DNA from: Isoperla grammatica
Taxonomy: Eukaryota > Arthropoda > Insecta > Plecoptera > Perlodidae
Length of the DNA: 64,000 nucleotides
Assembly: GCA_945910005.1 (NCBI GenBank)
Contig: OX246749.1
Coordinates: 30,644,311 to 30,708,310, forward strand
Direction of reading: 5' to 3'
Shown: positions 1 to 64,000 of the stretch, piece by piece
Position numbering within the stretch: position 1 is the stretch's first letter
Layout of the letters: every line of letters begins with the position of its first letter
Position numbers and translations under genes: made by a program
Notes under the pieces: model-generated
Told to the model about the DNA's origin: nothing
Seen by the model: the letters and a program-made list of their open reading frames with translations, nothing else
Database searches by the model: none

Positions 1-1300
1 ACACAGCTCCCCCATTCTGAATTTCACTTTTAATACCAACTTTACTGCAGCAAAAGAAGGTACTGATCAATACATTAGTATATGATTTTCAAAGTAAACT
101 AACATACTAATAACTAATTTCTAAGTAGGGGTAATTGTATTTATTTTATATAGATTTTATTTAAGACTGTTAGTGTTAGTTTGTAGATACTGGTACTTGT
201 GTCCTTTTGTGGTATTATTGCATATTATTCTTTAATGTACTTTTGGTATGTACCATTGAGAACGCCATCCTTGACAGTCTGGCATCAACTTATGTACTAA
301 CAATGTTTCTCTACCACGAGGCTACTCACTGGGAACACCATCTGCACTTCCATTATCCTCTATTATACTTGACTGCATATTGCATTGAGCAAATACTGGG
401 GTAGGCCCAATAACGAACACCATACAAAGCATGATGTGTTAGGCGTGTATATATTAAAAACAGATGAGGCATCGAATTGGAGGCACATAGGGATTATTCA
501 ATTTGGCAATTCCTGTAGGACGCAGACGGAGACAACTTACTGTATGCCAATTGAGAAAGTATAGGAATTCAAATAATTAAAATATACATATTTTAGGCCT
601 AGGAAGGTATGGAGGGAATTATTATGTATGTCATAACTGGGTAATGACTTAATATATTTGTTCATATCCAAAGATAAAATGTTTAAAAACCTACCATGAG
701 CAGCAATCGTTATTGAGGGAATACAAGACCTATTTTAAAATATTATATTTAACTTAGAATTTGTTCATTTTCAGTAATGTACATATAAAATTCAATCTGT
801 GGGGTGTTGCCTGGGGCATTGAGGAAATACACTGACGTATTGTTTCTCATCACACTGCCCTAGGGTTTGGGTATATTTTAAATAGCCTACCCTGAGACAT
901 TCAATCACGACCCTGCAATGACTCATTGTACTATAAAAAAAACAGAATTCATAACGACCTATAGCAATCATGCATACATTCGTTAGCCTACTACTAGATC
1001 GAGGTAGAGTGAATCTACATGCAAGAAATAAAGAATCTGTATTTGTAGCTGTATCTACTAGGCACATGCATAGACCTAGGCCTAGCCTACGTGTAGGTGA
1101 TGGATGTACTGGCCTAGGCCTAGGCTAGGGGCCTTGGCGTAGGGCCTAGGGCAGTCATTTTAGGCCTACGAGAGGTGATCTAAAATAAATGTCTTTGACA
1201 CCATGTTGAATATTATTCAAGTAGGTACCAGAGGTACAAAGAACTAAGGTCAGGGTACCGTAGCATTTCCATTTTAATAAAATAATATTCAGTTAACTTA
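1..1300. other. AT-rich intergenic DNA, no gene recognised
   Basis: No exon with convincing coding character was found on either strand. Short open frames lack domain similarity or splice context. From about 1060 the sequence is dense in overlapping AGGCCTA/TAGGCCT heptamers, the dispersed motif seen throughout the window. Confidence 0.5.
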
Positions 1301-1301
1301 C

Positions 1302-1517
1302 CGTCTTCCACTGGGTGATTTCCTTCCTAGGGCCGACGCAGCCATGAAGAAGATTTTGAAGAGTTCTCCACAACTCCTGTTGTTTTGCGTTCGTAAACGT
1401 TACACTTAATTTATTTTGCACCATTTTCGGGTGCTCCGCAATAAACTGGACCATAAGAGACTTCTGCTCGTCAGTTATGTGCCCTGCAGTCTTACGTTTC
1501 TCGCTTGTGCCGTCCAT
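1302..1517 (-). CDS. First coding exon of a Myb/SANT-like DNA-binding protein
   Basis: Read on the minus strand, an ATG at 1517-1515 opens 72 codons that end at a consensus GTAAGT donor (1301-1296), phase 0. After a basic start (MDGTSEKRK) the peptide has the spacing of a Myb/SANT-like domain: DEQKSLMVQFIAEHP, then NAKQQELWRTLQNLL, then GPRKEITQWKT, with tryptophans in helices 1/2 and 3. This fold is the DNA-binding partner encoded by PIF/Harbinger transposons and by host genes derived from them. The remaining exons would lie at lower coordinates and are not seen, so this may be a host gene with its body outside the window or an orphan transposon exon. The domain is inferred by eye. Confidence 0.55.
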
Positions 1518-4256
1518 CTTTCGAAAATAGGTTGGAAAGACCGCGAAAATCGTAACTACGCCCCTTTTTATTACAATGCTTCTCATTGGCTAAAAAGCTG
1601 ACACATTCTGGTCCATAGCCGCTGGTGACGGAATGCCGCGTGGAATTGAATTTTCACTTCCGATAGTCGGAAACAAAACTCGAGACTACGACAATTCGGA
1701 ATTGCCATTTCATGCATGGAATCATAACGTCGAAAGTTGTGTTTCCACGTGGAATTCGAGACTCACCCCCTGAACCGCCTCCCCTAATGTAACACCCTAG
1801 CGTCGCCACTGGTTGCGTGTTTACTGTTTAGCGTCACCCTTCCTCGGGCCGCCGCCATTGCAATACCGGAAGAATACGGAATATGAAATATAATCATGCA
1901 AATATAGAAACTTTGTATGTTATTGTGTTGTATTATTTTAGTTTGCACTCGGTACAACTTACAACTTATTGAGTATAGTAAATTTTCAATATTACTTTGT
2001 GTGTGTCTTAATTATACTAGTACTAAAAAATAAGAAATCATTTTAAAACAATGTATGATTTGATATATTAATACTAATCTTTGCTGATGTGTTCGGCCGA
2101 AACACCTAGTTTAGGCAAATGTTAGTGATATTAATCACGCATATGTCGTTTTGCAATGTCAAAAAGATAAAATATAGTAAGATATTAACAAATTAACTAA
2201 TAGTATTTTCACGCCCAAACCGCTGCTTTTGAGGTGCAACCGCTGCACCCTGCATGTAAGTGGATGCTATGAATTTTCGTTCGGGGCACTTTCTATCTAA
2301 AAAGTTTATTTCTTTTTTTTTCTCACATTGTTGGTACATGTTCCAAAGGAACTCTCGTAAAAATCCGATCATTAGTTTTTCAACAATTGAAGTTGAGAGA
2401 AAAATAAGAAATTTTGCTCACTTTTCGTTTTTTTGCGTGAAGTGTTATAACAAGTAAACTATTGGGCCTATAATTTTGAAATAACCTTTATGATGACTAT
2501 TGGCATGTTAACTAAATATGCTTTTCCATAAGTTTTTCCTTCAGAATGAATAGTATAACAGCTAGAACGAGATAAGTGAACAACGTTGCAGCGATACCGC
2601 CAATGTCACGCAGAGAAGTTAACCCGACATGGCCGCCACATTGGCCAGTGACGTCACTTTCGAACGTCCTTGAGAGTGCGAATACGCAGCAGTAGTGTTC
2701 AACAAATCCCTTGTGTGTTATGTACCGCCCGCCGACAGAGAGGCCACCGCCGGGGTCAGCTTATGCTCGCTCTCTGCAGGGGAAGGGGGCGCATGTGACA
2801 TGAGTCATGAATCAGGCCAACCACATTTGAAATTCGATATCCAAATAAAAATATCCTCCTTCCACGAAATTGCAATAAGTTACTGTGCAGCCAGCCTCTA
2901 TGAACGTTTGAAAGAATAAATGGAATTAGTACTGTAAAATGCATTTAATTCATAAGTTGACCATTTTTTCACGGGAGGAGATCGTACTTCCGTCCCCCCT
3001 GTGCTTGCACAGGGGGGTCGATTTACCCCCTGCCCCTGTTTCGACGCCCCTGATTGGAAATTGAGGTTAAAAGACGACTGCAGTTTAGCGCAGAGCTTTC
3101 AAGATAGGTACCTTACTCCTCACATGCGCACAACTGGGGTGAAAATAGCAACGAACTTCTTCCAGACACTTCCGGGTACAAAGTAGAGGCAACCCTGTAA
3201 TTAGCTTCTATTTGGAACTTAAGTGAGACCGACATTTAAAATGCTATTTGCATCCAAGTTATTTTCACCCAACTCGTGTGTGTCCAGCATTCAAATTGCT
3301 ATTTGCACCGAAGTGCACGGCTCCTGAAGGTTGCTTTCAAGTTCTAAGTCCTGCGACCGCGCCTAGGTCCTGATTTATTTAGGACCTAGGCCTAGCCCTC
3401 ACCCCTTAAGGAACCATTTAGGCCTAAGTCTGCAGCCTAAGGCTGACAGCCCGCTGGCACACAACTAGGCCCTACGCTTATGGGGCCCCTATATTTGCTG
3501 GCCGGCCTAAGGCCCACCCAAGACCCACACACAACTAGGCCTAGGCCATGCTTAATGTAGGGCTTAGGCCTAGCCCTCACCATTTAGGTCCAGGCCTAGG
3601 CCTACAGCCTAGGGTCAATGGGCCCACAGGTACACAAATAGGTTCTAGGCTTATGGGGCCCCTAGACGTAGGCTAGGGCTGGTTATTATACTATTAAGTC
3701 TAAGCCTAGGCCAGCCTACAAGAGCTAGACTCAGGGCTTCACTGCACTATGCACAAGAAAGAAAATCGAAGTCGGCCGCCTTGACCGCGCACGAGCGCAT
3801 GCGCTGAACTTTGATGAAAATAGCAAACAACACTACTGCAAGCACTCTTCAGTTGGGTCAAAGTAGAATATGTTCATTTTGGAAGCACTCTTGCGCATGC
3901 GCAGAACTTGGGTGAGAAAAGCATTTTAAATGTTGGGTCCACCCAACTTGGATGCAAACAGACACTCTGATCTGATGTAGGCCTAGGCCCAACTAGGCCT
4001 ATACGTCGACCGGAAATATCTATGATTCGGCCTGTTAAATAGAAACTAGACCTCTTTTTAACTCCATAATCTGACATTCTACCGTATATTGTTATGAAAA
4101 CATTTTTTCGTTAACCGTAACGTAACTTGTTTACTTCATGAACGATGTTGCCACAAATCTATGACTTTCAATTCGCATCGAAGTTTGTGGATATTCCACG
4201 TTTCACCTCGATCGGAGTCTCCAACGCTTTCGTGAGACACACAAACAAAGAACCAG
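1518..4256. other. Repeat-rich intergenic DNA
   Basis: No coding exon could be supported. 2829-2976 is one copy of a dispersed repeat whose second copy lies at 11107-11253; both are followed by a pyrimidine-rich tail and a GACG-type boundary. 3360-3720 is unusually dense in AGGCCTA motifs. Part of 3240-3330 and 3900-3965 carry related words (ATTTTAAATG, CATCCAAGTT) in opposite orientation, which suggests remnants of an inverted-repeat element. Confidence 0.4.
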
Positions 4257-7200
4257 GGCCTGGATTTACGAAAGTGCCTAACTTAGGACGTCTTAGCGTT
4301 AGGATTTGCCTAAGATAAGACACTCTTAAGACACTGCTAGGACGTCTTAACTAGGCGTCCTAAGTTAAGTCACGGCCTTTTCTCAAAGATTCTTAACAAC
4401 GTCTTAGCGATGTCCTAAGGATTAGGACACACGTCATAGGTGACGTCATTGTTGGATGCACTCTTGACCAATAACAATCAAAATATTTAAAATAGTTCGA
4501 AATTCGAATATTTTATTCTTTGGAACGTAATTAAATACTTGTTCCACTCAACTTGTCAGTTATAATAATAGCGGGTTTTATTGTGATAGGATATGTAATA
4601 ACAAAAAGAGTTATAAAATAAATACATATATTAAATGAATATATTAATTAAATAAATTATAAAAACAATGTTAACGAATAAGTAAAACAAGTAACAAATA
4701 GGTAATAATAATTTTTAGTTGGTTACTATTAGAAGTTACTGTTAACAAATTTCCTTCATAAAGTCTTCAATCATAACTTTAAATCAATATGTCTGTGTCA
4801 AGTGTGTGACAATTTTTTGGGCTTAATATTAATTGTTTATATAAACATAACTGTGCATGGCAATATGTGACAGTATCTGGGCCCAATTATGATCCTAAAA
4901 TAATTAATTGTATGTTGGCCTACCATACTATCTAAAAAACCAGAAAAATTAATCTGAATTGATCATTAACATTATATTAGGAATTATAGTATTATTAAAG
5001 AGATTTAGAATTTACTTCACAATAGTAAGCTGATGTAAATAGGTATAGTTAAAATAAATTTAAGAGTTGCCTTAAGGCCTACTTATGACCTAATAAATTT
5101 AAACAGTTGTGTGAAACATTTGAATATCATCATTGATAACTGGTAGAATGAATCTTGGAAATTCCACCAGGGTAGTATGACAATTATAGTGTAAGTGTGA
5201 TCATCAGAACTAAAATATTTTAAACAAACCATACTTTGGTTTCTTGTTTACATATTGTTTCCTATGAAACATAAGGTGAGATACTTTCTTTTAGGTACAT
5301 AATAATGCACCATTACCATCAAAATGCACCTAATCCTAACTTAATTGAAGTAAATTCATGGTGACTAGTGAGGTAATCATATGACAAAATGGGAGAGTAG
5401 ATTGTGCATTTAAATCAATGTATTTGTTCTGAAATTTTACAGTCAGTCAAATAAAACAGATTATAATGAGACCAATTAGTAGACAATTTGATTTTTTTTA
5501 AATGTTTAAAATATTTGAAATTTTGTTTCATTTGTTAATTCGAAGGTGTCTCTCTAAAAATTATGAGAAGTTCATGGACTCAGTGTCCATAGGTTTCCAA
5601 ATTAAAAAAGCAGTAAAAACACTTCTCAAAGATCAATTATACACATGGTACCACTAACCAGAACTACCCAATATTTACTTTCCTTGGCTATGTTTTTGGG
5701 GGGATGAAAGGAATTATAGTTTGGAATCATAAACATGCATTTCCAATAAAAGAACTTAAAAGTGACTTGCAAGTTATACTTTATACTTGTACTTTCAAGA
5801 AAATAACATTTAGATGACTGAATGGCAGTGTAGTGTGGATTACCAATCACAATAATGACTGAAATTCAAACAAAATATAGATATGTAGGCCTATAATGAT
5901 TTCTCACCATACAATTAGTTTGTTGAACAATTCTAACAAAAAAATATTATACATTTTTAGATGTTACATTTTACTTTTGATGAGAATGTATGCTTAGCAG
6001 AGTATAACTTTCTAAAATTTTCAATAATATTGCACCCAAGTAGTTGAAATGCATTTCCCCAGTCTTACAGAGATACGAGTACATACAAAAACTACAAGCT
6101 ACCAACTAACTGCAAATATATTTTATAATGTACGGTACAATAAACATTCAAGTCATGTGCATCTTCTTTCAACACACCACCACAATAGAATCTGAAACTA
6201 ATTGAAAATAATTTTTTGAATCTTTCTTTCTTAATTTTGCTTATGTGTATGAGTGATAGAAACTACAAATCACTCAATTATTTCATCCTTGTTGATACTT
6301 TCCACAATATCACACCATGCTCACATCACTGTTACATTTTTTAGTAGATATGTAACAAAAATTATTGTTTAACAAAATGTACTGGGCCTATACACCAACA
6401 CAACAATACAATATTATTTAAAAATACAAAAAATATAACAATTTATAGAAATTTAAAAGATAAATAGTTTGTGTTGAAATTAAATGTGAAAAATGAAAAA
6501 GAATAAACAAAATTTAGATAATTTAAGAGCCGATAGTGCATAGAGTTCAAACAGACAGACAATAATGTTAAATTTTGCTAATTTAGGATCTGTATGCTGG
6601 CTAGAAATGGGTTTGTTCTTATATAAGCCTTGTATTATGTTGGAAGTTATAACAGATAAGGCTACCATTGTATGAATTTAACAAAAGTAAAAAAATTACC
6701 ATTTATTGATTTAAAATATATGAATTCATGAGACATTTATAGTTCAGCATTGAAACCAAGTGAAGACATATTGTTCGAGTAATGTACCTGTTTCAAGGGA
6801 GCTAATGTTGAACTGGACCACTAAATGCAGGTTGCGACTTAATTTTGAACGTTACGTTAAACGGTAAATGAGTCGTAAATGTTAAATTAAAAATATTTTT
6901 GTGCAAGATATCCATTTTAGTATCAACCAATGAATATACCCTTATACTACCAACATATAGAGCCAACATTCATGTGATATGTGTGCATAACTAACAGTAG
7001 GCCTAATAGTAAAAATAACAACCGGTAGGTAAATAGACTTCGAAGATATAGCATATTTTCTATTCAGAGAGCCTACTATAATCTTCAATACATGTTTAGG
7101 AGCACGTTTATGAGTCTGTAGTAGCTAGCAGGAGCAATATGTGTACAGTTGTACCATACACTTATTTTTGTTTTATAAACAATCCTACAAAATTGAGAAT

Positions 7201-8217
7201 ATTTAAGTTTGACATAGTGTGAACCAACTTTCAAGTACACGATATTTAACCTATAGGGCCTACCTCTAATGCTAGGACCACTACAACCAGCCAGACTCCA
7301 CTGTCTATTACTACAGTAGGTATAGGGTTAGCCTATAGCATTAGCAGAGGTGTGGTAGTGCCTGTAGGCATAGGCCAAAATTTGTAAGATGGGCTACAGG
7401 CCTATGCCCTACTGGTAGGAGATTATTTGGAATGGTAGATTATTATGTATATGTAATGAGTGCAATATAATGTAGGCCCTATATACATGTAATGTAATAG
7501 GCCTGTGTATACATATTTTTAAGAGCACGTTTAGGCCTAGGCCTATGACTCAGAAGTAGCCAGCAGGATACATACTGCCTCTGTAAAGCCACATTAACTG
7601 GGTTTCACCCATTATGATCGTAGGGTAGGGGTATATATGCTAGGGTCTAGGCCAAGCACGAAGGCTTAGCTAGGCCCTAGACCCACACGTTTGGGGCGCC
7701 TAGCGTAGGCCTAGGCCTATGCCCCAGAGACCTGAACATGAGCCACAGCCACAAGTGCCTTCATTCAAAGCAGTTCTTATTTCAATTTACATTGGTAGGG
7801 CCTACCTTATTTCGAAGCAAGTAGGCCTAGTAGGGCCCAAGCAGGTGGTCTGCCAGGTGTCAAATGTGAGGTTAGGTTAGTCATTTCTCTCGGGAAACAA
7901 AATATTGCCTAATAATTCATGAACATCATTCCTGACGTTTTTTCGCGTCCATAGATACCCCATTTATTACGATTTATATCTGAAAACTCTTTTAAATACA
8001 GTTTTAAAATCTCTAACGATTCGCTGGGCGTGTCCTAACCACAGCCTTCTCGAACGTCGGTTCAATCCGCGCGGATTGACCCGTCGAGAAGGCTGTGGTC
8101 CTAACTTAGGACCTAGCACTGAGCACTTTGGAGAATAGCGCCTAAAATTTTTCGAGAATAGCAATCACGTGACTTTTAGGACGTCTTAGCAGTTAGGCAC
8201 CTTCGTGAATCCTGGCC
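4257..8217. mobile_element. Harbinger/ISL2EU-like element with CAG target duplication
   Basis: The left end GGCCTGGATTTACGAAAGTG and the right end (inverse of CACCTTCGTGAATCCTGGCC) are imperfect terminal inverted repeats continuing into TGCCTAACT. A direct CAG flanks both sides (4254-4256 and 8218-8220); 3-bp CWG duplications are typical of Harbinger/ISL2EU families. Subterminal DNA is packed with AGGACGTCTTAG and CCTAAG words. The ~3.9-kb interior is AT-rich with no transposase frame, so the copy is non-autonomous or decayed. A smaller inverted pair lies near the right end (8038-8099). Confidence 0.6.
8038..8099. repeat. Short inverted repeat inside the Harbinger-like element
   Basis: ACCACAGCCTTCTCGA at 8038 is the inverse of TCGAGAAGGCTGTGGT at 8084-8099. 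The arms also share the inner words CAATCCGCG/CGCGGATTG. The GC-rich hairpin stands out from the AT-rich interior of the surrounding element. Confidence 0.6.
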
Positions 8218-8366
8218 CAGGGATTACCAGCAGAGGTGGCTGTACAACTACAGTTCCGAAGCCATATGCAAACTTCTGTCCGTGAGATGCTAGGCCTGGC
8301 CTAGCGTCACTCACTTGAGAAGACAGTGGGCAACATTTATACAGATACAACAGAAAACACTCTTAC

Positions 8367-8609
8367 CGATTGCTCTTCTTTTTTCTTCCTAAATACTTTC
8401 AAGGACACTTTCGCCCGCTTGGTACGTTTTCTGCCACGACCCGGATTCTTTATCTTATTATTCCCCATGTTTGTAAGAATGGCACTGGACTGTCGGGTTC
8501 CAGCGTTCGACGGCGACTGTAGACTAGAGCAAGTTCGTGCGAAATAGTTCGCGACAACACCGTTGTCGCTGCCGCTGCCGCCCAAGCCCAAGGCACTGTG
8601 TTTGGCCAC
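8367..8609 (-). CDS. Possible first coding exon of a basic nuclear protein (hypothetical)
   Basis: On the minus strand an ATG at 8609-8607 opens 81 codons ending in phase 0 at a GTAAGA donor (8366-8361). The peptide is rich in Ser/Gly/Asn at first. It then becomes strongly basic (NPGRGRKRTKRAKVSLK, then FRKKKEE), as a nuclear localisation signal would be. The stretch is CpG-rich relative to its surroundings, consistent with a 5' exon. No domain is recognised and no second exon was found in the lower-coordinate transposon DNA. It could be a chance open frame; the splice donor and composition are the only support. Confidence 0.3.
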
Positions 8610-8924
8610 TGAGCGCGCTAGTGAGATCGATTGAAGCGCTCATGTGTCAGACTGGCGCACTTCGGTTATGAAAACATTGCACCGTAGCAATGGAAAACCA
8701 CGCGGGAGGTACGAAGTGTATCGTCATTAAACACAGGCTACGAGTACTTTGTAAATCGTTTTACACACTTCCTACCAAATGACTGCAGTGTATACATTTA
8801 GTACATTCACTACTATTTTATATTATTAGAATAAGTCATTGTTAGTTTGCAAGTTAGCTACTACACTACTAGTTACTAGAACCCTACAATAATATACTAC
8901 TATTTTTGTAAAAAAAAAAAAAAA

Positions 8925-9174
8925 AAACAATCATATACTACTATTTTTGTATTGTATCAGTACAGTACATATATTCAACTTAACTATTTTATGCAGGGTA
9001 CCTTAATAAAACACTTCTACTATGTAAATCGTATATACACATTTCCTATTTAAAAGTGTATACGATTAGTACCTTTATCTATGCTACCATTTCATGTTGT
9101 GTATAAACTTACAATCTTATGTACATATTTAAGATATGAGAATAAAATGGATTTTTGATTTCATTTGATTTAAG
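8925..9174. other. AT-rich DNA upstream of exon 9175-9327
   Basis: Contains an A-homopolymer at about 8911-8927, repeated TATACTACTATTTTTGTA words on both sides of it, and at its end a branch/pyrimidine context leading to the AG at 9173-9174. No coding signal was seen. Confidence 0.4.
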
Positions 9175-9327
9175 GCAAAGCAATCTTTTATTGAAGGGCA
9201 AGGATTATTTAAATCTGGCCATGTTTTTGATTTGACGGAATCTCGAGATGGTGTGGTTAATTTCATAACGTCGAAAGTGTTAAGGCAGACGTCAGTGAGT
9301 TTGACGCCCTATGATGTTAAAATTGAA
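9175..9327 (+). CDS. Internal exon resembling SWIM/YqaJ-associated invertebrate proteins
   Basis: A phase 0-0 exon of 51 codons lies between an acceptor (TTTGATTTAAG) and a consensus GTAAGT donor. The peptide reads EGQGLFKSGHVFDLTES in its first half and a hydrophobic VLRQTSVSLTPYDVKIE at its end. The order G-x-x-L/F-x-x-GHV followed by a beta-rich YxVxI strand resembles the region before the zinc-chelating segment in SWIM-type/YqaJ recombinase-like proteins, which are common in marine invertebrate genomes, often as mobile-derived multigene families. The chelating Cys/His residues would be in a neighbouring exon. The family assignment is tentative; that this is a real exon is better supported. 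Confidence 0.45.
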
Positions 9328-9375
9328 GTAAGTATTGTATATTTTATTTTATGTGTTGTGGTTTATACCTAGTAA

Positions 9376-10185
9376 GGTAATGGTACGGTATCGCTGATCG
9401 CGTTTCGTACTCACTTTTTTCTGTATTCCTTTGCGATATTGATCATGTGCGCAGTACATAATTGTTATTTCATGTTTTATCTGTAAGCTCCAGTTATTTT
9501 CTACCCAAATACTATCTTCTTTCAAATTAAATTATCATTTTGAAGTTGCATCGATTTGACAACACAATCACGTTAAATATGACAATATGGCGGACGTGCG
9601 AGAGCGCAGCTGTTTGGAGTACACAGGAAAAGTGAAGGCCTAACTACCTGACATCCCACGAAAGCTGGGACAGGTTAGGGGGTCAATTATATTATGTTGA
9701 ATTGACTGGGCCTATGCCTAGGCCTAGCTGCCTGACATCCCACGAAAGTTGGGACAGGTTGTCAGGATGTCTAGGCGTAGGCCCAGCCAATTCAACATAA
9801 TATAATTGACCCCCTAACCTGTCCCAAATTTCGTGGGATATCAGGCAGCTAGGCCCAGTCAATTCAACATAATATAATTGACTCCCTAACCTGTCCCAAC
9901 TTTCGTGGGATGTCAGGTAGCTAGGCCTAGGCCTTCAAACTTCCTGTGTGCTCCAAACAGCTTCGCCCTCGCACATACGCCATATTGCCATATTTAATAA
10001 CGTCAAATCGATGCAACTTCAAAACGATAATTTAATATGAAAAAAGATAGTATTTGTATTGAAAATCACTGGAGCTTACAGATAAATCATGAAATAACAA
10101 GTATGTACTGCGCACATGATCAATATCGCAAAGGAATACAAAAAAAGTGCGTACGAAACGCGATCAGCGATACCGTACCATTACC
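9376..10185. repeat. ~810-bp imperfect palindrome (foldback element)
   Basis: The left edge GGTAATGGTACGGTATCGCT is the inverse of the right edge ending CCGTACCATTACC, and complementarity continues inward through the CGCGTTTCGTAC, GATCATGTGCGCAGTACATA and CTGTAAGCTCCAGT segments. The centre (9640-9930) holds four related copies, in both orientations, of a ~90-bp module with CCTGACATCCCACGAAAG and TCAATTATATTATGTTGAAT words. No transposase frame. It looks like a foldback MITE with internal inverted duplications. Confidence 0.7.
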
Positions 10186-11767
10186 AAAGTGAGGTATACT
10201 GAAAGAAAAATCATTGTTGCATTCTGTGGACAGAAAGGCCTAGCATATGGGTAGGCCTAGGCTAGGCTCGTAAACTTGTAAAAGTGAACGCTTATCAATG
10301 TATTTTGGTACCGATTTGTGCAGCCAACAATACAACAACCTTTGTTGCCACTTCTTGCTGCCCCTTTAGCCATAACTAATAATGTATCATACAATTACGC
10401 AACAATTATTGGAAGAAACAATCTCAATTACATGTAAACGCCTTTTAATGACAGCTGGTAGGCCGAAGCGTGATCTTGTTTTGTTTCTTTCCTTCCCGAA
10501 CTGCAAAATTCTGCCACTGCACGCGCTGTATGTACTAACGCACGGTGCCTTCAATGTGAAAACGACGCCATCTTTTGTGCAAGCCCGAAGTTTGTTCACA
10601 GGTAAGGTAACAGTCTGGCTATGCAGCCAGGTGTATTGGAATATCTTTACGCATAGCCCATCATTACTTATACCCGCGCTCACTCAAGCAGTCGTTACCC
10701 GTTGCGAACAAGAAAAAAGTTAAGCTACATTACACTAAGGTTATATTGGGTTTGATTAGGTTAGGTTAGGTAAGGTTAGGTTACGATAAGTTAGGTTAGG
10801 CCTACGTTAGGTTAGTAGGTCAAGGTGGTTTTGTTCGACTTTTGGCCATCAGTTCGAACGGCGAGATAAACAATTCTTGTCCCAAGCAAGGTACATTTTC
10901 TCTCGGAAAACATCTCTTAATCGTGTTGTAAAAGTGTTTGGGGTCCTAGCTGGGTCTATGCCGGTCACGTGAGTGTGTTTTCAATTTCAATTTCTGTTGA
11001 TTATTACACGTAGGACTTGTTGATAAAATGTTCAAAAGCGTATTCTCAGAGACAGCTCCACGCTCAAATTATTTCTGATAGTTATATTTGAAAATGGCCT
11101 CCCCGAAATTCAATTTCCAAATAAAAATTTTCTCCTTCGACGAACTTTCCCAAAGTTACCGTGCAGCCACTTCTGTGATCGTTTGAAAGAATAAATGGAA
11201 TTGGGACTGTAAAATGTATTTTATTCATAAGTTGTCAATTTTTTCAAGAGGGGCGAGACAGTACTCTCGCCCCTCCACACCCCCCCCCCCCCCCTCCATG
11301 TTCCGACGAGCCCTGCCCATAAATGATTTAGCTAACTAGGATTTGCCCAAGAGTTAAGCATCTTTGTGAATCCAGGCCCAGCACTTTAAACATGGACTTT
11401 TGTATCGAAGAGATACGATATCTATAAGAAAGGGCATAACATTATCTGGGGAACGATTATATTCTGTGTTCGGAGTGATCAACTCGAAGTTCGTGTCACA
11501 GCGCATCTCTGGTGTCCGCGCGTGACTCTTACAGCCTTAATAACATACTGCTTGAAGATGAAGCTTGCCCAAAATAAATTAACTGAAAAGTTCGTTTACG
11601 TCGTTTACCCAAGAATTAATCGGATTCGTAAATGTAACTACTGAGATCAAACCAGATAGGGGTCGGGGGCGACAGCCCCAGCGGAGGCGTTTTATCATAT
11701 ATGACGTTTTAAACGCCTGGGAACACGTTTCAGAATCGGACACTGTCATAGAGTAAGTTTAAGAAAA
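10186..11767. other. Intergenic DNA with transposon remnants
   Basis: No exon was convincingly supported. 10382-10723 has overlapping open frames on both strands without domain similarity. 10754-10820 is a degenerate GGTTA (TTAGG-type) tract. 11107-11253 is the second copy of the repeat at 2829-2976, followed by a poly-C run at 11280-11295. At about 11353-11385 a lone TIR (GCATCTTTGTGAATCCAGGCC then CAG) matches the right end of the Harbinger-like element at 4257-8217. Confidence 0.45.
10754..10820 (+). repeat. Degenerate TTAGG interstitial tract
   Basis: Around ten GGTTA units, interrupted by GGTAA, CGATAA and AGGCCTA variants. TTAGG resembles the arthropod-type telomere pentamer, but the tract is short and internal, so it says little about the organism's telomere. 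Confidence 0.5.
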
Positions 11768-12175
<408 letters not shown>

Positions 12176-13374
12176 TAAATTAAATGCCCAGTCACAGAAC
12201 AACAAAATTACTGAAACTGAAATATAAATCCCACCCTTCTTTGCTGATTTTAGTTTTTAGAAATGGCCGGTTCCCACGCTTGTACGTCGGACCAGTGACG
12301 CGAGCACTGGGGGGAAGCGAGGGAAGCAAAGCGATGCTTCCCTAACACCCTTTCTACTCTCACCAAAATAGCTTTTTTCTAAGGGCTGTTATAACTTATT
12401 ATTGATCAAAATCCATTAACTTGTTAACATTTGTTCCCACGTTTAATTAACATTAAGGTGACCATATTTTGAATATTGCAAACCGAGACAAACAAAGTGT
12501 AAGGATTACGAACTCCATGGACAAGTACGGGGTCTGAGGCAAAAGAGGCGAAAAATTTTTAATTCCAATTTGCGTACGTAATGTCCAGAAAACAGCTTTC
12601 TAACATGAACTAATAAAACAAAATAAATGTCAATATATTATTATTCATATTAATTTTAATTAATACATATTAAGTATTTAAATGAATGTGGGTACATTTT
12701 TGTAGTCATTTTATACCCAGTCGTATTTCGCCAGCCACCTGTCTGTTGACGGAATAAACTCTGCTGACTGTGAGTGAGTGAGTGAGTGAGTGAGTAAGTG
12801 AGTGAGTGCGTGAGTCAGCGTCTGCGAATGCGACCTGCATGTGTCGAAGGCTAGCAACTGTAACCCCCCCCACCCCCCTCCCCGCACCAACCTGTTACAA
12901 TCGACCGCGTTGTCTTTATTGACAGAATACCGGGACAACTTTTCCACAAAATTTACAAACCGGTTAAAAATACATCTTTTCAATGAGTCTCTCAGGACAC
13001 CGGTACAAGTGTTCCGATAACGGTACTGTACCGGTCAAATCGCTATGGTCACCTTAATTTACAATTATTGATGCATTTTGCTCCAACTGTCGTTCTTCTT
13101 TATAAACAAGACATAGATGTTTTCTGTTGTGAAACTGTGAGGTTCATTAGCTTAACTGCTAACAGACCATAGAAGCAGGGCGTTCTCCTGGGATTTTCTT
13201 TCCTAAGAAATGCCAATAGCTTTCAAGTTAACGTAATAGACTGGACGGAGTATATACGCAGTTTTTAAATGGGACAGTGCGTCGGAGGGTCGGGTCTGAC
13301 CGCGACAAAGAAAGATAGAAAAGGACAGAGCGGTCATTGAAAAGGGAGAAGGGAATCAATCAACCGTAAACATA
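12176..13374. other. Intergenic DNA, no gene recognised
   Basis: Includes a short GTGA microsatellite (about 12772-12812) and a C-rich run near 12862-12885. No exon with splice context was identified. Confidence 0.45.
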
Positions 13375-16300
13375 CGTGTATTGGTCTGCCGGCGAATTAC
13401 ACGCTATCAAGTGCAAGTCTACTCGTAGCGAGGAGCTCGCCCGTGTATCGGTCTGCCGGCGAGTTCCATGCTATCAAGTGCAAGTCTACTCGTAGCGAGG
13501 AGCTCGCCCGTGTATCGGTCTGCCGGCGAGTTCCATGCTATCAAGTGCACGTCTACTCGTAGCGAGGAGCTCGCGCGAGCTGGCTCGCCCGTGTATCGGT
13601 CTGCCGGCGAATTCCATGCTATCAAGTGCAAGTCTACTCGTAGCGAGAAGCTCGCGCGAGCTGGCTCGCCGGTGTATCGGTCTGCCGGCGAGTTCCATGC
13701 TATCAAGTGCAAGTCTACTCGTAGCGAGGAGCTTGCGCGAGCTGGCTCGCCCGTGTATCGGCCTGCCGGCGAGTTCCATGCTATCAAGTGCAAGTCTACT
13801 CGTAGCGAGGAGCTTGCGCGAGCTGGCTCGCCCGTGTATCGGACTGCCGGCGAGTTCCATGCTATCAAATGCAAGTATACTCGTAGCGAGGAACTTGCGC
13901 GAGCTGGCTCGCCCGTGTATCGGTCTGCCGGCGAGTTCCATGCTATCAAGTGCAAGTCTACTCGTAGCGAGGAGCTCGCGCGAGCTGGCTCGCCCGTGTA
14001 TCGGTCTGCCGGCGAGTTCCATGCTATCAAGTGCAAGTCTACTCGTAGCGAGGAGCTTGCGCGAGCTGGCTCGCCCGTGTATCGGTCTGCCGGCGAGTTC
14101 CATGCTATCAAGTGCAAGTCTACTCGTAGCGAGGAGCTTGCGCGAGCTGGCTCGCCCGTGTATCGGTCTGCCGGCGAGTTCCATGCTATCAAGTGCAAGT
14201 CTACTCGTAGCGAGGAGCTTGCGCGAGCTGGCTAGCCCGTGTATCGGCCTGCCGGCGAGTTCCATGCTATCAAGTGCAAGTCTACTCGTAGCGAGGAGCT
14301 TGCGCGAGCTGGCTCGCCCGTGTATCGGACTGCCGGCGAGTTCCATGCTATCAAATGCAAGTATACTCGTAGCGAGGAACTTGCGCGAGCTGGCTCGCCC
14401 GTGTATCGGTCTGCCGGCGAGTTCCATGCTATCAAGTGCAAGTGTACTCGTAGCGAGGAGACGCGCGACCTGGCTAGCCCGTGTATCAGTCTGCCGGGTA
14501 GTTCCATGCTATCTAGTGCAAGTATACTCGTAGCGAGAAGACGCGCGACCTGGCTAGCCCGTGTATCAGTCTGCCGGGTAGTTCCATGCTATCTAGTGCA
14601 AGTCTACTCGTAGCGAGGAGCTCGCGCGAGCTGGCTCGCCCGTGTATCGGTCTGCCGGGTAGTTCCATGCTATCTAGTGCAAGTGTACTCGTAGCGAGGA
14701 GCTCGCGCGAGCTGGCTCGCCCGTGTATCGGTCTGCCGGCGAGTTCCATGCTATCTAGTGCAAGTGTACTCGTAGCGAGGAGACGCGCGACCTGGCTAGC
14801 CCGTGTATCGGTCTGCCGGCGAGTTCCATGCTATCAAGTGCAAGTGTACTCGTAGCGAGGAACTTGCGCGAGCTGGCTCGCCCGTGTATCGGTCTGCCGG
14901 CGAGTTCCATGCTATCTAGTGCAAGTGTACTCGTAGCGAGAAGACGCGCGACCTGGCTAGCCCGTGTATCAGTCTGCCGGGTAGTTCCATGCTATCTAGT
15001 GCAAGTCTACTCGTAGCGAGGAGCTCGCGCGAGCTGGCTCGCCCGTGTATCGGTCTGCCGGCGAGTTCCATGCTATCTAGTGCAAGTGTACTCGTAGCGA
15101 GGAGACGCGCGACCTGGCTAGCCCGTGTATCGGTCTGCCGGCGAGTTCCATGCTATCAAGTGCAAGTGTACTCGTAGCGAGGAACTTGCGCGAGCTGGCT
15201 CGCCCGTGTATCGGTCTGCCGGCGAGTTCCATGCTATCTAGTGCAAGTGTACTCGTAGCGAGGAGACGCGCGACCTGGCTAGCCCGTGTATCAGTCTGCC
15301 GGGTAGTTCCATGCTATCTAGTGCAAGTATACTCGTAGCGAGAAGACGCGCGACCTGGCTAGCCCGTGTATCAGTCTGCCGGGTAGTTCCATGCTATCTA
15401 GTGCAAGTCTACTCGTAGCGAGGAGCTCGCGCGAGCTGGCTCGCCCGTGTATCGGTCTGCCGGGTAGTTCCATGCTATCTAGTGCAAGTGTACTCGTAGC
15501 GAGGAGACGCGCGACCTGGCTAGCCCGTGTATCGGTCTGCCGGCGAGTTCCATGCTATCAAGTGCAAGTGTACTCGTAGCGAGGAACTTGCGCGAGCTGG
15601 CTTGCCCGTGTATCGGTCTGCCGGCGAGTTCCATGTTATCAAGTGCCAGTCTACTCGTAGCGAGGAGCTCGCGCGAGCTGGCTCGCCCGTGTATCGGCCT
15701 GCCGGCGAGTTCCATGCTATCAAGTGCAAGTCTACTCGTAGCGAGGAGCTCGCGCGAGCTGGCTCGCCCGTGTATCGGTCTGCCAGCGAGTTCCATGCTA
15801 TCAAGTGCCAGTCTACTCGTAGCGAGGAGCTCACGCGAGCTGGCTCGCCCGTGTATCGGCCTGCCGGCGAGTTCCATACTATCAAGTGCAAGTCTACTCG
15901 CGCGAGCTGGCTCGCCCGTGTATCGGCCTGCCGGCGAGTTCCATGCTATCAAGTGCAAGTCTACTCGTAGCGAGGAGCTCGCGCGAGCTGGCTCGCCCGT
16001 GTATCGGTCTGCCGGGTAGTTCCATGCTATCAAGTGCAAGTCTACTCGTAGCGAGGAGCTCGCGCGAGCTGGCTTGCCCGTGTATCGGTCTGCCGGCGAG
16101 TTCCATGCTATCAAGTGCAAGTCTACTCGTAGCGAGTAGCTCGCGCGAGCTGGCTCGCCCGTGTATCGGTCTGCCGGCGAGTTCCACGCTATCAAGTGCA
16201 AGTCTACTCGTAGCGAGGAGCTCGCGCGAGCTGGCTCGCCCGTGTATCGGTCTGCCGGCGAGTTTCATGCTATCAAGTGCAAGTATACTCGTAGCGAGGA

Positions 16301-16555
16301 GCTCGCGCGAGCTGGCTCGCCCGTGTATCGGTCTGCCGGCGAGTTCCACGCTATCAAGTGCAAGTCTACTCGTAGCGAGGAGCTCGCGCGAGCTGGCTCG
16401 CCCGTGTATCGGTCTGCCGGCGAGTTCCATGCTATCAAGTGCCAGTCTACTCGTAGTGAGGAGCTCGCGCGAGCTGGCTCGCCCGTGTATCGGTCTGCCG
16501 GCGAGTTCCACGCTATCAAGTGCAAGTATACTCGTAGCGAGGAGCTCGCGCGAGC
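13375..16555 (+). repeat. GC-rich 81-bp satellite array with higher-order structure
   Basis: About 39 tandem units, mostly 81 bp with 80- and ~68-bp variants. Each holds GTGTATCGGTCTGCCGGCGA, TTCCATGCTATCAAGTGCAA and a GAGCTCGCGCGAGCT block that is a 14-bp perfect palindrome in many units. A variant unit carries GACGCGCGACCTGGCTAG instead. Because 81 is 27 codons, several frames on both strands stay open for 200-330 codons; these are repeat artefacts. Larger blocks recur: a marker variant at 13861 recurs 486 bp (six units) later, and A/B variant pairs recur every ~322 bp between 14460 and 15540. The array is a CpG-rich island in AT-rich DNA. Confidence 0.95.
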
Positions 16556-17319
16556 CAACTATCGCGAGTATCTCAATCGTGTAACGCTGCGGTTAGTGGC
16601 CGGGATAATACTGGGTTCAGTTCCCGCTTCACGCTGGGCTCCACACCATTCTGTTCTGTGATTTTGAGTTGCCAACCACTTACGAACCCAGAGAACATCA
16701 TATATTCATTTGTACTCTTTTTTGATTGATATAGTTAGGCCTTCTTAAAAGACACAAACAATTTCGTACAATCTCGTTCCATCGATTCGAATGTTTTATA
16801 ATAGATTATTCAATGGTTGATAAAAGTTGAAGGGGTAGGGGGATACGATCGCCTCATCGCTCCCTCCTTCCCCTTGGGCGCTACTGTCTGTACGTACCGG
16901 TACATATCTCACAAAATAAATGTAATACATTAATTAATGTTTTGTAACAGTCTACACTCTATAATCTATACACACTCCAGTGGCGTAGGAATAGGGGAGC
17001 AGCCCGGGGTCTAGAGGGGCCCGGTTTTGAGACAAGCTTGAGTTCAAAAGACCTGAGTATCAGGACGGTCCGGAACCGGGCATGTCATGGTTGCGTTCCG
17101 TTACATGCTGGTACTGCTGGGACCCAGTGAGCGCCGGCGTGAGCCAGCGCGAGCCAGTAGGCTTAAGAAACGAAACGAGCATCCACCTGCAGAGCACTGA
17201 GCACAGTATGGAAGACGGCGCGAAAATAGTCGTAAGCTATAACTGTCAGCCTAGGCCTACACTAATTGCACCCTGCCAAGAGAAATATACGTCCAATAGC
17301 ATATACAAAACATTCTTAC
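16556..17319. other. Intergenic DNA with a tRNA-like SINE trace
   Basis: At about 16590-16650 GGCCGGGATAATACTGGGTTC followed by AGTTCCCGC resembles a pol III B box, suggesting a SINE remnant next to the satellite. The rest (16660-17319) has no recognisable gene. Confidence 0.3.
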
Positions 17320-17437
17320 CTTTCTCCAGACGCTCCTTTTCATTGTCGTTCACTACTAATTTCACTACTTCGTTTGTTTCTGGACAAACCAGCGATATTT
17401 CGTGCCACTGGTATGTTATAGTTTGGTGCGACGCCAT
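17320..17437 (-). CDS. Possible first coding exon, hypothetical protein
   Basis: On the minus strand an ATG at 17437-17435 opens 39 codons and ends in phase 1 at a GTAAGA donor (17319-17314). The peptide starts MASHQTITYQWHEISLVCPE and continues with a Val/Lys/Asp/Asn-rich stretch ending in ERLEKG. Its composition is protein-like and the donor is good, but no domain is recognised and no following exon was found at lower coordinates, which are occupied by the 81-bp satellite. It may belong to a transposon or to a gene interrupted by the array. Confidence 0.3.
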
Positions 17438-17624
17438 GACAGTTCCAAGTTTTACTGGGGCTACTGCGTGAAAAAGGGCCAGTACTTCCAGTGCACTGGA
17501 GATGCTGGGATAGCAAGTAAGGGAACGCTCAGTAGTCGCTGGCAGCATGTTTCGGAATGCATCCAGTAAGCTGGCGCACTGGATCAGTACATCCAGCATG
17601 TAACGGAACGCAACCCATGTCATG

Positions 17625-18172
17625 TCGTTTCGTTTCGTTTCGTTTCATTTCATTTCATTTCATTTCATTTCATTTCATTTCATTTCATTTTATTTCATTT
17701 CATTTCATTTCATTTCATTTCATTTCATTTCATTTCATTTCATTTCATTTCATTTCATTTCATTTCATTTCATTTCATTTCATTTCATTTCATTTCATTT
17801 CATTTCATTTCATTTCATTTCATTTCATTTCATTTCATTTCATTTCATTTCATTTCATTTCTTTCGTTTCGTTTCGTTTCGTTTCGTTTCGTTTCGTTTC
17901 ATTTCATTTCGTTTCATTTCATTTCGTTTCATTTCATTTCGTTGCATTTCGTTTCGTTTCGTTTCATTTCATTTCATTTCATTTCATTTCATTTCATTTC
18001 ATTTCAATTCAATTCAATTCAATTCAATTCAATTCAATTCAATTCAATTCAATTCAATTCAATTCAATTCAATTCATTTCAATTCAATTCAATTCAATTC
18101 AATTCAATTCAATTCAATTCAATTCAATACAATTCAATGCAATGCAATGCAATTCAATTCAATTACATTCAA
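17625..18172 (+). repeat. Composite pentanucleotide microsatellite
   Basis: Three zones: (CATTT)n with a short CGTTT lead, about 17625-17860; CGTTT mixed with CATTT, about 17861-17965; then CATTT passing into (CAATT)n to about 18172, ending in CAATG/CAATA variants. Open frames of Ile-Ser-Phe-His or Asn-Ser-Ile-Gln repeats are artefacts of the 15-bp coding period. Confidence 0.95.
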
Positions 18173-20530
18173 TTTGTTGTGCCGACAATTAGATTGATTA
18201 CCAGTCAAACTATTATCGACACCTGGAGCTTGATTTACTTACTGATATCGGGAATGAGAGGGAAGGATTTGCTGGGTTAAGACAAAAGCCTTGTAAAGTT
18301 GAACTACTATTTAATAAATCAAATACTATGGTACTTACAAATGCTTACTAATTGTATTAACCCTATCATCCTATCGAACACCCTATCAGCTTGGCTGCCA
18401 GATTACAAGAGAGCGATTGCAGGCTCTTGCAGCCAGGAGTGGGAGAGAGGGGGTTACCTCATCCACTCCTGGTTCCCATAATGTTAGCTTATGGAGTACT
18501 CATATGTAATATGTAACTGTATGTATGTAATATGTACTATATGTAATAATTAAACAGTGATCTGCCTCAAATCCCCATATGCTGCTTGTCAGTCTACAAA
18601 CATGTGGAGAGGCTTGTACTGTCTACTCAGCGATCTCGAGTAGCAGGGATCCAGTGACAGAGGCCTGCAGGTTGCAAGCTAATCAGCTGGACGGGTTGAA
18701 GGCTGATGTTCTTGAAAAGTAATCTAATCATATTTATGATTACCAAATTATGATTTACCAATCAATCAATGGATATTGATTGAAAGATTTCCCTGCCCAC
18801 ATCACAGCTTCCCACTTTTTAAAAGAAGGCTATATCTGTGATATGAATTCTTTTCAGAAACACAAAAAAAAATTAATTTGGGTTTCATAACTTTTCAAGC
18901 GTCATGCGACGTCGTGATGTTAATCCTACAAAGTGACTGTCTCCCACTTACTTGGTTTACTTTGTTTTGATGATACAAAATTACGAACTCCGACGAGTGG
19001 AGTAATTTAATTGGAATTTACTTTAGTTATTGCACATGTAATTTGTCTCCCGTGTCTATGTCGTTGCGAAAGTTTCAGCACGTTAGCACGGAATATATTC
19101 CGATTACCCTATGTATTTAAGAACGTTGAACGTTACTTGGAGTTGGCTGATTTGAAATCGGCGCTCTACTCTTTTGTTGTGATTTACACAGCGGTGCATT
19201 TGCTGGCCTTGCAGCGACCTTGAATCGACTGCCTGTCAGCTGTGACCACTACGTCGTCTGTCAGTGTCACTGGCATTCCAGCCAACTTCGGTGTTGTTTG
19301 GGTATTTTCCCACTTTATTCATTCCGAGTTTTTGTCTTACGACTTTGCGTACAGAAGATGTCGTTAGAAACCTACTGTCTGCTAGCTCTGTAGACAGTAC
19401 TCAGTGCACCTTATCAAGTGCTCGCTTGCATTTCTCGGCCCACTAGGGGTGATACTGATAGTGGTAGATTGTGTGCCTATTCATTTCAGCCAGACAACAA
19501 GGAACGCGCGTAGTTGCTTTAAGTTATCTAAACGGTTGCTCTGGACGCGTCTCTTCTCGTTCATTCTAAACTGACTTCCTTCACGAATAGACGTGTGCGT
19601 TATAAGCTCAATTTATTCCAAAATATAACAAATAAGTGCTCGTAAAACTAGAGCTAACTTTCTGTGAACAGCGTAGGCAAACCCAATTGCGTAGGCCTAC
19701 CGAAATGGGTTTGTTTACTTCGTTTCTAACCTCACTTCTTGCGTGTGAAACACGGTTTTCGGTAAACTTAGCGTTGACACAGTCATTATCTAGCTTGGTG
19801 AGAGTGTCCGTGAATCTTCTTTGGACTTAAGCCCTCATCTATGGTGTACAATCATGTAGCCTAACCTAGGCCTATAAAGGTAAGTGTTTACTTTTATACA
19901 TTTTCGTAATATTTTGAAAATTGCTTACTGATTCGCATATTTATACTTGAAATCGTGAACCTGGCCCCAGGCTTTGTACATGATTTACCTTGCCACTAGC
20001 ATTTAGTCTTAGGCCTAGTAGGCTTACCTCAGTTATTGTGGCTTGGGCCCTGTTCAGAGTTGCAAAACTTATATGGCATTCAGCCGTTTCAATTCTCATT
20101 AGGCCTAGTTGGCTAGAACCTATGTTTCAATCAAAGCTTTTATGTCGAATCAGCATTAGGCCTAGGGTCTACAAAATTATAAATGCTTGCTTTTAGGCTA
20201 CCTATAATTAATTATTTCATATTTATCTGAATTATATAAACATGTTGTTATAACATTGTTTCTCAGAAGTAGGCATGCCATGACAGATTTCCATAGCTCT
20301 CCACGTTTGGCTGTGTTTTACTGTACTGACTTAGAGTCTCATGTGAAATAAAGGTTATTAATATTATTATTCAATAATTTAGTTTACTAACTATCATTAG
20401 GCCTACTCTGTATTTGAATTTCAATGCCGAGTGGTATCGTATGGTAATCTAGTCATGAGCCCAATTGAATTGTATCATGTTGTACATATCATTGCTCTTC
20501 TGGTCTGATTTTGTTGTTTTCTTCCATCAG
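18173..20530. other. Intergenic or 5' intronic DNA, no exon confirmed
   Basis: A consensus donor context (CTATAAAG then GTAAGTG at about 19879) follows a mildly CpG-containing stretch at 19490-19870 and could end a non-coding first exon of the large receptor gene downstream; nothing else supports this. The remainder shows only AGGCCTA-rich AT DNA. Confidence 0.25.
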
Positions 20531-20559
20531 GTTAAGGGGGGGGGGGGGGGGGAGACAAG

Positions 20560-20835
20560 TTATTGTCCAACGAGCTGACATGTCGGCCGGCGGTACAACA
20601 CCCGGGGAGCGGGCTGCGCTAGATGCAGCGTGCAGCTTTCCGGCTCATCGACAGTCATCGCCAGGTTGTCCAACCCGACCTGTGACGTAGCCGCTCGCTC
20701 GTCTGCCGGAGCGACTGGATCAGCTGTCGTCACTGCGACATGCACGGCTGGCGGCTTGACCTTCGCCGACCTTTTCAACCGCAGTAGGTACCACAGAACT
20801 CCTAGCACAGAGAGAACAGAGAGAACCAAACTATG
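20560..20835 (-). CDS. Possible small signal-anchor membrane protein (hypothetical)
   Basis: On the minus strand an ATG at 20835-20833 begins MHSLVLSVLSVLGVLWYLLR, a hydrophobic helix ending in a basic stop-transfer (LKRSAKVK), followed by an Ala/Pro/Thr-rich segment and a stop at 20560. This would fit a ~91-residue single-pass protein or the first exon of a type II membrane enzyme. The stretch is GC-rich against AT-rich flanks, which favours an exon. The plus strand also has a good acceptor (TCTTCCATCAG at 20530) opening into the same GC-rich block, so the coding strand is not settled. Confidence 0.35.
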   Translation of the reverse strand, partial: HSLVLSVLSVLGVLWYLLRLKRSAKVKPPAVHVAVTTADPVAPADERAATSQVGLDNLAMTVDEPESCTLHLAQPAPRVLYRRPTCQLVGQ

Positions 20836-20951
20836 CATTTGAATGTGGCGGCTAGTCACCACTTGATCTCAAGGATAGCTAGCAAACTGTGCAAACTGCG
20901 TGCGTTGGTCAAGAGAATCAGGTGAAGGCGGTACCGGCAACCTGCCCCCAG

Positions 20952-21470
20952 GGGCCTCATTCCTGTACATTTTTTTAACTCTTCTTAACTCTCGCTAACC
21001 CCATGTTAAAATGACCCCGGGGTTAACTCCTACACAGGCTTCCCTGCATAATTCGGAGGCAAATGTGACCCTGTCTGATAGTAGGGTTAAGAAGAGTTAT
21101 CTCAACAATACTTTGAAATGCCGCCATTTTGTCAATGCCCGTGTGTGTAGTTTCACAAATGTCACATTTCAGTTCTTTATTGAGGATATCCTATTTCATG
21201 GATACGTTACTTTATGTGTTTATTGAAGTTTATAAACAATTTGATGTATTTATTGTACATTATTTAGGTCCTACATATGCAAATATGTAGTTTTATTGAG
21301 TATCTTGTCGACGTTTTGAGGTTATTGGACTGTTCTTGTTTGTTATTGTTTTTATTTTGTCTCGTTTTTTCAACAAATGTCTTTCTTCGATTGGCGTCTC
21401 CATTGCTGACTCCTGATTGGCTATTGACTAACACCGGGGTTAAGTTTGCAAATGTACAGGAATGAGGCCC
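20952..21470. mobile_element. MITE with GGGCCTCATT ends and CAG target duplication
   Basis: GGGCCTCATTCCTGTACATT at the left is the inverse of the right end AATGTACAGGAATGAGGCCC, with CAG directly repeated outside both (20949-20951 and 21471-21473). The TIRs extend into TTAACTC-rich subterminal DNA. There is no transposase. The 3-bp CAG duplication links it with the Harbinger/ISL2EU-like element at 4257-8217. Confidence 0.7.
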
Positions 21471-21473
21471 CAG

Positions 21474-23724
21474 GTGGGTAAGCACACGATGTACATTCAA
21501 CGCTCTACTCCAGTTGGTTCTTTTCTAGTGCTTTACGTGCACACACACACCAGCGCTTTTCACAAGGCTGTTTGTTAATGACCCATGAAAAGGATTAGAA
21601 ATTGGTTAAATTTAAGTAGGTCTATTTAAATTAAGATTCTGAAGTTTCATGCCAAATGTCTACGAAGTTCATAGTGTTTATGTGAAGTCTTATTGCATAG
21701 TCAGTAGTCACACATTATGTGTACGTAGTTGTACACTATCAAAGTTGCATTTACGCTAACATTTATTTACTCCGACTTGCGAGTTAAGTGAACTTGCAAT
21801 CTATTCTGTTAGAAGTATGTCTACTAATAATACATCCTCGAGCACAAGCCTCAATTCTAAAAATAGATTTATGGTCAACGTTTTGTTCTTATTTGTGGTC
21901 AGCTACGTCAAATGATGTCGGAGAGTGATTGAAGTAAAGAAACAATTGGGAGGAAGACTTAACATTCACAGGGTTTAAGGGAAGGAATGGTTGGCTCTTA
22001 TGATTGGCAGAGTCATCCTGGGCAAATTCTACCTCGGACCCAGACTGTGATGCTACCTTTGGTTGGAAACGGAAATACTAGCGTTCCACTGGATGTAAAT
22101 CAAATGCTGATTTACATACATTCAATAGATTGTGGCTTTAGTCCGTCAAAATGTCGGCTACTGTAAGCACTGTTGATAAGAGACTTGATCATAGAGACCT
22201 TTTAATAAAAACTGCAACGGTGCGTCGACCAGTTGCTTGAATATGAAGTGAGGGAAGCGGGGGTTAAAATATAATTACTTGAATTAGATAGTATGACTGT
22301 TTATTAGTAGATAGATAGATGAATGTACAATCCCCTGTGGTCGACCCGACTCACAGACCATCCGCTTACCGAGGTCTAGACCGACCTCTACGGATCCTGA
22401 ATCAATACTGACTCGAGCCCAGCCGCTCTCATCACATGAAAACTTCCCAGCTCCCACCCCGTGTAGCCAAGACTCGCCTCTCACCTGAGGGTGGTAGCAA
22501 GACACAGGCGAGTCAAGCCTACACGGGCTGGCTGGCGAGCCTCCAGGAGTGCAGGCCTATCCCAGCAAGATAGGTGCACCGCAAAACAAATACATGTTTG
22601 GAGTGTTATTCTTTAGGTTTCCAACAGTGGAGAGTCAAAATTCAAAACTAAAATATGGATGAGCCGTGTGGAAGGGGCAGTTGCCACAGGACGTCAAGTG
22701 AAAATAAACTCAAGGACGAATCTGTATCTTACAAACAAGGTATCCCCACACATCAGTGTATGCCAATCCTTTACATTGCAGCCACCTGAATTGTTGGGAT
22801 GTCCTATTTGGGAAGAAGCCAGTTTACCCGTGGGCATATTGTTCTCATTCAAGTTTTATAACAAAACCGTTGGTAACCGGCCGTCACACCTCACGCTGGA
22901 TGGCCGTTAGTTCTTCGAGCTGTCAAAAGGTGCAACAATATCCCGTGTCTAAATCGAGGCTCGAGGTAGATTTGATTTTAAAGTGTGGGTCTACTCAGTT
23001 GACATAACTTTTCTTTAATATAATCATTGGAGTGAATGAACAATTTACACTGTAAGAATAATTGTTTTAGACAGTACTATAGTCATATTACAGTAACAGG
23101 TAAATACTTCTTCTTCTCAAATGCCCACATTTGGCTATTATGCCATCATGCTGGATCTGGTCAACCAGTAGAGACACGCTTAAATACTAAGTAGGATGTT
23201 TTGAAAATAAATTTTGACCCTATATGATTTTTAAACTTGTATAGTAGCAATTTGACTATTGATTGATTAATTGATTGATTGATGAAGCAACAACTTAATA
23301 AATTTAAAAGGGAACATAAACAGAAAAAAAGAGACTTTCTGCCACCTGTTGAAAAGGGCAGTGGTACTTCAAAATGCATCGAAGACACTGCTGGTAGTGT
23401 AGAGGCAATATTGTGGATTTATATCCATAAAACTAATCTTGCTGAAAGTCATGCTCTATAACTATTTACCATTTTTAATGCGAGGCAGATTCCTGCACTA
23501 TTACAGTTATTTATTATTGGGAGTTACTCAAATAAGTTTCGAGAATAAAACTAGACTCAAACATGAACTGCATCTATATATCACTCGTAATACTATTTCT
23601 GGTTTTGAAGTAACACCACTTTATATAATGTACTGTATTGCCATAGACAAATGAGTGACTGGGAATTACCAAGTTAGAGTGATTCACAAACATTTTGAAA
23701 AGTAATTTTTTTTTAAATTTTGAA
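21474..23724. other. Intergenic or upstream intronic DNA, no gene recognised
   Basis: Several short open frames lack splice context or domain similarity. 23255-23285 has a short ATTGATTG microsatellite. No transcription start could be assigned to the downstream gene here. Confidence 0.4.
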
Positions 23725-23726
23725 TA

Positions 23727-23903
23727 GTGAAACTTTGATTTTACGAACGTAATGGGGTATACCAAATCATTCGTTAATTCAAGGAATTTGTAAAATCAAA
23801 GAACATTGTTATGAGAAACTAACTATACTTTCTGGGACGAGAAAAAAATACTTAACATCAAGGAATTTGTTGCTTCAAGGTACGTAAAATCAAAGTTTCA
23901 CTG
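23727..23903. mobile_element. Short Tc1/mariner-like MITE
   Basis: The left end GTGAAACTTTGATTTTACG is the inverse of the right end CGTAAAATCAAAGTTTCAC. A TA precedes the left end and TGTA follows the right end. At ~177 bp it has no coding capacity. The left CA of the expected CAGTG terminus appears lost. Confidence 0.6.
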
Positions 23904-24813
23904 TACTGCAAATTTATACGAATGTTTTGGCAAGCGCTTTACTTTTATATGAATTAGTCAAGAAGTATTCTACTTTGTTGATTTTTGTGATTGTTCATTT
24001 TTCTCTTGGCACTACAGAGTTCATTTTCAACTTGATTCTACGTATATAACTTCAGATCGTTCGTAACTGTAGCCACAAAACCCCAACCACAATTGTCGGC
24101 ATTGCCATTGCAATCCGGAAACCGTGAAAAAAGTTAACTTAATGGTTTTTATGGCGTTGTTCACAATAACATCATAATGTCGTAATGATTTAGCATGAGC
24201 AAATGTACGATTTGATCCCAATTGCGATGCTGACAATTGAGGTTAGAGCTTTATTCTCCTATCTGATTTTAATTCCAGATATTATGCCTTTCAAAAGGTC
24301 GATTGATTCCGGCCTACATAAACATATAACATGTATCGTAAGTGGCAGCATATCTTCTAATATTTTTATTTGGCTTGAACCATGATTTGATTCTGCAATC
24401 CTTTGTAGTCTGGCTATGCTTTCAATGTTGGGAAGTTTTTTAAATCACTTAGTGTGCATAGATGATAATCCTAGATAAATACACATTGCGAATAGTTTTA
24501 CTCAATTAAGATAAGACTTTATTTTTTTTGCAGCTGATCAACTGAAATTGTGAGGGGTTGGTTTTAATTTAGCAAATTGGCAGTACATAGGCAGAGGCCA
24601 AATAGTTGTCTTAATAAAAACATTCAATCCAAACTTAATTTGATTTTTGTACATACCATTGTTGAGATTTCATTTTTAATTATTACAAAACTTTGTTGCA
24701 TACAAGCAACACATAATTTATGCGTGGACACACTATATCCATGGTAACAACCGCATACAAAACGTGTGGAATTATTTAGAAGATGTTTTTTCTAAAACTC
24801 TTTCTCTACATAG

Positions 24814-24840
24814 TGTTGTTAAACAGATATGGAAAAGCAG
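24814..24840 (+). CDS. Candidate 27-nt microexon of the TSR/LamG/Ig receptor gene
   Basis: A pyrimidine-rich acceptor (CTCTTTCTCTACATAG) and a GTGAGC donor enclose 27 nt that are open in phase 1-1 and would add nine residues (about LLNRYGKA) directly before the first TSP1 exon. The phase matches the downstream exon (starts after the first codon base). Its small size makes chance possible. Confidence 0.3.
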
Positions 24841-24922
24841 GTGAGCCCAATGTTTGTCATTCTGTCCACCTATTGAGCAGGAGTGTCAAGACGTAGATTA
24901 AGAGTGTTTGTTGTGCTTGCAG

Positions 24923-25159
24923 CTGTGGTACAGGGCGACGCCATCAAGCGTCTGGAATGCGCCCTGAAGATGCGAGCAGACCAAGACTGTCCGGTGGACG
25001 GGAGTTGGTCGCCGTGGCACCCCTGGGAGAAGTGTCACGGGGAGTGTGGTCAGACGGGGTTGCAGAGACGTAATCGGACCTGCGACAACCCCGAGCCCCA
25101 GCTGGGGGGCTCCTACTGCCGGGGGCCAGCGAGTGAGACGAGGTCCTGCCAGTTACCAG
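24923..25159 (+). CDS. Receptor exon: linker and TSP1 repeat 1
   Basis: Phase 1-1, 237 nt, acceptor TTGTGCTTGCAG, donor GTAGCG. A short linker (GDAIKRLECALKMRADQD) leads into a TSP1 repeat starting GSWSPWHPWEKC, with the three-tryptophan WxxWxxW layer, CHGECG, the RxR layer (LQRRNRTC) and closing CRGPASETRSC. The WxxW motifs are typical C-mannosylation sites. The CHGEC segment lacks the Ser/Thr needed for O-fucosylation. Confidence 0.85.
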
Positions 25160-28100
25160 GTAGCGCCACGTCCAGGGGTCATAGCTATACTGCATGCCAT
25201 GATGGGTGCCCATATTACCTCATAATAATACACGTACTATACACAATATTCATAAAGTTGTCCCAACAAAAGTATTCTGATGCTTAAGACACTGCCGAGT
25301 CCAAGGTGACAACTTAATTTTCTACTTCGAAAATTCCTATCATCTGATGTAAACATGTCCATTGGGGATAGTTTAAAACCTTCCGTTGCTTACCTGTAAA
25401 GGAGGGTGTGGCCAAACCGCCTGTGCACTCGACTAAGCCGAACCATGCATTTACGAATGTGTGAAAGAATGCCAGTTATCTGTTGATTTTCTTTCAATTG
25501 GCTCGGTTGAAAGAGGGTAGACTATGACCTGAGATCGGTATGCGAATACTTTCGTTGGGACTAGTGTACAATATATCCTGTGCACCTACATAAGAAACCA
25601 TTGCACAACAACCGAGACACAGTATTGTGTGGTGTCATTACGTATGTACCCATACAAACCAGAAGAGATTTTAATAAATATGTTTGGATGGTACGAGACA
25701 TTTAGCCTACCTGTAGCTCTCAACATTAAAATAAAGCAAACTTATAATACTTTTGACCATTTTTCACAGACGAAATAGATCACATTTACAATACAAACTA
25801 ACCCTAGTAATAACAAAAATGTTTCCTGCTCCTCAAAGTACAAAAGGAAATAACAAAAACTGTAGCATTTTCCTTAGGCCTATTGTTTTTAATGTCTGTC
25901 CTATTAAATTGATTCACAAAGTTGGTCAGTAAATAAACTACAAATACAATGAGATATAGGAAAAACAGTGAAGAAAACAAAGTACTGTTCTCTCTTGTTG
26001 CCGTGTTGAGGCTGCTCCCCCAAGGAATACGAGACGATGTTGTTGGGAGATCCACTACGCAGCGCTCAGTATGAAGTAATCAAAGTCGTCCACGAACGTT
26101 TTCCCGCGCTGGCCGACCGATGTCTGACCAACACTTGCCGCTACGAGACGGTCGAGAGCGTCTTGCAGGAAGGAGCCGTAGGTGACATCCTGTCTATCCT
26201 GTTACCCTGATCTTACTCTCACACTACGTGCGTCTTGCACGGGGGAGCCGTAGGTGACATCCTGTCTATCCTGTTACCCTGATCTTACTCTCACACTACG
26301 TGCGTCTTGCACGGGGGAGCCGTAGGTGACATCCTGTCTATCCTGTTACCCTGATCTTACTCTCACACTACGTGCGTCTTGCACGAGGGAGCCGTAGGTG
26401 ACATCCTGTCTATCCTGTTACCCTGATTTTACTCTCACACTACGTGCGTCTTGCACGAGGGAGCCGTAGGTGACATCCTGTCTATCCTGTTACCCTGATC
26501 TTACTCTCACACTAGGTGCGTCTTGCATGAGGGAGCCGTAGGTGACATCCTGTCTATCCTGTTACCCTGATCTTACTCTCACACTACGTGCGTCTTGCAC
26601 GAGGGAGCCGTAGGTGACATCCTGTCTATCCTGTTACCCTGAACTTACTCTCACACTACGTGCGTCTTGCACGAGGGAGCCGTAGGTGACATCCTGTCTA
26701 TCCTGTTACCCTGATCTTACTCTCACACTACGTGCGTCTTGCATGAGGGAGCCGTAGGTGACATCCTGTCTATCCTGTTACCCTGATCTTACTCTCACAC
26801 TACGTGCGTCTTGCACGAGGGAGCCGTAGGTGACATCCTGTCTATCCTGTTACCCTGAACTTACTCTCACACTACGTGCGTCTTGCACGAAGGAGCCGTA
26901 GGTGACATCCTGTCTATCCTGTTACCCTGATTTTACTCTCACACTACGTGCGTCTTGCATGAGGGAGCCGTAGGTGACATCCTGTCTATCCTGTTACCCT
27001 GATCTTACTCTCACACTACGTGCGTCTTGCACGAGGGAGCCGTAGGTGACATCCTGTCTATCCTGTTACCCTGATCTTACTCTCACACTACGTGCGTCTT
27101 GCACGAGGGAGCCGTAGGTGACATCCTGTCTATCCTGTTACCCTGATCTTACTCTCACACTACGTGCGTCTTGCACGAGGGAGCCGTAGGTGACATCCTG
27201 TCTATCCTGTTACCCTGATCTTACTCTCACACTACGTCCGTCTTGCACGAGGGAGCCGTAGGTGACATCCTGTCTTAAGGCTGGTCCACACAGATTTTTT
27301 AAGCATAATATTTAAGGTTTTAAGACGTTGTTGCCAAGAACAACAATGAAAACAATCTCTTAAAACTAAAACTTTGTGTGAACGCCAGTACGTGTTTCCT
27401 ATGATCCAACTTTACGACTACGCGTTAAACCTTAAATCTTATGCTTACAAAATCTGTGTGGACCAGCCCTTACCCTGATCTTACTCAGTCTCACACTACG
27501 TAAACTCATATGCATAGAAATTTTACAGGCGACTATTGAAGGAAGTCTAATACTAATCTAACTGTTCTGAAACTAAACTAATCTACAATATTACCACTCT
27601 AATCTAGCCAAGGATTACAATATACAGCTAGTACAGCTACAATTAAAATTAAAGAATGGTCTAGTTATAAAGTCAAAGTTTTCATTTATAGCTTTTGGTA
27701 GTACATTCCTCAAAAATAGCAAAGATATCCAAGTAATTGCAAAACTAGCCTACTTATTAGCCATCTAATTTATTTAAACATTCAGTTGTTTAGTACTCTC
27801 AACAATCTTTGTTCTTGGCCAATGTAGGCCTATGTTAGTTTGACTTGTATGCCTTCTTGCATAATCATGTGTTATTGTTAATTTCATTGTAAATCATCTC
27901 TACCTAAGCGGGTAGCTAATGTAGCGCAGTATACAAACTATTATTACTCTATAAATAAGAATATATTTATTTATTATTTAGCCAGCCAATTGTCTTCTGT
28001 CTTCTGTTCTAGATGGACTATTGGATCTCCCTGCTTTGTGTAAAACATGATGTTGGGTGCCCTGGTAAGCTTCTTCGTATTATACTCAAAACACAGACAG

Positions 28101-31100
28101 CTCGTTAGGTTTTAGTTTTACCGAGATTCAGCAGGAATTACTCGGGTTGGAGATAATAGTCGAGGACTCGGAAAAAGCAAGGAACTCTGGTTCTCGCAGA
28201 GAATAAATGATATAGCTAAAAATTTTAAAACGATTCCGTTCAAAAAACGTCTTTGACACATTAATTAATACTTAGTGTTATCGTTTTAAGTACGTTAAAG
28301 TATGATATTGAAACTATTAAGCAGTTGGCATTTTGATTCGTTTGACCGATACAAAGTATAGCACTCATCTAGAGACAGAAAGAGCGATGAAATATAGGTG
28401 AACTTAAAAAAAAAAATTATAAATTATGATTTATGAACCAAGTTATCTCATAAAGTTGAGAAAATGTTTGAAACAAGGCAATGTTGCATTTGTCTTGTTC
28501 CGCCAGTACGAGGAGGTTGGACCAACTGGGCTACTTGGACTGCCTGCTCGGCCATATGTGGCCCCGGCTTGCAATACCGCACGCGCAGTTGTACCAACCC
28601 TCGACCGTCCACCCCAGACGTCGACTGCCAAGGAAAGGGTTTAGACTCTCAAGCGTGTACGGGCCTAGCGTGCGCCGACGAGGATGGTAATATTAATTAC
28701 ATCATTATTGGTACGCCTGAGAAATAATTTCATTTGGATTGTTTCATTTTTAAGAGTGCAACAGCCAAACTTGAAAAATTTGCAATTATTTTTGTAAATG
28801 TGTTTTCACGTGAAAATGAGTGTAAATGATATATGCAGAACGTGATTGTTATTCGTGGATACTTTAGCAAGGTCGATAAATCCCCTGGCGTTGGCTCGTC
28901 AAACTCAGTTACTGAACCTCCATTAGGGGATTAACGGACCTCGACACTTTAAATCTTGACACACACTTGAGTAGTATTTTCATAAGTAGTGGTTGTCACA
29001 CAGTCACAGCTTGGTTTGCATGATGTACGAGTCAATATGAGATAACTTAGCCAAGCAACCAACTACTGTTTGGTTTTGCTTCATTCAGTATCAGACCCTT
29101 AAGTTTAGCTCGGGCAAGGAGAGAATGACCGACAACAACCTGTCAAGCCGAAGGTTCCTAGGTTTTACTTGTAAGGTTAGAATGATTAGCTTATTTCTCA
29201 GTCTACAGTACAGAAACTTGTCACTGTTCTAGACAGCAGCTGGAGTCAGTGGTCTGAGTGGTCAGGATGCAGTACAGATACTTGTCACTGTTCTAGACGG
29301 CAGCTGGAGTCAGTGGTCTGAGTGGTCAGGATGCAGTACAGATACTTGTCACTGTTCTAGACGGCAGCTGGAGTCAGTGGTCTGAGTGGTCAGGATGCAG
29401 TACAGATACTTGTCACTGTTCTAGACGGCAGCTGGAGTCAGTGGTCTGAGTGGTCAGGATGCAGTACAGATACTTGTCACTGTTCTAGAGTCAGTGGTGT
29501 GAGTGGTCAGGATGCAGTACAGATACTTGTCACTGTTCTAAAGTCAGTGGTCTGAGTGGTCAGGATGCAGTACAGATACTTGTCACTGTTCTAGACGGCA
29601 GCTGGAGTCAGTGGTTTGAGTGGTCAGGATGCAGTACAGATACTTGTCACTGTTCTAGACGGCAGCTGGAGTCAGTGGTCTGAGTGGTCAGGATGCAGTA
29701 CAGATACTTGTCACTGTTCTAGAGTCAGTGGTCTGAGTGGTCAGGATGCAGTACAGATACTTGACACTGTTCTAGACGGCCGCTGGAGTCAGTGGTCTGA
29801 GTGGTCAGGATGCAGTACAGATACTTGTCACTGTTCTAGAGTCAGTGGTCTGAGTGGTCAGGATGCAGTACAGATACTTGTCACTGTTCTAGATGGCAGC
29901 TGGAGTCAGTGGTCTGAGTGGTCAGGATGCAGTACAGATACTTGTCACTGTTCTAGATGGCAGCTGGAGTCAGTGGTCTGAGTGGTCAGGATGCAGTACA
30001 GATACTTGACACTGTTCTAGACGGCAGCTGGAGTCAGTGGTCTGAGTGGTCAGGATGCAGTACAGATACTTGTCACTGTTCTAGAGTCAGTGGTCTGAGT
30101 GGTCAGGATGCAGTACAGATACTTGTCACTGTTCTAGATGGCAGCTGGAGTCAGTGGTCTGAGTGGTCAGGATGCAGTACAGATACTTGTCACTGTTCTA
30201 GACGGCAGCTGGAGTCAGTGGTCTGAGTGGTCAGGATGCAGTACAGATACTTGTCACTGTTCTAGATGGCAGCTGGAGTCAGTGGTCTGAGTGGTCAGGA
30301 TGCAGTACAGATACTTGTCACTGTTCTAGATGGCAGCTGGAGTCAGTGGTCTGAGTGGTCAGGATGCAGTACAGATACTTGACACTGTTCTAGACGGCAG
30401 CTGGAGTCAGTGGTCTGAGTGGTCAGGATGCAGTACAGATACTTGTCACTGGTCTAGAGTCAGTGGTCTGAGTGGTCAGGATGCAGTACAGATACTTGTC
30501 ACTGTTCTAGATGGCAGCTGGAGTCAGTGGTCTGAGTGGTCAGGATGCAGTACAGATACTTGTCACTGTTCTAGACGGCAGCTGGAGTCAGTGGTCTGAG
30601 TGGTCAGGATGCAGTACAGATACTTGTCACTGTTCTAGATGGCAGCTGGAGTCAGTGGTCTGAGTGGTCTGGATGCAGTACAGATACTTGTCACTGTTCT
30701 AGATGGCAGCTGGAGTCAGTGGTCTGAGTGGTCTGGATGCAGTACAGATACTTGTCACTGTTCTAGACGGCAGCTGGAGTCAGTGGTCTGAGTGGTCAGG
30801 ATGCAGTACAGATACTTGTCACTGTTCTAGACGGCAGCTGGAGTCAGTGGTCTGAGTGGTCAGGATGCAGTACAGATACTTGTCACTGTTCTAGAAGGCA
30901 GCTGGAGTCAGTGGTCTGAGTGGTCAGGATGCAGTACAGATACTTGTCACTGTTCTAGACGGCAGCTGCAGTCAGTGGTCTGAGTTGTCAGGATGCAGTA
31001 CAGATACTTGTCACTGTTCTAGACGGCATCTGGAGTCAGTGGTCTGAGTGGTCAGGATGCAGTACAGATACTTGTCACTGTTCTAGACGGCAGCTGGAGT

Positions 31101-34100
31101 CAGTGGTCTGAGTGGTCAGGATGCAGTACAGATACTTGTCACTGTTCTAGACGGCATCTGGAGTCAGTGGTCTGAGTGGTCAGGATGCAGTACAGATACT
31201 TGTCACTGTTCTAGACGGCAGCTGGAGTCAGTGGTCTGAGTGGTCTGGATGCAGTACAGATACTTGTCACTGTTCTAGAGTCAGTGGTGTGAGTAGTCAG
31301 GATGCAGTACAGATACTTGTCACTGTTCTAGACGGCAGCTGGAGTCAGTGGTGTGAGTGGTCAGGATGCAGTACAGATACTTGTCACTGTTCTAGACGGC
31401 AGCTGGAGTCAGTGGTCTGAGTGGTCAGGATGCAGTACAGATACTTGTCACTGTTCTAGAAGGCAGCTGGAGTCAGTGGTGTGAGTGGTCAGGATGCAGT
31501 ACAGATACTTGTCACTGTTCTAGAGTCAGTGGTCTGAGTGGTCAGGATGCAGTACAGATACTTGTCACTGTTCTAGACGGCAGCTGGAGTCAGTGGTGTG
31601 AGTGGTCAGGATGCAGTACAGATACTTGTCACTGTTCTAGACGGCAGCTGGAGTCAGTAGTGTGAGTGGTCAGGATGCAGTACAGATACTTGTCACTGTT
31701 CTAGAAGGCAGCTGGAGTCAGTGGTGTGAGTGGTCAGGATGCAGTACAGATACTTGTCACTGTTCTAGACGGCAGCTGGAGTCAGTAGTGTGAGTGGTCA
31801 GGATGCAGTACAGATACTTGTCACTGTTCTAGAGTCAGTGGTCTGAGTGGTCAGGATGCAGTACAGATACTTGTCACTGTTCTAGACGGCAGCTGGAGTC
31901 AGTGGTGTGAGTGGTCAGGATGCAGTACAGATACTTGTCACTGTTCTAGACGGCAGCTGGAGTCAGTAGTGTGAGTGGTCAGGATGCAGTACAGATACTT
32001 GTCACTGTTCTAGAAGGCAGCTGGAGTCAGTGGTCTGAGTGGTCAGGATGCAGTACAGATACTTGTCACTGTTCTAGAGTCAGTGGTGTGAGTAGTCAGG
32101 ATGCAGTACAGATACTTGTCACTGTTCTAGACGGCAGCTGGAGTCAGTGGTGTGAGTGGTCAGGATGCAGTACAGATACTTGTCACTGTTCTAGACGGCA
32201 GCTGGAGTCAGTGGTCTGAGTGGTCAGGATGCAGTACAGATACTTGTCACTGTTCTAGAAGGCAGCTGGAGTCAGTGGTGTGAGTGGTCAGGATGCAGTA
32301 CAGATACTTGTCACTGTTCTAGAGTCAGTGGTCTGAGTGGTCAGGATGCAGTACAGATACTTGTCACTGTTCTAGAAGGCAGCTGGAGTCAGTGGTCTGA
32401 GTGGTCTGGATGCAGTACAGATACTTGTCACTGTTCTAGAGTCAGTGGTGTGAGTAGTCAGGATGCAGTACAGATACTTGTCACTGTTCTAGACGGCAGC
32501 TGGAGTCAGTGGTGTGAGTGGTCAGGATGCAGTACAGATACTTGTCACTGTTCTAGACGGCAGCTGGAGTCAGTGGTCTGAGTGGTCAGGATGCAGTACA
32601 GATACTTGTCACTGTTCTAGAAGGCAGCTGGAGTCAGTGGTGTGAGTGGTCAGGATGCAGTACAGATACTTGTCACTGTTCTAGAGTCAGTGGTCTGAGT
32701 GGTCAGGATGCAGTACAGATACTTGTCACTGTTCTAGACGGCAGCTGGAGTCAGTGGTGTGAGTGGTCAGGATGCAGTACAGATACTTGTCACTGTTCTA
32801 GACGGCAGCTGGAGTCAGTAGTGTGAGTGGTCAGGATGCAGTACAGATACTTGTCACTGTTCTAGAAGGCAGCTGGAGTCAGTGGTGTGAGTGGTCAGGA
32901 TGCAGTACAGATACTTGTCACTGTTCTAGACGGCAGCTGGAGTCAGTAGTGTGAGTGGTCAGGATGCAGTACAGATACTTGTCACTGTTCTAGAGTCAGT
33001 GGTCTGAGTGGTCAGGATGCAGTACAGATACTTGTCACTGTTCTAGACGGCAGCTGGAGTCAGTGGTGTGAGTGGTCAGGATGCAGTACAGATACTTGTC
33101 ACTGTTCTAGACGGCAGCTGGATTCAGTAGTGTGAGTGGTCAGGATGCAGTACAGATACTTGTCACTGTTCTAGAAGGCAGCTGGAGTCAGTGGTCTGAG
33201 TGGTCAGGATGCAGTACAGATACTTGTCACTGTTCTAGACGGCAGCTGGAGTCAGTGGTGTGTGTAGTCAGGATGCAGTACAGATACTTGTCACTGTTCT
33301 AGAGTCAGTGGTCTGAGTGGTCAGGATGCAGTACAGATACTTGTCACTGTTCTAGACGGCAGCTGGAGTCAGTAGTGTGAGTGGTCAGGATGCAGTACAG
33401 ATACTTGTCACTGTTCTAGACGGCAGCTGGAGTCAGTGGTGTGAGTGGTCAGGATGCAGTACAGATACTTGTCACTGTTCTAGACGGCAGCTGGAGTCAG
33501 TGGTGTGAGTGGTCAGGATGCAGTACAGATACTTGTCACTGTTCTAGACGGCAGCTGGAGTCAGTGGTCTGAGTGGTCAGGATGCAGTACAGATACTTGT
33601 CACTGTTCTAGACGGCAGCTGGAGTCAGTGGTGTGAGTGGTCAGGATGCAGTACAGATACTTGTCACTGTTCTAGACGGCAGCTGGAGTCAGTGGTGTGA
33701 GTGGTCAGGATGCAGTACAGATACTTGTCACTGTTCTAGACGGCAGCTGGAGTCAGTGGTCTGAGTGGTCAGGATGCAGTACAGATACTTGTCACTGTTC
33801 TAGACGGCAGCTGGAGTCAGTGGTGTGAGTGGTCAGGATGCAGTACAGATACTTGTCACTGTTCTAGACGGCAGCTGGAGTCAGTAGTGTGAGTGGTCAG
33901 GATGCAGTACAGATACTTGTCACTGTTCTAGAAGGCAGCTGGAGTCAGTGGTGTGAGTGGTCAGGATGCAGTACAGATACTTGTCACTGTTCTAGAGTCA
34001 GTGGTCTGAGTGGTCAGGATGCAGTACAGATACTTGTCACTGTTCTAGACGGCAGCTGGAGTCAGTAGTGTGAGTGGTCAGGATGCAGTACAGATACTTG

Positions 34101-37100
34101 TCACTGTTCTAGAAGGCAGCTGGAGTCAGTGGTGTGAGTGGTCAGGATGCAGTACAGATACTTGTCACTGTTCTAGAGTCAGTGGTCTGAGTGGTCAGGA
34201 TGCAGTACAGATACTTGTCACTGTTCTAGACGGCAGCTGGAGTCAGTAGTGTGAGTGGTCAGGATGCAGTACAGATACTTGTCACTGTTCTAGAGTCAGT
34301 GGTCTGAGTGGTCAGGATGCAGTACAGATACTTGTCACTGTTCTAGAGTCAGTGGTCTGAGTGGTCAGGATGCAGTACAGATACTTGTCACTGTTCTAGA
34401 GTCAGTGGTCTGAGTGGTCAGGATGCAGTACAGATACTTGTCACTGTTCTAGAGTCAGTGGTCTGAGTGGTCAGGATGCAGTACAGATACTTGTCACTGT
34501 TCTAGACGGCAGCTGGAGTCAGTGGTCTGAGTGGTCAGGATGCAGTACAGATACTTGTCACTGTTCTAGAGTCAGTGGTCTGAGTGGTCTGGATGCAGTA
34601 CAGATACTTGTCACTGTTCTAGACGGCAGCTGGAGTCAGTGGTCTGAGTGGTCAGGATGCAGCAAAGAGTGCGGGCCAGGATACAGGAGACGGGAGCGAG
34701 TCTGTACCGGGAGTCGCAAGAAGAAAGAGGCGACATCGCCGGCCATCTCTGGTGGTTGGTACTCACTCACTACATCACACGTGTTAGAACACAGTCGGGG
34801 AACAATTAGTTGCTGTCTTTGGCAAGGAAGAAAACATATTTCAATTATACAAAAATGTGCACACAAAGTGAACACGTTAAACACTAAATACGTACAGTGG
34901 TTGCCACAGCAGCCTAAATTTCAAAATTGGGGGGGGGGGGGGGTCATTTTGTCTAAGAAAGAAACAACAAATTTTATATAGAATTTAAATCATAATTGAA
35001 TAGAAACTAGATATGAAATAATGGCACATTTAAAAATGAGGTTATGGTTTTACTTGGTAACTCAATGAACACGTACTGTTTGCAGACAAACGCAACTTGA
35101 CACCGCGCCAGATCGCCACACAACTGGTGAAGACGGTGGATGCGGGAAACAGCTGCTCCGGGCCCAGCGAAGAGTTTGAGGAATGCAACCTTAGGGATTG
35201 TGACCGTACGTTTACACTTTACGTTGATGCGTTACATCAGAAAAGAGGCCTATCTAGAACAGATTTGTTTGTCTGTGAACATCAAAATCCATGAGTGTAT
35301 TGTCACATTGTAACCACAAGTATGAAATGTAAACAACAGAAATGACGGAAGATTTGCATTGTTGTCACACTTAGATTGTGCAATATAGACGTTGATGATC
35401 ACTATAGACTTCACACGCAGCACTAGAGTGGTGTTTGTATGTTTGTAGAACACAGTGCAAGAAAATACTAGTTCACCACATTATGCGACATTACCACATA
35501 TGTACATTTAAGTTGTGTGAGGGATAGGTTGCCAACAGCTGACCATCTACTCAGGTAAGCTGTTGGCATCCTATCTCTCACACAACTTCATTGCCCAAGT
35601 TTTCTGGCAGTCTCTTATTTACACATGAGCAATTAAAGTTGGTTTTGCTATAAGGATGATAATTAATGTAGGCTTGTAGTGTTGTGAAATGTGTCGGGTT
35701 GGTTGCAGTGAATGGCGGTTGGTCGGCGTGGGAGAAGTGGTCCGCGTGTTCGGTTACCTGTGGCTTCGGCGTCCAGTACAGAGCCCGATCTTGCAACGCT
35801 CCCCCGCCGCACGGCAGGGGCTTCCCTTGTGTGGGCCCCCCCTTGGAGATGCAGCACTGCTACTTGGGGCCTTGCACAAGTAAGACAAGAACACAAGTCT
35901 GTTCATTCCAAGTAGTTAGTCACCATCTTGCAACGCTCCCCCGCCCCTTGTGTGGGCCCCCCCTTGGAGATGCAGCAGTGCTACTTGGGGCCTTGCACAA
36001 GTAACACAAGAACACAAGTCTGTTCATTCACAGTAGTTAGTCACCATCTTGCAACGCTCCCCCGCCCCTTGTGTGGGCCCCCCCTTGGAGATGCAGCACT
36101 GCTACTTGGGGCCTTGCACAAGTAAGACAAGAACACACGTCTGTTCATTCCAAGTAGTTAGTCACCATCTTGCAACGCTCCCCTGCCCCTTGTGTGGGCC
36201 CCCCCTTGGAGATGCAGCACTGCTACTTGGGGCCTTGCACAAGTAAGACAAGAACACACGTCTGTTCATTCCAAGTAGTTAGTCACCATCTTGCAACGCT
36301 CCCCCGCCCCTTGTGTGGGCCCCCCCTTGGAGATGCAGCACTGCTACTTGGGGCCTTGCACAAGTAAGACAAGAACACACGTCTGTTCATTCCAAGTAGC
36401 TAGTCACCATCTTGCAACGCTCCCCCGCCCCTTGTGTGGGCCCCCCTTGGAGATGCAGCACTGCTACTTGGGGCCTTGCACAAGTAAGACAAGAACACGT
36501 CTGTTCATTCCAAGTAGCTAGTCACCATCTTGCAACGCTCCCCGCCCCTTGTGTGGGCCCCCCCTTGGAGATGCAGCACTGCTACTTGGGGCCTTGCACA
36601 AGTAAGACAAGAACACAAGTCTGTTCATTCCAAGTAGCTAGTCACCATCTTGCAACGCTCCCCGCCCCTTGTGTGGGCCCCCCCTTGGAGATGCAGCACT
36701 GCTACTTGGGGCCTTGCACAAGTAAGACAAGAACACAAGTCTGTTCATTCCAAGTAGTTAGTCACCATCTTGCAACGCTCCCCCGCCCCTTGTGTGGGCC
36801 CCCCCTTGGAGATGCAGCAGTGCTACTTGGGGCCTTGCACAAGTAAGACAAGAACACACGTCTGTTCATTCCAAGTGATTACCTATTGGCAAATACTAGT
36901 GCAAATAACTAAGCATTCCACCTGATAGTAAGTGTTCAGGTACAGAAGATCTTTCAAATGTAAAGGAATTACAGCTGCACCTTGCTAGACCAACACTATC
37001 ATACACAATATGTCAACGGTTATAGCAAAATAACCTAATTTAGTTTTTAAATTATATTCTCATCTGATAATGAAGCTGTCTTGCTACATAAAGTTGTCCA

Positions 37101-40100
37101 AACATAACTAGTCTTACACTGATGATGATTAATGTGCGTGATTAATAAGGCTCGTGTACTCTACTTCCCGACTGTGTGAAGAACGTCAGGAATCTGTTGA
37201 TTCTAGTTGAACACAACAGTGTGGTAGATAAGGGTCTCGTTGGGACAACTTGAAACAACGGTGCTGTGTTTCAGGCAAGGTACACGAGATGGCAGTGTTC
37301 CACGGAGACAGTGTGATGTCTTACATGCCGCTGGGCCAGCCTTCGCGCCTGCTGCACCTCTACATAAGGTTCATGCCCGTCTACCCCTGGGGTCAGCTCG
37401 TGGGACGTCACAGTACGGTGCTGTGTTTCAGGCAAGGTACACGAGATGGCAGTGTTCCACGGAGACGGTGTGTTGTCTTACATGCCACTGGGCCAGCCTT
37501 CGCGCCTGCTGCACCTCTACATAAGGTTCATGCCCGTCTACCCGTGGGGTCAGCTCATGGGACGTCACAGTACGGTGCTGTGTTTCAGGCAAGGTACACG
37601 AGATGGCAGTGTTCCACGGAGACGGTGTGTTGTCTTACATGCCGCTGGGCCAGCCTTCGCGCCTGCTGCACCTCTACATGAGGTTCATGCCCGTCTACCC
37701 CTGAGGTCAGCTCGTGGGACGTCACAGTACGGTGCTGTGTTTCAGGCAAGGTACACGAGATCGCTGTGTTCCACGGAGACGGTGTGTTGTCTTACATGCC
37801 GCTGGGCCAGCCTTCGCGCCTGCTGCACCTCTACATGAGGTTCATGCCCGTCTACCCCTGGGGTCAGCTCGTGGGACGTCACAGTACGGTGCTGTGTTTC
37901 AGGCAAGGTACACGAGATCGCAGTGTTCCACGGAGACGGTGTGTTGTCTTACATGCCGCTGGGCCAGCCTTCGCGCCTGCTGCACCTCTACATAAGGTTC
38001 ATGCCCGTCTACCCCTGGGGTCAGCTCATGGGACGTCACAGTACGGTGCTGTGTTTCAGGCAAGGTACACGAGATCGCAGTGTTCCACGGAGACGGTGTG
38101 TTGTCTTACATGCCGCTGGGCCAGCCTTCGCGCCTGCTGCACCTCTACATAAGGTTCATGCCCGTCTACCCCTGGGGTCAGCTCGTGACACGTCACAGTA
38201 CGGTGCTGTGTTTCAGGCAAGGTACACAAGATGGCAGTGTTCCACAGAGACGGTGTGTTGTCTTACATGCCGCTGGGCCAGCCTTCGCGCCTGCTGCACC
38301 TCTACATAAGGTTCATGCCCGTCTACCCCTGGGGTCAGCTCGTGGGACGTCACAGTACGGTGCTGTGTTTCAGGCAAGGTACACGAGATGGCAGTGTTCC
38401 ACGGAGACGGTGTGTTGTCTTACATGCCGCTGGGCCAGCCTTCGCGCCTGCTGCACCTCTACATAAGGTTCATGCCCGTCTACCCCTGGGGTCAGCTCGT
38501 GACACGTCACAGTACGGTGCTGTGTTTCAGGCAAGGTACACGAGATCGCAGTGTTCCACGGAGACGGTGTGTTGTCTTACATGCCGCTGGGCCAGCCTTC
38601 GCGCCTGCTGCACCTCTACATAAGGTTCATGCCCGTCTACCCCTGGGGTCAGCTCGTGACACGTCACAGTGAGGGTTGCGAGGGGTCCAAGTGTGATGTT
38701 ATGCAGCTACACCTCGAGTCTTCCTACCTCGTTTGGCACGTTAACGTTCAGGGTTGCGTCGCCACGGCCGTCAGTGAAAGTAAACTAGACGTAAGTTACT
38801 TGGCTCCCGCGTAAAGTAAGCGATTACCACCTGACAAGGACTGATTTCCACAGAATGCCAATAAACACACAGACACAGTATGAACATCAAGCGCAAGACA
38901 ATTTTAAAAGGTTGAAACAAAAGTAAATTAAATTTGGGGCTCGATTAAGCTAGTCTCATATGTACTGACAAAATATCAGACTCCAATAAGTACCAACTTA
39001 ATCTTCTACTTCTCTGGTTTCTACGTCTACATGAAACAAATGTACTAGGGATAATTTACGAACGTGTATAATTGTTTACCGGGAAATTCCGAACACAGCG
39101 GGCGTGACAAATAAAGCTTGTGCACTCTGATAAACAAAAAACCACCTTTACGAATGTAAATTTAAGGACTCCATGAATATGTTGAATCTCGTTGCAACAG
39201 AGTCGGTAACTTTAGAACCTGACGAAAGCTTTTACCAAGTGAAAATATGAAATAAATAGAAATTTAAGAAGTGTATAAGGGGGTGGGACTATAAACATGA
39301 ATACGTCAACAGATCGACGTGTGGCACGAAGCGCTGCTGACGGTGACGGGGACGAAGATAACGATGAGGATCAACGATGGCACCGACCAGTTTGAGACAA
39401 AGTTGAGCTGTGTCCCCCCCGCCTCCGAGATGGACCTGTCCATGAAGGTCGGGGAGAAGTTCCAAGGTCACATCGAGAGCCTCGCGGTCAACTTCAACAC
39501 GCTTCTCCTGAGCCACAAGCGAGACAACCAGGTGCGTTAGAAGATGGAACTCCTTTTTCCTCCAATAACTCCCCGACGTCATATGGCCTTGTTGAGTACG
39601 TCGTTTACCACCAAATAGTAATAATATTTGTGATTATCTTCTCTAGGAGACGAAACACTGGTTCCAGTTAAACGGTTTAATGATGTCTCGAAATCGCACA
39701 ATGATTTTGTAAGAATTATAGACTCAGTGATAAATGTGTCTAATATTTTATACAGTAGGGGTGCATTCCGAGAGAATACTATTATAACCCTACTCACTAA
39801 AATTGGAAATGTTTCACAGTTTTCTTTACCGACACCAGAACTTGTTAACACATTATTCTGGGCAAGCGGCAAGGGAGACATGAAAATGAAGGGTAGCTTT
39901 ATTGGAGCACGCTTTGGCGATCCCCATCACCCGTCATTATAGTCTGTAGTCTTTACAAAACCACGTTTCGCTGTCTTCATGTTTCAATGTCTTGTAGCAG
40001 TCTTGCGATCCGACTGGAAGTGGTTTTAGATAGATAGGTAGGTAGATAGAAGTATTTCCGTAATATGAGACTCTTCTGTGTTTAGAAGGCCAACGACGCT

Positions 40101-43100
40101 GGAGTGGCACCGTATGACGCCTCCAATGTTCACTACGAGACGACAGACAGGAATGTCGAGGAGGGTTTCCGACACTTTGCTGACGGAGCTTTCATTGAGG
40201 CCTCGTGCCCCGTCAACGAGGACCACTGGCTGGTACGGTCATACGTAAACACTGATACTCAACTAATAGAAATACTGCCCTAAATAAAATAATTAACCCA
40301 CTGCCATGTTTTGTACAATTTGTAAAATTAAGGGGTGTCCCATATTGACCAAATTGCAGATTTGTGATAGAACCCAAATTTGTATAAAAATACAATTTTT
40401 AATTTATTTTAGGAAACATTGTACCCTGATTATTTCTTGACGTTCTAGCCTTTTTTAAATTTCTTTTTACACTTTTGGGGATTCTTTTTTGAATTGTCAA
40501 CTTTATGGGGGATTTTATGTTTTTATAAAGCTCATTTTTCTATGAAATATAGGTAAAACAAAAACAAATCTAAATGTAATGTTGCCGGAAAGCATCACGT
40601 CCGGAGTGAACCATGACGGACTTCATGATTCGTACACGTTGCATCTCCAGGTAGAGGTGGCTGTGAGATTGGACACGATCGACGGTGTGTTGCTTCTGAT
40701 GCCGGGGGAGAACTCTGACGAATACACGGAGGTGATGTTGGAGCGAGGTCGCATCAAGCTGCGGACCTACTGCGCTGACCTCCACTCGGAGGTCGAGAGT
40801 CCCCTGGAGGCCGTCGCGGGGCAGTGGATCCACGTGGCGGTCAACAGGGGCGGGGAGCTCAGGGTGAGTACACGGAGGTCATGTTGTCTGACCTCCACTC
40901 GGAGGTCGAGAGTCCCCTGGAGGCCGTCGTGGGGCAATGGATACACGTGGCGGTCAACAGGGGCGGGGACCTCAAAGTGAGTAGACGGAGGTCATGTTGT
41001 CTGACCTCCACTCGGAGGTCCCGAGTCCCGTGGAGGCCGTCGCGGGGCAGTGGATACACGTGGCGTTCAACAGGGGCAGGGAGCTCAGGGTGATTACACG
41101 GAGGTCATGTCTGACCTCCACTCGGAGGTCGAGAGTCCCGTGGAGGCCGTCGCGGGGCAGTGGATACACGTGGCGGTCAACAGGGGCGGGGAGCTCAGGG
41201 TGAGTACACGTAGGTCATGTTGTCTGACCTCCACTTGGAGGGCGAGAGTCCCGTGGAGGCCGTCGCGGGGCAGTGGATACACGTTGCGGTCAACAGGGGC
41301 AGGGAGCTCAGGGTGAGTACAATGAGGTCATGTTGTCTGACCTCCACTTGGAGGTCAAGAGTCCCGTGGAGGCCGTCGCGGGGCAGTGGATACACGTGGC
41401 GGTCAACAGGGGCAAGGAGCTCAGGGTGAGTACACGGAGGTCATGTTGTCTGACCTCCACTTGGAGGTCGAGAGTCCCCTGGAGGCCGTCGCGGGGCAGT
41501 GGATACACGTGACGGTCAACAGGGGCGGGGAGCTCAGGGTGAGTACACGGAGGTCATGTTGGCTGACCTCCACTCGGAGGTCGAGAGTCCCCTGGAGGCC
41601 GTCGCGGGGCAGTGGATGCACGTGGCGGTCAACAGGGGCGGGGAGCTCAGGGTGAGTACACGGAGGTCATGTTGTCTGACCTCCACTCGGAGGTCGAGAG
41701 TCCCGTGGAGGCCGTCGCGGGGCAGTGGATACACGTGGCGTTCAACAGGGGCGGGGAGCTCAGGGTGAGTACACGGAGGTCATGTTGTCTGACCTCCACT
41801 CGGAGGTCGAGAGTCCCGTGGAGGTCGTCGCGGGGCAGTGGATACACGTGGCGGTCAACAGGGGCGGGGAGCTCAGGGTGAGTACACGGAGGTCATGTTG
41901 TCTGACCTCCACTCGGAGGTCGAGAGTCCCGTGGAGGCCGTCGCGGGGCAGTGGATACACGTGGCGTTCAACAGGGGCGGGGAGCTCAGGGTGAGTACAC
42001 GGAGGTCATGTTGTCTGACCTCCACTCGGAGGTCGAGAGTCCCGTGGAGGCCGTCGCGGGGCAGTGGATACACTTGGCGTTCAACAGGGGCGGGGAGCTC
42101 AGGGTGAGTACACGGAGGTCATGTTGTCTGACCTCCACTCGGAGGTCGAGAGTCCCGTGGAGGTCGTCGCGGGGCAGTGGATACACGTGGCGTTCAACAG
42201 GGGCGGGGAGCTCAGGGTGAATACACGGAGGTCATGTTGTCTGACCTCCACTTGGAGGTCAAGAGTCCCGTGGAGGCCGTCGCGGGGCAGTGGATACACG
42301 TGGTGGTCAACAGGGGCTTAGGGTGAGTACACGGAGGTCATGTTGTCTGACCTCCACTCGGAGGTAGCGAGTCCTTTGGAGGCCGTCGTGGGGCAGTGGA
42401 TACACGTGGCGGTCAACAGGGGCGGGGAGCTCAGGGTGAGTACACGGAGGTCATGTTGTGTGACCTCCACTTGGAGGTTGAGCTGAGGGTGAGTTCAACT
42501 AAGTCGTCTCACTACCTCGCACGCTGTTGAGTTCTCACCCAGCCTAGAGAGGACCGACCAGTTAGCAAGGTTGTTACCTTTCACTGCACTATAATCTTTC
42601 ATTCAAGTAATAGCTGATCTTTCTCGAAGTAATGCAGTACAGTTATTCCCATTTCTTACAAGACAATGTTTTGGTATGTCCTCATGTTTTTTTTTCTTTC
42701 TATATTTGTTTTGTTGTTTGCTTTTCTTGTTATATTTTATTATGTATTGTTATATTTATTGTCCTCCATTGCAAATCAGTTTAATAACCGACTAGGGTAG
42801 ATACATTAGATAGATAAATAAATAAATATACATAAATAATTAAAAAATAAATAAATAAATAAATATAGAGAATACATAAATTCAATATCACAAGAAAGCT
42901 CTGTGTCTGACACGCAAACTATAGTGTCTCTGTGTTGCAGGACGGTGTGTGTGAGAACGGACCGTGCGACGTGGGTATGACAGTCAACGGAGGCGAGCGA
43001 GTTTCCTTGTCTGCAACAGCAACGGAACATGAGATGACCAGCGCGTCTTGCAAGGGGAGCTTTTACATCGGCAATATCCCGCAACACTTGAGAGTAAGAC

Positions 43101-46100
43101 CATCATATGTTCTTGTAGGCTTTGGAGGCTTCATTCACTCGACAGTTAGTGTTACAATGATATGCACTTTTGTTAGTGGGGCAATTTGAAGCAAATATGT
43201 TTTTTAATTACAAACAAAAACATCTAGTAGCCTTTTTACACATTGATGAGCAATAAAGCTATCAGAAACTTCATGATGAACATATGAATCAAAATGCAAA
43301 TGCTGTATTATATCGAGGCGTCATAAATGTTCGGACAAAGAGACAACTAGCCCCCGCTAGTTGTTGCGTCGGCACGAGAAGCCAAGAAACAAAGACCAGG
43401 CTGCCAATAGGTCATCAATTGTATCATAATATCATCAATGAATCATATCAAGTGGCTCTATTTATAAACAACACGAATCATTCTACTTCAGCAGAAGGTT
43501 TAGAAAATGGGGTTGGATTTGAGGAAATAATCTAAGGGTACAATAAATAAATATAAGTAATCTGTTGGATCCTATCCCAATATTTGGCTACACCTGCTGG
43601 TATCAACGAGTTGTTAACTATATCTCGCCCGTTCTGTCCACAGAGGCAATACAAGCAACAAGTGACGGGCAGCGGTATCGACGGCGTTGAGCTGTTTCCG
43701 TCTCTCTCGGGGGTGTTGGGACATCTGGCCATAGACGGAGAGCTGGAGGACATCTCTCGGCTGTCCTCCTTGGAGGTCGCCGGTCACAGAGCTTCCTCGC
43801 GCTCAGTCAGCTTTGCAGGTAGACACTCTGGATTCTATTTGACCATCAGTTGTGGGCTTTCCTAAAGTAGGAACATCTGTGCAACCAGTCTTCAATCTGA
43901 TCATGGGCTTATAATTATCATAAATGAAAAGATGTTATGTTCTGTGTTGCGTAGATGCGTATTACGAACTGCCCATGATAATTGGCCAACAAGTCAACCT
44001 CAGGTGTTACTACAACCAAGAGGAACTGGATCCAAGTTCACACGAGCGCAATGTCGAGGCCAGCTGGCTGCGTCTGGACTCGATCATTGAAGCGATGGAT
44101 GGTAAAGTAGACGCCTTCCCTCTTTGTCCATCTAGTGATAAGCCTACAGTAATACAGCTACGTGTCGGGGTTCACAGATAAACATGTGTTATCAGTCACG
44201 TACACAAGACGGCATTCAAAACCTCGAGGGTTTGTGGTGCCTTGTCCAATGTCACTGTTTAGCTCGATGGGTTGTGGGCTAAAATTGATAACAGGGGAGC
44301 GTACTTCAAGTATAAAATCACCAGGGTTTTAGTCACTGCTGCCCCAAATAATTAACTAGTCATATTGTAATTCCTCTTAGAGATGAATTAGATATGTTGT
44401 GTAGAGCACATTTCTCCGACTGCATAATTGCCATGCAACAAACGTAATGACTCACCAGCGTATCTCAGCTGTGTCTCCTTGCAGGGCAGCCAACCGTCAA
44501 TGTAGCTGAGCTGTATCTCCTTCATTCCATTTCTTTATTTACCGGCAACAGGGCATAGGGGGGCCCAGGGCCCCACAAGTGCGATACAATAAAAAGAATA
44601 ACTCGTGTCTTGCAGGGCAGCCAACTACTAGCGACGTGGTCGTCTACTCAATCAAAGACAACGGCAGAATAACACACCTGACGGCGCCTTCTTACCACAA
44701 CCGGGAGGCGGTGGAAGGTTTCTACCAGTGTCGGGTGCTGAAGGAAGGGAGAGAGACCATTCTCGTTGCGTACGGAGTTTCCTTGCTTGATTCATACATA
44801 GGTAACCATTCTTTGCTTCATTCTGGATGTTGACACTCTAGTCTAGTCCCACTTACAAGTTGAACAACACTAGGGGTGTGCGAGCCTACGATTATCAAGT
44901 CGAGCCGAGCCGTGCCGAGTTAGAGAAAAAAAGCTTGATTTTCGAGCCGAGCCGAGCTTTTAAAATAGCGTTAATTGTAAATTTACAGCTGCATTTTATG
45001 TTGGTGCAATGCGATAGGAAGTGTATGTATACCGAAATTTCGGTTCGTCTAAGATAAAGTACATCTTTGTTTATTTATAACATATGTAAGTTACATAATA
45101 ATATTATTATAGGTTTACATAATGTAACCCTATACAGCCCTGTTATTGTTGCACAGTAGGTTGGTAAAACAGTTTAGTTGAACTGTTTTACCGACCTTGG
45201 GTTGCACTAGCGTGGCCATTTAGTTCACAGTATCGACCATAGATCGCATGGTAGTTGCATTATTAGGGAGCTTAGAGAGTGTATGAATACAGTAACAGCA
45301 ACTTTTCAACTTCTCGACTTGTTTTTTAAAATGCATTTGTATTTCAGTAGAATATTAGGACATACTAAAGTAAACTAAATTTCGTGTGAAATATTGATTT
45401 TATTGCAACTGAATCTACAAACAGATCGAAATTCCATATCACAATGTCTGATATAAATAACGTTATAATACAGTTGGGGTTACTTTGTACTCACTGGACG
45501 GTTGCAGTCACCTTACCATTGCGGAACAAAGTTTGGCTAGGCCTAGAACTTTCGTGAAAATTAGAGCTAGATGTTTATTGTTTACTGTGAAAAGCAGAAA
45601 GCATCTGTTTTTCTACTCGCAGAATAACGAAACATCGTGCTGTATCTAGAGATGTAACATTTTATTCTCACGAGATCGGGACCTAGGGAAAGCCCAGCTA
45701 GGCCTTGTCCTAGGCCAGGTACCCAGAAAAGTATCGTTCTCTTAATTTATGTTGGGCCTAAAACCCCGATTTTTTTAGAACTTCATCGTACTTGCAGACA
45801 CCTAAATATTCGTTTCTGCCTTTTGGATTCTTCAGTCTGCGTTTATAGAAGTATATTTAATTAAAACCGCGCGACGACTGACATTTTTAGGCCTAGGCCT
45901 TGGCCTAGACAGCTCGGCTCGGGAATATCGAGCCGAAAATGAAGCTCGGCTCGGTACCGAGCTTAAAAAAAAGCTCGAAAAAGCTCGTAAATTCGAGTAC
46001 TCGCACACCCCTAAACAACACCAATCATTACAAGAAGTTATAGTCATTTCACTTTAGTTTTGTTTGTTTTAGGTATTAGAGATATGATTGACAAAGCAAT

Positions 46101-49100
46101 CATAATTCTTGCACTGTTGGCACTACTCATGGCCATCCACCTCCTCATCTTCATATGTTGCATGTACAGCCACGATAACAACACGTAAGTGCCGTCATTC
46201 CACAACTATCAATATATGACCTAGTTTTGAACCGGCCATCTTGGTATACTTGGCATTGGCTTCATACTTGTAAGATTACATTGACATAGTTTAGTGGGTA
46301 GGTTCCACAGCCTTGTGATTGTTTCAGATGTTGGGACTATCTCTGCCTCCACCTTCCTTGGGGGGGCGGTAAGCCGTTGTCTCGTTCCACAGCCTTCTGA
46401 ATATTGTAGATGTTGGGACTATCTCTGTCTCCACCTTCCTTGGGGGGCCGGCAAGCCGTTGTCTCGTTCCACAGCCTTCTGAATGTTTCAGATGTTGGGA
46501 CTATCTCTGTCTCCACCTTCCTTGCAGGGCCGGCAAGCCGTTGTCTCAAGCCAGTTCTGGGACTATCCCGGTCGAGCAAATGTGGAGTAGTCCTTGTGAG
46601 AGTGATGAGTCGGAGTTAAGCTGGGAGCCGCCATTACCTCCGATACCCGGCAATGGCTCCAATGACAAGGTACCGAAATTAGTTCAGTCCAGTATTTAAC
46701 TAAATTCAAAATTACATGTTTTATAAAAAAAAAAACTTATTAAATTAACAAATTAAAAAATTGGTACCCAGTCCAGTATTAAATCCAAGATCTAAGTAGG
46801 CCTATTCTAACTTGGTGGTGGAAAATTTACTGTCACTCGGAAAAAACATTTAATATTAACAAACAGATTTTTTTTAAAAGCTTCTCCCTAAACACATTTA
46901 CAGTACTTATAGGTTTTTCGTATTTATACGTGATTTCCATATGGTCCCAGCCATTTCCCATAAGAATCAATGTTAAAATAATTTAACTATACGTTATTTG
47001 ATTATACGTTATTCTCGGTTATACGCAACAGAAATTGTTCCCCCCAGACATCATGGTAAGGGTAGCGATTATACGCTAATTGGTGTCACACTGACCCTAG
47101 CCCAAGTTTCGGGTAGACATTAATTATTTAATATTTCTAGCTCAGTTTATCGGCAGTACTTACTCCTTGATGTCTCGCTGTCCCATGTGAACGAAAACTG
47201 TGACGCTCGAAGAGAGTACTCCCTTCTGAAGTCCAGTTTTCGTTTGGGTCACCGAAGAACGGACCTCACTTCACCACTTTCAAATGCCAACTGAGCTTTG
47301 ATATTTGTTTTTTTCTAAAAACCTTAGCAACTCAAACAACAATTCTATTAGAACAAAAACTTGAACTCTACTGTCTCCATAATAATCATAACACTGCCTT
47401 CTACAAATTCTATCTCTCTAAGCTTCCTGAATAATCATGACACTGTTTCCTACTGATGCCACATTGGTTTTATTTGTCATCCGAAATCACTTCCTGGAAG
47501 CGCAAGCTTTATCTCGTTCGGGATATGCAGCTGTGAATGCGCGAGAATGGAATGTTGTTATTGTCAAGCGGTCACCCCACCTCGCTCCCCTCCCCTCCTC
47601 CCATTCGCTACCCTTGCTCACGTCCGGCTCTTGGCAGGTAGCCCAAGCCCCGAGGCATCGTATAGCGCCAGCCCCTCACCCCTCCCACCATACTACGTTT
47701 CACAGAGCGTCTGTCTGTCCATGCAGATTGTTCCAAGTTTGTTGGTGTTTTTAAATTGATACCACGTGTTCATAATGGCTTGTTTTGTCGATTGGTTGTT
47801 TTATTACTATCCTCTGATTTTATAGTAACATTTCACGTATTGATCTGATCGTTTCTTCAATTTGTTGATTAAAAATAATTATCCGTGCCCCCGACCTTGC
47901 CGACGTAATAGGCCTGCAGGCCGAGCGCGGGCGCTGTGTGATACATCCCTCGCGGTCGCTGAGCCGACAGCTGCCGCCAGCTCGTGATAGCGGTCTCCCG
48001 GTGACGCGCGGCCGTACAGTCGCGTCCAAAAAACACTTACGTAGCGGTCGCTGAAACTTGTTTCCGCGTTGACATTTATAACCGAAAAACGGTTAATCGA
48101 GGTAAATATTGATCTGGGACGGGAAAAATAAAGCGATCGATGCTGAAAAACGGTACGGCGAGCAACGATATTTGGAATAAAATGATTTAGATATCACTTT
48201 CGGTCGGGACTATTCGAAATAAAGACGAGGATTTTCACGACGGAACATGTAAGATATATATTTAGGCCTAAGCACCATTTCAACCCCCCCTTCCCCCCCC
48301 CGCTCCTACGTGCGCTAGAACACACCGTGAAGGGAATTTTTGTACTGCAGAATAAGGAGCCTGCCGACTCACTATTTCCACTCATTGCAAACGAAAACAA
48401 ATGTAATTGTAGTTATACGTTTTCTGTACTTATACGTTTTTTTCGGTTTGGCCCTTGGAAAACGTATAATTGATGCTCCACTGTAATTAAAACATAAACA
48501 CTACAAAGTAACAGGTAGCAACATAAGCCTACTGATTGCATGTAAATGTTTTAAAGACACCTTGGAGGCTAGTCTAGGACCAGCTACCAAGCCGAGAGCA
48601 AACCGCTCAACATACCCGAACAAGTTACAGGAGTTCCCGCTCACAACCCCCTCGAGCACGTCCTCCGGGCAGGTCAACGTGACCATGGAGGTCGGACTGT
48701 TTGACAAAGACGTTGTCCAGGATCCAGGGGGGGACGAAAGAAGCATGCACGCCATCCCACTTAGCCCACACCACAGTGTGTACGATATAGAGGGAGAAAA
48801 AGGACAGAACTTTTTGCCAGATTTCAATTATGACATGTCCTGGTGTCATAAAACCACAGCAGGTACGTGCACACACCCAGGGTGTTACATGTGCGATATA
48901 GAGAAAGAGGAGGGGCAGAACTTCTTGCCAGACCTAGAGTTTGACATGTCCTTCTGTAATAAAGCCAGCAGCAGGTACGTGCACACACCCAGGGTGTTAC
49001 ATGTGCGATATAGAGGAAGAAGACGGGCAGAACTTCTTGCTAGACCTAGAGTTTGACATGTCCTTCTGTAATAAAGCCAGCAGCAGGTACGTGCACACAC

Positions 49101-52100
49101 CCAGTGTGTTACATGTGCGGTATAGAGGAAGAAGACGGGCAGAACTTCTTGCCAGACCTAGAGTTTGACATGTCCTTCTGTAATAAAGCCAGCAGCAGGT
49201 ACGTGCACACACCCAGGGTGTTACATGTGCGATATAGAGGAAGAAGACGGGCAGAACTTCTTGCCAGACCTAGAGTTTGACATGTCCTTCTGTAATAAAG
49301 CCAGCAGCAGGTACGTGCACACACCCAGGGTGTTACATGTGCGGTATAGAGGAAGAAGACGGGCAGAACTTCTTGCCAGACCTAGAGTTTGACATGTCCT
49401 TCTGTAATAAAGCCAGCAGCAGGTACGTGCACACACCCAGGGTGTTACATGTGCGGTATAGAGGAAGAAGACGGGCAGAACTTCTTGCCAGACCTATAGT
49501 TTGACATGTCCTTCTGTAATAAAGCCAGCAGCAGGTACGTGCACACACCCAGGGTGTTACATGTGCGATATAGAGGAAGAAGACGGGCAGAACTTCTTGC
49601 CAGACCTATAGTTTGACATGTCCTTCTGTAATAAAGCCAGCAGCAGGTACGTGCACACACCCAGGGTGTTACATGTGCGATATAGAGGAAGAAGACGGGC
49701 AGAACTTTTTGCCAGACCTATAGTTTGACATGTCCTTCTGTAATAAAGCCAGCAGCAGGTACGTGCACACACCCAGGGTGTTACATGTGTACACGTACAT
49801 GTAATATTTAGTTCTGAGAGATGTGTGTTCTGTTTGACACAAAGAGGTCGTACAGTACTACTGTTTTGCGAAGCGACGAGATAACTAGAGCCTCAGGAAA
49901 GAAGTTGTAGAAATATTGTAAATAGTAGATTAGATGAACTAAAGGTATAAGATAGGCTAGATGTCTGAAAACCAAATGTTTTATTAATTTTGTTATGAGC
50001 AGAAAGTATTCATTGCAATACCAAATATTTCTGATATTAAATAATGTATACTTTCTAAGAGATATTAATTGATGCATAAAAACAATAACTGAACATGCTA
50101 GTTTAAATATGATCCTAACCTTTTTGTTGCATCATTAAAAACTCCTGTATGGAATATTGCTCAACAACACCCTTTAAATGAAATAATCTTCTTTGAGATC
50201 TAAAATTTGTGTTCTATTTTCATTTAAGAGGAAGGACTACTAGCCAATATTAAAACCCGCGAAATTAACGTATTTTCGTCATATCGCAATAACGCCACAC
50301 AATATCGAAACAGTGACACCTACGCATATTTTGGATTCGTGAGAGCTCAATACCAAATGAAAAAGATTTCGTAGATTGTAGTAATTATAGCTGTAATTTC
50401 TAATTGTAAATTAGTTCAATTAAAAATAATAATTATAATTACTGCAAACTAATAAATCTTTTTCATACGGTATTGAGCTCTCACGAATCCAAAGTATGCG
50501 TAGGTGTCACTGTTTCGATATTGTGTGGTGTTATTGAGATATGACGAAAATAAATTAATTTCGCGGGTTTTAATATTGGCCAGTAGTCCTTCCTCTTAAA
50601 GGTTATTTTCCTACTTCAACTAAAGTCACTCTACACAGCAAAAGGGTTAAGTGAGGAAATTAGCAAGAGTTGATGTACTTTATAATCTTAGTACAGTACA
50701 GTATGATTGCCAATGGCATGATTTGACGCTGCCCCATTTTTCGAACGTGTATTTTTCACTGCCAACCAAATCATCATATGAATAATTTAATATTCTGAAA
50801 ATGGACTTTTTGAAAAATTATAAAAACTGCTTGCGCTGCCCTATGCCTGCACTGCCCAATGCTTGCACTGCCCAATGCTTGCACTGCCCAATGCTTGCAC
50901 TGCCCTGTGCTTGCACTGCCCAATGATTGCACTGCCCAATGCTTGCACTGCCCAATGCTTGCACTGCCCTATGCTTGTACTGCCCAATGCTTGCACTGCC
51001 CTGTGCTTGCACTGCCCAATGCTTGCACTGCCCTATGCTTGCACTGCCCAATGCTTGCACTACCCAATGCTTGCACTGCCCTGTGCTTGCACTGCCCAAT
51101 GCTTGCACTGCCCAATGCTTGCACTGCCCTATGCTTGCACTGCCCAATGCTTGCACTGCCCTATGCTTGCACTACCCAATGCTTGCACTGCCCAATGCTT
51201 GCACTGCCCAATGATTGCACTGATCATGCTTGCACTGCCCTGTGCTTACACTGCCCAATACTTGTACTGCCCAATGCTTGCACTGTCCTATGCTTGAACT
51301 GCCCAATGCTTGCACTGCCCTATGCTTGTACTACCCAATGCTTGCACTGCCCAATGATTGCACTGACCATGCTTGCACTGCCCTGTGCTTGCACTGCCCA
51401 ATGCTTGTACTGCCCAATGCTTGCACTGCCCAATGCTTGCACTGCCCAATGCTTGCACTGCCCAATGCTTGCACTGCCCAATGCTTGCACTGCCCAATGC
51501 TTGCACTGCCCAATGCTTGCACTGCCCAATGCTTGCACTGCCCAATGCTTGCACTGCCCAATGCTTGCACTGCCCTATGCTTGCACTGCCCAATACTTGC
51601 ACTACCCAATGCTTGTACTGCCCAATGCTTGCACTGCCCAATGCTTGCACTGCCCAATGCTTGCACTGCCCAATGCTTGTACTGCCCAATGCTTGCACTG
51701 ACCATGCTTGCACTGTCCAATGCTTGCACTGCCCTATGCTTGCACTGCCCAATGCTTGCACTGCCCTGTGCTTGTACTGCCCAATGCTTGCACTGCCCAA
51801 TGCTTGCACTGCCCTATGCTTGCACTGACCATGCTTGCACTGTCCAATGCTTGCACTGCCCTATGCTTGCACTGCCCAATGCTTGCACTGCCCTGTGCTT
51901 GTACTGCCCAATGATTGCACTGCCCAATGCTTGCTCTGCCCAATGCTTGCACTGCCCTGTGCTTGCACTGCCCAATGCTTGCACTGCCCAATGCTTGCAC
52001 TGCCCAATGCTTGTTCTGCCCAATGCTTGCACTGCCCTGTTGAGTGGACAAGCTGTGTCTCAACAGGTTCTCCATGAACAGCAACAACGCTGAAAGCGGC

Positions 52101-52244
52101 TCCAAGCTCATCGAGTGTAAGATGCCAGAGAGCCTCGTGAGTGAACCCGCACAGTTCAAGAAGTGCAGCGATCGCTCCTCTTACTTGAAGCGAAGGCCCT
52201 CGATACAACGCCTCGAGACGCTTTCCCTCGTCGGGGAGGCGTAA
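24923..52244 (+). CDS. TSP1-repeat/laminin-G/Ig transmembrane receptor gene (multi-exon, 5' end missing)
   Basis: Eighteen exons listed below join with matching phases into one open frame of about 1,115 codons; two 27-nt microexons may add 18 more. Predicted order: linker, TSP1 repeat, Cys-containing module, three TSP1 repeats, two laminin-G domains, one Ig domain, one transmembrane helix, then a ~245-residue cytoplasmic tail. TSP1, LamG and Ig domains usually act in cell-surface or matrix recognition, so an adhesion or guidance receptor is a reasonable inference; ligand and pathway cannot be read from sequence. The signal peptide exon must lie upstream of 24.8 kb and was not found. Introns contain tandem arrays carrying copies of the gene's own splice boundaries. 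I do not recognise a named orthologue with this exact order. Confidence 0.8.
26011..26181 (+). CDS. Receptor exon: unassigned cysteine-containing module
   Basis: Phase 1-1, 171 nt, with a pyrimidine-rich acceptor (TGTTGCCGTGTTGAG) and a GTGACA donor. It encodes 57 residues starting CSPKEYETMLLGDPLR, then EVIKVVHERFPALADRC and NTCRYETVESVLQEGAV. It is not a TSP1 repeat and matches no domain I recognise; predicted character is mixed helical with three cysteines. Exon status rests on the open phase-compatible frame, protein-like composition and the fact that, like other exons here, its 3' boundary has seeded a tandem array. Confidence 0.55.
26161..27276 (+). repeat. 72-bp donor-containing tandem array (array 1)
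   Basis: About 15-16 units of 72 bp. Each repeats the last ~21 nt of exon 26011-26181 plus the GTGACA donor and ~51 bp of intron (CATCCTGTCTATCCTGTTAC, CTCACACTACG). The donor context GAGCCGTAGGTGACA is unchanged in every unit. The exon's TTGCAGGAAGG is TTGCACGAGGG or TTGCATGAGGG in nearly all intronic units. The last unit is interrupted by a MITE. Confidence 0.95.
27278..27469. mobile_element. MITE inserted in the last unit of array 1
   Basis: The left end AGGCTGGTCCACACAGATTT is the inverse of the right end AAATCTGTGTGGACCAGCCC (one or two mismatches), and homology extends ~45 bp through AAGCATAATATTTAAGG. TTA is directly repeated outside both ends (27275-27277 and 27470-27472), as in Harbinger-type elements. 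192 bp, no coding capacity. Array units show the empty site; about 7 bp of the unit is missing on the left. Confidence 0.75.
27473..28506. other. Intron with a candidate microexon
   Basis: AT-rich intron between exons 26011-26181 and 28507-28686. The only candidate exon is the 27-nt segment at 28013-28039. No repeats of note. Confidence 0.5.
28013..28039 (+). CDS. Candidate 27-nt microexon of the receptor gene
   Basis: A strong acceptor (GTCTTCTGTCTTCTGTTCTAG) precedes 27 nt open in phase 1-1 and followed by GTAAAA. It would add about GLLDLPALC before TSP1 repeat 2. An alternative donor further on (CCCTG then GTAAGC) would give a stop in this phase. Support is the acceptor and the phase only. 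Confidence 0.3.
28507..28686 (+). CDS. Receptor exon: TSP1 repeat 2
   Basis: Phase 1-1, 180 nt, acceptor TTGTTCCGCCAG, donor GTAATA. A complete TSP1 repeat: GGWTNWATWTACSAICGPG, then LQYRTRSCTNPRP and a closing CQGKGLDSQACTGLAC. It has six cysteines in the usual order and the WxxWxxW layer. CSAIC lacks the Ser/Thr directly before the second cysteine, so O-fucosylation is not predicted. Confidence 0.85.
29205..34622 (+). repeat. 64/53-bp acceptor-containing tandem array (array 2)
   Basis: Roughly 85-95 units over 5.4 kb. The long unit (64 bp) starts with the acceptor CACTGTTCTAG and the first ~43 nt of exon 34623-34751 (ACGGCAGCTGGAGTCAGTGG...), then ~21 bp ending in the next acceptor. A short unit (53 bp) lacks ACGGCAGCTGG. 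Short and long units are interspersed, and variants GTGTGAG, AGTAGTGTGAG and AAGGCAGC mark sub-blocks that recur in the same order (for example around 31.26-32.1 kb and 32.4-33.0 kb), showing block amplification. No unit except the last has the rest of the exon or a donor. Confidence 0.95.
34623..34751 (+). CDS. Receptor exon: TSP1 repeat 3, first half
   Basis: Phase 1-1, 129 nt; it uses the last acceptor of array 2 and a GTGGTT donor (a donor 3 nt downstream, GTTGGT, is equally in frame). It encodes GSWSQWSEWSGCSKECGPG, then YRRRERVCTGSRKKKEA. The second half of the repeat is on the next exon. The final Lys-rich loop is longer and more basic than usual for a TSP1 repeat. Confidence 0.85.
35086..35205 (+). 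CDS. Receptor exon: TSP1 repeat 3, second half
   Basis: Phase 1-1, 120 nt, acceptor ACTGTTTGCAG, donor GTACGT. It encodes a linker of about 24 residues (KRNLTPRQIATQLVKTVD), then CSGPSEEFEECNLRDC, the closing half of a TSP1 repeat. Together with the previous exon this is an intron-split repeat with an enlarged central loop. Confidence 0.8.
35709..35879 (+). CDS. Receptor exon: TSP1 repeat 4
   Basis: Phase 1-1, 171 nt, acceptor TTGGTTGCAG, donor GTAAGA. A complete repeat: NGGWSAWEKWSACSVTCGFG, then VQYRARSCNAPPPHGRGFPC and LEMQHCYLGPC. CSVTCGFG fits the CxxS/TCxxG O-fucosylation sequon, the only clear one among the four repeats, and WSAWEKW has C-mannosylation-type spacing. Confidence 0.9.
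35880..36858 (+). repeat. 121-bp donor-containing tandem array (array 3)
   Basis: After the authentic donor at 35880, eight further units of ~121 bp (two of ~120) each repeat the last ~80 nt of exon 35709-35879, the CACAAGTAAGAC donor and ~45 bp of intron (AACACAAGTCTGTTCATTCC, AGTCACCATC). Every intronic unit lacks 16 nt of the exon (the GCACGGCAGGGGCTTC region), so the units stem from one deleted founder. Confidence 0.95.
36859..37260. other. Intron between arrays 3 and 4
   Basis: About 400 bp of ordinary AT-rich intron with no coding signal, separating two arrays that carry opposite splice sites. Confidence 0.6.
37261..38530 (+). repeat. 157-bp acceptor-containing tandem array (array 4)
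   Basis: Eight units precede the full exon copy; acceptors (GTGCTGTGTTTCAG) end at 37274, 37431, 37588, 37745, 37902, 38059, 38216, 38373 and 38530, an exact 157-bp period. Each unit holds the first ~133 nt of exon 38531-38790 and no donor. 157 is not a multiple of three, and one frame contains an ACATAA-derived stop in most units, so reading through from an upstream acceptor shifts the frame. Unit 3 also has an in-frame TGA (CCCTGAGGT, near 37702). Confidence 0.95.
38531..38790 (+). CDS. Receptor exon: laminin-G domain 1, first part
   Basis: Phase 1-0, 260 nt, using the ninth and last acceptor of array 4 and a GTAAGT donor. It encodes AVFHGDGVLSYMPLGQPSRL, then LHLYIRFMPVYPWGQLV and, after EGCEGSKCDVMQLHLESSYL, VWHVNVQGCVATAVSESKLD. 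The F-x-GD-x-x-x-YxPL start and the I-x-F-x-P-x-x-x-G-x-L strand pattern are those of a LamG sandwich. Only this copy is followed by the remaining exon and a donor. Confidence 0.8.
39313..39531 (+). CDS. Receptor exon: laminin-G domain 1, second part
   Basis: Phase 0-0, 219 nt, acceptor ATACGTCAACAG, donor GTGCGT. WHEALLTVTGTKITMRIND is the W-H-x-x-x-V...G...I-x-V strand pair of LamG, and GEKFQGHIESLAVNFNTLLL is the closing FxGxI-type strand. It completes the first LamG domain. Confidence 0.8.
40086..40232 (+). CDS. Receptor exon: laminin-G domain 2, start
   Basis: Phase 0-0, 147 nt, acceptor CTTCTGTGTTTAG, donor GTACGG. After a linker (NDAGVAPYDASNVHYETTD) it encodes FRHFADGAFIEASCPVNED, then HWL. 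FADGAFIEA corresponds to the FxGxSYxEY start of a LamG domain and aligns with FHGDGVLSY in LamG 1. Confidence 0.7.
40651..40863 (+). CDS. Receptor exon: laminin-G domain 2, core
   Basis: Phase 0-0, 213 nt, acceptor CACGTTGCATCTCCAG, donor GTGAGT. It starts VEVAVRLDTIDGVLLLMPGE, which continues HWL of the previous exon into the FRT-x-x-x-DGxLL strand of LamG, then YTEVMLERGRIKLRTYC and AGQWIHVAVNRGGELR, the GxWHxVxVxR strand. The frame stays open upstream to 40553, but the phase and the domain alignment favour the start used here. Confidence 0.75.
40864..42495 (+). repeat. 113-bp donor-containing tandem array (array 5)
   Basis: About 14-15 units of 113 bp follow the authentic donor at 40864. 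Each repeats the last ~105 nt of exon 40651-40863 minus ~31 nt (the GAGCGAGGTCGCATCAAGC region) and a GTGAG donor fused directly to exon sequence TACACGGAGGT. One donor is changed to GTGATT (41090) and one to GTGAAT (42217). 113 is not a multiple of three. The overlapping ~66-89-codon frames on both strands are artefacts of the array. Confidence 0.95.
42496..42940. other. Intron after array 5
   Basis: Ordinary AT-rich intron with an AAAT microsatellite at about 42812-42865. No coding signal. Confidence 0.6.
42941..43093 (+). CDS. Receptor exon: laminin-G domain 2, continuation
   Basis: Phase 0-0, 153 nt, acceptor GTCTCTGTGTTGCAG, donor GTAAGA. It encodes DGVCENGPCDVGMTVNGGER, then VSLSATATEH and CKGSFYIGNIPQHLR. 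The SFYIGNIP segment is the FYxGGxP strand of LamG domains, shortened. Four cysteines, two close together near the start. Confidence 0.8.
43644..43818 (+). CDS. Receptor exon: laminin-G domain 2, end
   Basis: Phase 0-1, 175 nt, acceptor CGTTCTGTCCACAG, donor GTAGAC. LSGVLGHLAIDGELEDISRL matches the closing FxGCIxxLxINGxxLDL strand of LamG with the usual cysteine replaced by valine. The exon ends with an Arg/Ser-rich linker to the Ig domain. Confidence 0.8.
43955..44101 (+). CDS. Receptor exon: Ig domain, first half
   Basis: Phase 1-1, 147 nt, acceptor TGTGTTGCGTAG, donor GTAAAG. GQQVNLRCYYNQEE carries the B-strand cysteine and ASWLRL the core tryptophan of an Ig domain. The second half, with the F-strand cysteine, is on the next exon. 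Confidence 0.8.
44102..44615. other. Intron within the Ig domain, with a relic acceptor copy
   Basis: At 44470-44500 TCTCCTTGCAGGGCAGCCAA repeats the acceptor and first ~12 nt of the next exon (TGTCTTGCAGGGCAGCCAACT at 44608) ~131 bp upstream, then diverges with a stop. It looks like a decayed single duplication of a splice acceptor, of the same kind as the arrays. Confidence 0.55.
44616..44801 (+). CDS. Receptor exon: Ig domain, second half
   Basis: Phase 1-1, 186 nt, acceptor ACTCGTGTCTTGCAG, donor GTAACC. HLTAPSYHNREAVEGFYQCR contains the G-x-YxC F strand of an Ig domain, and TILVAYGVSLLDS is the G strand. With the previous exon it forms one Ig domain placed next to the membrane. Confidence 0.8.
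44871..46013. mobile_element. Non-autonomous hAT element in an intron
   Basis: TAGGGGTGTGCGAG at the left is the inverse of CTCGCACACCCCTA at the right, flanked by an exact 8-bp target duplication AACAACAC (44863-44870 and 46014-46021). 8-bp duplications and (C/T)AGGGGTGTGC ends are hAT hallmarks. Subterminal DNA is rich in CGAGCCGAGC/GCTCGGCTCG words on both sides. There is no transposase in the 1,143 bp. Confidence 0.85.
46073..46184 (+). CDS. Receptor exon: transmembrane helix
   Basis: Phase 1-2, 112 nt, acceptor GTTTGTTTTAG, donor GTAAGT. It encodes GIRDMIDK, then the hydrophobic run AIIILALLALLMAIHLLIF followed by ICCMYSHDNN. A single helix with Cys residues at its cytoplasmic end, possible palmitoylation sites. 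It separates the Ig ectodomain from the tail. Confidence 0.85.
46300..46545 (+). repeat. 82-bp acceptor-containing repeat (array 6)
   Basis: About three units of 82 bp (GATGTTGGGACTATCTCTG at 46327, 46409 and 46491) each include the pyrimidine tract CTCCACCTTCCTT and the first ~20 nt of exon 46528-46669. Only the last unit has a usable acceptor (CTTGCAG); in the two upstream units the same position reads CTTGGGG, so the AG is missing. Confidence 0.85.
46528..46669 (+). CDS. Receptor exon: cytoplasmic tail, part 1
   Basis: Phase 2-0, 142 nt, acceptor CACCTTCCTTGCAG, donor GTACCG. An acidic/serine-rich juxtamembrane region with SPCESDESELSWEPPLPPIP; the PPLPPIP stretch has PxxP spacing of an SH3-domain ligand. 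Follows the membrane exon with matching phase. Confidence 0.75.
46901..48483. mobile_element. Tc1/mariner-pogo-like element in an intron
   Basis: The right end, inverted, reads CAGTGGAGCATCAATTATAC; the left end reads CAGTACTTATAGGTTTTTCG. Both start CAGT, are flanked by TA (46899-46900 and 48484-48485) and lead into several TATACGTTAT/ACGTATAA words. The 1.58-kb interior has no transposase frame but includes a CpG-rich stretch (about 47880-48060) and poly-C near 48283-48303. TIR similarity is only moderate. Confidence 0.5.
48568..48974 (+). CDS. Receptor exon: cytoplasmic tail, part 2 (includes one array unit)
   Basis: Phase 0-2, 407 nt. The start after CACCTTGGAG is chosen because it matches the phase 0 end of the previous exon; the frame is open a little further upstream. 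The end at the GTACGT at 48975 is chosen because its phase 2 matches the last exon, whereas the earlier GTACGT at 48863 is phase 1 and would give a frame error. The peptide has a Thr/Ser/Pro-rich half, then two related segments GQNFLPDFNYDMSWC and GQNFLPDLEFDMSFC, the second coming from the first array unit. VYDIE could be a tyrosine-phosphorylation site. Confidence 0.65.
48863..49785 (+). repeat. 112-bp donor-containing tandem array (array 7)
   Basis: GTACGTGCACACACCCAG donors occur at 48863, 48975, 49087, 49199, 49311, 49423, 49535, 49647 and 49759, an exact 112-bp period. Each unit contains ~80 nt of exon end (GGGCAGAACTTCTTGCCAGA...) and the donor. Unit 1 is open and in frame with the gene; later units shift frame and reach a TGA (near 49054). 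Units 2 on are nearly identical to each other and more distant from unit 1. Confidence 0.95.
49786..50227. other. Intron, no feature recognised
   Basis: AT-rich intron after array 7. No coding signal or clear repeat; ends at the TTAA preceding the foldback element. Confidence 0.6.
50228..50595. mobile_element. Foldback MITE with TTAA target duplication
   Basis: Long inverted arms of about 150 bp: GAGGAAGGACTACTAGCCAA at the left against TTGGCCAGTAGTCCTTCCTC at the right, continuing through CCCGCGAAATT, CAATATCGAAACAGTGACAC and GAGAGCTCAATACC. TTAA flanks both ends (50224-50227 and 50596-50599), as for piggyBac-type insertions. There is no coding capacity; the central ~60 bp is AT-rich. Confidence 0.75.
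50828..52036 (+). repeat. 16-bp minisatellite ending just before the last exon
   Basis: About 75 units of GCACTGCCCAATGCTT with point variants (CCCTATG, CCCTGTG, GACCATG, TACTGCC). The 16-bp period makes all frames open on both strands for 100-290 codons with Cys-Thr-Ala-Gln or Gly-Ser-Ala-Ser repeats; these are artefacts. The array stops ~30 nt upstream of the final exon's acceptor, so it occupies the branch-point region of the intron. Confidence 0.95.
52067..52244 (+). CDS. Receptor exon: cytoplasmic tail, C-terminus and stop
   Basis: Phase 2 start, 178 nt, acceptor TGTGTCTCAACAG. It encodes FSMNSNNAESGSKLIECKMP, then a basic stretch SSYLKRRPSIQRLETLSLVG ending EA and TAA at 52242-52244. 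RRPSI fits a basophilic kinase (PKA-type) consensus. It completes the frame begun at 24923. Confidence 0.8.
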
Positions 52245-52460
52245 AACACATAATTTATTTGCAAAATGGTGATGGATTTCAACAAAAGAGGATATCATTT
52301 AAAAACTTGCATCAATATTTCTGCTTTGATTTGTGTAGTACAATAATATGTTTACAGTTGTGCAGTCAAACGCCAAATGTGTTTGAAGCTTTAATTTCAT
52401 GTGAATTACAAGTTTTTGTTTCGAATAAAATCAATGAATAAACTGAAATAAATCTATTTG
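52245..52460 (+). other. 3' untranslated region of the receptor gene
   Basis: AT-rich sequence directly after the stop codon, ending in a cluster of polyadenylation signals at 52424-52452. The exact cleavage site is not visible. Confidence 0.55.
52424..52452 (+). promoter_or_regulatory. Polyadenylation signals (three AATAAA)
   Basis: AATAAA occurs at 52424-52429, 52437-52442 and 52447-52452, about 180-205 nt after the receptor stop codon. Redundant signals of this type commonly mark a transcript end. Confidence 0.65.
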
Positions 52461-52750
52461 AGTCATTCTTTGTGTTTACCCAATATTGTCACTTTGTGAG
52501 GTTTCAGAAAGAACAACCTTAATGCTGCACGCACCTTTTGACTACTTGGCATTACACAAAATGAGCTTTCTGCATTCAGGAAGAATGTGATAAGCAACCG
52601 AATGTGGCTTGTGCCGCCTTAAGGAAGTCTTTGTGAAACCTCGTATTGTAGTGTGGTATACTATAAATTAATCAAACCTTGATTACATTAAAAGTTACAA
52701 TATCCGGTAAGCGTAAAAATCTTGTCGAGGTCTAATATTTAACTTAAGTC

Positions 52751-52848
52751 TTAATAATTCTTGGCTGTCGGGTGTCGCCGCGTCTGTCGTTTATTAAGGT
52801 TTTAATAAACGACAGACGCGGCGACACCCGACAGCCAAGAATTATTAA
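52751..52848. repeat. Perfect 47-bp hairpin with 4-nt loop
   Basis: 52751-52797 (starts TTAATAATTCTTGGCTGTCG) is the exact inverse of 52802-52848, separated by GGTT. The arms include a GC-rich GTGTCGCCGCGTCTGTCG core. No TIR/TSD signature is evident beyond the AT-rich ends. It could be a short foldback element or a recent inverted duplication; it is too perfect for a typical animal pre-miRNA. Confidence 0.9.
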
Positions 52849-53027
52849 TATTGACTCGGGCCGCGAAAGCCTACAACAAGTTTTAACATAAGTCTTGTTT
52901 TCATGTACGCGAGCGAATAGGTTTTCGACCAATCAGAAGGCTAAGATCTGCATGAACAGAAGAACCTTGTGAATGAAACAAACTGTCGATATATACTTCA
53001 TTTTGGTTGCTAGTTCGTTGCATTCGC

Positions 53028-53578
53028 ATGGCTCAGTTTATCCAAGAAAGTATACGTTTAAATGAACATTTTGTAAACAGAATCATTGACAAACTTCAAG
53101 TAGAGAAGCTCGCACTGCGTGGTTCGCTCGTCACCACGATAACGAGACTTTGCTCCGTAACCCGAGAACATTATACGCTGTTCAAGAACAAAGACAGAGC
53201 TACTCTCACGCGGAGAAGGAATATTCTCGGGGACATTTGGACCCGCACTTTCTCACTGTATGGATACAGAGCCCCCGGCAAACATGGATTATTTGCCGAC
53301 GGTTTGCATGCACGACCATTTGGCACTTCACACATCATTACACAATCAGTACGTACTACGTATACATTTCAGTCTATGACTGGGAAGGCCGTTGCTTCTT
53401 TACCACGTTTATACCACCCACCAGAAACCTACTGCGTGTGCACTCTTATTGCAACTATCCATATCACATGACATTAGACTCATATAATATTCCGTCCATA
53501 AACGAGTGGTGGTATGCTGACCACAAAAGATACTTCCAAAACCTGGTAACGTCCTTCATTTCTATACCTTTAAATTAA
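53028..53578 (+). pseudogene. Two overlapping frames of a decayed protein-coding sequence
   Basis: The frame starting ATG 53028 (MAQFIQESIRLNEHFVNRI) runs with protein-like composition to about LFADGLHARPFGTSH near 53330. From there the neighbouring frame looks more protein-like (WHFTHHYTISTYYVYISVYD, then PPTRNLLRVHSYCNYPYH) and runs to a stop at 53576-53578. This suggests one coding sequence broken by a frameshift around 53300-53330. DGLH recalls the C-terminal DxxH of SGNH hydrolases, but that is weak. It may also be a transposon remnant. Confidence 0.3.
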
Positions 53579-53976
53579 TTTAAAAAAACTGGCCATGCAA
53601 GTAGGAGAAGTCAGGAGTTGTGATTGCACAGCACAATGTACAGAACCACATAGGTCTTGTCTCTAGCATTAAAAAGGTGTGGTACAGTAGAACACTCCGG
53701 CGTCAATCTCAATCTGCTCTCACATCCCTTATGTTGCCACAAGACTTCAAGCCACCCTCATACTCTGCTGTAATGAGATATTCTTATAATCTTGCTCCAC
53801 TTGTAAACCATAAACTAAGTTAAAACCATCTGGAAGTCTCAAAAATGAAAAACATGATAGGACTATCGAAGCCAATACAATATTCACACAAATTAATTCA
53901 ATACAAATTAATAAATTTTTTGCAGAAACTAAGTTTTGAATTAGACTAAAAACTCGTTTTAAGTTCATCACTATTA

Positions 53977-54344
53977 CATACCTGCCAACTTTCCCGATTT
54001 AGTCAGGAAATGCCCGATTTTTAACCTTATTTCCGATTTCCCGATTTGGCACAGAATTTGTACGATTTTCACGAATTTTCAAGTATTTTACTGTAAATCG
54101 ATCAATTTTCGTATTTTCGGACCTAAAAGTTGGAATTTTTTCGAAGCTTGACCGCCAATATCTTGATGCCCAGTGTGCAGTGAGTTCAAACTCTGCCCAC
54201 TCACGAAATTATTCTCCAAAACCAGTCCTGGTACATGCACTGTTATTGCTATTTTTCACTGTTTATAACTATTTTTTGTCTTTCTTCTTTTTGTCTTTTT
54301 TTATAAATCTCCCTATTTTCAGTTTTGATAAGTTGGCAGGTATG
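53977..54344. mobile_element. MITE with CATACCTGCCAACTT ends
   Basis: CATACCTGCCAACTT at the left is the inverse of AAGTTGGCAGGTATG at the right, with CTATTA directly repeated outside (53971-53976 and 54345-54350). The 368-bp body contains several CCCGATTT words and no coding frame. TACCTGCCAACTTT-type ends occur on hAT-like MITEs of invertebrates; the class is inferred. Confidence 0.7.
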
Positions 54345-54739
54345 CTATTATGAATACGATAGTAATAAGCAAACTATTTTAGAAAGTATATACAGTAGTT
54401 ACAGTAGCAAACCACCATTACAGCTAATCAATGGTATTAAGTACCGGTATACAAATAGGCTATGGCATAATAAATGAGTCAATAGACATGATGTCGTATC
54501 AAGTGTTATAGCAGCAAACATAATTAATTCACTACTGTAGTAGCAAGTACAAATAATAACAGAAAATAATTTAACAGTTCCGACAACTGTTAATCAAGGG
54601 GGTGCGAGCCTACGATTTTGACCGAGCGTGGTAAAAAGCTTCATATTCAGACGAGATTATTATCATAATGACATTTTATTAGTTACGAGATCATTATTAT
54701 CCACGCTCCGTTTCTTGTCTCTGGCTAGGTAGGCTTCGC

Positions 54740-57700
54740 TACAACAATTTTCTAACTCCTCCAATGCTCTCTTCCACATTCTTCTGTTTTTCACTCTTCT
54801 ACACGTCTCTGCCCACTGTCCTGTCCATCGCTGCAAACTGTATCATCCCTGCCTGTCTACTGTCCCAAACCTATTTGCCAACTGTCCTCCCAATCACTAA
54901 ACATTTCCAATCTCCCTAATCCCTCTCTATCTAGTCTCCCTTCAACCCTCTACCAAGTCTCCCTTCATCCCTATATTCTCAAGTCTCCCCTCCTCCCTAA
55001 TTTCCAAGTATCCACCTGTCCTCATCTTCCCCGTCCCCGCTCTTCCATCCCCAATCTTCCCATCTTCCCAGTCCTCTGTCATCCCTAACTTCCATTGCTC
55101 AACCCCGTCAATATTTCCCCGTCTCCTCCCTTCACTTCCCAAAATTCTCTGTCTATTTTTGCCCCCGTCTTCCCAGTCTCTTCCCTTCCTCAACTTCCCT
55201 GTCTTCTCTCCTTTGTAAGTTGCAAGGCTCTTCTCCCCATCTTCCCTGTCCCCTCTTCTCAATTTCCTAGTTTCCTCCCGCCCCCATCTTCCCAATCTAC
55301 TCCCGACACATTTTCCAAGTCACCTCCCACTCCATTTTCTCAGTCCCTTCTCCTCCCTAAATTTCCTGGCTCCTACTGCCCCATCTTCCAAGTCCCCTCT
55401 CTTTCCTATTTTCCCCGTCTCTTCTCAGCCCCGCCTTCCTAGTCTTATCTACGTCCATACTTCACTGTCTCCTCTCCTCCCCTCTCCACCCGCCCTTGTC
55501 TTCCCAGCCTCCCCCCACCCCCTTCTAGCCTGGCTCCTCTTCTCCCCTCCTCCCTAACTTCCATTGCTCAACCCCGTCAATATTTCCCCGTCTCCTCCCT
55601 TCACTTCCCAAAATTCTCTGTCTCTTTTTGCCCCCGTCTTCCCAGTCTCTTCCCTTCCTCAACTTCCCAGTCTTCTCTCCTTTGTAAGTTGCAAGGCTCT
55701 TCTCCCCATCTTCCCTGTCCCCTCTTCTCAATTTCCTAGTTTTCTCCCGCCCCCATCTTCCCAATCTACTCCTGACACATTTTGCAAGTCACCTCCCACT
55801 CCATTTTCTCAGTCCCTTCTCCTCCCTAAATTTCCTGGCTCCTACTGCCCCATCTTCCAAGTCCCCTCTCTTTCCTATTTTCCCCGTCTCTTCTCAGCCC
55901 CGCCTTCCTAGTCTTATCTACGTCCATACTTCACTGTCTCCTCTCCTACCCCCTCCACCCGCCCTTGTCTTCCCAGCCTCTCCCCATCCACTTCTAACCT
56001 GGCTCCTCTTCTCCCCTCCTCCCTAACTTCTCATAGCTTCCCAGATTCCTCACCTTTCATGTCTCCTCTCCTCCCCATCTTCCCAGTCCCCTCTCCACCC
56101 GCCCTTGTCTTCCCAGTCTCCTCCCACCCCCGTCTCCTCCGTAACTTCCTAGTCCCAATTCACCGCCCTAACTTCCCTTGTCTCCTCCAAACCCCATCTT
56201 CCATGTCTCCTTTCCTACCTAACTTCCCAGTCTACTCTCCTCTCCACCTTAACTTCCTCCGTCTCCTCTCTACCATAACTTTCTAGTCTTCTTTCTTCCC
56301 TAACGTCCCAGTCTCCTCCCCTCCCACCCCCGTCTTCCCTATCTTCTCTCCTCTCTTAAATCCCAGTCCCCTCTCCTAAGCAACTTTTCAGTTTCCTCTT
56401 CTCCCTAACTTCTCAGTCCCTTCTCAATAACCTCCCAGTCTCCACCCCCCCTCTTCCCAGTTTCCTCTCCTCCCCATCTTCCGAGTTCCCTCTCTCCCCG
56501 CCCTTGTCTTCCCAGTCTCCTCCTACCGCCTCTATCTTCCCAGCATCCCCCCCATCTAACTAGGCTCCTCTTCTACCTAACTTCCCAGATTCCTCACCTT
56601 CCCAGTTCTTTCTCCTCCTTAATTTCCCCGTTTAATCTCCTCTTGCCCACGATGGTCTTAACTTCCCAGATTCCTCACCTTTCCAGTTCTTTCTCCTCCT
56701 TAATTTCCCCGTTTAATCTCCTCTTGCCCACGCTGGTCCTAACTTTCCAGATTCCTCACCTTTCCAGTTCTTTCTCCTCCTTAATTTCCCCGTTTAATCT
56801 CCTCTTGCCCACGCTGGTCCTAACTTTCCAGATTCCTCACCTTTCCAGTTCTTTCTCCTCCTTAAGTTCCCCGTTTAATCTCCTCTTGCCCACGCTGGTC
56901 CTAACTTCCCAGATTCCTCACCTTCCCAGTTCTTTCTCCTCCTTAATTTCCCCGTTTAATCTCCTCTTGCCCACGCTGGTCCTAACTTCCCAGATTCCTC
57001 ACCTTCCCAGTTCTTTCTCCTCCTTAATTTCCCCGTTTAATCTCCTCTTGCCCACGCTGGTCCTAACTTCCACATCCTTCTCCCTAACTTCCCTGACCCA
57101 TCTCCTTAATAACCGCCCCCCCTGACTCTCGCCATGTCATCCCAGTTTCCTCTCCTCCCTTCTTCCCAGTGTCCTCTCCTCCCTTCTTCCCCGTCTCTGC
57201 TCCACCCTACTTCCCAGTCTCCTCTCATCCCTAACTTCCCACTTTCCTCCTCTCTTACTTCCCCGTTACCCCACCTCCCTACTTCCCAGTCCCGTCTCCT
57301 CCCGACCTGTATTCCCAGTCCCCTTTCCTACCTAGCTTCCCAGTTTCCTCTCCTCCCATACTTCCCCGTCTCCTCCCGCCCTGTCTTCCTAGTCACCTCT
57401 TTCCTACCTCACTTTCCAGTTTCCTCTCCTCCCTTATTTCCCAGTGTCCTCTCCTTCCTTACTTCCCCGTCTCGTCCCACGCTATCTCCCTACTCCCCTC
57501 TCCTTCCTTCTTCCCAGTTTTCTCTCCTCCCTTACTTCCCCGTATCCTCCCATCCTGTCTTCCTAATCCCCTCTCCTCCCTACTTTCCAGTCCCGTCTTC
57601 TCCCGACCTGTATTCCCAGTCCCCTTTCCTACCTAACTTCCCAGTGTCCTCTCCTCCCTAACTTCCCCGTCTCGTCCCGCCCTGTCTCCCCCGCCCTGCC

Positions 57701-58490
57701 TCCCCCCCCCCCCCCCCCCCACACTATCCCACTGACTATGTCTCCTCCCACTTGGCCCTGCCCTCCCTTGCTGGACTCCCGTATGACGACCCACGCGACG
57801 TACAATGGACCTGATTCGGATGTGGCTTTATTCTTCATCATCATCTTTCTCATCTTCATTATCACCCACTCATCGTCTCGATTGGCCATAGTTGCGAAAA
57901 TATGAGACGTTAAGCCCCATTAATCAATCAATCAATCCGCCTACTTCCCACTTTCCTCTTCTTTCTTACTTCCCCGTACCCCACCTCCCTTCTTCCCAGT
58001 CTCCTCTCCTCCCTACTTCCCCGTCTCGTCCCGTCCTGTCTCCCTAGTCCCCTCTCCTCCCTACTTCCCACTTTCCTCTCCTCTCTTCTTCCCAGTCTCC
58101 TCTCCTCCTTACCTGCCCCGTCTCGTCCCGCCCTGTCTCCCTAGTCCCCTCTCCTCCCTACTTCCCGGATTCCACTCATCCCTACTTCCCAGTCCCGTCT
58201 CCTTCCGACCTGTATTCCCAGTCCCCCTTCCTACCTCACTTCCCAGTATTGTCTCCTCCCTTACTTACCCCGTCTCCTTTCCTCCTTTCTTCCCAGTGTC
58301 CTCTCCTCCCTTATTCCCAGTTTCCTCCCCTCCCTTCTTTTCAGTGTCCTCTCCTTCCTCACTTACCCCGTCTCCTCTCCTCCCTTCTTCCCAGTGTCCT
58401 CTCCTCCCTTACTTACCCCGGCTCCTCTCCCCCCTTACTTCCCAGTTTCCTACCCTCCCTTTTTCCCAGTGTCCTCTCATCCCTTTGTGG
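54740..58490 (+). repeat. 3.7-kb pyrimidine-rich, strand-asymmetric tract
   Basis: The plus strand is overwhelmingly C and T, built from degenerate CTTCCCAGTCTCCTCTCCTCCC-type words. It contains a ~469-bp direct duplication (55071-55539 versus 55540-55990), a five-copy 81-bp tandem array (56645-57070, TTAATTTCCCCGTTTAATCT) and a poly-C run (about 57703-57720). Long Ser/Pro/Phe-rich frames are compositional artefacts. At 57780-57938 a SINE fragment interrupts the tract. Confidence 0.9.
57780..57938 (+). mobile_element. SINE-like fragment with ATCA tail
   Basis: GCGAAAATATGAGACGTTAA followed by GCCCCATTAATCAATCAATC resembles the 3' end of invertebrate SINEs (GACGTTAAGCCCC then short tandem tail). 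It interrupts the C/T-rich tract. Family not determined. Confidence 0.45.
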
Positions 58491-58699
58491 GGGATTCCAC
58501 AGCCTTCATTTACGTGTCTGACAGTACGCCTGCTAAAGCTTTTCGTTTCTCACAGCCTTCCATGGATCCCGCTGTCTTTTGTCGACAACAATGGTTTTGG
58601 GGGATCATTGTGGAGGTTCATCTGGCTGGACTGGAGATGGACAAGGCCATGTTCTACTATTTGATTTTGTACATGTAATTAATAAATAACAGACATTAC

Positions 58700-59480
58700 A
58701 TCTCTCGTCTCCTACTTGCACGCACTACAACATAACAACTACATGGATGTTGTATACAATGGTAGGCTTCATACCTACTCTACAATAATATTTATTCATA
58801 CATAACAATTACATGGATGTTGAATACAATGGTAGGCTTCATACCTACTCTACAATAATATTTATTTATACATAACCACTACATGGATGTTGCATACAAT
58901 GGTAGGCTTCATACCTACTCTACAATAATATTTAACTATGAAGCACAACTCCATGGATGTTGTATACAATGGTAGGCTACACGTACTCTACAATAATATT
59001 TATTTATACATAACCACTACATGGATGTTGCATACAATGGTAGGCTTCATACCTACTCTACAATAATATTTAACTATAAAGGACAACTACATGGATGTTG
59101 TATACAATGGTAGGCTACATACGTACTCTACAATATTATAATAACTATAAATAACAACTACATGGATGTTGCATACAAGGTAGGCAACATACCTACTCTA
59201 CAATATTAATAACTATAAATAACTACATGGATGTTGCATACAATGGTAGGCTTCATACCTACGCTACAATAATATTTATTTATAAATAACAACTACATGG
59301 ATGTTGCATACAATGGTAGGCTACTTACCTACTCTACAATAATATAATAACTATAAATAACAACTACAAGGATGTTGTATACAATGGTAGGCTACATACC
59401 TACTCTACAATATTATAATAACTATAAATAACAACTACATGGATGTTGCATACAAGGTAGGCAACATACCTACTCCCCAA
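58700..59480 (+). repeat. ~70-bp tandem array
   Basis: About eleven units with ACATGGATGTTGCATACAAT, GGTAGGCTTCATACCTACTC and TACAATAATATTTAT words; the first units are spaced 70 bp apart, later ones vary by small indels. Low GC, no coding content. Confidence 0.9.
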
Positions 59481-59504
59481 TAAAAGCAGTTGCAAGAGGA
59501 ACCT

Positions 59505-59660
59505 TTATGATTGGTCAAAGTAACACCGTCCTTTCGGATGGGACGTAAAGCCGATGGTCCCCTTGGTACACTTTGTCAGGAGTAGGCTACGGGCCGGTAC
59601 CAGGCTTCCCCTCCTCCCTTTCTCATCATCATTCATCATTTATCACGTGATAGTCTGCTG
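59505..59660 (+). mobile_element. SINE-like fragment
   Basis: CCTTTCGGATGGGACGTAAA followed by GCCGATGGTCCCC is a core shared by SINE-like repeats in many animal genomes. No clear promoter boxes or duplications define its ends. Confidence 0.4.
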
Positions 59661-60004
59661 GCCCTCGGTCCTGTTGCAGATATGAAATACATATAACATG
59701 AAACACCGACCTGAATAAAATAGCAACAAAAAAAACGCAACAGCAAAACAAACTCCTATAATTTAGGAAAACATTAGCACAATTGTAAATTTGTATTTCT
59801 TATAATATAACCATTGTTTGTATTCATTTTTTTTTTTTTACATTTTATTGTCCAGAAATTTGAGAAGAAACTCAAACACACGAATTACTAAAATGATTCA
59901 GATAAGACATGTATCAAGTGCATTTTATGATGATATAAGGACTTCATTCTTTCATACTTTGTTCTATCTTTCTTCCTTTATTTAATATAATTATAATTAA
60001 ATAC

Positions 60005-60160
<156 letters not shown>

Positions 60161-60189
60161 TTATTAATTTTTGTAGAAATCCCTGTTAC

Positions 60190-60430
60190 AGGGTTCACAC
60201 CAGCTTTACCTTATGTACCCCTCTTCAGGTGACTTACTAGTTATATTAGGGTGTTTGGATAGGAGAAAAGGATTGTCCGAGGGCTGATAGTATGACTCAG
60301 TCCCAGCATTCGCCTTTACGACCGAGGAAAAGCTCGGAAAAAACCTTCAGTCAGAACTGCCGGTGGCCAGAATTGAACCGGCGACCTCCCGAAATAGAGT
60401 CTCGCGTCTTACCACTGAGCTGGCCACCTC
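60190..60430 (-). mobile_element. tRNA-derived SINE
   Basis: On the minus strand GGTGGCCAGCTCAGTGGTAA (A box) and GTCGCCGGTTCAATTCTGGC (B box) form a tRNA-like head at 60428-60362, followed by a non-tRNA body with CGAATGCTGGGACTGAGTC and an end near 60190. The tRNA-like part cannot form a full 7-bp acceptor stem together with a T stem, so it is read as a SINE and not a functional tRNA. Confidence 0.65.
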
Positions 60431-60521
60431 TATCGGTTATTTAATGTAAGCTCTAGGCCGACAAAACTCTTTAGGTCTGTTCGTTGGACCTTCTCTAAGC
60501 ACTCGGATCTACTCTAATAAT

Positions 60522-60826
60522 AATAATATTACATGAAAAAAATACTTTTTTTAAAAAACAACGCTTATATTAAAATGCACTAAAAAGTAAAAAATAAATT
60601 TTCGCCCAACAAATTTTTACCTAACTCGGAAAATAAAAGCGTTGGGCGCTTTCCCTGCATAAACAGCAGAATATTGCTATCTATGTCAATACCGAAAGCG
60701 CCCAACGCTTTTATTTTCCGAGTTAGGCAAAAATTTGTTGGGCGAAAATTTATTTTTTACTTTTTAGTGCATTTTAATATAAGCGTTGTTTTTTAAAAAA
60801 AAGTATTTTTTTCATGTAATATTATT
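60522..60826. repeat. Foldback element with ~130-bp arms
   Basis: AATAATATTACATGAAAAAA at the left matches, inverted, the right end TTCATGTAATATTATT; complementarity runs through GCGTTGGGCGCTTTC and CCGAGTTAGG to a ~45-bp spacer (about 60653-60697). AT-rich, no coding frame; resembles a foldback MITE inserted near an AAT-rich site. Confidence 0.8.
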
Positions 60827-61045
60827 TTATACTTTTTAGTCTTAAAGAATCTTGCAATCGAATATATGTTCACTGGACGTGTCCGAATTTAGAAGACTGC
60901 ATACTTGTGTACTTGTACTTGTTAACTTCACTCGCAAACTAGCGTGCTCGCATTGCAAACTTGAATTTCGGACAGTTCCGTTCATGCACGATCCAGCGAT
61001 CGGCCAATAATGCTTATGAAAAGTGGGGTTATGTGGCTATGGGAG

Positions 61046-61370
61046 AATTATATTATATTATATTATATTATATTATATTATATTATATTATATTATATTA
61101 TATTATATTATATTATATTATATTATATTATATTATATTATATTATATTATATTATATTATATTATATTATATTATATTATATTATATTATATTATATTA
61201 TATTATATTATATTATATTATATTATATTATATTATATTATATTATATTATATTATATTATATTATATTATATTATATTATATTATATTATATTATATTA
61301 TATTATATTATATTATATTATATTATATTATATTATATTATATTATATTATATTATATTATATTATATTA
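61046..61370 (+). repeat. TATTA pentanucleotide microsatellite
   Basis: About 64 uninterrupted copies of TATTA over ~320 bp. Ile-Leu-Tyr-Tyr frames are artefacts. The purity suggests recent expansion. Confidence 0.97.
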
Positions 61371-61728
61371 AAACAATCAATTCCTACCGTGATAGAAAAC
61401 AGCAGTTGCGCTAGCACCAACTACCACCAACTAACACCAACGATCAACTGTGAGGTCGAACCACGCGAAGGGAACGCACCTATGCGTACATGGTGAATGA
61501 CTCACCGCACGGGGTTGTACCATACTTACAAGTGGAGCGTGTTGACATTCTTGCTGCATAGAAACATATCCGATGCTTTCGTCACGGATATTTGAGTCCC
61601 GAACCATGCCTGCATGTGGTTGGCCCATCCTCACTAGCTGTGACTAATTTCCCATATGAAGCTAATTGTTTAATAATTTAATCATGGTGGATTAATTAAT
61701 AAGTGAATCTGATCATTGATTCATATAT
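61371..61728. other. Intergenic DNA, no gene recognised
   Basis: Short unique sequence between the TATTA tract and the AT-rich repeat array; an open frame on the minus strand has no recognisable domain. Confidence 0.4.
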
Positions 61729-62850
61729 TGTCATTTAGAAAATACGACTGTGTGAAAATTTCAGCTCGATCGGACGTTGGGAAGTGGGTGAAATATCGAT
61801 TAATTAATTATGATGGTTAAATTAATTATTTAATAAATATGACAATTGATTCATGTATTGTCATTAGAATACGTCTGTGTGAAAACTTTGAGCTCAATGT
61901 GACGTTCGGAAGTGGGTGAAATATCGATTCCCATATAAAACATCAATTAATTAATTATGATGGCTTTATTGAATATGTAGTAAATATGACAATTGATTCA
62001 TGTATTGTCATTAAGAATACGTTTGTGTGAAAACTTTCAACTCGATTCGACGTTGGGAAGTGGGTGAAACATCGATTCCCATATAAAACATTAATTAATT
62101 AATTTTTATGAATTAATTAATTATTTAGTTAATATGACAATTGATTCGTGTACTGTCATTAAGAACACGTCTCTGTGAAAACTTTGAGCTCAATTTGACG
62201 TTCGGAAGTGGGTTAAACATCGATTCCCATATAAAACATCAATTAATTAATTTTGATGAATTAATTGATTATTCAGTTAATATGACAATTGATTCGTGTG
62301 AAGTCATTAAAAAACATCTGTGTAAAAACTTTCAACTCGATTTGACGTTGGGAAGTGGGCTGTACATCGATTTTCATATAAAACATTAGTTAATTAATTT
62401 TGATGAATTAATTGACGATTTAGTAAATATGACAATCGATTCGTGTATTGTTATTAGGAATACGTCTGTGTGAAAACTTTCAATTTGATTTAACGTTGGA
62501 AAGTGGGTTAAACATCGATTTCCATATAAAACATGCATTAATTAACTTTGATAAATTAATAGACAATTTAGTAAATATAACAGTTGATTCATGTATTGTC
62601 ATTAGAAATACGTCTGTGTACAAAATTTCAGCCTGATCGGACATTTAAAAGTAGGTGAAATATCGATTCAAAGATTCATCGATTTCCATGTAAAACATTA
62701 ATTAATTAATTATGATGAACTAATTGACAATTTAGTAAATATGACAGTTGATTCATGTATTGTCATCAGGAATACGTCTGTGTAAAAAATTTCAGCTTGA
62801 TCGAACATCTAGAAGTAGGTGGAATATCGATTCAAAGATTTCGTCCAGAC
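61729..62850 (+). repeat. Diverged ~130-160-bp AT-rich tandem array
   Basis: About eight units. Each has ATGACAATTGATTCATGTATTG, then ACGTCTGTGTGAAAACTTTC, GACGTTGGGAAGTGGGTGAA, ATCGATTCCCATATAAAACA and a TTAATTAATTA spacer. Units differ by roughly 10-20%, so the array is older than the other satellites here. The repeated AACTCGAT/GGACGTT words recall protein-like frames that are broken in most units. Confidence 0.85.
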
Positions 62851-63560
62851 AAACAAGGCAAGTTAATATAAGCGTTGTAAAATAGCCGTTCGTTTTACGA
62901 GATCACCTGCTCGGATTCCCTTCGTTGGACTCGAGCAACATGATCTAGAGCAGAAAGATCATGATTTTCTTGCTCGGACTTTTTAGGAGGAGTGAGTTAG
63001 AGACACTTAGAGCAAGATTACTTTTCGCGCGTTATTCATAAAACCGGCTTCCTCGTGCAGCAACTCTGATGATGTTTAAGTTGTATTTCGTAAGTAAAAT
63101 ATTTGTCGAAACCACATCTTCGTTTGAACTTGATTCTGAGCCAAAAAGAGAATAAAGGAGGGAGGGGGGGGGCGCTGGGAAGCGTTCGTTTGACAACGGG
63201 AAGAGCATGGTGCTCTATCGGCTCGAGCGTGGGCGTGGCCTAATTGAGCCTACTCTAAAGCAAGTGATCTTGGAGCGAAGTCGAGAAGGTCCAACGAACA
63301 GACCTTTTGTACAGCGAGCCGCCCTGGCCTCAGTGTTGCCATGTAAACTAGCCATGTCTCGGCGCTGCACTATGTGGCAACAATGTCGTGCAGCTCTGGA
63401 TGATGTAACCATGGAAACGAACAAATCTCGCTAAGCATGTTGAGCTGCTTACCAGAGATGCTGCGACCGAGTTCCTTCCAGCCCAGCTGCAGATCTTGCG
63501 AGGACAGCTATACCCATGAGATACAGGTAGACTGCTCCCCAAGTAACTATTGTTATACTA
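62851..63560. other. Intergenic DNA, no gene recognised
   Basis: Contains a G-run (63162-63172) and short open frames on both strands (about 63207-63434) without domain similarity or splice context. Confidence 0.4.
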
Positions 63561-63841
63561 CAGTAGAGTTCCGCGGGAGTTTACACCATGGCCACACCAT
63601 TTTCCCCCCGTTTTGGACACCCATAGATACGTTGAAAGATAAGCTACCCCGGAATTTCTTGTTTTCCTAGAACGATCAGACCTCATCGCCTTGAAGAATG
63701 TGATGTGTGTATTCAGTCATCTGAATTCCTCGTCCTTTGCTCGAGTTTGAATGGAGATAATTGCTCGACTGGACTTTGCTCTAGGGGTGTACCAAGAAAA
63801 CTACCTAAAAGGTTGGTGTTAACTCCCGCGGAACTCCACTG
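63561..63841. mobile_element. Tc1/mariner-like MITE with TA duplication
   Basis: CAGTAGAGTTCCGCGGGAGTT at the left is the inverse of AACTCCCGCGGAACTCCACTG at the right (one mismatch), flanked by TA (63559-63560 and 63842-63843). 281 bp, no transposase. A 27-bp direct repeat (GGACAGCTATACCCATGAGA...) occurs outside it at 63503 and 63859. Confidence 0.8.
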
Positions 63842-63892
63842 TAGTGGTGAGTGTCTTGCTAGGACAGCTATACCCATGAGATACAGGTAGAT

Positions 63893-64000
63893 TACAGTGG
63901 AGACAACTCGGACAACGAACCAGAATTTCTGGCGAAAACCGGTTCTGAGCGATGACCATATTTTGTACAACCCTTGGGAATGCATCGCATTCATGTCAAT
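63893..64000 (+). mobile_element. Left end of a second mariner-like element, cut by the window edge
   Basis: TACAGTGGAGACAACTCGGACA at 63893 has the TA-CAGT start of Tc1/mariner/pogo-type TIRs and runs to the end of the window. The right end is not visible. Confidence 0.35.

Follow-up and report, generated by a model that had tools for sequence, protein, structure and literature searches.

Tandem repeats at exon–intron boundaries are already known: De Grassi and Ciccarelli (2009, PMC2812944) described internal repeats of this kind in human genes within segmental duplications. There, minisatellite units lie on the boundary, vary between recent paralogs and are able to alter intron structure; the variable units average 30 bp in four copies and the paralogs lie in segmental duplications. 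The seven arrays analysed here, in a receptor-like gene of Isoperla grammatica, are alike in that all of them overlap a boundary (7/7) and their repeat number varies between paralogs (22 pieces). The arrays of this genome differ in that the units are 58–162 bp, in up to about 90 copies, with seven arrays in one gene, and that an array is also found at a kinase locus (L046) which a DNA search found to be single in the genome. Tandem duplication also changes gene structure around splice sites where introns are gained, examples being DNA repeat expansion in Cryptococcus (PMC2395259) and tandem duplication in the potato RdRp gene (PMC4974935). These cases are reported to have produced complete new introns, whereas in I. 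grammatica an intron already present has had one of its ends multiplied, and in none of the seven arrays was an intron gained with both sites new. Two further papers (PMC6823432 and PMC7536079) concern a different subject without bearing on boundary arrays. No report of boundary repeats at such abundance was found in the open-licence literature. The human gene IFI6 (6-16) reportedly contains a minisatellite with multiple splice donor sites, the repeated donors being said to be in use (Nucleic Acids Res 1995). Our donor arrays resemble that case in having tandem donor copies at an exon end, but most of their distal donors tested would break the frame or meet a stop, and the comparison is inapplicable to acceptor arrays.

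The window, that is, the whole stretch of 64,000 nucleotides analysed, contains the gene and the features listed in Table 1. An exon model was obtained by dynamic programming and aligned with orthologs from Anabrus, Schistocerca, Blattella and Lepidoptera. Nineteen coding exons were recognised, the first exon or exons upstream not being found, and the phase-consistent exons match the insect orthologs. The encoded protein has four TSP1 domains, a LamG-like domain, an Ig-like part, a transmembrane segment (exon 46073-46184) and a cytoplasmic tail, the last exon running from 52067 to a TAA stop at 52242-52244. Pfam TSP_1 matched in four frames and Laminin_G_2 fell slightly under the cut-off; the Ig and TM parts were assigned by inspection. 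No match was obtained when the C-terminal half was searched for homologs, and exons E15–E18 therefore rest on phase, on the TM region alignable with Lepidoptera and on one paralog. As the tail aligns poorly with the orthologs, the placement of A6 and A7 on tail exons E16 and E17 follows from phase and splice sites. The start of E17 is uncertain; it is 48592 in the model, one paralog has a stop just after that position, and by hand an acceptor before 48631, which leaves the phase unchanged, fits better.

Table 1 Features of the receptor-like gene and its arrays (positions within the window)
Feature	Position	Strand	Junction or basis
Receptor-like gene, TSP1/LamG/TM	24923..52244	+	Phase-consistent model, Pfam, ortholog alignment
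A1, 72-bp array, 16 copies	26158..27503	+	Straddles E2 donor 26177|26178
MITE-like element, terminal inverted repeats, within last A1 copy	27276..27470	.	Absent from paralog loci with both flanks aligned
Small exon, 52 nt, missed by first model	28013-28064	+	MDYWISLLCVKHDVGCP; ortholog alignment, phase checked by hand
A2, 64/53-bp array	29206..34662	+	Straddles E4 acceptor; exon starts 34623
A3, 121-bp array, x8.7	35788..36876	+	Straddles E6 donor 35879|35880
A4, 157-bp array, 9 copies	37258..38670	+	Straddles E7 acceptor; exon starts 38531
A5, 113-bp array, ~15 copies (x15.2)	40775..42482	+	Straddles E10 donor 40863|40864
A6, 82-bp array, 3 copies	46302..46547	+	Straddles E16 acceptor; exon starts 46528
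A7, 112-bp array, 9 copies	48779..49789	+	Straddles E17 donor, inferred in use at 48974|48975
Eighth array, 16 bp, ~76 copies	50828..52037	+	Wholly intronic, ends ~30 bp before last exon

All seven arrays described in an earlier note on this DNA were recovered by TRF in the places where it had put them, with the same unit lengths and with units that differ from one another, and each of A1–A7 overlaps exactly one exon end of the phase-consistent model and the orthologs (7/7). Six of the junctions that the note had named agree with Table 1; the seventh, 26181, does not, since the 52-nt exon in the ortholog alignment places the A1 donor at 26177|GTAGGT. The note had also claimed that every array carries one kind of splice site and adds no complete extra exon. 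This holds, although E17 seems to have taken in one unit of A7, a gain of 37 aa: copies 1 and 2 of A7 lie within this exon and, as copy 1 is shorter by 1 nt (spacing 111, in frame), it is copy 2 that supplies a donor matching the frame of the last exon, the frame-keeping one of the four donors tested. Copies 1–2 are open in one paralog too.

The exon copy is intact while extra copies decay. A deletion of 16 nt, not shared by the exon copy, is found in all 8 extra copies of A3, and of the three A6 copies the last alone has the true acceptor AG (TTGCAG), the other two reading TTGGGG. In A1 the last copy is split by the inverted-repeat element of 195 bp, which is absent from paralog loci where both flanks align. 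A2 holds 87 acceptor copies (TTCTAG), and the A4 unit is made up of 17 nt of intron and 140 nt of exon. A5 is nearly wholly exon-derived, its founder having extended only about 2–5 nt beyond the donor; the part that looks intronic, GAGTACACGGAGGTCATGTTGT, is copied exon, 19 of its 22 bases matching E10 at 40720, with a best match outside A5 of 14/22 bases. Rfam at gathering thresholds gave nothing. Templating by mature mRNA or cDNA was rejected because intron sequence is present in every unit, if only as a few bases in A5. A motif common to the units was likewise rejected. Although 4 of 21 unit pairs scored higher than 57 or more of 60 shuffles of the doubled units (A3–A7 reaching 20, where the shuffles averaged 9.7), these shuffles did not preserve dinucleotides, and the three pairs inspected were long chains with gaps, on either strand, that shared no visible core.

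The effect of choosing each site on the reading frame was tested in six arrays, A1–A5 and A7. Donors that are in frame and free of stops number one of the five tested in A1 (of 16), one of five in A3 and one of four in A5; such acceptors number 2/87 in A2 and 1/9 in A4. The proximal site is, or is among, the frame-keeping sites in A1–A5. No new intron is needed for an open frame, each array holding one junction of the gene model. The earlier note's idea that selection tolerates only such duplications gains partial support from there being one frame-keeping, stop-free site among those tested in each of the six arrays (two in A2), but selection alone leaves the rarity of purely intronic arrays of period >=50 bp unaccounted for.

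What the earlier note took for one gene does contain all seven arrays but is one of 27 copies, located on contigs C14 and C17 and two further contigs. All 122 fully covered instances of exons E2–E10 in 20 paralog loci are open (122/122), and exon divergence is below intron divergence in 17/17 loci with enough sequence (2.3% vs 4.1%), so the genes look maintained. One paralog has a less clean tail, with 3 nt missing from E14 and an E15 that aligns at 72.5% with a 6-nt insertion. Copy numbers turn over between paralogs: across 22 paralog pieces, in which many arrays are cut by piece ends, A1 has 1, 3 or 5–16 copies, A5 5–32 and A6 from 3 to at least 73, and A1 is single-copy in four of the 16 paralogs that cover it. 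The acceptor AG of A6 is again confined to the last of three pattern-matched copies (~five present) in paralog L029, and in the part of L030 that was read it occurs in 0/64 matched copies. No boundary array beyond the window's own set was seen in the 22 pieces. Arrays off the junctions and absent from the window occur in paralogs L016 (74 bp x2, in an intron), L025 (344 bp x8.8) and L020 (several, inside an insertion). Unit labels in the paralogs are loose; two AT-rich arrays (L023 and L029) are not A7.

As a separate sample, 40 kinase-exon loci were picked before reading. Five of them (5/40) carry a donor-straddling array with a period of 58–162 bp, GSK3- and CDK6-like exons being among these, and GSK3- and CDK6-conserved sequence extends to the last codon before the donor. 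The excess beyond the receptor-like gene on which the earlier note had made its reading depend was thus seen in this sample against uniform placement, and in unrelated genes. Of purely intronic arrays with a period >=50 bp, the receptor introns in the window contain none and the kinase loci none or one (an unplaced 61-bp array, L047).

For the receptor-like gene, founder units, with surplus copies removed, were placed at random in the gene. The probability that 7/7 straddle one junction, given that they are not exon-only, is 5e-5, or 0.005 when GC-matched, values that are not unbiased as the window was chosen for its pattern; the kinase sample is fairer. In the kinase loci P = 0.009 for uniform placement and 0.07 with GC matching, so that the claim of more boundary hits than random placement would give stands against a uniform null but not clearly beyond a GC-matched one. 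Pooling the kinase and receptor loci gives 1.6e-6 and 8e-4, respectively. Under GC matching a larger share of units is expected to fall on boundaries, in keeping with a seed bias linked to GC, and a considerable part of the boundary excess is explained by the GC-richness of exons. Array-bearing exons are neither GC-richer (P = 0.30) nor longer than the gene's other exons. The residual pooled value after GC matching suggests that something besides GC and selection may be at work. Outside the receptor-like gene the window also contains AT-rich arrays, and GC is therefore not required.

The explanation we favour, and consider reasonably probable, is that exon-biased and partly GC-driven tandem duplications were filtered by absorption into introns and then expanded by unequal exchange. 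Short tandem duplications of about 58–160 bp would be frequent in or beside exons of the I. grammatica genome, probably because exons are GC-rich islands within AT-rich introns. Those internal to an exon would add residues or shift the frame and would mostly be lost. A duplication that spans one junction would leave one whole exon with its own splice site, the surplus copies forming extra intron; since these would be spliced out with the intron, it would be nearly neutral and could persist. Arrays would later gain and lose copies through unequal exchange and gene conversion, and now and then an exon would capture a unit, as at A7. The extra copies probably end up in introns and are spliced away. 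The sequence itself shows the anatomy of the arrays, the intact exon copy, the effects on frame, the turnover of copies among paralogs and the occurrence in unrelated genes; we infer that the exon-proximal sites are the spliced ones, that array birth is exon- or GC-biased and that exchange drives copy number. Several observations count against this explanation: the pooled excess left after GC matching, array-bearing exons no richer in GC than the others, AT-rich arrays outside the gene, paralog pieces with additional arrays off the junctions and none at a further boundary, and paralog tails that are not all clean. In A4, moreover, each unit holds only 17 nt of intron, which would put any branch point close to the proximal acceptor into copied exon.

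A different account, that the junctions themselves trigger duplication regardless of GC, through nascent RNA, the spliceosome or R-loops that stall replication or repair, seems to us unlikely. The pooled excess that survives GC matching (8e-4) speaks for it, as do a bias to donors (5/5 kinase arrays and 9/12 overall, P = 0.06 and 0.15), a 16-bp array that begins at donor +1 in the NLK-like locus L054 (named by inspection) and intron parts of units that never exceed 62 nt. However, the pooled P contains the pattern-chosen gene, the kinase loci alone giving 0.07 when GC-matched, and the junctions are spread within the units instead of centred, with at most a lean towards exon (mean intron fraction 0.36; P = 0.07 in a t-test). 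The founder ends of A7 (7 bp, TGTGTAC) and A2 (CAG) carry, by inspection, ordinary microhomology. R-loops, which the earlier note had proposed, find no backing in the GC skews of the units (+0.27, +0.26, +0.09, -0.02, -0.14, -0.14 and -0.19), whose signs are inconsistent. A broader proposition, that in this insect lineage junctions and above all 5' splice sites are genome-wide birthplaces of minisatellites (about one in eight of the kinase loci sampled), driven by transcription or splicing beyond GC and selection, which lengthen introns with decoy sites and occasionally add new protein segments, is possible though doubtful.

Maintenance of the repeated sites for alternative splicing, with several working donors or acceptors as reported for human IFI6, is distinctly unlikely. 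GT or AG is intact in 51/51 extra copies examined (A1, A3, A4, A5 and A7; GT in 43/43 for the donor arrays A1, A3, A5 and A7), 4/52 columns are variable in splice windows against 74/523 elsewhere, and one upstream A2 acceptor (117 nt) keeps the frame too. Yet this difference in conservation is not significant (P = 0.14), the extra A6 copies are without an acceptor, nearly all tested distal sites break the frame or hit a stop, and copy number differs widely among paralogs, 4/16 being without an A1 array. Chance, in the sense of one striking gene picked from a repeat-rich genome with arrays everywhere, is very unlikely: outside the receptor-like gene the window does hold six or more arrays with a period >=50 bp and the GC-matched kinase value is 0.07, but uniform placement is rejected in the separately chosen kinase loci (0.009) and in the pooled data (1.6e-6), and the receptor introns of the window lack purely intronic arrays of that period. 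Arrays inflated by misassembly are scarcely credible, as copies differ from one another (mean identity among extra copies 0.95–0.98 in five arrays), one A1 copy contains an element not seen in paralogs, and the arrays recur in paralog loci with their own copy numbers.

If the rate holds genome-wide, tandem duplication at single junctions would be a frequent source of longer introns and decoy splice sites. Such growth can be seen in progress here, a single boundary in one family standing at 1, 3, 5 and up to 16 copies. The arrays also offer a natural experiment on a possible mutation bias toward splice junctions and on splice-site choice when the spliceosome meets as many as about 90 near-identical sites.

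The association of tandem arrays with exon/intron junctions is real and extends beyond one gene. The seven arrays that the earlier note had described in the receptor-like gene (a TSP1/LamG/TM gene) were borne out by TRF, with periods of 64–157 bp. Unit-by-unit dissection located one exon end under each: a donor in A1 (exon E2), A3 (E6), A5 (E10) and A7 (E17), and an acceptor in A2 (E4), A4 (E7) and A6 (E16). The junctions claimed for them stand in that one exon end is covered per array, but the A1 donor lies at 26177/26178 and not at 26181; the shift follows from the addition of a small exon (28013–28064), absent from our first model and exposed by protein alignment. When TRF was run at a low threshold over 24900–52300, no array lying wholly within an intron had a period longer than 29 bp. 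The exon and intron shares of each unit, entered by hand from the dissections and in part approximate, range from 20 + 62 nt (A6) to ~143 + 4 nt (A5), and the seemingly intronic part of the A5 unit is itself exon sequence. In A3, 16 nt kept in the exon copy are missing from all eight extra copies, and in A6 the real acceptor AG occurs only in the copy adjoining the exon.

The gene model came from a search on splice sites and frame, centred on candidate exons marked by eye; it runs from 24923 to 52244 and is stop-free and phase-consistent. A protein search found relatives in Anabrus simplex, Schistocerca gregaria, Blattella germanica and many Lepidoptera, together with numerous TSP1-only matches; alignment with seven related proteins backs E1–E14, and the TM region is backed in Lepidoptera. 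Pfam identified TSP_1 in four of ten submitted reading frames and, below threshold, LamG in one.

Outside this gene, we examined kinase exons elsewhere in the 874-Mb genome. From 139 Pkinase matches, short-frame pieces were hand-picked as likely internal exons before any sequence was seen; a first set of 20 loci and two further sets of 12 and 8, both drawn from a single list in its own order, gave 43 pieces (44.6 kb), and the remaining matches were left out. Five pieces carry a donor-straddling array. Exon ends in L047, L057 and L065 were set by visual inspection, on the basis of the kinase frame and a GT; for those in L046 and L060, conserved kinase sequence reaching the final codon ahead of the donor gives additional support. 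A DNA search of the genome found the L046 array at one place. The L047 exon, which we take to be TSSK-like, also lies near a 61-bp array that includes CTTCAAGTGAGTAG, perhaps the donor of the exon before it.

Tandem arrays in kinase-exon pieces and receptor paralog pieces
Piece	Coordinates	Array	Placement	Remark
L046		84 bp x1.9	donor-straddling	CDK6-like
L047		109/135 bp	donor-straddling	repeated exon end ...AAPEILQ/GT
L047	799–1201	61 bp x6.6	near kinase exon
L057		58 bp x5.7	donor-straddling
L060		115 bp x3.4	donor-straddling	GSK3-like
L065		162 bp x2.0	donor-straddling
L016		74 bp x2	intronic	not in window copy
L025 (reverse complement)	6989–10000	344 bp x8.8	after E6	missing from window copy
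L030 (reverse complement)	3913–10000	A6, x73.9		at least 73 copies, running beyond piece end

Placement was compared with uniform and GC-matched nulls, conditional on an array not being exon-only and with HMM match limits as approximate exon limits. The L047 61-bp array, of uncertain placement relative to exons, and a 38-bp intronic array in L032 were scored as misses; small repeats of period ≤25 bp and a 16-bp array in L054, which begins at a donor, were left out of the counts for their shorter period. Finding at least five of seven kinase arrays straddling one junction has P = 0.009 (uniform) or 0.07 (GC-matched), and the pooled 12 of 14 has P = 1.6e-6 or 8.4e-4 (2.7e-6 or 1.6e-3 when a 16-bp array of the receptor gene is counted as a further miss, with its odds assumed). 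The kinase values are the fairer, since the pattern itself was the reason for choosing the receptor gene. Arrays favour exons probably in part because exons are GC-rich. The array-bearing share is higher among receptor exons (7/19) than kinase pieces (5/43; P = 0.03).

The A2 array as query matched 123 places in about 25 loci, and E12–E14 identified 27 copies of the gene (20 of them whole and 7 interrupted by an insertion; search rows grouped by hand) besides six short weak matches. The copies retain introns, are 93–99% identical to the window copy over E12–E14, and are spread over about 6.6 Mb of C17, the contig in which the window lies at 30644311–30708310 (10 copies) and 11.6 Mb of contig C14 (15), with one each on C75 and C108. 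In pieces from 20 of the 27 loci, all 122 fully covered instances of E2–E10 are free of frameshifts and stops, and in each of the 17 loci with sufficient sequence, divergence is lower in exons than in introns. Two copies were traced further: one has E11–E16 without gaps, and in the other E14 is 3 nt short and E15, which carries a 6-nt insertion, aligns at 72.5%. We conclude that an uncharacterised TSP1/LamG membrane-protein gene was recently amplified on a large scale, with exons apparently maintained. The arrays vary among copies: A1 is single-copy in 4 of 16 covered loci, which may be ancestral or contracted, and has 3–16 copies in the remaining 12; A5 reaches x32 in one stitched copy; the true A6 acceptor motif is found in none of 64 matched copies in L030; and an insertion in L020 holds several arrays not in the window copy.

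Duplications of one junction most likely survive because they are tolerated, and splicing itself may contribute to the pattern. Translation with each chosen donor or acceptor copy, for all arrays except A6, left few sites both open and in frame. In A1 the proximal donor (adjoining the exon) is open and each of the next four tested gives a stop. The proximal donors of A3 and A5 are in frame, that of A3 also open, and the second donor of each is open but shifted; stops follow with the next three tested in A3 and two further ones in A5. Acceptors both open and in frame number 2 of 87 in A2 (34623 and 34506) and 1 of 9, the last, in A4. Of the A7 donors translated, that of copy 1 does not fit the frame of the last exon, that of copy 2 does, and those of copies 3 and 4 run into stops. 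As copy 1 is one base short, it reads in the same frame as copy 2, and E17 seems to have gained 37 residues from an array copy; the open copy 1–2 arrangement also occurs in one paralog.

A 195-bp MITE-like element, bounded by inverted repeats (AGGCTGGTCCACACAGATTTT), is inserted in the last A1 copy at 27276–27470 and was not seen in paralog loci where both flanks align. A long imperfect inverted repeat, read by eye in the last intron (50230–50600), looks like another MITE. A GC-rich 67/81-bp array at 13375–16555 has ~40 copies, with long open stretches in several frames.
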